Virus record (IMG/VR): IMGVR_UViG_3300017769_000077
Coordinates: 1-30,680 of that record
Source: a virus
Strand: one strand, 5' to 3'
Length of the DNA: 30,680 bases
Part shown: one piece after another, positions 1-30,680 of the stretch
Numbering within the stretch: the first letter of the stretch is position 1
How the letters are laid out: every line of letters begins with the position of its first letter
The notes under the pieces: model-generated
Databases searched by the model: none
What the model saw: only the letters and a program-made list of their open reading frames with translations
Told to the model about the DNA's origin: nothing
Translations under genes and position numbers: made by a program

Positions 1-1
1 T

Positions 2-1033
2 ATAAATGACCATGACCCTAATAGGTTATCAAATGGCGGTCAATTTACAAACTATACAAATGTTTATACACAAGGCTCAAATACACAAACTGATTTTACA
101 ATCAGAGCAGAAGTTTATAATGAAACCGCAGGCACAACTTATGATAACTTACATCGTGGACCAGATGTAGATAATGTTACATTAAATATAAATTATAGGG
201 ATATACCCCCTATACCAGATGACATACAAGAAGAATTAAATGAAATTGTTATTAATGATGATTTTATTAATGACATTATTCTCGATGAAATAATCTGGGA
301 TTTTGAAGAAATAACTTTTGAAGATACTATCATAGAGATTGAGGATTTAAACTTTGATGAAGTTATAATTCTCGATGCTATAGCTGATTTTGGTTTTGAA
401 GAATTTGAAGAAATAGATTTTGAAGAAATAGATTTAGACGAAATAGATTTTGAAGAATTCGAAGATATTGATTTTGAAGAATTAGAGGAAGCTATAGAAG
501 AACAGCCTTTAGAAATGGAGGTAGAAGAAGAAACAATCGACATCGAAGAAGAAGATAAGATTGAAATTGTAGAAGAAAAAACTGAGGAGGTTATAGATGA
601 TACCGTTGAAGAAGAAGCCACGGAAGGGCAAGGGTTACTAGAAGAAGAAATTGAAACCGTCGAGGACGTTACTGAAATAGAAGAAGTAGAAAGTGATGAA
701 ATAGAAGTAGCTAACAAAGATATTAAAATAGATATAAATGATAATATCACTGTAGATATAAAAGAAATTACTTTATTTTCTAACAGTAACGCCTTGGAGG
801 TTTACACTAAAAACGAATTTTATAAACCACAACAAATTTATACTGAACCAAATGACGGTTTGTTTATTCAAGCAGACTTAGGTTTGTATTACAAAAATAT
901 TTATACAGGAATTACATTAGGTAATTACATTGATGCTGACCCAATAAGCCAGCACAACAAAAAACTTTACGATTTAAAAGTACAAAAATTACAAATCTTA
1001 ATTGATTTAAAAAAACTTAAAGGATTATTATGA
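2..1033 (+). CDS. Acidic structural protein, tail-fibre-like, 5' partial
   Basis: The reading frame is open from the first bases, so the gene starts outside the window; at least 343 codons are visible. Residues 1-70 are polar and Thr/Asn/Tyr-rich (NGGQFTNYTNVYTQGSNTQT), as in a beta-sandwich fibre or appendage domain. Residues about 70-230 are extremely acidic, with repeats of the type FEEIDFEEIDLDEIDFEE between bases 384 and 490 and then long Glu runs. The last 90 residues are a mixed, probably folded domain. It sits upstream of small membrane and lysis genes, where fibre or appendage genes often end. A tail or virion role is inference; no family was recognised. An internal ATG at 515 is not a credible start because the upstream frame is continuous. 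Confidence 0.8.
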   Translation: MNDHDPNRLSNGGQFTNYTNVYTQGSNTQTDFTIRAEVYNETAGTTYDNLHRGPDVDNVTLNINYRDIPPIPDDIQEELNEIVINDDFINDIILDEIIWDFEEITFEDTIIEIEDLNFDEVIILDAIADFGFEEFEEIDFEEIDLDEIDFEEFEDIDFEELEEAIEEQPLEMEVEEETIDIEEEDKIEIVEEKTEEVIDDTVEEEATEGQGLLEEEIETVEDVTEIEEVESDEIEVANKDIKIDINDNITVDIKEITLFSNSNALEVYTKNEFYKPQQIYTEPNDGLFIQADLGLYYKNIYTGITLGNYIDADPISQHNKKLYDLKVQKLQILIDLKKLKGLL

Positions 1034-1524
1034 TTGATAAATTAACTAATTACGCATCTATAATAGGAGTCATAGGCGCTATTGGTGGTGGCTTTTATGC
1101 ATGGGGTGAATTTAATACACGCCTTGATGGTATAGAAAGTAAAGAATTTGTTGTTAATGAAACTGTAGACTTAACTCCTATTAATGAAAAGATTTCTGAT
1201 TTAGAGGTAGAAATATTAGACCGCATGTCTGCATTAGAAGATGAATGGATGGATAGAGATAATGATAGCACTGATGATATATTAAATGATATTGCAGGAA
1301 TTAATTCAGACATAAAAGAATTACAAAAAGAAATAAAAATTGCAGATCAACAATTACAATCAAACATATCAGATTTACGTGGGGATACATTTAAAGAGTT
1401 TGGTAAGTTAAGAGATTTAATAAATGAACTCAGTAAGTTAATTTCTATTGTTCAAAAAGAAAATGAATTGCAGAACATATTAATTGACGAAATTAAAACA
1501 CAAAACTCTAATCCTTTAGGCTAA
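1030..1524 (+). CDS. Membrane-anchored coiled-coil protein
   Basis: 164 residues. Its ATG overlaps the upstream stop (ATGA), implying translational coupling. Residues 8-26 (YASIIGVIGAIGGGFYAWG) form one short Gly/Ala-rich membrane segment near the N terminus. The rest, about 50-155, is a charged helical stretch with heptad-like spacing (EKISDLEVEILDRMSALEDE and later repeats), so it is predicted to be a coiled coil facing one side of the membrane. The neighbours are other small membrane proteins and the lysis genes, which would suit a spanin- or holin-accessory role, but no named family was recognised and the function stays unknown. Confidence 0.75.
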   Translation: MIDKLTNYASIIGVIGAIGGGFYAWGEFNTRLDGIESKEFVVNETVDLTPINEKISDLEVEILDRMSALEDEWMDRDNDSTDDILNDIAGINSDIKELQKEIKIADQQLQSNISDLRGDTFKEFGKLRDLINELSKLISIVQKENELQNILIDEIKTQNSNPLG

Positions 1525-1745
1525 TGTTTAATATAGTAGCCACGGTTTGTTTTTTACAGTTATCGACTTTACCGCCAATGTGTTTAGCTAATGCCTACAT
1601 ACCTGTAGATTTCGAAACAAAAGATGAATGTTTATTAAAAAGAAATATTTTAGTAGATGAAATAGATCAAGATTTAAAAGACAGAAACATTTCTATGTTT
1701 TTATATTGTATAGAAAAAATACAAGTGGAGAGTACAAATGTCTGA
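1524..1745 (+). CDS. Small exported Cys-containing protein
   Basis: 73 residues; start and upstream stop overlap as TAATG. The N terminus is hydrophobic and ends in an Ala-rich site (residues 18-24, PMCLANA), resembling a Sec signal peptide or a membrane anchor. The mature part has Cys36 and Cys62, which could form a disulfide in the periplasm. Cys20 precedes LANA but no clear lipobox (L-[AS]-[GA]-C) is seen. It lies in the same tightly packed plus-strand run as two other small membrane proteins just before the lysis genes. Function unknown; a lysis accessory is one possibility. Confidence 0.6.
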   Translation: MFNIVATVCFLQLSTLPPMCLANAYIPVDFETKDECLLKRNILVDEIDQDLKDRNISMFLYCIEKIQVESTNV

Positions 1746-1938
1746 GTGGCAACAACAAGTTAAAAATTTACAACATACATTAAACGAAATTAAAGTTGAG
1801 GTTAAAGAAAACCGACAAGAAGTAATTAAATTAAAAGAAGAAATGGCCACAGGAAAGTCGGCTATACGTACTACTCTCTTTATTGGTAGTGTACTCAGTG
1901 GGATTTGGGTATTTTTAAAGTTAATTAGTAGTCAATAA
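1738..1938 (+). CDS. Small coiled-coil protein with C-terminal membrane segment (XhlA/holin-like layout)
   Basis: 66 residues, overlapping the previous gene by 8 bases, with GGAG about 8 bases before the ATG. Residues 5-38 are a charged amphipathic helix (NLQHTLNEIKVEVKENRQEV), and residues 45-63 (TTLFIGSVLSGIWVFLKLI) form one membrane span. This order, helix then single C-terminal TM, is that of the XhlA/haemolysin-type phage holin-associated proteins. Its position close to the phosphoesterase and the cell-wall hydrolase fits a membrane role at lysis. The assignment rests on layout only, as no diagnostic motif exists for this type. Confidence 0.65.
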   Translation: MSEWQQQVKNLQHTLNEIKVEVKENRQEVIKLKEEMATGKSAIRTTLFIGSVLSGIWVFLKLISSQ

Positions 1939-1961
1939 ACTAGGACTGTTTCAGGGGGACC

Positions 1962-2669
1962 ATGAAACTAAATAATCGCGTGTTAATAATTTCAGATTTA
2001 CACATGCCTTATCAACATCCGCAAGCGATAAACTTTCTAGCAAAATTACATAAGAAATGGAAATTTACTAGAGTGTTTTCAATCGGAGATATTTTTGATT
2101 TAGCATCTGTGCAAGTAGAAAGACCAAGTGACCCAGAGGTGGAGTCACCTATCTTTGAGGTTAGTAAAGCAACAAAAGAAATACGGAAGCTGGAAAAGTT
2201 ATTTCCTGATATGGATATACTTAAAGGTAATCACGATCTACGCATTGAACGTAAGGCCGAACGCTTTGGTATTCCTCGAAGCATGCTTAAAGATTTAAAC
2301 GACATCTTTGACATAAAAGCAAACTGGCGGTGGCACGACAAATACATCTTAACTCTCCCAAGCAAACACAAAGTATTTTTAACACATAACTTTAAGTCTA
2401 ATGTATTAAGTAGTTCTAAAGAATTATCTTGTTCATTAATTACGGGACATTTTCACACCCAGTCAAATATAAGTTGGTGGTCCTCACCGACAAGTTTAAA
2501 CTTTGCCATGTCAACTGGCTGTTTAATTAATCCTAAAGCACCAGCAATGAAATATCAAAAGTTATTTATTAAGCGACCAATTTTATCAGTAGGTATGTTG
2601 ATAAACGAAACACCAATGATACAACCAATGTATCTCAATGAACAAGGGGAATGGAATGGACAAGTCTGA
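1962..2669 (+). CDS. Calcineurin-like metallophosphoesterase
   Basis: 235 residues, preceded by a strong Shine-Dalgarno (CAGGGGGACC then ATG). The metal-binding motifs of the metallophosphoesterase superfamily occur in order: D12-x-H14 (ISDLH), G42-D43 (SIGD), G89-N90-H91-D92 (KGNHD), H142 (LTHN) and G162-H163-F-H165. These residues bind two metal ions and hydrolyse phosphomono- or diesters. Length is normal for a single-domain enzyme. Phage members have been linked to nucleotide, RNA or polynucleotide end processing, but the substrate cannot be read from sequence. It is placed between small membrane proteins and the cell-wall hydrolase, overlapping the latter by 14 bases. Confidence 0.88.
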   Translation: MKLNNRVLIISDLHMPYQHPQAINFLAKLHKKWKFTRVFSIGDIFDLASVQVERPSDPEVESPIFEVSKATKEIRKLEKLFPDMDILKGNHDLRIERKAERFGIPRSMLKDLNDIFDIKANWRWHDKYILTLPSKHKVFLTHNFKSNVLSSSKELSCSLITGHFHTQSNISWWSSPTSLNFAMSTGCLINPKAPAMKYQKLFIKRPILSVGMLINETPMIQPMYLNEQGEWNGQV

Positions 2670-3057
2670 TAGATTAATAATGGCTCAAACAATATGGGGT
2701 GAGTCAAGAGGTGAAACTAAAGAAGGGCAATACGCAATTGCTCATGTTATTAAAAATAGATTAGACTCTAAAAAATGGTTTAGTGCAGATACTTTAGAAG
2801 GTGTATGCAAAAAGAAATGGCAGTTCTCTTGTTGGAATGAAGGCGACCCGAACAAAGAAAAAATGGAACAGCTTACTCACGGAGATATAAAAGACTTTGT
2901 TGATATAGCAAATAATGTTTTAGATGGATTGCACGATAGTAATGTCGGTAAAGCTACTCATTACTATGCAGATTATATTAGTGAACCTAAGTGGGCAGAA
3001 GGAAAAACCCCCATCACAAAGATAGGGGTTCATCATTTTTACGAAGATATAGATTAA
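2656..3057 (+). CDS. SleB-like cell-wall hydrolase (endolysin)
   Basis: 133 residues from the ATG at 2656, chosen because AAGGGGA lies 5 bases upstream; an in-frame ATG at 2638 lacks such a site. The sequence TIWGESRGETKEGQ holds Glu16, the expected catalytic acid of the SleB/Hydrolase_2 family, followed by the typical AIAHVIKNR and a C-terminal KIGVHHFY motif. These enzymes cleave peptidoglycan glycan strands. There is no signal peptide, so release to the periplasm would need the holin at 4067. A hairpin at 3003-3030 inside the 3' end of this gene is probably the terminator of the opposing cassette. The lysin is separated from the holin by that cassette. Confidence 0.88.
   Translation: MDKSDRLIMAQTIWGESRGETKEGQYAIAHVIKNRLDSKKWFSADTLEGVCKKKWQFSCWNEGDPNKEKMEQLTHGDIKDFVDIANNVLDGLHDSNVGKATHYYADYISEPKWAEGKTPITKIGVHHFYEDID
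3003..3030 (-). terminator. Intrinsic terminator of minus-strand cassette A, inside the lysin gene
   Basis: On the minus strand AACCCC-T-AT and AT-G-GGGGTT pair around a 7-base loop (8 pairs with one C/A mismatch), and the 3' arm runs straight into TTTTT. It lies just past the stop codon of the minus-strand gene ending at 3054. On the plus strand the nearest T-run is five bases away, so the minus direction is the better fit. Confidence 0.65.
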
Positions 3058-3278
3058 GATACTTTAACAAATTCTTTTATCCATAAAGCTAATCTTCTGT
3101 ATTCATAATATTTTTGAACAGTTTTTTTAGTTAGTTTCATTTGTTTCATATTTTCCTCAGTGATGCCTTGCCATTTGCCATCACCTTGAAAAGAAAATTT
3201 ATCAAATGCTTTATCTATTAATATTAATAACTCTTTTGTTGATCTAATATTAAGAGGTTTAGATTTATCTTCAATCAT
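3054..3278 (-). CDS. Cassette A gene 3, unknown small protein
   Basis: 74 residues, last of three genes in a minus-strand cassette, with AAAAAAGGAG about 7 bases before ATG. It is basic and helical; residues 45-70 (MKQMKLTKKTVQKYYEYRRL) contain many Lys/Arg/Tyr and could touch nucleic acid. Its stop overlaps the stop of the plus-strand lysin by 4 bases, a convergent arrangement. No family was recognised. As part of an accessory cassette, a host-takeover or anti-defence role is possible but nothing in the sequence proves it. Confidence 0.65.
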   Translation of the reverse strand: MIEDKSKPLNIRSTKELLILIDKAFDKFSFQGDGKWQGITEENMKQMKLTKKTVQKYYEYRRLALWIKEFVKVS

Positions 3279-3292
3279 GCATTACTCCTTTT

Positions 3293-3580
3293 TTAACAAG
3301 CATAAACAGTTTTTAATAACTTAATTTTTTTATTAGTTTCGACACAATGAAAACCATTGATATAATCGAAACACCATTCATCTTTGATTTCTGAAATATC
3401 ATAAATGTTTACTGGAAATACATGATTTCTTTTAAACTTAAATAAATGTTGCCAATCTCTTTTGCACAATCTTGCACATTTGACTGAAACATGACCTATG
3501 TCAGAACCTTGAAACCAAGTTGAACCAGCGCCAATAAAAATAAGACCTACGTATTGTATTTCTTTTTTATCTTTTTTCAT
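3293..3580 (-). CDS. Cassette A gene 2, unknown Cys/aromatic-rich protein
   Basis: 95 residues with a near-perfect ribosome site (AAAGGAGGTAAT before ATG) overlapping the end of the upstream gene. The N terminus is lysine-rich, then a hydrophobic strand (QYVGLIFIGAGSTWFQGSD), and Cys35, Cys39, Cys69, Cys79 and Cys95 are spread through the chain without a clear CxxC pair. It appears to be a small folded cytoplasmic protein. No family recognised. The strong ribosome site suggests it is well expressed when the cassette is on. Confidence 0.65.
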   Translation of the reverse strand: MKKDKKEIQYVGLIFIGAGSTWFQGSDIGHVSVKCARLCKRDWQHLFKFKRNHVFPVNIYDISEIKDEWCFDYINGFHCVETNKKIKLLKTVYAC

Positions 3581-3867
3581 ATTACCTCCTTTAGTTGTTT
3601 TATGATTTCTTTTATGCGTGCAGTCTTAGTAATTGCTTTAAATAATTTTAAATAAAATTTTGCATTCTTTTTATTTAAAGTACATCCAGCAGTTTCTAAT
3701 GGCCAACCCATAAGATATGCTAATCTCATTTTCTGAGATACAGGTGTAGCAGGATTGCCACGCCTAACTTTTTTGTATTCACCAGTTACACTGTAAATAC
3801 AATGATGGTACTTACGATCAGTTTTGACGAACCAAACATAAGTTCCGCAATCAATTAATTTATACAT
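3577..3867 (-). CDS. Cassette A gene 1, unknown basic protein
   Basis: 96 residues, first gene of the cassette, 21 bases downstream of the predicted transcription start. AAAAAGGAG precedes ATG by about 8 bases, in a leader (GGAGTAAGACCG) shared with other minus-strand units of this phage. The N-terminal half is beta-like with Tyr/His (TYVWFVKTDRKYHHCIYS); the C-terminal half is basic helical (KLFKAITKTARIKEIIKQLK). A DNA- or RNA-binding role is possible from charge alone. No family recognised; the last bases overlap the next gene start by 4 (ATGA-type coupling). Confidence 0.68.
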   Translation of the reverse strand: MYKLIDCGTYVWFVKTDRKYHHCIYSVTGEYKKVRRGNPATPVSQKMRLAYLMGWPLETAGCTLNKKNAKFYLKLFKAITKTARIKEIIKQLKEVI

Positions 3868-3887
3868 CGGTCTTACTCCTTTTTATT

Positions 3888-3953
3888 TAAAAACATCATA
3901 TCATGTTTTTTGTTTAAAGTCAAAAACGCTGTTACACATGTAACAATGTTATA
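3888..3953 (-). promoter_or_regulatory. Cassette A promoter with composite operator
   Basis: On the minus strand a -35 TTGACT (3918-3923) and -10 TATGAT (3895-3900) are 17 bases apart, a near-consensus sigma70 promoter pointing at the gene starting 3867. Directly upstream of the -35, at 3926-3953, lie two tandem palindromes, TATAACATTGTTACA then TGTAACAGCGTT, which recur at other minus-strand promoters of this genome. Placement upstream of the -35 would allow activation or looping as well as repression. Confidence 0.75.
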
Positions 3954-4066
3954 CCTAATAAATGAGGAGTTACCGTTAGACACAAAAAAATAATTTAAGG
4001 CATAGCTTAAAAAAATATTTTTTTTTATCCTGTGGATATTTTTTTTACAAAAAGGAAAAATTATTT

Positions 4067-4450
4067 ATGTTAAACTTGTTATTAGGACCTGTCAGTTCAA
4101 TTGTTAAAGATGCAGTTGGCGGATATGTTCAAACTAAAAAAGCCAAACTAGAACAGAAGGTTACAAAGATAAATGCGGAAACAGACATTTTAAAAAAACA
4201 AATTTCAGGTGAAATTCAATATGATGTTGAAGCTATCAAAGGTGCCAAAGATAGTTTTAAAGATGAATGGATTTTAATTTTATGGTCTATTCCAATGGTA
4301 ATGATTTGGATACCACCATTACAAGTTTACGTTGAAGCTGGATTTTTAGCTTTAAAAGACTCAGTACCTCAATGGTATTTTTATACATGGGGCGCTATTG
4401 TATCGGCTAGCTATGGCACAAAGTCGGCACTTAAATTTTTTAAAAAATAG
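4067..4450 (+). CDS. Holin, GTA 3-TM holin family-like
   Basis: 127 residues with AAAAAGGAAAAA upstream of ATG. Residues 1-60 are a charged helix (TKKAKLEQKVTKINAETDIL); then GAKDSFKDEWILILWSIPMV leads into a first membrane span and a second follows at about 98-118 (WYFYTWGAIVSASYGT). The pattern of a helical N-terminal arm, a KDEW motif, a hydrophobic pair of spans and a basic tail is that of the GTA_holin_3TM family, found mainly in alphaproteobacterial phages and gene transfer agents. It should open the inner membrane for the SleB-like lysin. It begins a plus-strand operon restarted after cassette A. Confidence 0.8.
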   Translation: MLNLLLGPVSSIVKDAVGGYVQTKKAKLEQKVTKINAETDILKKQISGEIQYDVEAIKGAKDSFKDEWILILWSIPMVMIWIPPLQVYVEAGFLALKDSVPQWYFYTWGAIVSASYGTKSALKFFKK

Positions 4451-4458
4451 GAGATAGA

Positions 4459-4560
4459 ATGAAATATTGGAATTGGTTTAAAGATTTAAAAAAACAATAT
4501 CAAATAGGTATTATTATTTTAGGTATTATAATCGTAATGTATTTTGTAGGATTACTATAA
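4459..4560 (+). CDS. 33-aa single-span membrane protein
   Basis: A 33-residue frame with an excellent ribosome site (AGGAG, 6 bases before ATG) lying exactly between the holin and the zincin gene, with one base between its stop and the next ATG. Residues 1-14 are aromatic and basic (MKYWNWFKDLKKQY), and 16-33 are a continuous hydrophobic helix (IGIIILGIIIVMYFVGLL). The layout suits a holin partner or antiholin, or a small spanin component. No named family can be assigned at this length. Confidence 0.7.
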   Translation: MKYWNWFKDLKKQYQIGIIILGIIIVMYFVGLL

Positions 4561-4914
4561 ATGAAGTGTCCTCCAAAAATTAAAGTTGGATACAAGGACA
4601 TCGCCATTGACCTTGTTCGTTCTGATTTCACAAAACAAACTGATTGTTATGGGGAATACCAACACCGAGCAAACAAGATAGAAATACAACAAGACTTAAC
4701 GCCAAACGATTTTTCTAATACACTACTCCATGAAGTGTTACATGCAGTGGTGTATGAACATTCCCTCACCGTAGATGGAAATGTATTATGTGTAGATAGC
4801 AACGAGGAAATAGTTGTTAACTCAGTAACCAATGGACTGATGACTGTCTTTAAAGACAATCCTTGGTTCCTAAAATTTTTGCAAGACAATATTCATGGCC
4901 GACAATCTTCTTGA
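4561..4914 (+). CDS. Minimal zincin metallopeptidase-like protein
   Basis: 117 residues. The motif LLHEVLHAVV at 55-64 contains H57-E58-x-x-H61, the zinc site of zincin peptidases, and Glu82/Glu83 (SNEEIVVNSV) are placed to give the third ligand. Small phage proteins of this type resemble the SprT/ImmA-like catalytic core without extra domains. It could process a phage or host protein in the cytoplasm; there is no signal peptide. It overlaps the next gene by 20 bases, and that 725-residue protein carries a second HExxH, so two metalloproteases sit side by side. The substrate is unknown. Confidence 0.75.
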   Translation: MKCPPKIKVGYKDIAIDLVRSDFTKQTDCYGEYQHRANKIEIQQDLTPNDFSNTLLHEVLHAVVYEHSLTVDGNVLCVDSNEEIVVNSVTNGLMTVFKDNPWFLKFLQDNIHGRQSS

Positions 4915-7072
4915 TTTAAGAACAATAAAAGGATTTCAGGGCGCAAGCGAAACACCTTTTACTGATAATTTATTAGGAGTAAATACAGGCAAGACTCTTA
5001 CTGGCCAAGAATTTTCTGACAATCCAATTATAAAACCCTTTCAACAATTTAATAAAGCACTAGGCACAGGACTATTAGAGACTGGTGAAAAAGCATTTAA
5101 CCTTGGAATGGGTGCAGTTAATTTACCTTTTGCTTTTGCTGGTGATACAGCAGAGGGATTGTACGAAATGCTTCCTGAAGATTGGCAAGCTAAGACATCA
5201 CAGCTTATGTATAATTCAGGGGGGAGTATGGACCCCGACGAGTTTGGTGATCAATTCTATGGTCATCTAGTTGAAGGTGTTTTTGCTTTTCCTACACTAT
5301 CAGAATTCCAACCGTGGTTCAGAGCCAATCAAGGTAAGAAGCCACCAAAAGAAATTGTCGAAGCAATTATTGAAAAGATTGGAACACAACCAAATCAATT
5401 TAGCCAACAATTATATTTATCGTACAATAAGAATATTAATAACCCTAAACAATTAGTTACAAATAAAGTTGATGCACCAGAAGGTTATTTAAAAGAGATA
5501 GCTGATTTTTATGAAGGGGCCAAGCATCAACCTAATCATCCTAAAATACAAGCATCTTACGAAACATTAATAAATGAAACATTAGCACAGTATCAACACA
5601 TGATTGATGGTGGTATTATTCCTAAAATTTATATTGGTTCTAAAGGTAAGCCAGAACCCTACGTATCATCAGGTCACATGATGAATGATGTTGCCAACAA
5701 TAAGAGTTTAAAATTTTTAAAAACTAATTTAGATGATCTTCCTCCCGATCACCCATTAGCACAACCATCAGGAATTATATTAGACGGACAAGAATTAATA
5801 ATGAATGATGTTTTTCGTATTGTGCATGATTTTTATGGTCACACACCAAATGGTTTTCAGTTTGGTCCTAAAGGTGAGTACAATGCATTTAGATCACATG
5901 CTAATATGTATAGTGATGCATCTATTCCAGCATTAGCTAATGAAACATTATTTCAAAACGCATGGGTAAATTATAATAAATCAATGCGACGTGAAGATGG
6001 TTCGGTACCTAAACCAAATGACCCTGACTTTATTCCCCAGAACGAAAGACCTTTTGCCGATCAAAAAGTAATTTTATTTGATGAGTCATTACTTAATAAA
6101 GACCCTAACTTTGAAACTGTCACTACTGATGCGATGATTTATGCAGATAATGTTACAGGCATAGATAAAAAAGTTGCAGTAGGTAATGAGTACAAAGCTA
6201 TTAGTGAACAATCTGAACCATTTAGTTTGTTAGAAAGTAATAGAAAAAACGAACTAATGCAAACAAGAGGTATCTATGAAAAATTAGATAAAAGAATGGA
6301 ATATGACTTACAAGATATAAGAGCCATTGACCCAGAATATAAACCTAACATTGTCACATTAGACCCAGAGGGTAGAGTTATTAATGCTAGATTTGTCTCA
6401 GGAAAAAAAGACCCATTAGCAAATGATGTTTATTCTTCTGCTAAAATAAATGAATTAGATGACATAGGTTTAACTGATTACGAAATTAAAAGACTAGCTA
6501 TGATATTAGCAGATGAGTATGGTTCAGGTTATAAATATTTTCAAGCTAATCCAACCCATAGAGGATTTGTTGATGCTTTAATTCAGGAAGATGCAAAAGG
6601 AAACATGTTAGGTATTAGTCAACGATTAGGTATTAATAATCAAATTGTAAAATATAAAGATGGCAAACCTAATGTAAAAATGTTGCCTAAAGATGAAATT
6701 ATGGATGTGTTACAACATGAGACTGGTCATTTAATAGGTAATATGACAAGTTATAAAAGTGTTTATGCTAATTATTTAAAAGATAATCCCAAATCTAATA
6801 TAACTAATGAAATGATTTCTATGTCAAAAGATTTACGTCCTAAAAGTTGGCAAAATAAAAATCAATTAGATTACTTAAATAAACCAGAAGAACTAATGGC
6901 AGACAGTATTAAAATGTATTTAATTAATCCTGCTAAAGCTAAAGAAATGGCACCAGAATTTGTTAAGTTTTTAAGACAAATGATAAACGATAGTAGTATA
7001 AAAAATATAATTAATCTTAGTAAAGCACCAACAAATATGATAGATGATGGTTTATTAAGTAAGTATGCATAA
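4895..7072 (+). CDS. Polyvalent protein with C-terminal metalloprotease motif
   Basis: 725 residues. Three regions can be seen. Residues 1-150 are Gly/Phe-rich and phage-structural in character. Around 305-370 is a conserved block with H311-D-F-Y-G-H316, FRSHANMYSDASIPALANET and ENERPFADQKV-type ending (NERPFADQKVIL), recalling a domain seen in large phage polyvalent proteins (HD[FY]FGH, WR[AS]H..MYS, ADQK). Residues 604-675 carry H608-E609-T-G-H612 plus E665/E666 (KPEELMADS), a gluzincin-like metallopeptidase site. Polyvalent proteins are often injected with the DNA and act on host targets early. Here that role is inference; the motifs are directly visible. The gene overlaps both neighbours and is in the plus-strand operon after the holin. 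Confidence 0.75.
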   Translation: MADNLLDLRTIKGFQGASETPFTDNLLGVNTGKTLTGQEFSDNPIIKPFQQFNKALGTGLLETGEKAFNLGMGAVNLPFAFAGDTAEGLYEMLPEDWQAKTSQLMYNSGGSMDPDEFGDQFYGHLVEGVFAFPTLSEFQPWFRANQGKKPPKEIVEAIIEKIGTQPNQFSQQLYLSYNKNINNPKQLVTNKVDAPEGYLKEIADFYEGAKHQPNHPKIQASYETLINETLAQYQHMIDGGIIPKIYIGSKGKPEPYVSSGHMMNDVANNKSLKFLKTNLDDLPPDHPLAQPSGIILDGQELIMNDVFRIVHDFYGHTPNGFQFGPKGEYNAFRSHANMYSDASIPALANETLFQNAWVNYNKSMRREDGSVPKPNDPDFIPQNERPFADQKVILFDESLLNKDPNFETVTTDAMIYADNVTGIDKKVAVGNEYKAISEQSEPFSLLESNRKNELMQTRGIYEKLDKRMEYDLQDIRAIDPEYKPNIVTLDPEGRVINARFVSGKKDPLANDVYSSAKINELDDIGLTDYEIKRLAMILADEYGSGYKYFQANPTHRGFVDALIQEDAKGNMLGISQRLGINNQIVKYKDGKPNVKMLPKDEIMDVLQHETGHLIGNMTSYKSVYANYLKDNPKSNITNEMISMSKDLRPKSWQNKNQLDYLNKPEELMADSIKMYLINPAKAKEMAPEFVKFLRQMINDSSIKNIINLSKAPTNMIDDGLLSKYA

Positions 7073-7316
7073 AAAATTTATTTGTCCTAGTTGTGAGTCA
7101 ACACATTTAAAATCAGAATTAAATGTATCACCTGATGGTGTTGGTCCTTGGGGTCATGTTCATGCTATGGATAGGTGTGGCCAATGTGATGAAACTATAC
7201 CTACTCATTTGTCACGTCGAGATAACATGACAAAAGAGAAGGCACAGCAAAATTATTTACGAGACAAACAATTAATTAATTTAATTTTTTTAGAAGGTTC
7301 TCAGGCCGTAAATTAG
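7065..7316 (+). CDS. Small zinc-ribbon protein
   Basis: 83 residues, start overlapping the previous stop by 8 bases. C7-x-x-C10 (ICPSCES) and C38-x-x-C41 (RCGQCDE) form a four-Cys zinc ribbon with a 27-residue insertion. The C-terminal half is charged helix. Such small phage ribbons may bind DNA, RNA or polymerase, but there is no specific match. Its 3' end overlaps the 3' end of int on the other strand by 41 bases, so the two are convergent. Confidence 0.7.
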   Translation: MHKKFICPSCESTHLKSELNVSPDGVGPWGHVHAMDRCGQCDETIPTHLSRRDNMTKEKAQQNYLRDKQLINLIFLEGSQAVN

Positions 7317-8247
7317 TATATCGTTTAAGCATTTTCCAATCTTTGTGACCGCTAACTAAAGCAACCTCAGGAATTTGAAAACCTTTTTCAAACAAACGAC
7401 TTATACCTTCATGTCTCATGTCATTAAAACGAAGATCATCAAACTGTAACTTAGCCATCAATCGTTGCCACTGACTCTTTAATGCTTCATAACTAGGTAA
7501 GTCATTACGCATCATTAAGTTATAAGCCTTTGTTGGTATTGGTATTTTTCTTTTACCAATATGTTTCACCGTCTTATGTTCATCTAAAATTAATAAATAA
7601 CCATTCTTTGTTTTCTCAATTTTATATTCACGGTTAATCCATTCCGCCTTACGCATACATGTTAGTATAGCAATCTTAACGCTGGACCATAACTCAGATG
7701 ACCCATGCTTACACAACATTTTTAATTCGTAAAACGATGGACGACGATCACGCGCATCATCACCTGTAACTGGCTTCTTCACCTCCACAGCAGGATTTAT
7801 TATTCGCATTTCATGTTCTTCAATAGCATGATCATAAATTTGTTTAATACGATTAACACGCTTATGAATACTGGTAGGTGCTAAATGTTTTTTACTGGTT
7901 ACGTATTGCTTAATTATTTTTTTTGTTAGATGTAAAGGTCCTTCTTTTATATCTAATAATAATCTAAAATCTTTTACCAGCTTCCTTACCATCCGTATCT
8001 GTGCTATTTCATCAGATAATTCAGGAAGTTTTTCTTTTTCATATAAGATAGCTAACTCATCAAAACATTTATTTTCTGAGTAGGTATCTAGCTTCTTACG
8101 ATCTATGTCGGTGATGGTATGATGAATAAACTTTTCCGCAATAGTTTTATCAAAAAATTTTTCAGAGATTTCCACGCCTTGCATCCTAATGCAAACATGG
8201 AAAACTTTGGTCCCATCTTTCTTAATATATTCTTTCGTATATTTCAT
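7276..8247 (-). CDS. int: Tyrosine-family site-specific integrase
   Basis: 323 residues from the ATG at 8247, which has AAAAGGAAAC upstream; the frame is open further up only because it runs through the attP tRNA remnant. The N-terminal 150 residues contain arm-binding and core-binding helices (SAM-like, residues about 60-150). Catalytic residues: R199 (LTCMRKAEW), K225 (DEHKTVKH), N275-D-M-R278 (the usual first His of HxxR is Asn here), H301 (VSGHKDW) and nucleophile Tyr310 (KRYTNL). It should recombine attP with the host tRNA-Phe gene. The promoter with an operator lies beyond attP at 8380-8408, so integration would separate it from the gene. Confidence 0.92.
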   Translation of the reverse strand: MKYTKEYIKKDGTKVFHVCIRMQGVEISEKFFDKTIAEKFIHHTITDIDRKKLDTYSENKCFDELAILYEKEKLPELSDEIAQIRMVRKLVKDFRLLLDIKEGPLHLTKKIIKQYVTSKKHLAPTSIHKRVNRIKQIYDHAIEEHEMRIINPAVEVKKPVTGDDARDRRPSFYELKMLCKHGSSELWSSVKIAILTCMRKAEWINREYKIEKTKNGYLLILDEHKTVKHIGKRKIPIPTKAYNLMMRNDLPSYEALKSQWQRLMAKLQFDDLRFNDMRHEGISRLFEKGFQIPEVALVSGHKDWKMLKRYTNLRPENLLKKLN

Positions 8248-8316
8248 TTTGTTTCCTTTTGTGTTAATACCGAGAAAAAAGATGTCTAAGCAGGATACTC
8301 GCCCCTCGCCATGAGA

Positions 8317-8361
8317 CTGAAAATCCTCGTGTCGGTGGTTCGATTCCACCCTTGGGCACCA
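8317..8361 (+). other. attP core: 3' half of tRNA-Phe
   Basis: From the anticodon loop C-T-GAA-A-A (8317-8323) the sequence continues through the 3' anticodon stem, variable loop, a perfect T-arm (GGTGG-TTCGATT-CCACC, 8334-8350), acceptor strand CTTGGGC and ACCA at 8358-8361. The 5' half, D-arm and the expected GCCCAAG are absent. A tRNA 3' half next to int with phage genes on both sides is the standard look of attP rather than attL/attR. Anticodon GAA gives Phe. A crossover in the anticodon or T-arm region would rebuild the host tRNA. Confidence 0.85.
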
Positions 8362-8379
8362 CTTTTCTAGGTATTATCT

Positions 8380-8425
8380 ACAATATAAAAATGTTCTATG
8401 TTTGTCAAACCATATAACAATGTTA
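8380..8425 (-). promoter_or_regulatory. int promoter with single operator, upstream of attP
   Basis: On the minus strand TTGACA (8403-8408) and TATTGT (8380-8385) are 17 bases apart and point at int. Immediately upstream of the -35 is GGTAACATTGTTATATGG (8411-8428 region), the same TAACA-T-TGTTA palindrome found at the accessory cassettes. The transcript would cross attP antisense to the tRNA half before reaching int. Confidence 0.6.
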
Positions 8426-8455
8426 CCATTTCAATACGATTTGTGAAATATCGGG

Positions 8456-8512
8456 AAAAAAAGCAGGGGATAGTTAGATTAGGACTTAGTTATCTACTGG
8501 GATTACCCCCTG
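8456..8512. terminator. Possible bidirectional terminator after the early operon
   Basis: CAGGGG (8464-8469) and CCCCTG (8507-8512) are inverted repeats around a 37-base loop. On the minus strand the distal arm is followed by CTTTTTTT, and on the plus strand by TTTTTC. The 6-bp GC stem is good but the loop is long, so termination is only possible, not certain. It would separate the early operon from the int promoter. Confidence 0.4.
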
Positions 8513-8724
8513 TTTTTCTTTAGTTTTATCAATCTTTTTAGATAAAACTCGGCTTTAAGTAGGTCCTCAATGCCGTTTTTTCTTTCGTATCTGAATAAAT
8601 ATTTAAATATATTAAATATTAAAGCACCTTTAAATTGCTCATTAGATAGAAAATCTTTTGCAATATCTAGGAATTCTTTTTTCCCAGATGTGTAATGATC
8701 AGGATGATTTACAGGGTCACTCAC
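8503..8724 (-). CDS. DUF3310-like protein
   Basis: 73 residues from a GTG start overlapping the 3' end of the upstream 37-residue frame. The N terminus VNHPDHYTSGKKEFLDIA and the later FNIFKYLFRYERKNGIEDLL with KAEFYLKRLI match the small phage DUF3310 (SaV-like) family, whose hallmarks are NHPxHY and K-Y-[LI]-x-R. Members are frequent in phage early operons and their biochemical role is not settled. Length agrees with single-domain members. It is the last gene of the early minus-strand operon. Confidence 0.8.
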   Translation of the reverse strand: MSDPVNHPDHYTSGKKEFLDIAKDFLSNEQFKGALIFNIFKYLFRYERKNGIEDLLKAEFYLKRLIKLKKNRG

Positions 8725-8830
8725 TTTTTACCATTTCTTGTATGTCGTATTTCATTGTTGGCCACGTATAGCCTAACTCCAAACAGATATTGAGATACCT
8801 GTGGTATAATATTAATTCTTGATTGCTCAA
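8717..8830 (-). CDS. 37-aa coupled small protein (TTG start)
   Basis: A 37-residue frame that fills the gap between two certain genes. Its TTG overlaps the stop of the zinc-finger gene (TTGA) and its stop overlaps the DUF3310 GTG start by 8 bases, a pattern of translational coupling. The peptide (SNQELILYHRYLNICLELGY then TWPTMKYDIQEMVKSE) is helical and amphipathic. No ATG is available for this frame except internally. The tight overlaps on both sides are the main evidence; function unknown. Confidence 0.5.
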   Translation of the reverse strand: MSNQELILYHRYLNICLELGYTWPTMKYDIQEMVKSE

Positions 8831-9018
8831 CCAATGATACCTGTTGCCCTTCTTCGACAAGGGTCACAAAATCTATCAAACTTTGAGTCTGAATAATAAT
8901 TAGACGGGCATAAAGTACATTTTTTTACTACTTTATTTTTCTTACTGGGACTTGTAATCTTTGTGTAATTTTCATCTCTATATTTTTTATACGAAAATCT
9001 TCTAGCTAATGTACTCAT
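8827..9018 (-). CDS. Small zinc-finger protein
   Basis: 63 residues; the ATG overlaps the upstream stop (ATGA). The N terminus is basic (ARRFSYKKYRDENYTK), and C34-x-x-C37 with C51-x-x-C54 (CTLCPSNYYSDSKFDRFCDP) forms a treble-clef-like four-Cys zinc site followed by RRR. This layout fits a small DNA- or RNA-binding protein. It sits in the early operon between a coiled-coil gene and DUF3310. No exact family can be named. Confidence 0.65.
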   Translation of the reverse strand: MSTLARRFSYKKYRDENYTKITSPSKKNKVVKKCTLCPSNYYSDSKFDRFCDPCRRRATGIIG

Positions 9019-9218
9019 TTTTTTGCAAACTCTGGCTGGTCTTGTTTCAGTTTCTCATTCTCTGTTCTCAAAGTAAAATTTTTATCGGCCCAACTATCTA
9101 ATCGTTCCGTTAAAAAAGTATTATGGGTAGTAAGTTCCTTGTTCTCTTTACGTAACTTTCTATTTTCATTAACCAAATCTTTTATTGTTTTATCTTTATC
9201 CTCTATAGTTGTTTCCAT
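9015..9218 (-). CDS. Small coiled-coil protein
   Basis: 67 residues from ATG at 9218, chosen because AGGAG lies 5 bases upstream; the longer frame from 9260 has no ribosome site. Almost the entire chain is a charged helix with leucines at heptad spacing (TIKDLVNENRKLRKENKEL, later ERLDSWADKNFTLRTENEKL), so it is a predicted dimeric coiled coil. The frame overlaps the nuclease gene end by 23 bases. Function unknown; it may tether or scaffold early proteins. Confidence 0.6.
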   Translation of the reverse strand: METTIEDKDKTIKDLVNENRKLRKENKELTTHNTFLTERLDSWADKNFTLRTENEKLKQDQPEFAKK

Positions 9219-9696
9219 GTAACTCCTGTTGTTTGATTGCATATGTTGGACCATAACCAAGGTCTGTCATGTTATGATCTTGATAAACTTCTTCACTTTT
9301 CATCCAACCTTTGTAAGTAAATTTTCTATCCAATCCTGTCATCAATACATAGACATCTATACCGCCATCATATTTTTTCTTTGGAGTCACCAGCAATTGA
9401 CCCTCATTCATCTTCGTTGTTTTAATATCAATAGCAACACCATCAATAAAACAATCCGCAGAACCTTTTCGTGGATGATAAGATAAGTCAGGATAGCAAT
9501 TCATCATTTTACAAAATGCTATTTCCGATAATGTTCCTGACTCAACAATTTCTTTATTGGTCTTTCGTGATGCCATTTTTCTATTCACCACATTTTTAGT
9601 TTCACACTCGTGATAACGTCGATAGGCTAACTCTTTAGCTAACTCTATTTCTAAATCATTAAGCGATACAGAATGATTAATCTCAGGTAACATCAT
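9196..9696 (-). CDS. PD-(D/E)XK nuclease-like protein
   Basis: 166 residues. E58 (TLSEIAFCKMM), D81 (GSADCFIDG) and D90-x-K92 (AIDIKTTK) match the order E ... PD ... (D/E)xK of the restriction-like nuclease fold, with beta strands around them (FIDGVAIDIKT). This is the second nuclease of that fold in the operon; the other is the RecB-like protein at 11791-12429. A role in DNA processing or host DNA breakdown is likely but the substrate is open. The ATG sits over the end of the previous gene, with AAGGG upstream. Confidence 0.7.
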   Translation of the reverse strand: MMLPEINHSVSLNDLEIELAKELAYRRYHECETKNVVNRKMASRKTNKEIVESGTLSEIAFCKMMNCYPDLSYHPRKGSADCFIDGVAIDIKTTKMNEGQLLVTPKKKYDGGIDVYVLMTGLDRKFTYKGWMKSEEVYQDHNMTDLGYGPTYAIKQQELHGNNYRG

Positions 9697-10057
9697 AGAT
9701 ACCCTTCTCTATCTTAACTCTATCTAATGCTTTCTCTTGTCTTAGATCATCCTGATGATGTGTTAATTGTAGAACCATGGCATTGGCTCTAAATAATTCT
9801 ACTTCATCCATGCATAAATCTTCTAAATGATTTGAATATTCTCTATGATTAAAAGCATGCCATTCAGCTTCTTTACCTGTCTTGTTTCCTTTTTCTTGTA
9901 TGCAAAGTTTACTGAATAAAACTTTCGTATACTTTTCTAAGTAATGCACTCTAGCTTTACATTCACCCATATATTCATTAGCATCAAAAATAGCTTTAGC
10001 TAATAACTCTCTGTCTACGGGTAATGGATTAGGTAAGGAAAATTTTTTGTTGTTCAT
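9683..10057 (-). CDS. Conserved-type early helical protein, unknown
   Basis: 124 residues, all helical by composition, without a membrane segment. Residues 17-50 (ELLAKAIFDANEYMGECKAR then VHYLEKYTKVLFSKLC) and 85-110 (VELFRANAMVLQLTHHQDDL) form two long helices with a His/Glu-rich linker. Its gene starts 27 bases inside the end of the HNH-like gene and ends over the nuclease start, so all three are co-translated. No family was recognised. It probably assists the neighbouring nucleases. Confidence 0.6.
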   Translation of the reverse strand: MNNKKFSLPNPLPVDRELLAKAIFDANEYMGECKARVHYLEKYTKVLFSKLCIQEKGNKTGKEAEWHAFNHREYSNHLEDLCMDEVELFRANAMVLQLTHHQDDLRQEKALDRVKIEKGIYDVT

Positions 10058-10355
10058 ATATATCTCTTATTTTTTTACTTGGTGATGTGGCCCAATACTT
10101 TTTAGCCATTGGACTAATCATTAAACGATGAAGATGCCATTCTAATTCATTGTGCTGGTGTTGTTGTTCATGGAGTAAATGATGCATAGGTATGGTCCAT
10201 TGATCTGAAACACGCTTACCCATCATAAATCTTTCACCAAGAAATTTAACATGGCAACATTGAACACCTTCTGTAGCACCAGTATAAAAACAAGGCTGTG
10301 ATGCTACGTGGCGTTGATGTTCTTTACTTATTATTATTTGACTGTCTAGGCTCAT
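10029..10355 (-). CDS. HNH-like nuclease (DUF968/YbcO-type pattern)
   Basis: 108 residues. The motif series PCFYTG (C22), QCCHVKF (C33/C34, H35), SDQWTIPMHHLLH (H58, H59, H62) and H66 follows the Cys/His layout of phage recombination nucleases of the DUF968/YbcO type, a variant of the HNH (His-Me finger) fold: a zinc knuckle, an acidic Asp before the core, then HH on the metal-binding helix. Such enzymes nick DNA during recombination or resolution. Placement in the ERF operon supports this. The exact family remains to be confirmed. Confidence 0.55.
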   Translation of the reverse strand: MSLDSQIIISKEHQRHVASQPCFYTGATEGVQCCHVKFLGERFMMGKRVSDQWTIPMHHLLHEQQHQHNELEWHLHRLMISPMAKKYWATSPSKKIRDIYEQQKIFLT

Positions 10356-10492
10356 TTTTTTAATATTGTAAATCTTTTGTGGTTAGGATTAGGATTAGAC
10401 ATTGAATGAACGCCTATCCATTTGTACTTATCTTTTTTATTAATAAAACTTGGCCACAATTTTTCTAATACACATTCTATAAAAATACTCAT
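10352..10492 (-). CDS. 46-aa early protein
   Basis: The ATG at 10492 is chosen because TTTAGGAG lies 7 bases upstream; longer frames begin inside the previous gene and have no ribosome site. The 46 residues start with a hydrophobic helix (MSIFIECVLEKLWPSFI) and end in a basic stretch (NPNPNHKRFTILKK). Its stop overlaps the ATG of the nuclease gene (ATGA). Function unknown. Confidence 0.6.
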   Translation of the reverse strand: MSIFIECVLEKLWPSFINKKDKYKWIGVHSMSNPNPNHKRFTILKK

Positions 10493-10511
10493 AATAACTC
10501 TCCTAAAATAT

Positions 10512-10787
10512 TTATATGTTTTCATCTTTGTAATTTCTAAAACTACTTGTTTTAGGTTTCTTAGCATCCTGTATCTGTTGCTTCCTCGTAGCAAAATAAG
10601 GTTCTAATAAAATACTAATTACGGTGTAATCATTTGGTGCAGTCTTGATTAAGTGACGCGTCAAAAAAGTTGATATAGCTAAAGAGAAAGTAGCGGAGGA
10701 AACTTTGCTATGCTTTTTTAACACGTCATCTAAATCAAGCAATACCGAAGAAAAATCTTTTTTAAAATTTTTATCTTGCGGTATCAT
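10512..10787 (-). CDS. Early helical protein, unknown
   Basis: 91 residues from ATG at 10787 (a longer TTG frame from 10805 is less likely). The protein is helical with a conserved-looking centre (LDDVLKKHSKVSSATFSLAI) and ends in a basic tail (KPKTSSFRNYKDENI). The pattern LTRHLIKTAPNDYTVISILL suggests a small folded domain. It lies between the N/Q-rich protein and the 46-residue gene with the usual short gaps of this operon. No family assigned. Confidence 0.55.
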   Translation of the reverse strand: MIPQDKNFKKDFSSVLLDLDDVLKKHSKVSSATFSLAISTFLTRHLIKTAPNDYTVISILLEPYFATRKQQIQDAKKPKTSSFRNYKDENI

Positions 10788-10833
10788 CTGACGGACCCAA
10801 CACAAAAGGAGGAAACAAAAGGTCCGAAACTCA

Positions 10834-11175
10834 TTATCTATTATTCCAGTTATTGTTATTTTGATAACCTTGATTATTATTATAACCTTGATTATTGCCT
10901 TGGTTATTACCTTGATTATTGTTTTGATAACCTTGGTTATTATTTTGATTATTATTTTGGTTATTATCTTGATCAGGTTTCCATGTATTTATTTCAGCAT
11001 ATACAGAACCATCATCTTTTCTTTTTAAATCTAAGTTAATTCTTTCTTCATTAGAATTTTGCAATGTTGATAATAATTGTGGAACATCTATTCCAATCTT
11101 GCAAACTAACCAATCTAAATTAGGTGGTGATTGATTTACATATAATCCATTTAAAAATTGTTTTTCTTTATTCAT
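10834..11175 (-). CDS. Asn/Gln/Gly-rich protein, possible ssDNA-binding partner
   Basis: 113 residues with AGGAG upstream of ATG. The first 68 residues are a folded domain (FLNGLYVNQSPPNLDWLVCK and INLDLKRKDDGSVYAEINTW); proteins with this start are common in phages next to recombination genes. Residues 69-113 are low-complexity N/Q/G/Y repeats (NNQGYQNNNQGNNQG), like the disordered tails of single-strand DNA-binding proteins. Position directly after the ERF genes fits an ssDNA or replication role, but the fold cannot be identified as OB from sequence alone. Confidence 0.65.
   Translation of the reverse strand: MNKEKQFLNGLYVNQSPPNLDWLVCKIGIDVPQLLSTLQNSNEERINLDLKRKDDGSVYAEINTWKPDQDNNQNNNQNNNQGYQNNNQGNNQGNNQGYNNNQGYQNNNNWNNR
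10840..10970 (-). repeat. Short tandem repeat coding for the N/Q-rich tail
   Basis: Imperfect units of about 12-15 bases (plus strand TTATTACCTTGATTATT and variants) are repeated through the 3' part of the gene. The repeats encode NNQG-type peptides. A plus-strand open frame here is only their antisense shadow. Confidence 0.7.
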
Positions 11176-11359
11176 TATAACTCCTCGTTAAATTGTTTTT
11201 GGAATGTGTTGTTGAACTCGCTTCTTCCCGTGAATAACAAATCCCTCCTGAAAAAACACATTCCGCTTGTGAGAAAAAGGTAATAATCTCACAAACATTA
11301 TCTGCTCGCCATTGAGAGTCAGGAGTACCAGCAGATAAATTCTTATTATTTTCTTTCAT
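11168..11359 (-). CDS. Small Cys-containing protein in the ERF operon
   Basis: 63 residues from ATG at 11359, inside the last codons of the ERF gene; a longer frame from 11431 overlaps ERF too far to be likely. Cys24, Cys35 and Cys42 (DNVCEIITFFSQAECVFSGG) sit in a hydrophobic region. The start has only a weak ribosome site, so coupling to ERF translation is probable. The 3' end overlaps the next gene by 8 bases. No family recognised. Confidence 0.5.
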   Translation of the reverse strand: MKENNKNLSAGTPDSQWRADNVCEIITFFSQAECVFSGGICYSREEASSTTHSKNNLTRSYNE

Positions 11360-11798
11360 AATTACTTTTATTATATTGCTTATAAGTCTCGTTTGTTTTG
11401 TTACCTGATGCTTGATTGCCGTCATCTTCAAAGTCAGCTTCCAAGTTAAGCATTGCTTGAATATGGTATCTACGAAAATACGTTATACCCGAACCAACTT
11501 GCTGGGGTGTGGAATTAGAATGACCAATAATAGATGTTGATGAAATGGATTGACCGCTAGATAAATGTGTAATGGTAGTTTTTAAAAAATTTAAACCATC
11601 ATTATATTCACATTGATAACTTATCGATATGCCATGTTTAATTAATGCATCTTTACAAGCCTTGTTAATATCTGCCAAGGTACTAAATTTATGTGGGTCA
11701 CCTTGTTGTGTTTTAAAAAAATTATTTTGTCCGTTTTTTTCTAATGGCTCAAAATCTATTTTAGCTAACTCAATAGCTTCTAAAACTTTTTCAGTCAT
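11346..11798 (-). CDS. erf: ERF-family single-strand annealing protein
   Basis: 150 residues. The block GSGITYFRRYHIQAMLNLEA (102-121) followed by E124-D125-D126 is the signature of the ERF recombinase family (P22 Erf and relatives: GS.ITYARRY..... L....EDDD). N-terminal residues 35-60 (PHKFSTLADINKACKDALIK) also match the usual ERF start. ERF anneals complementary single strands during phage circularisation and recombination. It is directly downstream of a RecB-like nuclease with an 8-base overlap, a standard exonuclease/annealase pair. The C-terminal 20 residues are a short polar tail. Confidence 0.88.
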   Translation of the reverse strand: MTEKVLEAIELAKIDFEPLEKNGQNNFFKTQQGDPHKFSTLADINKACKDALIKHGISISYQCEYNDGLNFLKTTITHLSSGQSISSTSIIGHSNSTPQQVGSGITYFRRYHIQAMLNLEADFEDDGNQASGNKTNETYKQYNKSNYERK

Positions 11799-12429
11799 CT
11801 TTCCTCCTCATTACTTTGTTAATTAATTTTTCGGTTTCATAACATTCACTATATTTTTTGAATTGTTTTGAACCCAAGGCTAAATCTTTTTTAGAATATT
11901 TTTTTATTTGTGTTTGATCATCGTCTTTAGGAAAACGAACAATGATAGCTTCATCTACTTCAATACCATCTTCAAGTTTAATTAATTCACTGTAAGCACC
12001 AAGCTGGATAAGGTGGTCACCGTACATATTTTTAGAAGTTTTAAAATCTATTAAAATATACTTGTCATCTTTTTTAACCAAAAGATCAGGACATCCACCA
12101 CAGTTTAATTTTTTATTTGTATATGTTTTCTCGGTCCAAATAACTTCACAATCATAATTATTCCACCATTCTAAAAACTGTTGGAAACAATGATGCACCA
12201 CAGGGTCTTTAGATACAAATGGTTCATTGCCTTTTATGTATTCTTCTGCAAGATTATGAAGGTCAGTACCTATGTCACCAGCTTTTTTCTTTTCTTCACG
12301 ATAATCTAAACCGTTCATTCCGCATTGCCATGCCCAATGAATTAATGAGTCAGCACTTTTATAACGACCAATCTTAGTCGTTACACCAGCAACTCGTTTA
12401 CCATCAATCTTATAAGGAACTGTAGGCAC
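11791..12429 (-). CDS. Cas4/RecB-like PD-(D/E)XK exonuclease
   Basis: 212 residues. Motifs in order: H58 (GTDLHNLAEEY), E100, D115 (GGCPDLLVKK), D128-x-K130 (YILIDFKTSK) and Q142-x-x-x-Y146 (IQLGAY). That set, including the QxxxY helix, marks the RecB/Cas4-like branch of the PD-(D/E)XK nucleases. The four Cys of an iron-sulfur Cas4 cluster are not evident. It is likely the strand-resecting partner of ERF. The stop and start of this gene and its upstream neighbour share one base. Confidence 0.85.
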   Translation of the reverse strand: MPTVPYKIDGKRVAGVTTKIGRYKSADSLIHWAWQCGMNGLDYREEKKKAGDIGTDLHNLAEEYIKGNEPFVSKDPVVHHCFQQFLEWWNNYDCEVIWTEKTYTNKKLNCGGCPDLLVKKDDKYILIDFKTSKNMYGDHLIQLGAYSELIKLEDGIEVDEAIIVRFPKDDDQTQIKKYSKKDLALGSKQFKKYSECYETEKLINKVMRRKDD

Positions 12430-12695
12430 TAAATCGTCCCCCCGTAACTATCGTTCTCTGAAGCAAAAGATGAATTACCTTTTGGAATACGGCTTTCAAT
12501 AATGTCATCAAGGTTATCAAGCATATCAATGCCTGAGTCATGGATTTCACCAAATTGTTTTTTTAAATCACCTTTAGGACATTCAAGATGTAACTTATTT
12601 ATTTCTTTATAAATTAAATCAAGTCGTGTTCTAATACCCTGTATTTGTAAAAACTTATCATGTGTGATAGATGTTTCTTGGGATTTAGATTTCAT
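12429..12695 (-). CDS. First gene of the early operon, unknown
   Basis: 88 residues; AAAAAGGACC lies upstream of ATG within the leader (ACCAAGACCG) also seen before cassettes A and B. The sequence is charged and helical (IRTRLDLIYKEINKLHLECP, HDSGIDMLDNLDDIIES), with no motif. Being first behind the early promoter, it could be a regulator or host-takeover protein, but this is guesswork. The 3' end abuts the exonuclease start. Confidence 0.65.
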   Translation of the reverse strand: MKSKSQETSITHDKFLQIQGIRTRLDLIYKEINKLHLECPKGDLKKQFGEIHDSGIDMLDNLDDIIESRIPKGNSSFASENDSYGGTI

Positions 12696-12716
12696 CGGTC
12701 TTGGTCCTTTTTGTTT

Positions 12717-12740
12717 AAGGGGTAGTTGACGCTACCCCTT
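12717..12740. promoter_or_regulatory. Leader hairpin of the early operon
   Basis: AAGGGGTAG and CTACCCCTT form a perfect 9-bp stem around the loop TTGACG, 22 bases before the first early gene. On the plus strand the stem is followed by TTATTATTTTT, so it can terminate antisense transcripts. On the minus strand it is an mRNA 5' hairpin near the ribosome site. Confidence 0.6.
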
Positions 12741-12795
12741 TATTATTTTTAGCGATTAGTAACTCACTAAAAAACCTTATGTTTCTTAATGTTCA

Positions 12796-12841
12796 TAAAC
12801 AATTAATTATATGAAATAGATTTGTCAAGTTATTTTGACAA
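12796..12841 (-). promoter_or_regulatory. Early promoter region with repressor-type inverted repeat
   Basis: TTGTCAA (12822-12828) and TTGACAA (12835-12841) form an inverted repeat. On the minus strand TTGACA at 12823-12828 gives a -35, and TATAAT follows 11 bases later or TAATTG 17 bases later, so the exact -10 is unclear. The inverted repeat adjoins ATGTAAAG, also present near the repressor promoter (13678-13684), suggesting a shared operator. Confidence 0.5.
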
Positions 12842-12848
12842 TGTAAAG

Positions 12849-13616
12849 TTATATGGATATTTGTTCTACTTTATAATCTTCATCAAATAAGGTAGCTGTA
12901 GTTATTCGTGGATAAATAGCATTAAATTCACAATCTTTAATTAATGCAAACTCATTAACCCACATATCTTTGTATGACACCATTCTGCCGTTTTCTTTAA
13001 ATTTTAAATCGTCTCTATTTATGTGTTTGCTTTTCCACCATTGAAACACGCAAGTACCATCTTTGTTAAATTCTAATACTTGACCATAATAAAACATATT
13101 GTTTGCTTTTCTTTGAACAAATACATCAACATTAATTAATCTTTCTTTTAATTTTTTATCATTAACCCAATTTTTGTGATCAAAGTCTATAAGAGAAAAT
13201 GCAGGAATATTATTACCATCATAAACACCCCAAAAAAATGCTTTTTGAGATGGTTTTAAAAAAGCATTATTTAAAAAATAAATAACTTCAATAGGTTCAT
13301 CATAATTTCTAGGTACAAAATGAGATTTTTTATAATCAAACTTTTCAATTATTTCTGTTTTAACAATATTATCACTAATAATTTGATTTATTTTAATATC
13401 TAAAACTCTAGCTAATTCTTGAAGTTGTGAAAACTTTACATCAGTAGTGCCTTTTAAAATTGTTGCAATAGTTTGATGAGACATTGAACCATAACCCATA
13501 GGTGCATCAGCAGTAAGCACAGATAATGTTCTGCCTGCTGGAGAATGACCTTTTTCTTTAACTAACGCATTTAAGTTAATTAAATATTTTTTTTGATCTA
13601 ACAGTTTCATTTGCAT
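12849..13616 (-). CDS. XRE-family repressor (CI-like), non-S24 C terminus
   Basis: 255 residues; GAGG precedes ATG. The N-terminal part contains an XRE HTH (SHQTIATILKGTTDVKFSQL and ELARVLDIKINQI at about 47-83). The C-terminal 150 residues (VDVFVQRKANNMFYYGQVLE, CVFQWWKSKHINRDDLKF) are probably a sensing or dimer domain; they do not show the Ser-Lys S24 self-cleavage signature. Its gene diverges from the replication operon and lies before the early operon promoter, the expected place for the lysogeny repressor. Induction would need another mechanism than LexA-like autolysis, if this reading is right. Confidence 0.8.
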   Translation of the reverse strand: MQMKLLDQKKYLINLNALVKEKGHSPAGRTLSVLTADAPMGYGSMSHQTIATILKGTTDVKFSQLQELARVLDIKINQIISDNIVKTEIIEKFDYKKSHFVPRNYDEPIEVIYFLNNAFLKPSQKAFFWGVYDGNNIPAFSLIDFDHKNWVNDKKLKERLINVDVFVQRKANNMFYYGQVLEFNKDGTCVFQWWKSKHINRDDLKFKENGRMVSYKDMWVNEFALIKDCEFNAIYPRITTATLFDEDYKVEQISI

Positions 13617-13784
13617 AAAAAACTACCTCAATTAATAAATGTTTACAAACATTTTATTTATAGACTCTTTTTTACAATGTAAAGATAATTTGACAATTTT
13701 ATTTAAAAATATATTTTGTCAAATATTGGATAAGATTTTCCCACTTTTCCAACAATAATTAAATTAGGACTTAGAAAGTTTAAC
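13617..13784. promoter_or_regulatory. Divergent switch region with palindromic operators
   Basis: Between repressor and LexA-like gene lie AATGTTT-AC-AAACATT (13638-13653), TTTACA-A-TGTAAA (13671-13683) and TTTGACA ... TGTCAAA (13689-13695, 13717-13723). TTGACA at 13690-13695 may serve a plus-strand promoter. The minus-strand repressor promoter may use TTTACA with TATAAA 15 bases on. These palindromes are likely repressor or LexA-like sites. Confidence 0.55.
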
Positions 13785-14027
13785 GTGAAATGCCCAAACT
13801 GTGATCATAATATGCAAAAAATACCCTTAACAAAGAATATGAAAAGAGTTTTATTGTTTATTACTGATTTTATACAATCCAATTCTTCTGCACCTAGTTT
13901 TGAGGAAATTAAAGATGGTGCAGGATTTAAAAATAAATCTGAAGTTGCAAGATACATTATGTGTTTAAAAGATAGAGGATGGTTAACCTATCAACGCTAT
14001 AAAAAAAGGACAATACGAATTCTATGA
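13785..14027 (+). CDS. LexA-like winged helix with CxxC, possible Cro/regulator
   Basis: 80 residues from a GTG start. C3-x-x-C6 at the N terminus is followed by a domain (LTKNMKRVLLFITDFIQSNS, SFEEIKDGAGFKNKSEVARY, LKDRGWL) matching the winged helix of LexA: helix, PSFEEI, recognition helix KSEVARYI, then wing. No autoprotease domain is present. Being the first gene opposite the repressor, it could act as the Cro-like partner or as a replication-gene regulator. The next gene overlaps by 4 bases. Confidence 0.7.
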   Translation: MKCPNCDHNMQKIPLTKNMKRVLLFITDFIQSNSSAPSFEEIKDGAGFKNKSEVARYIMCLKDRGWLTYQRYKKRTIRIL

Positions 14028-14827
14028 ATGGTTACATCAAAATAGATAGAAGTATTTTATATCATCCTGCATTACAAAAACGAGGACAAGAGTTTTGTGA
14101 GAAGGGTGCATTTATGTGGTTACTATTGGAAGCTAGCTTTGTTGATAGAGTGTACCGCATAAAAGATAAAACTATTTTTTTAAAACGTGGTCAATTGTGT
14201 TGTTCATTAACTTACATGGCCGAAGCATGGGGGTGGGATAAGTCTAGAGTTCAACGGTTTTTAGATAAATTAAAAAAATTTTCGACGATTTCAACCGATA
14301 CACCAAACGATACACCAGCCGATACGCCAGACATCCTTACAATCTGCCATTATGACAAGTATCAAGATACACCAACCGATACGCCAACCGATAACAAACA
14401 TAATAAAGGATATAATAAAGGAAATAATACTATTGATGAAAAGGCTTTTGAGGTGTGGTGGAAGTCATTTAATTACGTTGGAAAAAATAAAGGTAGTACC
14501 GTTAAAGCTAAGACATTTTTTAAAAACACTAAGGATACTGAATTACTAAATAAAGTTAGAGATACGTACAATGATTTTTCTGCTTTTCAACAAAGTAAAA
14601 GTTTAGGTGTTCCAATGGTAGCGACATGGATTAATCAAAAACGATGGGAAAATTATACTATGTCTGAACCTGAAAGTGAATTTATACCAATAAAAAAAGA
14701 TGATGCTTATTTAAAGTGGGTTCCTTGGGTTAAAAAAGGAATGAGAAGTACAGCGATTAGTGATGACATGGTTCACCGAATGAAAGCAGAAAATTTAATT
14801 ACCGAAGATGAATTTAAAGCATGGTAA
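14024..14827 (+). CDS. O-like replication initiator with internal origin
   Basis: 267 residues; overlaps the previous gene by 4 bases. N-terminal residues 1-85 (GYIKIDRSILYHPALQKRGQ, CCSLTYMAEAWGWDKSRVQR) form the winged helix common to phage replisome organizers. A middle linker is made of repeated DTP units (TDTPNDTPADTP, DTPTDTPTD), coded by DNA repeats that look like iterons. The C-terminal region (WWKSFNYVGKNKGSTVKAKT, VATWINQKRWENY) resembles domains of O/DnaD-type proteins that engage the helicase loader. It should open the origin and recruit host DnaB. No phage polymerase or helicase is seen in this window. Confidence 0.8.
   Translation: MNGYIKIDRSILYHPALQKRGQEFCEKGAFMWLLLEASFVDRVYRIKDKTIFLKRGQLCCSLTYMAEAWGWDKSRVQRFLDKLKKFSTISTDTPNDTPADTPDILTICHYDKYQDTPTDTPTDNKHNKGYNKGNNTIDEKAFEVWWKSFNYVGKNKGSTVKAKTFFKNTKDTELLNKVRDTYNDFSAFQQSKSLGVPMVATWINQKRWENYTMSEPESEFIPIKKDDAYLKWVPWVKKGMRSTAISDDMVHRMKAENLITEDEFKAW
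14294..14398 (+). repeat. 12-bp iterons, candidate replication origin
   Basis: Two clusters of a 12-base unit: three copies at 14294-14329 (ACCGATACACCA, AACGATACACCA, GCCGATACGCCA) and two and a half at 14363-14398 (CAAGATACACCA, ACCGATACGCCA, ACCGATAAC). They lie within the initiator gene, as lambda iterons lie in gene O. AT-rich DNA follows (14398-14435), suitable for strand opening. Confidence 0.65.
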
Positions 14828-15336
14828 AAAGAAAAAAGAAAAAAGTTGAGTTATCTGATTTTGGTTCTAGCCAACTAATTAAAGATGATAAACATAATGT
14901 TTTAATTCGTCCCGTTGATAACGCTAAATTTCACGTCGTCTATCCAAGCCAAGGACAACGACACTTACAACGTATCGACGATCACATCCTCGTAGTCTAC
15001 AAACGTAGAAAATTATTAAATCCAATCAACAGAGAAAGTAACGACAAACGATATTTAGCTGGCGCTCGAATTAGAGATTTAGCCGACAGGTCAAACATTC
15101 AGGAGAGAGTAACACCAAATTATACCAGCTTCCTAGCTATGGTACATTCAGGTAAAGAAAGTATTACCGTCGATAAAATAGATACTTACCAGCAGTTACA
15201 TGATGCTTTACGTTTTGCTATACATCATCAAAGTATTATTTGGGATTGTTGTGTTAATGATCAATCAGTAGGACGTAAGATAAATAAATTAAGAGAAGGT
15301 TTAGATACTCTTATAGAGTATTTTAAAATAAAGTAG
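14821..15336 (+). CDS. DUF6456-like protein, possible late regulator
   Basis: 171 residues, starting 7 bases before the initiator stop. The C-terminal half (RYLAGARIRDLADRSNIQER, VTPNY, then CCVNDQSVGRKINKLREGLD) follows the layout of DUF6456: an A-G-x-R-x-R helix, a R-V-T patch and a C-terminal helix-turn-helix ending in LxxLxxYF. DUF6456 occurs mainly in alphaproteobacterial genomes and phages, often with regulatory context. The N terminus is lysine-rich (KRKKKKVELSDFG). Being last in the replication operon and before the late genes, it may switch on late transcription. Confidence 0.55.
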   Translation: MVKRKKKKVELSDFGSSQLIKDDKHNVLIRPVDNAKFHVVYPSQGQRHLQRIDDHILVVYKRRKLLNPINRESNDKRYLAGARIRDLADRSNIQERVTPNYTSFLAMVHSGKESITVDKIDTYQQLHDALRFAIHHQSIIWDCCVNDQSVGRKINKLREGLDTLIEYFKIK

Positions 15337-15350
15337 GGCCCGAAGGCCCT
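15335..15350 (-). terminator. Terminator of cassette B with TTCG tetraloop
   Basis: Reading the minus strand, AGGGCC-TTCG-GGCCCT is a 6-bp GC-rich stem closed by the very stable TTCG loop, followed by ACTTTATTTT. It lies 60 bases past the last cassette B stop. On the plus strand no T-run follows, so the minus direction is preferred. Confidence 0.7.
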
Positions 15351-15409
15351 AGATCACAAAAGATATAATAAAAATAAAACCGCAAGTAAAAGCAACCCAA
15401 AGCGTAAAC

Positions 15410-15628
15410 TCACTTATTATCTTTATCCAATCCAACATTAATAACTCCATCTAATCGTTTTAATTGTTCATCTTCAGGAAGGGAGTCAAAATCAGCAGGA
15501 AATGAAATACCTTGTTGGGTTTTAAGCATACGCTTTTTCCAAGCTATTTCATCCGCTTTAGTTCTTCCAAGCATATTACCTAATGATGCTATTGTTGATG
15601 CCAATTTAAGGCTATTTATACTTGTCAT
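15410..15628 (-). CDS. Cassette B gene 2, unknown small protein
   Basis: 72 residues from ATG at 15628, six bases after GAGGTG; the ATG overlaps the previous stop as TAATG. Residues 4-22 (INSLKLASTIASLGNMLGR) are a weakly hydrophobic helix, then a charged region with PADFDSLPEDEQLKRLD. It may be a small membrane-associated or helical partner of gene 1. No family recognised. Confidence 0.65.
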   Translation of the reverse strand: MTSINSLKLASTIASLGNMLGRTKADEIAWKKRMLKTQQGISFPADFDSLPEDEQLKRLDGVINVGLDKDNK

Positions 15629-16056
15629 TATGACCACCTCGCTTCAGCATACATCGGATGTTGATGTGCCAGTTCGTAAGCTATTTGATCTTTGATACTA
15701 TCTAAGATTTTGTACCAACCTTTTTTGGTACTATCACCTTCACATGATTGATACATGTAACATTCCAAACTTTTTAGTAATTGTGCTTTATTGCTACTAT
15801 TCATTAATGAATTAGCTTGGGCAATTACTTTTTCAGTTTTAATATCAAAATATAATTCTTCAGCATCATCTGGATAACGCTGTTTTAAACTATATCTATT
15901 CCAAGTTAATAAATTTTTAACATAAGAAAATGGGTCCTTACTTGCATTTGATTTATGTTTTTCAACACCTTTGTATTCTCTACCATGTATTCCAGCTAAC
16001 TTAACAGCCTTTAATACATCGCCTAATACTTTTTCATTTACTTGATATGCACTCAT
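15628..16056 (-). CDS. Cassette B gene 1, unknown protein
   Basis: 142 residues, first gene of cassette B, with AAAAAGGAG before ATG in the shared leader (GGAGAAAACCG). The protein is helical, slightly basic and rich in Tyr/Lys (YVKNLLTWNRYSLKQRYPDD, SLECYMYQSCEGDSTKKGWY). Two Cys lie close together at about 108-114. No family was recognised. Its promoter holds the composite operator, so it belongs to the same regulatory group as cassettes A and D. Confidence 0.7.
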   Translation of the reverse strand: MSAYQVNEKVLGDVLKAVKLAGIHGREYKGVEKHKSNASKDPFSYVKNLLTWNRYSLKQRYPDDAEELYFDIKTEKVIAQANSLMNSSNKAQLLKSLECYMYQSCEGDSTKKGWYKILDSIKDQIAYELAHQHPMYAEARWS

Positions 16057-16079
16057 CGGTTTTCTCCTTTTTGTTTATA

Positions 16080-16115
16080 AACACTGTTATAGTGTATAAC
16101 AATGTTATATGTCAA
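16080..16115 (-). promoter_or_regulatory. Cassette B promoter with composite operator inside the spacer
   Basis: On the minus strand TTGACA (16110-16115) and TATAAC (16086-16091) are 18 bases apart. The spacer and -10 are filled by the tandem palindromes TATAACATTGTTATA and TATAACAGTGTT (16080-16109), 18 bases centre to centre. A protein bound here would block polymerase, so repression is expected. The layout is almost base-for-base the same at 25177-25212. Confidence 0.75.
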
Positions 16116-16224
16116 ACAATAATATAAAAAAAGTGAATGTTCTATAAATGTAGGGGTTACAAACGTTGCAGAACTAAGGTAAAACGTTGTTAACACTATA
16201 ATTCCGTTCAAAATTAAGGAAAAT

Positions 16225-16530
16225 ATGACACCAGAGATCAAACTTTGGCGGTCAGTGATTATCCAAGCTATTACAGACGCATTAGGGTTATTTTCTGAGG
16301 TAAATTACCAAAATCGCAAAATTAGACAGCAAGCCGTTGATTGGATGTCCAGCGAGGACATAAAATTAGTTTCTGACTATGCCGACACGTCAAAAGACTA
16401 CATTGTGCACTTATACGACAGATTAAGGGCCCAAAGACACTTAAAACTACGAGATACAGAGGATTTACTAAAAAATGCTTTTCTTCGACCCAGACAATTT
16501 ACAATTTACAGTAATGAGGGAGACAAATGA
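16225..16530 (+). CDS. Small phage protein upstream of terminase, unknown
   Basis: 101 residues, starting in the AT-rich gap after cassette B. MTPEIKLWRSVIIQAITDAL and later WMSSEDIKLVSDYADTSKDY follow a pattern seen in small alphaproteobacterial phage proteins (helix, W-[LM]-x-S-x-D, cyclin-like spacing) that precede terminase. The ribosome site is weak (AAGGAAAAT). It is helical and has no metal site. The function is unknown; it may regulate packaging genes. Confidence 0.7.
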   Translation: MTPEIKLWRSVIIQAITDALGLFSEVNYQNRKIRQQAVDWMSSEDIKLVSDYADTSKDYIVHLYDRLRAQRHLKLRDTEDLLKNAFLRPRQFTIYSNEGDK

Positions 16531-16648
16531 TGAAGAACCAGCGGTTTTGGTCAGAATTGTCGGTTTTGCCAGCCATGACGAAGCAAATCTCTTTTCTAAT
16601 CAACTTTTAGCCTTACATGGTGAAACGCAGAGTCAAACAGTACATTAG
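16475..16648 (+). CDS. 57-aa overlapping small protein
   Basis: A frame of 57 residues overlapping the previous gene by 56 bases and the next by 32, with GAGG about 12 bases before ATG at 16475; an internal ATG at 16514 is possible. The later part (VLVRIVGFASHDEANLFSNQ) reads like a small alpha/beta domain. The region would otherwise be about 90 bases without a gene. Its composition is normal for the phage. Function unknown. Confidence 0.5.
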   Translation: MLFFDPDNLQFTVMRETNDEEPAVLVRIVGFASHDEANLFSNQLLALHGETQSQTVH

Positions 16649-16823
16649 TGGAATGTGGTTTTTCGAAAAAACCCGAAAACAACAACAAGAACATCAAAAA
16701 TGTCATATCTGTGGAGATATAGGCATCTTTAGTAATGATTACATGCATACATGGTATTGTAGTCAACATATGGACAACAAATGGAAAAAACAGGACGACC
16801 AAGCAAATATTCAGAAGAATTAA
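16617..16823 (+). CDS. Small zinc-binding protein
   Basis: 68 residues. C29-H-I-C32 and C48-S-Q-H51 make a CxxC...CxxH zinc site, with basic N-terminal residues (MVKRRVKQYISGMWFFEKTR). The frame overlaps both neighbours (32 and 43 bases), and there is no clear ribosome site, so coupling to the upstream frame is assumed. Such small zinc proteins are often found beside terminase genes, sometimes of HNH origin, but no HNH core is visible here. Confidence 0.55.
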   Translation: MVKRRVKQYISGMWFFEKTRKQQQEHQKCHICGDIGIFSNDYMHTWYCSQHMDNKWKKQDDQANIQKN

Positions 16824-17209
16824 TCGATAAGATAATGAATGAATTGGCGCATGGAGTCAGTATTAAAAAAGCATTAAAGAAACACGACGTTTACTGGGAG
16901 TCATTTAGGCAGTGGCTAAACAATCCTGAGTATCCTGATCTTCGTAAGAGATACACTGAAGCAAAAGCAGATGGTATTGAATGGATGATGGCAGAAACAA
17001 CAGAACTATCCGAGAAAGCATTGGCCGAGTCAAAAGAAGAAAATAAAGCAGGCCGAACAAACAGAGATTATGTAAACATGATGCGACATCACATAAACCT
17101 TCAAACCTTCCGAGCAAGCAAGCTAGCACCAAGAGTATATGGTAATAAAGATCAATTAGAAATATCAGGGGTAGATGGTGGAGAAATCAAAGTTAGTTTC
17201 GAGAAGTGA
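16781..17209 (+). CDS. terS: Terminase small subunit
   Basis: 142 residues. GRPSKYSEELIDKIMNELAH followed by VSIKKALKKHDVYWESFRQW is the helix-turn-helix N terminus of small terminases, and the helix IEWMMAETTELSEKALAESK with NRDYVNMMRHHINLQTFRAS forms the oligomerisation part. The closing SKLAPRVYGNKD motif is highly typical for TerS of this type. It recognises the packaging site and loads TerL. TerL lies 600 bases downstream, after a basic small gene, and the intervening DNA has strong secondary structure. Confidence 0.85.
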   Translation: MEKTGRPSKYSEELIDKIMNELAHGVSIKKALKKHDVYWESFRQWLNNPEYPDLRKRYTEAKADGIEWMMAETTELSEKALAESKEENKAGRTNRDYVNMMRHHINLQTFRASKLAPRVYGNKDQLEISGVDGGEIKVSFEK

Positions 17210-17327
17210 TTGGTCTGGTTTACTTCAAATGCTTGGACATATTGAACATAAAGTATCTATTAAAGAGAAAAAAGAGATAAAAGTAAGTAAAAAGAGTAAT
17301 AAAGGTAAAGAGGGTAAGAAGAAGTAA
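17175..17327 (+). CDS. 50-aa Lys-rich overlapping protein
   Basis: This frame starts inside the last codons of TerS with AGGGG four bases before ATG. Residues 1-30 (VEKSKLVSRSDWSGLLQMLG, HIEHKVSIK) form an amphipathic helix, and the last 20 are almost all Lys/Glu/Ser. The ribosome site and a sequence that looks designed (SDWSGLLQ) support a real gene; the low-complexity tail and short length are against. It might bind packaging DNA. Confidence 0.45.
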   Translation: MVEKSKLVSRSDWSGLLQMLGHIEHKVSIKEKKEIKVSKKSNKGKEGKKK

Positions 17328-17461
17328 TTGGCTGTTATATTGGGTAAATAGGGTGAGATAGGTCTAATAATCCAAAATTGAGGTCTTTTTAGTCTATTAA
17401 CCTCACGAGAACTTAAAAATCTTAATAAAATTACTTAAATTTGTGAAATAAACTAAGAAAT

Positions 17462-17527
17462 GGCAGTATTTAGCCAGTTAGATGGGATAAATAATCCTAT
17501 TTTATAATTATTTGGCTGTTTTCTGCC
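17462..17527 (+). ncRNA. Three-tier stem-loop, possible structured RNA or packaging signal
   Basis: Three nested stems occur: GGCAG (17462-17466) with CTGCC (17523-17527), AGCCA (17472-17476) with TGGCT (17513-17517), and ATGGGAT (17482-17488) with ATCCTAT (17494-17500). A symmetric 5x5 internal loop separates the first two. The innermost stem has a 5-base loop AAATA. The DNA could act as RNA or as a protein-binding DNA cruciform; the sequence does not tell which. Confidence 0.45.
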
Positions 17528-17597
17528 GATTTAAGGGTTGGGCACCCCAAAGGAAATTTTAAAAAGAATTAGGGAAGTCTATTAAACACTTTGCAGA

Positions 17598-17619
17598 GTC
17601 CATTCGAGGACCTTTTTTT
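17598..17619 (+). terminator. Weak intrinsic terminator-like stem
   Basis: GTCC-ATTCGA-GGAC followed by C and seven T. The four-pair stem is short, so activity would be partial. It sits just before the ribosome site of the 54-residue gene. Confidence 0.3.
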
Positions 17620-17630
17620 ACAGGAGATAT

Positions 17631-17795
17631 ATGAGCACTAAAGTATGGGATAAGCCTAGGCCTAAAAACCTTGGCAAACCTAAAACAAATAAAAATAAAA
17701 AGAATTATGCATCAGTTAAAGCACAGGCTGATAAAAAATTCGGTTCTAAAACTTCGTTGGTAAAGAACATGTGGATTTCCAAAAAATTATCGTAA
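17631..17795 (+). CDS. 54-aa basic protein preceding TerL
   Basis: 54 residues with AGGAG six bases before ATG. It starts STKVWDKPRPKNLGKPKTNK and is strongly basic; related short proteins (KVWDKPRPK.LGKPKK...) commonly precede TerL in alphaproteobacterial and marine podoviruses. It may bind DNA or help packaging, but no function is established. The TerL frame follows in the same frame after a 27-base gap. Confidence 0.75.
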   Translation: MSTKVWDKPRPKNLGKPKTNKNKKNYASVKAQADKKFGSKTSLVKNMWISKKLS

Positions 17796-17822
17796 GAATT
17801 TTCTTCCCGTAGAAAGTTATTT

Positions 17823-19100
17823 TTGCCTACTTATACTATTCCGTACAAACCAAGGAAACATCAAGCACAGTTACATCGTAAACTAAAGCGCTTTAACGTC
17901 ATTCCTGCACATAGAAGATTTGGCAAGTCCTACTTTTGTTTGGCAGAGACATTAAAGAAGTGTTTTGAGTGCCAGCTTCCAAACCCTCGGTATTATATAA
18001 TATCGGCTACGTATTCTCAGGTAAAAAAAATACATTGGGATACGCTAAAATTTTTAACAAAAAATATTAAGGGAACTACGTATCACGAGACAGAACTTCG
18101 TTGTGATATGGTAGGGGGGAGAAGAATACAACTATTAGGGGCCGACGGAAATAGCGTTGACTCTATTCGTGGAATTTTCGCGGACGGTGTTATTCTTGAT
18201 GAGTGTCAGTTACTCCATAAAGATTTATTAAATAAGGTCTTACGGCCAGCTTTAGTCGATAGACACCAGTTGGATAAAAAATCGGGATGGCTAATCGCCA
18301 TCGGGACCCCTTCGGGGCATAATTTTTTTTATGACCTTTATATGAATAATAAAGGCCACAAAGATTGGTTTGTTAAAAAGTACACCGTAGAAGATACAAA
18401 AATAATACCAAAAGACGAGTTGGACAATCTAAAGAATATGATGTCCCCAGAAGAATATGATACCGAGTTTATGGTAGATTTTGACGCTGGAGTCGTTGGC
18501 GGTATTTACACAAAATCAATGCAGATGGTGGAAAATGAAAATAGAATTACTAATGTTCCTCACATCGCAGAGTTACCCGTTACCACATTTTCCGATATTG
18601 GATTTCGTGATGCTTTTAGCATTGTTTTTATTCAAAAGGTAGGTTCGGCTATACATGTTATTGATCATTTAGAAGGGTCAGGAGAGAGTTTAGAATACTA
18701 CGCTAATAAACTAAAAGAACTCCCTTATACTTATGATAATCACTTTGCTGGGCATGACATAGTGGTTACTGAGTTAGGGTCAGGAAAAAGCAGGCAGGAG
18801 ATAGCATCTAATTTAGGATGGTTTATACAACCTGTTCCCAAACTTAAAATAGAGGACGGAATAAACTCTTTACGGATGTCCTTAAAACGATGTTATTTTA
18901 ATAAAGACAAAACAGACTACCTCATTAATTGTTTAAAACAATACCGATGGAAAAAAAACCAACTAGGAGAGCAAACGTCAACACCTCATCACGGACCTGA
19001 AAGTAATTCATGTGATGCAATGAGGTATATGAGTATAGGCTTGAACGAGTCAAGCGACTGGTCCAGTAAACTTAATTACGGGCCTTCTGGGATAGTTTAG
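17823..19100 (+). CDS. terL: Terminase large subunit
   Basis: 425 residues from a TTG start; no ATG or GTG lies between the upstream in-frame stop (17793) and this point, and the ribosome site is weak. R31-R-F-G-K-S36 is the Walker A of phage terminases and GVILD126E127 is the Walker B; IGTPSG is the coupling motif. The RNase H-like nuclease has D258 (FSDIGF), D312 (GHDIVV) and D398 (SNSCDAMRY). It pumps and cuts DNA into the capsid. Length is typical for compact TerL. The last 29 bases overlap the 3' end of the opposing HTH gene. Confidence 0.92.
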   Translation: MPTYTIPYKPRKHQAQLHRKLKRFNVIPAHRRFGKSYFCLAETLKKCFECQLPNPRYYIISATYSQVKKIHWDTLKFLTKNIKGTTYHETELRCDMVGGRRIQLLGADGNSVDSIRGIFADGVILDECQLLHKDLLNKVLRPALVDRHQLDKKSGWLIAIGTPSGHNFFYDLYMNNKGHKDWFVKKYTVEDTKIIPKDELDNLKNMMSPEEYDTEFMVDFDAGVVGGIYTKSMQMVENENRITNVPHIAELPVTTFSDIGFRDAFSIVFIQKVGSAIHVIDHLEGSGESLEYYANKLKELPYTYDNHFAGHDIVVTELGSGKSRQEIASNLGWFIQPVPKLKIEDGINSLRMSLKRCYFNKDKTDYLINCLKQYRWKKNQLGEQTSTPHHGPESNSCDAMRYMSIGLNESSDWSSKLNYGPSGIV

Positions 19101-19308
19101 AAACCTTTTTTTCTAAAAAGGCAATACGTTTATCTTTTTCAACGATTTGTTCTTTGAGTCCAAGACCCCAAGCCAACTGGTTATTCACGGGCCTACGGCC
19201 ATTGAAATAATTACCGACGGCTGTTCGGGTAATACCGACTTCCTTCGCCAGCTTCCCTTGGGATATACCAAGAAATTTTAGTAATTTTCTAAATTGAAAT
19301 TTAGTCAT
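19072..19308 (-). CDS. Small HTH regulator with C-terminal coiled coil (cassette C)
   Basis: 78 residues on the opposite strand between TerL and portal. Residues 13-40 (LGISQGKLAKEVGITRTAVG then NYFNGRRPV) form a Cro/CI-type HTH, with recognition helix ITRTAVGNYFNG. Residues 48-73 (GLKEQIVEKDKRIAFLEKKV) are a coiled coil that would drive dimerisation, as expected for a protein binding palindromes. The ATG has no ribosome site and overlaps the operator at 19309-19335, so leaderless translation and autoregulation are possible. It is the best candidate to control cassettes A, B, D and int. Confidence 0.75.
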   Translation of the reverse strand: MTKFQFRKLLKFLGISQGKLAKEVGITRTAVGNYFNGRRPVNNQLAWGLGLKEQIVEKDKRIAFLEKKVSKLSQKARN

Positions 19309-19335
19309 ATAACACTGTTACACTACAACAATATA
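19309..19335. promoter_or_regulatory. Degenerate composite operator between HTH gene and portal
   Basis: The plus strand reads AACACTGTTACA-CTACAACAATATA; on the minus strand TGTAACAGTGTT matches the second half of the composite operator exactly as in cassette B, while the first half is reduced (TATATTGTTG). The 34-base gap between the two divergent ATGs is filled by it. It may regulate both the HTH gene and portal. Confidence 0.6.
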
Positions 19336-19342
19336 ATAATCA

Positions 19343-21358
19343 ATGAAATTAACCAAAAAAAAAGAACAAGAACTAAAAGGCACTATTACACGCGAAATAA
19401 CTGATGCTTTAGGCTATCAAAACGGTAAACTGGTTCAAGAACGTTCCCTAGCCTTAGATTATTACAATTCAGAGCCATTTGGTAATGAAGTAGAAGGCAG
19501 ATCACAAGTTATAAGTAGTGATGTACTAGAAGCCGTAGAAAGTGTGCTTCCAAGTTTATTACGTATCTTTACCGCAGGAGACGATATTGTAAAATTCGAG
19601 CCTGTAGGTCCTGAAGATGAAGAAGCATCTAAGCAAGCCACGGAATATATTAATCATATAATATTTAAAGAAAATGACGGCTGGAAAGTATTTTATACGT
19701 GGTTCAAAGATGCATTAATTCAAAAAAACGGGTTTATAAAGCATTATTATAAATACGAGGATGAATTCCTCAAAGAGTCTTATAAAGGCCTTACAGAGAT
19801 AGAATATCAGGCTTTATTAATAGATGATGCTGTTGAAGTAGTTAACGTTGAAGAAGTCATTGAAGATAAAATGGTGATGACAGAGCAAGGTGAAATGGCA
19901 GACACCCAAACTGTATTTAACGTTGATGTTCGACGTAAATCATCATCAGGTAAAATTTGCATTGAAAACGTTCCTCCCGAAGAAATGCTTGTTTCTAAAC
20001 GTACCAAAACTTTAGCTGATGCACCTTACATTGCACACCGATTAAAAAAAACGGTTAGTGATTTAATAGGTGAAGGGTACGATAGAAAAAAAATAGAAGA
20101 TATACCAAACTACGCAAACTCAACATGGAATGAGGAGTCGCTAAGTCGTAACTTATTTAATGAAGAAAGTTACATGGACGAAAGCGCTGACCCTTCTATG
20201 CGCGAAGTTTTATATTATGAAAATTACATAAGAACAGATATTGATAATGATGGTGTAGCAGAATTATTAAAAGTTTGTACGGTAGGAGATACAAACGAAA
20301 TTTTACATGTAGAAGAAATATCATATATTCCTTTTTCTACTATTACACCGATTATTAATCCGCATCGTTTATTTGGAATGAGTGTTGCAGACCTCGTTAT
20401 GGACATCCAGCAAATAAAAAGTGTACTTCTACGTCAGTGTCTTGACAACGCGTTCCTTATGAACAACTCACGCGTATTGGCTGTTGACTCTCAAGTAAAT
20501 CTTGATGACTTACTACAATCGCGCGCAGGCAACATTGTAAGAGTTAAATCACCTAATGCTGTTGTTCCATTACAAGCACAAAACTTTATGCAAGAAGGTT
20601 TGGCAATGATGGAGAAAGTTGATCAAATAAAAGAACAACGTTCAGGCATTAGTAGGATGCAACAAGGCTTGGACCCTAACACTATACAAAAATCACATAC
20701 AACAGCAACAGGTGTTAAAGAAGCAATGGCATCGGCTGGTCAACGTATTGAAACAATTGCTAGAGTGTTTGCCGAAACAGGTATTAAAGATTTAATGAAT
20801 TGTTTGTTAAAATTAACAACACAATATCAAGACTATAAAAAAATAATAAAAATTAGAAACAATTACGTTCCAATAGACCCAAGAGAGTGGAAAAATAAAT
20901 TTAATTTAACAATAAACGTGGGGTTAGGAACAGGAAGCCATGAGCAACGGCTTCAAATATTAGGTCAAATTTTAGGCATCCAAGAAAAAATAATGATGTC
21001 AGGTAGTAAATTAGCAAATGAACAAAACATCTACAATACGCTAGAGCGCATGGTTCATAATGCTGGGTTTAAATCCCCGCAGGAATTTTTTACAAATCCC
21101 GAAACACTTCCTCCTGAACAGCCTAAAGACCCAATGCAAGAAAACCCGTTGCTTATTGCTACACAACAACAAATACAAGCTGACCGAGAAAAGAACATTG
21201 CTGAATTGCAATTGAAAAAAGAAAAGATGGAAGCTGAACTTGAATTAAAAAAACAAGAACAAGTAGCCGAGTTAGAATTAAAAAAACAAGAAATGCTAGC
21301 AGAGTTACAAATGGAAAGAGAAAAGATGAATAGAAAAGCACAGATGGGAACTTTATAA
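19343..21358 (+). CDS. Portal protein
   Basis: 671 residues. The N-terminal part (ITREITDALGYQNGKLVQER, EGRSQVISSDVLEAVESVLP, SLLRIFTAGDDIVKFEPV) is the classic start of P22/SU10-type podovirus portals; GLDPNTIQKSHTTATGVKEA is the usual stem/wing marker. Residues 600-671 are a Lys/Glu/Gln coiled coil (barrel-like end). Twelve copies form the DNA entry ring that docks TerL. No clear ribosome site precedes the ATG, which sits just after the HTH operator. Confidence 0.9.
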   Translation: MKLTKKKEQELKGTITREITDALGYQNGKLVQERSLALDYYNSEPFGNEVEGRSQVISSDVLEAVESVLPSLLRIFTAGDDIVKFEPVGPEDEEASKQATEYINHIIFKENDGWKVFYTWFKDALIQKNGFIKHYYKYEDEFLKESYKGLTEIEYQALLIDDAVEVVNVEEVIEDKMVMTEQGEMADTQTVFNVDVRRKSSSGKICIENVPPEEMLVSKRTKTLADAPYIAHRLKKTVSDLIGEGYDRKKIEDIPNYANSTWNEESLSRNLFNEESYMDESADPSMREVLYYENYIRTDIDNDGVAELLKVCTVGDTNEILHVEEISYIPFSTITPIINPHRLFGMSVADLVMDIQQIKSVLLRQCLDNAFLMNNSRVLAVDSQVNLDDLLQSRAGNIVRVKSPNAVVPLQAQNFMQEGLAMMEKVDQIKEQRSGISRMQQGLDPNTIQKSHTTATGVKEAMASAGQRIETIARVFAETGIKDLMNCLLKLTTQYQDYKKIIKIRNNYVPIDPREWKNKFNLTINVGLGTGSHEQRLQILGQILGIQEKIMMSGSKLANEQNIYNTLERMVHNAGFKSPQEFFTNPETLPPEQPKDPMQENPLLIATQQQIQADREKNIAELQLKKEKMEAELELKKQEQVAELELKKQEMLAELQMEREKMNRKAQMGTL

Positions 21359-22308
21359 TGGTACAGTTTACACCTTTTGGCGAGTCATCTTTATTTTCTA
21401 CTATTGCTAGTGGAAGTGGTACACCATTAGGTGCAGTCCCTATGGATTTTGCAACAGCAACTCCTTTTAAATTTGATACAGACCCAATGAAACCTGAACC
21501 AGATACACCTGAAAGTGATTTTGATATGGGAGTATTTTGTTCGATGCCAGCTAATGCCAATCATCCAATGTGTGTTAATGAAAATAATACTTCTGATGAT
21601 GAAGAAAGAAGAATTAAAATAGAAGGTACAGACAGATATACTACAATGGATAATTTTATACCTACTGATGAAGAAGTAGCAAATATGACTAACAAAGAAT
21701 ATTTAGCAAACTTACAACAAAGAGGATGGTTAAAAAATTCTATGTTAGGTGTTTTGCCAAGTAAAGGTTCAACATACGATTTAAAATCTGGTCAAATAAT
21801 GAACCCTTATTTCACTTTAGCATTTGGTAAAGGACAAGAAGCTAGACGACAAAAATTAATACAAGAATTACAAAATAGAGGTTTACTTGATGCTATGCAA
21901 ACAGGTGGCGATATTAAAATTAATTTAAACAATGCAAATAGAGGTAGGTCTAAATCAGGTTTATTAATGATAGATGAAATAGCAAAATTTGGAGTTAAAA
22001 ATCCTGAATTTGATCAAAGATTGTATGATGATAATAATACTGAAAAAAGAGTTAAGCGTTACAAAGATACTAAGGGTACGGAACCAGATACAGTAATAAC
22101 TACAGACTCAGTAACTAAATACAAAAAAGAATACGATAAATTAAAGAAAAAACTTAAAAATAAAGAATTAAATCTTGGTCAATTTGCAAATCAATACAGA
22201 AAAGATACTGGATATTTTTCACCAGCACAAGTAAGTAAAAGAGAAGATTCATACGCACAACCGCAAGGTAAAAAAGGCACTTACTCTTACAGGGCAAAAG
22301 GTAGATGA
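21358..22308 (+). CDS. Unknown structural-region protein
   Basis: 316 residues. Its ATG abuts the portal stop (TAATG). The N terminus is Ser/Thr/Pro/Asp-rich and disordered, followed by a KEYLANLQQRGWLKNSMLGV motif and a basic helical part (KKEYDKLKKKLKNKELNLGQ) that ends in a Gly/Lys/Arg tail. Sitting between portal and scaffold genes it may be a minor head or ejected protein. No family recognised. Confidence 0.7.
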   Translation: MVQFTPFGESSLFSTIASGSGTPLGAVPMDFATATPFKFDTDPMKPEPDTPESDFDMGVFCSMPANANHPMCVNENNTSDDEERRIKIEGTDRYTTMDNFIPTDEEVANMTNKEYLANLQQRGWLKNSMLGVLPSKGSTYDLKSGQIMNPYFTLAFGKGQEARRQKLIQELQNRGLLDAMQTGGDIKINLNNANRGRSKSGLLMIDEIAKFGVKNPEFDQRLYDDNNTEKRVKRYKDTKGTEPDTVITTDSVTKYKKEYDKLKKKLKNKELNLGQFANQYRKDTGYFSPAQVSKREDSYAQPQGKKGTYSYRAKGR

Positions 22309-22538
22309 CCCCAGAACAAGAAATACAACGATCTAATGACGCTAAAGCAATTATAGAAAATCCGCTTTATCAAGAGTCTTATAAAGAATTACGAAAAGAG
22401 TTAATTAATGAATTATTAGATACTCCCCTTCGTGATACGGAAGCAAGAGAAAAAATTTACATGATGGTAAAAATGCTTGACTCCGTACAAACCCGAATAC
22501 AATCCATTATGGAAACGGGAACAATACTTAAAGAATAG
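22305..22538 (+). CDS. Small head-module protein, unknown
   Basis: 77 residues overlapping the previous gene by 4 bases. Entirely helical (IQRSNDAKAIIENPLYQESY, LINELLDTPLRDTEAREKIY, MMVKMLDSVQTRIQSIMETG). The layout of a short N-P-[LM]-[FY] motif followed by a helical hairpin is common for small proteins next to the scaffold in marine podoviruses. It might help capsid assembly. Function unknown. Confidence 0.7.
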   Translation: MTPEQEIQRSNDAKAIIENPLYQESYKELRKELINELLDTPLRDTEAREKIYMMVKMLDSVQTRIQSIMETGTILKE

Positions 22539-22545
22539 GTAAAAT

Positions 22546-23544
22546 ATGGCTGACAATCCTACACAGGAAACAGCGGTTACTGACGACGCTACGGTTCAAG
22601 AACCAGTAGCAAAAACAAACTTATTAGGTGAATTCGAGAACTTTATAACCGCAGAGAACGAAGCACCAACACAATCGGCTGAACAGGACGCGAAAGCACA
22701 ACCAGACGCAACCGAAAGTGAACCAACTCCCGACGATTTGGAATTAGAGGAAATTGACGACAACTCCCCAGCAGAAGCTAATGAGGAACTTTATTCAGTC
22801 AAAGTAAATGGCTTAGAAGAAAAAGTTAACCTTAACGAACTTCTTGCAGGATATAGTAGGCAAAAAGATTACTCGACTAAAACAAATCAGTTAGCAGAAG
22901 AACGCAGAGGTTTAGAAACCGAACGAACTAAAACGCAAGCTGAAATGGAAGCGGTCAAAAAAGAACGCGATGACTACGCAGTAAAACTAAAATCTTTTAT
23001 TAAACAAGACACAGAAGAAAAGATTGATTGGGACCAATTGTATAGAGACGACCCGATTGAATACGTTCGACAAAAAGCTGAGTCTGATAAAAAGAAAGAA
23101 GTACGTCAACAAGCGGAAGCAGAACTAAAGAAAATAGAAGCAAAACAAAAAGCAGAGACAGAAGATAAATACAAACAGTATGTTACTTCCCAGTCCGCTT
23201 TGTTACAGGAAAAAGTACCTGAGTATGCTGACCCCGTAAAAGGTGATAAGCTAAAATTAGGTGTAAAGAATTATTTAAATGATATTGGATTTAGTGATCA
23301 AGAATTGAGCATGTTAACCGATCATCGTACCGTCATGGTAGCGATAGAAGGTATGAAATATAATCAATTAAAGAAAGCTAAGTTAGATGGAAAAAAAGTA
23401 AACAAGGTTCCTAAAGTTTCTAAAGCTGGTGTTCCTACTTCTAAAGAAGATGTTAATTACGAAACTCGTCGCACAAGTTTTAAACGTGCTAAATCTGGCA
23501 AGTCAGAGGACATGTTAGATGCGTTTATGAACGTAATCAACTAA
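22546..23544 (+). CDS. Capsid scaffolding protein
   Basis: 332 residues. N-terminal 90 residues are acidic and disordered (EAPTQSAEQDAKAQPDATES), followed by LYSVKVNGLEEKVNLNELLA with GYSRQKDYSTKTNQLAEER, a motif typical of phage scaffold proteins. Residues 120-215 are a long coiled coil, and the C terminus is basic (RRTSFKRAKSGKSEDMLDAF), which is the expected capsid-binding end. Direct position before the major capsid gene agrees. Confidence 0.88.
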   Translation: MADNPTQETAVTDDATVQEPVAKTNLLGEFENFITAENEAPTQSAEQDAKAQPDATESEPTPDDLELEEIDDNSPAEANEELYSVKVNGLEEKVNLNELLAGYSRQKDYSTKTNQLAEERRGLETERTKTQAEMEAVKKERDDYAVKLKSFIKQDTEEKIDWDQLYRDDPIEYVRQKAESDKKKEVRQQAEAELKKIEAKQKAETEDKYKQYVTSQSALLQEKVPEYADPVKGDKLKLGVKNYLNDIGFSDQELSMLTDHRTVMVAIEGMKYNQLKKAKLDGKKVNKVPKVSKAGVPTSKEDVNYETRRTSFKRAKSGKSEDMLDAFMNVIN

Positions 23545-23562
23545 CTATATAGGAGAAAATAT

Positions 23563-24528
23563 ATGGCACAGCCAACAAATACTTTTGACTCTTATGACAG
23601 TGTAGGAAATAGAGAAGATTTATCAAATCTTATTTCTATGGTAGCGGTAACTGAAACACCGTTCCTATCTTCGTTAAAGACTCAGAATATTAATTCCACA
23701 TACCATGAATGGCAGACACTAGCTTTAAGTAGTGTTGCTGATAACAAAGTAATAGAGGGTGACGAAGCAACTCTAGACGCTTCTCTAACTACCGCTAGAG
23801 TAGGTAACTACACGCAGATTTCTGATAAAACTGTTGTAGTATCAAACACTTTAGATGCGGTTAACAGAGCAGGGAGGAAGAAGGAGAAAGCCTTCCAAAT
23901 GTTACATAAAAGCAAAGAGTTGAAAAAAGACATGGAACACGCAATGATAGGTCTAAACAATGGCCAAGTTGCTGGTAACGGTTCAACAGCAAGAGAATTA
24001 GCTTCTTGTCAAAGTTGGATAGCTACTAACGATGTCTTTAATTCATCTGGTTCACCAAATGGTGCTTCACCAACTGGTAATGGAACTAATGCAAGAACTG
24101 ACTCAGGTACAGCACAAGCATTTACAGAAGCAATGTTTACAAGTGCTTTAGACTTAATTTTTGAGTCTGGTGGTAATCCTGACACTGTTCATGTTGGAAG
24201 TTTTAACAAAAGAAAAATGAACGCTTTTAATGGTAGAGCAGACGCTACTAGAAGTGTTGTCGATAACAACGGTACTATCAATGATTACTTTGATGTTTAC
24301 CGAGGTGACTACGGCACATTAAAAGTTATTCCAAACAGATTAGTAAGATCAAAAGATTGTCTAATCCTAGAGTCTGATAAATGGGCGATTGGTTATTTAA
24401 GACCATTCACTACACAAGATTTATCAGTAACAGGTGACTCTCAAAAATCACAACTAATCGTTGAGTACACACTTGTTAGTGAAAATGAAAAAGCTAGTGG
24501 TGGTGTATTTGATTTAACTACTTCGTAA
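23563..24528 (+). CDS. Major capsid protein, SU10/DUF5309-like
   Basis: 321 residues with AGGAG eight bases before ATG. The sequence LISMVAVTETPFLSSLKTQN, VIEGDEATLDASLTTARVGN, YTQISDKTVVVSNTLDAVNR and the C-terminal VEYTLVSENEKASGGVFDL match the SU10-type (DUF5309) major capsid family, an HK97-fold coat protein. Many copies build the head. The gene is followed at once by a strong terminator (24542-24565), so it may be expressed more than its neighbours downstream. Confidence 0.92.
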   Translation: MAQPTNTFDSYDSVGNREDLSNLISMVAVTETPFLSSLKTQNINSTYHEWQTLALSSVADNKVIEGDEATLDASLTTARVGNYTQISDKTVVVSNTLDAVNRAGRKKEKAFQMLHKSKELKKDMEHAMIGLNNGQVAGNGSTARELASCQSWIATNDVFNSSGSPNGASPTGNGTNARTDSGTAQAFTEAMFTSALDLIFESGGNPDTVHVGSFNKRKMNAFNGRADATRSVVDNNGTINDYFDVYRGDYGTLKVIPNRLVRSKDCLILESDKWAIGYLRPFTTQDLSVTGDSQKSQLIVEYTLVSENEKASGGVFDLTTS

Positions 24529-24541
24529 ATTTTAATTAAGG

Positions 24542-24565
24542 GGAGGGGATTATTCCCCTCCTTTT
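24542..24565 (+). terminator. Strong intrinsic terminator after the capsid gene
   Basis: GGAGGGGA-TTAT-TCCCCTCC is a perfect 8-bp GC-rich stem followed by TTTTATTT. It lies 14 bases after the capsid stop. On the minus strand it also ends cassette D. Its core GGGGATTATTCCCC recurs at 24985-24998. Confidence 0.85.
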
Positions 24566-24567
24566 AT

Positions 24568-24960
24568 TTATATGTGATTAACTTCCCAACAAGCATCACC
24601 ATTAATAGTTTCTGCAAGAAATTTATGTTGGTTTAAAACTCTATTAAGTGGGTCACTTATCCAGTGATGATGTTCGTTATCCCAAAGAAAACCACCCATA
24701 CCTTGGGATTGTAAATAAAAAGAAGCATCGTCACCTGATTTATTGTTTGGGTGACAAACAAAAAATGTTTTTGTTTCTGTATTATTAAAAATTTCAGAAA
24801 TAACTTCACCTTTAATATAAAAAGAAATATTAACATCGTGTTGTCCGTCACCATCATATTTTTCAACACGAACATTTGAAACTTTATCATTAAAAGTATT
24901 GTTTTTAAATTGATCTTTAACAAACTTAATTAATATTTTTTGTAATTTTGATTTAGTCAT
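24568..24960 (-). CDS. Cassette D gene 2, unknown protein
   Basis: 130 residues; AAAAAGGAT precedes ATG. The first part is a basic helix (KSKLQKILIKFVKDQFKNNT), then beta strands (NVRVEKYDGDGQHDVNISFY, KTFFVCHPNNKSGDDASFYL) and a His/Trp-rich segment (FLWDNEHHHWISDP) that might bind metal. Another frame on the same strand is only a shadow. No family recognised. It lies downstream of a 55-residue gene, with its own ribosome site. Confidence 0.68.
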   Translation of the reverse strand: MTKSKLQKILIKFVKDQFKNNTFNDKVSNVRVEKYDGDGQHDVNISFYIKGEVISEIFNNTETKTFFVCHPNNKSGDDASFYLQSQGMGGFLWDNEHHHWISDPLNRVLNQHKFLAETINGDACWEVNHI

Positions 24961-24984
24961 TGTTTTATCCTTTTTGTTTTAAAC

Positions 24985-24998
24985 GGGGATTATTCCCC
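24985..24998. repeat. Second copy of the GGGGATTATTCCCC hairpin
   Basis: The same 14 bases occur at 24545-24558. Here the hairpin covers the stop codon of the 55-residue gene and lies before the ribosome site of the next one. It could attenuate expression between the two, or be a trace of how the cassette was built. Confidence 0.65.
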
Positions 24999-25157
24999 AC
25001 CTTTGAATTGATTAAATAAATCTTCTTGCATTTTTTTTTGTTTCTTCCATTCATCAAAAGAAATTGTTTCAAGGCCATTAGCTTTTCTTGAATACATTTC
25101 TTCATCGTAGTTATCTTGTTCAGTTTGACCAACCCAAACATTATTTACATAAGCCAT
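24990..25157 (-). CDS. Cassette D gene 1, 55-aa protein
   Basis: 55 residues (MAYVNNVWVGQTEQDNYDEE start), with AAAAGGAG five bases before ATG; a good ribosome site and a promoter directly upstream make it a firm gene despite its size. It contains a short acidic middle and a helical end (FDEWKKQKKMQEDLFNQFKG). It is the first gene of cassette D, so it is made whenever the operator is free. Function unknown. Confidence 0.7.
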   Translation of the reverse strand: MAYVNNVWVGQTEQDNYDEEMYSRKANGLETISFDEWKKQKKMQEDLFNQFKGGE

Positions 25158-25176
25158 AATTACTCCTTTTGTTTAT

Positions 25177-25212
25177 AACGATGTTATACCCTATAACAAT
25201 GTTATATGTCAA
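25177..25212 (-). promoter_or_regulatory. Cassette D promoter with composite operator inside the spacer
   Basis: On the minus strand TTGACA (25207-25212), 18-base spacer, TATAAC (25183-25188). Tandem palindromes TATAACATTGTTATA and TATAACATCGTTATA fill the spacer and -10. Only the central triplet (GGG against CAC) and a few bases differ from cassette B, though the genes behind are unrelated. Confidence 0.78.
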
Positions 25213-25247
25213 ATAAATAATTAATAACCCTAAAAAACCTAGGAAAT

Positions 25248-25571
25248 ATGCCAAATTTTACTAAATTTAACCAAGCCTTTAATCCAGCCGATGTGCAGGA
25301 ATTCTTTCATTATGACGAAGCGGAAGATAAGTCTATTATTTATAAAACGCAAAATGTGGAACCTATTTTAAATATGAACAAAATAGAAATGAACCACATT
25401 GATCAAAGCGGTGATATAATGAAACATGTTGCTTGTATTCCTCGCATAGTAATTGATCAATGGCGTAAAGAAGGAATTAATTTTTTTGATAAAAACGATT
25501 GGCCAAAAATAAAACAAAAATTAAACAGTAACGAATTTATGTATTTTAGAACACATCACGGAGAAATTTAA
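25248..25571 (+). CDS. Late small protein, unknown
   Basis: 107 residues; TAGGAAAT precedes ATG. It begins the plus-strand run after cassette D, ending one base into the adaptor gene. The sequence (FNQAFNPADVQEFFHYDEAE, KHVACIPRIVIDQWRKEGIN, FFDKNDWPKIKQKLNSNEFM) has an alpha/beta character and a repeated W/F-D-K-N/W-P motif; comparable proteins occur between capsid and adaptor genes of marine podoviruses. Function unknown, perhaps capsid decoration or head completion. Confidence 0.75.
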   Translation: MPNFTKFNQAFNPADVQEFFHYDEAEDKSIIYKTQNVEPILNMNKIEMNHIDQSGDIMKHVACIPRIVIDQWRKEGINFFDKNDWPKIKQKLNSNEFMYFRTHHGEI

Positions 25572-26194
25572 TGGCATTAGATACATTTGCAAATTTAAAA
25601 ACATCAATAGCAAATTATTTAAACCGCGATGATCTAACATCTTACATACCTGATTTTATTGCATTAGCAGAAGCAAGACACGGTAGAGATTTACGTTTAC
25701 GTATTATGGAAAATGTAGCAACAGCAACCGCAACAGGTGGTCAAAACTATATTGATTTACCAACTAACTTTTTAGAGTTTAGATATGTTGCGTTAAACAC
25801 ATCACCAAAAATAGTTTTACGGTATATGTCACCTTTTGAATTAACAAAAAATTATGGTGGTGTTACAAGTGGAGAACCTATCTACCAAACAATTATAGGT
25901 GAAAAATTATACTTTGGTCCTACTCCTGATAGTTCATATTCTATTGAGTGGGCCTATTATTCTAAACCAACAGCGTTAAGTGATGACAATACAACTAATG
26001 CTATTTTAACTAACCATCCTGATTTATATTTATATGCATCGTTATTAGAAAGTGCACCTTTTTTAATGCAAGATGAACGATTAGGTGTTTGGGCAGAATT
26101 GTATAGGGAAGCTGTAAGAGTAGCGAATACATCTGATGAGTCTGGGCGACATTCTTCGGGCCCGTTACAAATGACAGCTAAGAGTGTAGGATGA
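25571..26194 (+). CDS. Head-tail adaptor protein (SU10 adaptor-like)
   Basis: 207 residues; the ATG overlaps the previous stop by one base. LDTFANLKTSIANYLNRDDL, YIPDFIALAEARHGRDLRLR and NYIDLPTNFLEFRYVALNTS are typical of the adaptor family of SU10-like and related podoviruses that extends the portal. Then YMSPFELTKNYGG and LYFGPTPDSSYSIEWAYYSK with LTNHPDLYLYASLLESAPFL complete the expected pattern. It links portal to nozzle. Confidence 0.88.
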   Translation: MALDTFANLKTSIANYLNRDDLTSYIPDFIALAEARHGRDLRLRIMENVATATATGGQNYIDLPTNFLEFRYVALNTSPKIVLRYMSPFELTKNYGGVTSGEPIYQTIIGEKLYFGPTPDSSYSIEWAYYSKPTALSDDNTTNAILTNHPDLYLYASLLESAPFLMQDERLGVWAELYREAVRVANTSDESGRHSSGPLQMTAKSVG

Positions 26195-27675
26195 TTGAGT
26201 TCGGTCAGTTAATGTCTGACATGCCTTCTTTTCAAAATAGAGGAAGCATGAAAGTGGACAATGTTATTCCTTTAGCAAAAGGGTATAAATCTTTTCCATC
26301 ATTTACAGAATTAACAACAACAGCTTTGACAGGACCAGCCGTAGGATTACATACGCAACTAAGTGCATCAGGCACAACGAACTATTGCGGTGATGCAACA
26401 AAATTGTATCAAATGAATTCTAGTATCGTCTTTGTCGATAAATCCAAGGGGGGTGGCTATAATAATTCAACTACAGAAAATGCTCGTGACTTTTGGTCCT
26501 TTTGCCAATTTGGTAACAGAGTTATTGCTACTAACTTTGCTGATAATATTCAGTCTTTTGTAGAAGGAACATCAACAGCTTTTGCCGATTTAGTTTCACT
26601 AAAAGCTAAATATGTTGCTGTTATAAGAGACTTTGTTTTTGCTGGATACACAAATGAAAGTGGCACCACATACTCAAACCGCGTAAAATGGTCAGGGATA
26701 AATGATCCTACCACGTTTACCCCATCACAGACTACGCTTTCTGACTCCCAAGATTTACCAGACTCAGGTAATATACAAGGCATAGTAGGAGGTGAAAGTT
26801 TTGGTGTTATCTTTACAGATAAAGCAATTTTTAGAGCAGACTTTATTGGTGCACCTTTAGTATTTCAATTTTCTAAAGTAGCAGATAATATCGGGGCCTT
26901 TGCACCTAAGTCAATCGCAAGTGTAGGTAGTGATGTATTCTTTTTATCACAAGATGGATTTTATAAAATTACTAACGGTTCAAAAATTACACCCATATCT
27001 AAAGGTAAAATTGATGAATTTTTTTTTACGGACTTATCGTCAAACTTTGACGGAATATGTTCGGCTATTGATACTAACAACAGCTTATATGTTGTTTCTT
27101 ATCGTGGTTCTGGTGCTACTGGTTCTAGTACAATTAATAATAAAATGGTGGTTTATAATTATGCAACTGACTCATGGTCCACATGTTCAGGGCAAGATTT
27201 AGACTTTATAGGTACAGCTTCCCAAGAAGCATTTACAACATTAGAAAGTTTAGATGTATTAGGGTCATTAGATGATTTACCTAGACCGCTTGACTCATAT
27301 TATTATCAAGAAGGTGTTCTTGGTTTAGCAGGATTTTCGAGCGCTAAAAAGTTTGGTAAATTTATGGGTGGGTCAATGACCGCTACCGTTGATACAACAG
27401 AGTTTGAAGGTGCTGAAGGTAAAAGATCAACGTTAATTAACGCACGTCCAATTGTAGACGCGAACGGAGAAAACACGACAATAACAGTTACACCAATCTC
27501 TCGTTCCTCCCAAGCAGACACATTAACTACAGGAAGTGCCGTAACCGTAAAAGCATCAGGTGATTGTCCTTTACGTACTAATTCAAGGTATCACCGATTA
27601 AGAGTTATCGTAAATGGAAACTTTACGAATATGCAGGGTGTTGATGTCGAAGCAAGACCCGAAGGAAAACGATAA
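26191..27675 (+). CDS. Tail nozzle / stabilisation protein
   Basis: 494 residues; starts over the adaptor stop (ATGA). The repeated units (RDFVFAGYTN, RVKWSGINDPTTFTPSQTTL, VGGESFGVIFTDKAIFRADF, FFLSQDGFYKITNGSKITPI) form a beta-propeller-like region seen in podovirus nozzle and P22 gp10-type plug proteins. The C-terminal third has a beta-sandwich look (TTITVTPISRSSQADTLTTG). It should extend the short tail. Length and position directly after the adaptor support this. Confidence 0.82.
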   Translation: MIEFGQLMSDMPSFQNRGSMKVDNVIPLAKGYKSFPSFTELTTTALTGPAVGLHTQLSASGTTNYCGDATKLYQMNSSIVFVDKSKGGGYNNSTTENARDFWSFCQFGNRVIATNFADNIQSFVEGTSTAFADLVSLKAKYVAVIRDFVFAGYTNESGTTYSNRVKWSGINDPTTFTPSQTTLSDSQDLPDSGNIQGIVGGESFGVIFTDKAIFRADFIGAPLVFQFSKVADNIGAFAPKSIASVGSDVFFLSQDGFYKITNGSKITPISKGKIDEFFFTDLSSNFDGICSAIDTNNSLYVVSYRGSGATGSSTINNKMVVYNYATDSWSTCSGQDLDFIGTASQEAFTTLESLDVLGSLDDLPRPLDSYYYQEGVLGLAGFSSAKKFGKFMGGSMTATVDTTEFEGAEGKRSTLINARPIVDANGENTTITVTPISRSSQADTLTTGSAVTVKASGDCPLRTNSRYHRLRVIVNGNFTNMQGVDVEARPEGKR

Positions 27676-28001
27676 TGGCTGGCCAGTTTCAAGCTGTTCC
27701 GTTATCTAATCCAGTAGCAGAAGATCATCGACGACAAATAGCCATTGTTACAAACAACTCCTTAGATGGAAAATTAAACAGTACAGGTTCAATAACCTTA
27801 ACAGCGTCAACAACGACAACAACGTTAAATGATAAACGTTTAGGTGGTGATAGTGTTATTGTATTTATGCCAACAACGTCAAACGCGTCGGCAGGAATAA
27901 CCAGCTTGTATGTGTCCGCGCAAGGAAAACAAACCGCAACTTTAACGCATGCAAACAATGGTCAAACAGATAGAACGTACAAATACATCATCATCGGATA
28001 G
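27675..28001 (+). CDS. Small beta-rich virion protein
   Basis: 108 residues; TAATG overlap with the nozzle gene. Thr/Ser/Ala-rich beta composition (SITLTASTTTTTLNDKRLGG, NASAGITSLYVSAQGKQTAT and THANNGQTDRTYKYIIIG). Proteins with this pattern (LTLTANATTTTVNDARVGP-like) follow nozzle genes in many podoviruses and are thought to be virion or tail-associated. No cysteines or metal site. The role is inference. Confidence 0.75.
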   Translation: MAGQFQAVPLSNPVAEDHRRQIAIVTNNSLDGKLNSTGSITLTASTTTTTLNDKRLGGDSVIVFMPTTSNASAGITSLYVSAQGKQTATLTHANNGQTDRTYKYIIIG

Positions 28002-28404
28002 AATAATTTCTTATGTCCCTCCTAAGAATGTTCATATTATATGGGGGCAAGTAGAACCGTTATTATTGAAAGCGGTCATGTATGATGACTTTTCGTATAA
28101 TGGTCAAAACTTATTAGACGGTATCTTACAAAAAGATATGCAGTTATGGATAAGCTGGACACATAAAGTAGAGTCGGCCGTTCTAACGCAAATAATAGAG
28201 TATCCTAAATTTAAAGTATGTCGCTGGTTCTTAGCTGGTGGTTCTAATATGAAAAAATGGTTAAATCAAATGACATCACAAGTAGAGGATTGGGCCAAAG
28301 ATAATAACTGTAAACGTATCGAATTAGTCGGACGTAAAGGATGGATAAAAAAATTAAAGGATTATGAAGCTAAACATATTGTTATGACAAAGGAATTAAA
28401 ATGA
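27949..28404 (+). CDS. Conserved-type late protein, possibly N-acetyltransferase-like
   Basis: 151 residues from ATG at 27949 (27958 is equally possible), with a 53-base overlap of the previous gene, so coupling is likely. The middle (YVPPKNVHIIWGQVEPLLLK, AVMYDDFSYNGQNLLDGILQ) and end (VEDWAKDNNCKRIELVGRKG, WIKKLKDYEA) are those of small late proteins common in marine podoviruses; the pattern of W-A-K-x-x-C-x-R-I-E-L-x-G-R-K-G-W resembles the last strand and helix of GNAT-fold proteins. That fold reading is tentative. Confidence 0.72.
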   Translation: MQTMVKQIERTNTSSSDRIISYVPPKNVHIIWGQVEPLLLKAVMYDDFSYNGQNLLDGILQKDMQLWISWTHKVESAVLTQIIEYPKFKVCRWFLAGGSNMKKWLNQMTSQVEDWAKDNNCKRIELVGRKGWIKKLKDYEAKHIVMTKELK

Positions 28405-29225
28405 GTAAAAGTGCAGGAACGCAAACAACACAAACAATTACGGAACCTTGGCAAACACAAGCACCGTATTTAGAAAAAGGATTTCAACGCGCGGAAGAAT
28501 TATTTAATTCTGATGTACCTAATTATTACCCAAATCAAACTTATGTTCCTTTTGCCAATGAAACAGAGACAGCGTTACAATTAGCAAAAGCAAGAGCAAC
28601 ACAAGGTAATCCGTTACTTAATAAATCACAAACTTACGCAGACAATGTAATGAGTGGTGCTTTTCTTAATCCATCAACAAACCCGTATTTAAATAATTTA
28701 TTTAACACAATGTCGGATAGAGTAACCGCAGGCGTTAACTCCAACGTTTCACAAGCTGGACGTTATGGTTCCCCTGCACATACAGGAATGGTAGCAGACT
28801 CTTTAGGTAATTTAGCTAATCAAGTGTATGCCGATAATTATAACAGAGAACGTGCTGTTATGGACTCTATGTCAATGAGAGCACCAGCATTAGGTGAAAT
28901 GGATTACAACGATATAGCTAAACTACAAACTGTCGGTAGTGCTAGAGAAGAATTAGCAGAAAGACAACTTGGTGATGCGATGAAACGATTTGAATTTGAG
29001 CAACGTAAACCATACGAAAAACTACGAGAGTATCAAGCAAGTGTTGGTGGTCCTTTTGGAACATCACAATCTACCATAACACCAATGACAAGAAATCCTA
29101 TTATGGGAATACTAGGCGGTGCTTCTAGTGGTGCTGGTATTTACGATATGATTAATGCTACAGGTTCGGCTAATCCATACTTAATGGGTGGTGCTTTACT
29201 CGGTGGATTAGGAAGTTTTGCATAA
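28401..29225 (+). CDS. Ejection-type virion protein 1
   Basis: 274 residues; ATGA overlap with the previous gene. Gln/Thr-rich start (KSAGTQTTQTITEPWQTQAP, YLEKGFQRAEEL), then NPYLNNLFNTMSDRVTAGVN and SQAGRYGSPAHTGMVADSLG, and a Gly-rich membrane-like end (GILGGASSGAGIYDMINATG, GGALLGGLGSF). This pattern is common in podovirus internal/ejection proteins that enter the cell with DNA. The hydrophobic tail fits membrane insertion. A tail or ejection role is inference. Confidence 0.78.
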   Translation: MSKSAGTQTTQTITEPWQTQAPYLEKGFQRAEELFNSDVPNYYPNQTYVPFANETETALQLAKARATQGNPLLNKSQTYADNVMSGAFLNPSTNPYLNNLFNTMSDRVTAGVNSNVSQAGRYGSPAHTGMVADSLGNLANQVYADNYNRERAVMDSMSMRAPALGEMDYNDIAKLQTVGSAREELAERQLGDAMKRFEFEQRKPYEKLREYQASVGGPFGTSQSTITPMTRNPIMGILGGASSGAGIYDMINATGSANPYLMGGALLGGLGSFA

Positions 29226-30643
29226 TGGGTGCATTAGAAAAATTATTATTTCCTGATTTAACAAATAATCCTACAGCAAATTTACTAGGTATTGATGCAG
29301 TAAGACGAGCAAGAGGGAGAGGGTTATTAGATGCTGGATTAAAAATGACAGCTTTAGCTGGTAAAAGACCAGCAACAGAAAATATTAATCCTGCAATGAT
29401 TTTACAAGCTGGCGTAGAGTCAGGAATGAATACTTATGATAATTCAATTAATAGAGCAACACAACAATTACAAACAACAACAGCTTTAGAAAGTGAAGCA
29501 CAAGCAAAAGACACTTTTAATAATTTAATTGCAAGTGATTTTTTAAATAATGAAGAAAAAGCATTTGCTTTAACATTAGGACATAAAGAAGGCGCTAAGT
29601 TTATTGCTGATCTTTACATGAACAAACAAAAAAATTTAGATAAAGTTCCTAGTGTAAAAGAAATGATAGTAATGAATACGGAAACTAATCAACCCGTATT
29701 AAAAGACGATGGTTCACCATTAAGAGAATATGTCAGTGTTAAAGATATTTTAGCTAATCCAAGTAAATATCAAATACCAGATAAAGAAGGAACCTATGCT
29801 AAAAATATCCGTGATTTTGAAAATTTATTAGGCCGTCAATTATCATTTGAAGAAAAACAAAAATACATCATGGCTGTAATGAACGGCAATGAAAAGAAAA
29901 TTAGTGTTACAACAGATGATAGCGGAAACACAACATTTACTATTGGTGGCGATGGTCAATCAATGGAAAAGAAAACTAAACAAGATTTAGAAAAAGAAAT
30001 TGTTTTAAATACAAAAAATTATCAAGCATTTGAAAGATTAGAAGAAGCATGGCGACCAGAATTTTCAGAAATACCAACAAGATTAGGTATTAAGTGGAAC
30101 GCTTTTAAAGATTCATTAGGTGATTGGAATGTATTTGGTGATATTTCTGAAGAAGATAAACAGTTAATGGCTGATTATTATGAATGGGAACAACAAGCAT
30201 GGGATGTAACAAACCAATACATTAAAGCTATCACAGGTGCACAAATGAGTGAAGCAGAAGCAAAAAGAATTATGCGTGCTTTACCAGACCCAAGAACATT
30301 TAGTGGTTCACCAACAGAATACCAAGCAAAATTACAAGGTGTAATGAAAAATGCTAGGCTATCAATTATTCGTAGTAACTTAATGTTAGCACAAGGTTTT
30401 GATGCTTACGATAGTAATGGTAAATTTGCACCAGAACAATTTATGATTTTAGCAAATGTTGAAGATACATTTAATAAAATTGGTAATCAAATGTTTCAAG
30501 ATTTAAGAAAAGATGAAGCATACGATAGTTACACTGATCAAGATTTAGTAAAATTAATTTTTAAAGAATTAGAAGCAAAAATTGGAACAACAAAAGATAC
30601 ATCACAATACGATGTTAATTATTCGGATATATTAAATTTATGA
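29225..30643 (+). CDS. Ejection-type virion protein 2
   Basis: 472 residues; TAATG overlap with the previous gene. The end WDVTNQYIKAITGAQMSEAE with AKRIMRALPDPRTFSGSPTE is a frequent signature of podovirus internal proteins. The middle has a small beta region (KKISVTTDDSGNTTFTIGGD). It also carries long helices suited to a trans-envelope channel. Its stop overlaps the next ATG by four bases. Proteins of this kind usually form the ejectosome with the preceding and following genes. Confidence 0.78.
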   Translation: MGALEKLLFPDLTNNPTANLLGIDAVRRARGRGLLDAGLKMTALAGKRPATENINPAMILQAGVESGMNTYDNSINRATQQLQTTTALESEAQAKDTFNNLIASDFLNNEEKAFALTLGHKEGAKFIADLYMNKQKNLDKVPSVKEMIVMNTETNQPVLKDDGSPLREYVSVKDILANPSKYQIPDKEGTYAKNIRDFENLLGRQLSFEEKQKYIMAVMNGNEKKISVTTDDSGNTTFTIGGDGQSMEKKTKQDLEKEIVLNTKNYQAFERLEEAWRPEFSEIPTRLGIKWNAFKDSLGDWNVFGDISEEDKQLMADYYEWEQQAWDVTNQYIKAITGAQMSEAEAKRIMRALPDPRTFSGSPTEYQAKLQGVMKNARLSIIRSNLMLAQGFDAYDSNGKFAPEQFMILANVEDTFNKIGNQMFQDLRKDEAYDSYTDQDLVKLIFKELEAKIGTTKDTSQYDVNYSDILNL

Positions 30644-30680
30644 GTGAGCAAACAATAGACTTCTTTAACATGTTATCTGA
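30640..30680 (+). CDS. Next late gene, 3' partial
   Basis: A new frame starts at the ATG overlapping the previous stop (ATGA) and continues past the window end; only MSEQTIDFFNMLS is visible. From its place it is probably another ejection or tail protein, but nothing more can be said. Confidence 0.6.
   Translation, partial: MSEQTIDFFNMLS

Follow-up and report, generated by a model that had tools for sequence, protein, structure and literature searches.

A shared operator set at accessory cassettes, int and a solitary HTH gene in a phage family, and its candidate regulator

Introduction

Morons, the accessory genes of phages, are usually treated as independent units. The DNA studied here raises the question of whether several of them, together with the integrase gene, could instead answer to one phage regulator, and if so, which protein that would be. 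The window, by which we mean the IMG/VR contig in its full length of 30,680 bases (33% G+C), is probably a phage genome fragment. It encodes a portal protein (phrog_1216), a major head protein (phrog_1328), an Sf6-like small terminase, an ERF recombinase, and a tyrosine integrase. Its TerL is about 42% identical to the TerL of cultured pelagiphages such as HTVC106P, and this similarity, the sole pointer to a host, suggests SAR11. A prophage search with a TerL alignment found no relative.

For comparison, about 80 loci of the same family, one of uncultured marine phages, were gathered, many of them overlapping; ten contigs, not counting the window, were examined one gene at a time. The relatives' contigs are metagenome fragments and are partly redundant.

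Results and Discussion

A palindrome at five minus-strand promoters

An earlier note, made from the sequence, had described one palindrome at five separate places. The exact site, TAACANTGTTA, indeed occurs five times in the window, at 3941, 8415, 16097, 19310, and 25194, compared with a mean of 0.14 and a maximum of 2 in 1,000 dinucleotide shuffles. All five copies fall in intergenic DNA, which makes up 6.2% of the window, and the reversed control pattern has no match there. We also scanned the window with a matrix of 17 positions that had been trained on the relatives only, with the window left out. Six sites within the five loci took the top ranks (scores of 23.2 to 15.1); a weak int promoter site came next, at 11.2, and no intragenic site scored above 9.4. 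Equally good matches inside genes, which the note had named as the result that would speak against a regulon, were therefore absent.

The finer description given in the note holds in part. All five sites lie at minus-strand promoters, but their position is not uniform, as the dyads are inside the promoter at cassettes B and D and at the HTH gene, and upstream of the −35 element at cassette A and int. Tandem pairs are clear at A (17 bp apart) and at B and D (18 bp), where the second copies have one or two mismatches, but not at the HTH gene, with only a very weak partner, or at int, with one strong site and a weak one 29 bp away. The near-identity of B and D over 36 bases amounts to 31 of 36 without gaps, including 22 contiguous identical bases that comprise the −35 element and the first operator. 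All of the regulon sites are symmetric dyads. We also considered whether the dyad stems from an RNA hairpin and rejected this on inspection, since a stem of no more than 4 bp, closing a 3-base loop, could form. The cassettes and their control elements are as follows.

3924-3934 and 3941-3951, minus strand: operator pair of cassette A, with the same layout in G002, G003, and G004
3918-3923 (TTGACT) and 3895-3900 (TATGAT), spacer 17, minus strand: promoter A, with the operator pair upstream
3054..3867, minus strand: cassette A, three small genes of unknown function
16079-16089 and 16097-16107, minus strand: operator pair of cassette B, kept in G001-G004, G006, G009, and G011
16110-16115 (TTGACA) and 16086-16091 (TATAAC), spacer 18, minus strand: promoter B, with the operator pair inside
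15410..16056, minus strand: cassette B, genes of 142 and 75 aa of unknown function; cargo varies among relatives
25176-25186 and 25194-25204, minus strand: operator pair of cassette D, kept in G001, G002, G005, G007, G009, and G010
25207-25212 (TTGACA) and 25183-25188 (TATAAC), spacer 18, minus strand: promoter D, with the operator pair inside
24568..25157, minus strand: cassette D, genes of 130 and about 55 aa of unknown function

Fixed slots with exchangeable cargo

From one relative to the next, the genes behind the sites vary, but the sites keep their slots. Slot A is kept by the lysis region, slot B between replication and terminase genes, and slot D after the major head gene; the sites before int and before the HTH gene are kept as well. 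Every occupied slot has a site (28/28: D 10/10, B 14/14, A 4/4), and neither of the two empty ones does, since D in G003 and A in G001 lack both cargo and site. No empty case of slot B was seen. The three cassettes thus have the marks of morons: they lie between conserved genes, have their own promoters, and, for A and D, are missing from a relative.

The cargo comprises many unrelated families, and Pfam, PHROGs, and NCBIfam assigned no function to most of it. A Mom-like gene of 251 to 252 aa (phrog_1384, E = 2.4e-15) recurs in slot B (L014, L043, L047, L055, and G004) and may, under the shared operator, counter restriction by modifying DNA. Leaderless transcripts seem to serve several of the cargo genes in D and B, whose start codons lie on the dyad or beside it. 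Morons carry a terminator of their own; near the cargo ends, at about 15336-15350 and 24538-24570, G+C-rich inverted repeats are visible.

The control region of int also contains the putative attachment site:

7276..8248, minus strand: tyrosine integrase (phrog_1, 1.4e-28; Pfam Phage_integrase), likely start ATG at 8248
8415..8425, minus strand: int operator, centred 12 bp upstream of −35, with the same offset in G002, G004, and G006
8403-8408 (−35, TTGACA) and 8380-8385 (−10, TATTGT), minus strand: int promoter
8313..8361, plus strand: putative attP core, a tRNA gene 3′ end with a Phe-like anticodon (GAA)

As read from the sequence, the tRNA end lies between the int promoter-operator and the int start, so integration would split int from its promoter, and any control of int by the regulon would then count while the phage is circular and not yet integrated. 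A search of bacterial genomes for the host with the attP core gave no exact match. G002, G004, and G006 have a different tRNA 3′ end at this place (CAT anticodon) and still conserve the int promoter-operator; the putative attachment site has changed among relatives while the promoter-operator stayed.

The 78-aa HTH protein as candidate regulator

One of the five sites stands at the start of a gene for a small DNA-binding protein:

19072..19308, minus strand: 78-aa HTH protein (Cro/CI-type), the proposed regulator (Pfam HTH_3, 2e-07)
19310..19320, minus strand: operator at the HTH start, over the presumed −10 (19315-19320), with the presumed −35 at 19338-19343

This gene is the lone minus-strand gene between terL and portal, and it is solitary in all contigs that show the locus. 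Every contig spanning the terL-portal junction has it, each time with a TAAC-N3-GTTA dyad directly before its ATG; among relatives, the arms TAAC and GTTA of this dyad are fixed, and the centre triplet takes many forms. The HTH mRNA is probably leaderless, to judge from this arrangement. The region of the recognition helix is nearly invariant between HTH proteins that are 54 to 56% identical. A structure model (mean pLDDT 71) has the four HTH helices and one long C-terminal helix. The closest annotated matches are the N-termini of CI/C2 proteins from HK620- and P22-like phages (35 to 38% identity). Compared by sequence profile, the protein had no match among solved structures; the fold matches of the model were weak (best E 0.08) and included the Aca1 and Aca2 structures, and no NCBIfam Aca family matched.

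We consider it likely that the HTH protein is an autoregulated factor acting on all of the sites, by occlusion at some and by activation or modulation at others, and apart from the immunity repressor. Dimers of the protein would recognise TATAAC-N3-GTTATA dyads, in many cases as pairs of dimers 17 to 18 bp apart, and TATAACATTGTTATA would be a candidate DNA partner. Assuming the −10 elements given above, the predicted dyad centres are at about −23 and −5 in B and D and at about −7 in the HTH gene. Protein bound at these promoters would cover the −35/−10 spacer, the −10 element and start, or both, and would block polymerase. The B, D, and HTH units would thus fire from near-consensus promoters once the DNA enters a protein-free cell and shut off as the protein accumulates.

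At the other two units, the geometry differs. The predicted centres at A are about −58 and −41, and the one at int is about −47, each in four genomes. Lambda CI has a site near −41 that fits activation from OR2 at PRM, and by this likeness the A-type layout points to a dual-function regulator. On this geometric argument, the protein would more likely activate or otherwise modulate transcription at A and int, as lambda CI does from OR2.

We lean against, while holding it quite possible, a version in which the same protein simply represses every target, A and int included. The layouts at B, D, and the HTH gene fit repression, activators do not classically bind at −47, and a second, weak int site, centred at 8391 in the −35/−10 spacer, is found in the window and G001. 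However, that weak site is not retained in G002, G004, and G006, whereas the −58/−41 layout of A is the same in its four genomes and partly recurs in the repressor-less relatives described below, at their early-left promoter (a dyad at about −59 and, by reading, a half-site near −42).

The early locus and two further candidates

The earlier note had named two candidate regulators, the 78-aa HTH protein and a 255-aa repressor. The early locus that encodes the latter also contains a third DNA-binding protein:

12849-13616, minus strand: 255-aa presumed immunity repressor (weak HTH_26 match)
13785-14027: 80-aa LexA-like winged-helix protein (LexA_DNA_bind match, 5.8e-08)

The presumed repressor is exchanged or missing among relatives. 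The locus encodes a 255-aa protein in the window, G001, and G011, one of 218 to 222 aa in L014 and L078, one of 269 aa in L092, and none in G002, G004, G006, and L043, and the regulon is unchanged across all of these types. That the early-locus proteins are repressors is itself taken from their position and, for the 255-aa protein, from its weak HTH match. By eye, they have a common C-terminal stretch, YP(R/S/I)(I/T); there is a hint that their N-terminal DNA-binding domains have been exchanged.

An ordinary prophage-repressor regulon, in which the 255-aa protein binds all of the dispersed sites, would have a precedent in SP-beta (PMC10516654). Palindromes like TTTACANTGTAAA surround its gene (12836-12846, 13672-13682, and 13691-13701) and have the same ACANTGT core as the regulon sites, the main difference being at the fourth position out from the centre, so that cross-binding is conceivable. 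Still, the relatives without the gene keep the regulon, those with different early-locus proteins have the same sites elsewhere, and the gene's own region in the window has TTTACA-type sites upstream and none of the TAACA type. The TTTACANTGTAAA-like palindromes are probably operators of the 255-aa protein itself. On this evidence, the 255-aa protein does not appear to be the regulator, and we regard such a regulon as unlikely. Of the note's two candidates, this leaves the HTH protein favoured.

The repressor-less relatives lack the TTTACA-type sites and carry two or three of the TAACA type in their early control region. Our preferred mechanism, with the HTH protein as regulator, would accordingly have two parts here: a regulon separate from the exchangeable immunity repressor, and sites that occupy the early control region when that repressor is absent. 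The early regions of G002, G004, and G006 (L064, L069, and L072) also show a conserved GTTC-N11-GAAC inverted repeat near the regulon sites and repeated GAACAT/ATGTTC words.

Also unlikely as the regulator is the 80-aa protein. Besides its LexA-type domain, it is found by the early region in every contig showing the locus, including those without a repressor, but the 330 bases upstream of its gene hold no TAACA-type site in the window lineage, a DnaD-like gene that follows suggests a replication role, and the protein is only about 45% identical between lineages with identical sites.

Specificity of the pattern

Among 59 distinct 41-base site contexts, two proved truly intragenic on reading; a script flags more, as its ORFs are extended upstream through the operators. 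A scan of 2.9 million viral contigs with TTGACATRTAACANTGTTA gave 48 stretches, all but six of them in this phage family, and these six are three distinct sequences, each intragenic. The least probable explanation, that a host transcription factor binds the sites and lets the accessory genes follow host physiology, is opposed by this confinement to the family, by the lack of an exact site in three pelagiphage isolates (whose hosts may differ), and by the constant presence of a site at the phage HTH gene's own start. Conservation and family specificity give strong support to the idea of a shared, phage-specific operator set for the cassettes, int, and the lone HTH gene.

A wide search for sites at HTH-like starts (GTAACNNNGTTATATGAC) returned many contigs without family genes, and these were treated as chance. 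In G001 (27812-27822) and G002 (near 24623), an extra site directly precedes the start of a small zinc-ribbon gene, which is on the structural strand and apparently leaderless; the window has no site at that place.

What a dedicated regulator would mean

We put at about even the chances of a broader reading, drawn from the comparison of sequences, in which the autoregulated 78-aa protein is a dedicated moron regulator with fixed plug-in slots, int among its targets, and a takeover of the early region upon loss of the repressor. Accessory genes of unrelated kinds would seem to have entered one regulated framework, distinct from immunity. If this reading is true, heteroimmune relatives would share and cross-regulate one accessory regulon, and a phage already resident in a cell could shut down the accessory genes of such a relative on its arrival. 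The shared site would also locate the accessory, possibly counter-defence, genes of the family from sequence alone, and the relatives would offer a natural series for the possible replacement of a lost immunity repressor by an accessory regulator.

Comparison with known systems

In action, the closest analogues appear to be the Aca autorepressors, and in layout the regulon resembles SP-beta and L5. Aca proteins are small HTH proteins that repress from inverted repeats within a strong core promoter (PMC9410906). The 78-aa protein is likewise small, with one or more inverted repeats in its own near-consensus core promoter and predicted autorepression. Aca genes, however, lie within the acr operon that they control, whereas here a solitary gene would serve several distant cassettes and int, and no known acr gene was recognised in the regulon. 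In SP-beta, MrpR binds a conserved 15-bp element, SPBRE, in the promoters of several dispersed units (PMC10516654). One phage protein, a conserved element, and dispersed promoters are common to both systems, with binding predicted in ours, but MrpR is a lysogeny master repressor with a tyrosine-recombinase fold, and the candidate here is a 78-aa HTH_3 protein encoded apart from the immunity locus. L5 also has many dispersed intergenic sites for one phage protein; these are asymmetric 13-mers oriented with transcription, at which a monomeric immunity repressor halts elongation (PMC9283540), unlike the symmetric promoter dyads of the window.

With lambda CI and P22 C2, the candidate shares an N-terminal Cro/CI HTH_3 domain and paired operators; like lambda's PRM, promoter A also has a site near −41. 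CI and C2 repress early promoters and maintain lysogeny; the early region of the window has no regulon site, and that of the repressor-less relatives does. CI and C2 have a C-terminal S24-type domain for oligomerisation and autocleavage, which the 78-aa protein lacks in a model of moderate confidence, and they differ from it in that the HTH gene sits inside the structural module and its targets are accessory genes and int. Cassettes A, B, and D resemble morons in location, promoters, and patchy occurrence, but depart from the usual ones in that their promoters have a common phage-specific operator and near-identical sequence in front of unrelated cargo.

The regulon thus lacks one defining trait of each of the three nearest systems: the acr operon of Aca, the recombinase-fold master repressor of SP-beta, and the asymmetric sites of L5. 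The earlier note's word "unusual" for a shared operator set is fair; "unprecedented" would be too strong, as the general kind is known from SP-beta and L5. We found no paper describing such a regulon among the open-access papers searched, and what seems to be new is that a solitary regulator outside immunity is combined with int and several exchangeable cassettes.

Follow-up and report, generated by a model that had tools for sequence, protein, structure and literature searches.

A lone HTH gene between terminase and portal as the probable repressor of dispersed cassettes and integrase in a clade of temperate phages

The 78-residue HTH protein encoded between the terminase and portal genes of an IMG/VR virus record is probably an autoregulated repressor that acts in trans on dispersed gene cassettes and on the integrase. 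The window that we analysed is the whole record of 30,680 bases, which encodes SU10-type portal, capsid and adaptor proteins together with an integrase, and which we read as a temperate tailed phage. Our argument is built from sequence: the gene and its predicted fold, the operators and their positions, and the co-inheritance of gene and operators among relatives.

The gene of this XRE/HTH_3 repressor candidate (19072-19308, minus strand, ATG start) lies antisense between the genes for TerL (17823-19100, TTG start) and the portal protein (19343-21358, ATG at 19343), and overlaps the TerL gene, which stops at 19100, by 29 nt. Its product matches the Pfam family HTH_3 (PF01381) with 31.4 bits (E 2e-7), above the gathering cut-off of 23, which places it in the family. 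The AlphaFold2 model (pLDDT 92) features helices at residues 3-13, 17-24 and 28-36, followed by a long predicted helix at 43-77, as expected of a coiled coil. The ORF is a real gene, judging by orthologues that are 54-100% identical, are found at the same place and show an excess of third-position changes. The recognition helix, TRTxxGNYxNGRRP, is unchanged in 16 orthologues, and the operator is likewise invariant. The original prediction of a lone antisense gene for an HTH and coiled-coil protein inside the packaging module thus agrees with the ORF, the Pfam score and the model. It was also right that this is an unusual place for a regulator: the location between TerL and portal, outside the immunity region, is conserved across the whole clade. 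A search of a genome collection returned no relative of the HTH protein and portal relatives of only 28-41% identity, PADLOC found nothing convincing for either the HTH protein or the cassette proteins, and Rfam and ARAGORN gave zero matches in the window.

Fifty-seven distinct sites, combined into a weight matrix, give the consensus TATAACANTGTTATA. The matrix finds seven matches above 8 bits in the window, all of them at proposed operator positions. Exact sites of the form TAACANTGTTA (TAACA-N-TGTTA) occur five times, whereas 300 second-order Markov simulations gave an expectation of 0.14 and never more than 2. Enrichment is slight once up to two mismatches are allowed (56 vs 42), and we therefore accept only sites that are exact or nearly so and have an extended palindrome. 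One exact site, TAACACTGTTA at 19310-19320, ends 1 nt before the HTH ATG; the chance of an exact site falling into the gap between the HTH and portal genes is about 1e-4. This site had been described as a degenerate operator copy that fills the 34-base gap to the portal ATG. In fact, the only mismatch is a single one in the outer 15-mer TATAACANTGTTATA (19308-19322), and the operator covers about one third of the gap.

The same site precedes the gene in the relatives. Among orthologues with a direct start there are 12 distinct upstream contexts, and every one of them has TAACRNYGTTA 1 nt ahead of the HTH ATG, with invariant TAAC and GTTA arms. One arm of this operator reads TAACG in several relatives, and autoregulation may be weaker there. 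L018 and L019 differ in that a 61-aa ORF separates the operator from the HTH gene, an insertion that is coupled to the gene by TAATG and leaves the operator ahead of the new first ATG. The operator at the gene's own start, its presence in 12 of 12 direct-start contexts and its retention upstream of an insertion all argue for the autoregulation that was originally proposed. The inserted ORF (L018 3270-3455, MFKKGDKVWVLQ...) forms an operon with the HTH gene in two relatives and lacks a Pfam or PHROG match; its product is a candidate repressor partner. A role of the operator as an RNA hairpin is ruled out, as a 1-base loop is too short. No consistent -35 could be fixed for the HTH promoter; one reading among others is TTGATT followed by a weak -10 that overlaps the operator.

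In the four long contigs that were mapped, operators recur at the HTH start, before the integrase, as a pair in cassette D between the capsid and adaptor genes, and as a pair in cassette C beside the replication genes; most of the four also have a pair in cassette A, in the lysis region. Cassettes C and D have the common promoter TTGACA-TATAACANTGTTATA-NNN-TATAACANTGTTAT, with operator 1 occupying the spacer and operator 2, 18 bp away, lying over the -10. In cassette D of the window, the leftward promoter comprises the -35 TTGACA (25207-25212, minus strand), operator 1 in the spacer between -35 and -10 (25194-25204) and operator 2 over the -10 (TAACGATGTTA, 25176-25186). The genes (24568-25157, minus strand) are a 55-aa ORF (24990-25157) and a 130-aa ORF (24568-24960), the product of the latter having neither Pfam nor PHROG matches. 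The corresponding elements of cassette C are the -35 TTGACA at 16110-16115 (minus strand), operator 1 in the spacer at 16097-16107 and operator 2 over the -10 at 16079-16089 (AAACACTGTTA), with ORFs of 142 aa and 72/75 aa (15410-16056, minus strand). These genes are swapped for others in relatives, including one for a Mom-like DNA-modification protein in the cassette C operons of L025 and G005 (phrog_1384, E 2e-15 for the L025 protein). In cassette A, the operator pair (3924-3951, 17 bp apart) is located just upstream of the promoter TTGACT-17-TATGAT, and the operon (3054-3867, minus strand) contains ORFs of 96, 95 and 74 aa inside the lysis region.

Across the clade, about 30 distinct cassette promoters have this repressor-type geometry, with an inverted repeat within the core promoter. 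The shared promoter module precedes 38 distinct first genes in 23 families, a count that stood at 29 genes in 20 families before the last scan. The cassette promoters are directed opposite to the late genes, into the major capsid gene for instance. When ten cassette or inserted proteins were scanned, none had a Pfam match and three had PHROG matches, all of unknown function; none of the known Acr proteins was recognised in the cassettes. In two relatives (L025 6717-8214 and L092 9553-11050), cassette C encodes the Mom-like protein and a 248-aa partner (phrog_3628, function not known).

The integrase gene (7276-8247, minus strand, Pfam PF00589) has an operator at 8415-8425, upstream of the promoter TTGACA-17-TATTGT, and a weak second site at 8386-8396. 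In both halves of the clade, the integrase promoter is part of the regulon. Alignment with G002 puts the probable true start of the integrase, MKYTKEY, at 8247, after attP. Between the promoter and the ORF lies the 3' part of a tRNA (8330-8361, plus strand), identified as tRNA-Phe by comparison with L037, which is probably the attP core. A probable attP core is situated between an operator-bearing integrase promoter and the ORF in the window (8247-8425), in G002 (23380-23560) and in G005 (17830-17990); it corresponds to the 3' part of a tRNA, which is tRNA-Phe in the window's subclade and has the anticodon CAU in the other. Integration would part the integrase gene from its promoter and leave the promoter directed antisense into the host tRNA.

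Relatives were collected by scanning IMG/VR with the HTH protein, the portal protein, operator pairs and a replication protein; this yielded many loci from one clade, of which only those spanning the TerL-portal junction were used to count co-inheritance. The HTH gene is present at this junction in 39 partly redundant loci, corresponding to 27 distinct contigs whose portal proteins are 81-100% identical. All 27 contain operators (109 motif matches over the 39 loci), as against none of 18 portal relatives that lack the HTH gene (209 kb). This co-inheritance supports the proposal that the HTH protein regulates the TAACA-N-TGTTA regulon. Relatives that lack the gene and yet keep the operators were looked for, and no such case was found among the 27 contigs with it and the 18 without, so that the proposal is not refuted. 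The closest HTH-less relatives that we examined couple TerL directly to portal by a stop/start TAATG, which makes the HTH gene an insertion that interrupted the coupling. One HTH-less relative (L067 1420-2072) has an ORF for an HNH-like endonuclease at the junction, which we take to be an unrelated insertion; the junction thus takes insertions elsewhere, too. As all relatives are from one clade, shared descent explains part of the co-inheritance, and a single gain of the HTH gene, with the operators gained in the same ancestor, could be partly behind it. The best evidence independent of this is that cassette genes are replaced while the operator before them stays constant, that operators appear in the early region where CI is absent (see below), and that L018 and L019 retain the operator. 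Operator pairs outside the clade (L035, L041, L047) are inside ORFs and are probably coding repeats or chance occurrences. Six loci with no homology to the clade, representing three distinct sequences, contain TTGACATATAACANTGTTA; each has one site and no second operator, and these matches were dismissed as chance.

These observations suggest the following mechanism, of which binding, dimerisation, repression, timing and the role of the cassettes are what we infer. The HTH protein would be a small dimeric repressor with the lambda-repressor (XRE) fold that binds the palindrome TATAACANTGTTATA, dimerisation being suggested by the palindrome and the long helix. Its own site just before the ATG would make its expression self-limiting. 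At the cassettes, the strong TTGACA promoter has its spacer and -10 filled by two tandem sites, where bound protein would exclude RNA polymerase; it is this promoter geometry that points to repression rather than activation. The site before the integrase promoter would bring the integrase under common control. With the cassette promoters opposed to the late genes, such a brake would stop antisense transcription through the structural genes once the cassette products have been supplied at entry, the part that anti-CRISPR-associated (Aca) proteins play at anti-CRISPR operons. That the cassettes have an accessory or anti-defence role is a guess, made from their size, their variability and the one Mom-like protein.

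The window also contains a CI-like gene at the usual immunity position (12849-13616), whose HTH_26 match (E 0.0025) is below the cut-off. This slot is variable among the phages (12849-13616 in the window; L025 3922-4578; L037 6079-6888), being occupied by different poorly annotated HTH-like proteins or by nothing. The operators in the neighbourhood of the slot bear on the possibility that the HTH protein is, now or ancestrally, the main lysogeny repressor of the clade, the phages with a CI-like gene having added or swapped in a second repressor; from the sequences we consider this a real possibility, and one that we lean against. In all five CI-less loci tested, the early region between the divergent promoters contains two strong operators, and a scan of 40 ORFs of one such phage (G002) found no HTH_3 protein other than the HTH protein, so that it may be the lysogeny repressor in the CI-less subclade. 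Control of the integrase promoter in both halves of the clade fits this possibility as well. However, the early promoters in the window's half of the clade lack such operators, and here the HTH protein would at most be an auxiliary repressor.

The preferred reading, a trans-acting repressor, has also to be weighed against activation. It is rather unlikely that the HTH protein activates some or all of its targets, as lambda CI does at PRM. The main operators at site A and at the integrase do lie upstream of the -35, and operator 2 at site A has its centre near -41, some 6 bp ahead of TTGACT, in a classic activator position. In cassettes C and D, however, which account for the most numerous sites, the operators are inside the promoter, as befits polymerase exclusion; the HTH protein could also both repress and activate.

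We think it very improbable that the sites are owned by the CI-like protein, as the normal immunity repressor, and that the HTH protein has another target. Its position and weak HTH match would suit such a role, and the control region before its gene contains TTACAATGTAA, which is somewhat operator-like. Yet the region adjoining CI has no operator above 4 bits in all seven loci that carry CI, whereas the CI-less phages have strong operators (5/5), and the operators remain unchanged while the slot contains quite different proteins (L025-type, or L037-type with 24% identity to a window-type protein) or none. Finally, it is hardly credible that the HTH protein is an antitoxin of the HigA kind regulating only itself, the other sites being unrelated: it has a weak HigA match (20.9 bits vs a cut-off of 47.7) and HigA2 is among the fold matches, but the HTH gene stands alone in the window, with neither a toxin neighbour nor a small ORF in an operon with it, and the same palindrome is found at dispersed conserved places only in phages carrying the HTH gene.

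The absence of a visible ribosome site, noted originally for both the HTH and portal genes, was borne out by calculated Shine-Dalgarno energies of +0.1 and +1.8 kcal/mol, respectively; the TTG start of TerL is weak (-0.4 kcal/mol) and the cassette genes have clear Shine-Dalgarno sequences of about -5 to -13 kcal/mol. The suggested control of portal synthesis is unsupported: the sole evidence for it is the site within the 34-base gap upstream of portal, and the TATAAT-like -10 before the portal ATG is poorly conserved. Among the 38 cassette first genes, 18 have an ATG that follows operator 2 immediately, at 12 or 13 nt from the counting point and 6-7 nt past the -10. Nearly all of the others have a spacing of 28-39 nt, mostly with a Shine-Dalgarno sequence. 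An ATG directly behind operator 2 is located where transcription should start, which suggests leaderless mRNAs for many cassettes. The start of the HTH gene has a layout similar to that of the 18 cassette genes, and leaderless translation of the HTH protein is plausible.

The Aca repressors are among the closest known systems. The best structural matches of the HTH fold are Aca2 (Z 9.1, 72 residues, 1.5 Å), Aca10 (Z 8.0) and Aca1 (Z 7.0), Z values that are common for small helical proteins, and none of the Acas of solved structure is among its phmmer (E up to 1) or profile (E up to 0.01) matches. We therefore say that the HTH protein works like an Aca, but do not file it as one. The likeness to Aca1, Aca2 and Aca10 is that of a small phage HTH protein with the same predicted fold, with an inverted repeat within the core promoter, autorepression and control of small accessory genes (PMC9410906, PMC8434428). 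Aca operons have one or two inverted repeats (PMC9410906, PMC8434428), always including one in the core promoter, and the existence of solo Aca genes that act in trans has been proposed (PMC9410906). Unlike an aca gene, the HTH gene stands alone in the packaging module, outside the operons that would be controlled, there is no anti-CRISPR gene in an operon with it, and its product would act on several scattered operons and the integrase.

Other systems resemble the regulon in part. Aca8 and the archaeal rudiviruses also have one regulatory sequence before many small, variable and mostly unannotated genes, the rudivirus regulator being a predicted wHTH protein under the same shared early regulatory sequence (PMC11065993); in contrast to the rudiviruses, with their archaeal promoters and wHTH, we are dealing with a bacterial tailed temperate phage, palindromic tandem operators and an integrase in the regulon. 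In mycobacteriophages of cluster A, too, one repressor has many sites scattered over the genome, but these repressors are monomeric and their asymmetric sites also stop elongation (PMC9283540, PMC6550527), whereas the HTH operators are palindromic and located at promoters. CI and Cro of lambda and P22 share the XRE/HTH_3 fold, tandem operators over promoters and autoregulation; unlike CI, the HTH protein has no peptidase or oligomerisation domain, its gene is in the late region, and a separate CI-like gene is present.

A single, easily recognised promoter-operator module marks accessory genes across this phage clade and so offers a way to find them; guilt by association would miss the cassette genes because their regulator is encoded far away. 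If the Aca analogy is true, they are candidate anti-defence or lysogenic-conversion genes. The clade also provides a natural comparison, since some of its phages have a separate CI-like repressor and others do not; whether a small regulator from the packaging module can serve as immunity repressor thereby becomes testable. A more elaborate scheme, which we regard as doubtful, is that of an Aca-like master repressor made in the lysogen, closing in trans the integrase and anti-defence islands (in CI-less phages also the early promoters) and switched off by antisense late transcription, so that the position of the gene would be part of the lysis-lysogeny switch, with the HTH mRNA and many cassette mRNAs leaderless.

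Two further features were seen in the early region. In three CI-less phages (L136 5437-5500, L138 and L141), the leader of the early leftward operon contains a GGGGTCC...GGACCCC hairpin followed by a T-run, a possible attenuator or terminator. In the window, TTAGGACTTAG occurs in both flanks of the early region, at 8470-8490 and at 13760-13775 (attaggacttag), and is possibly another regulatory repeat.
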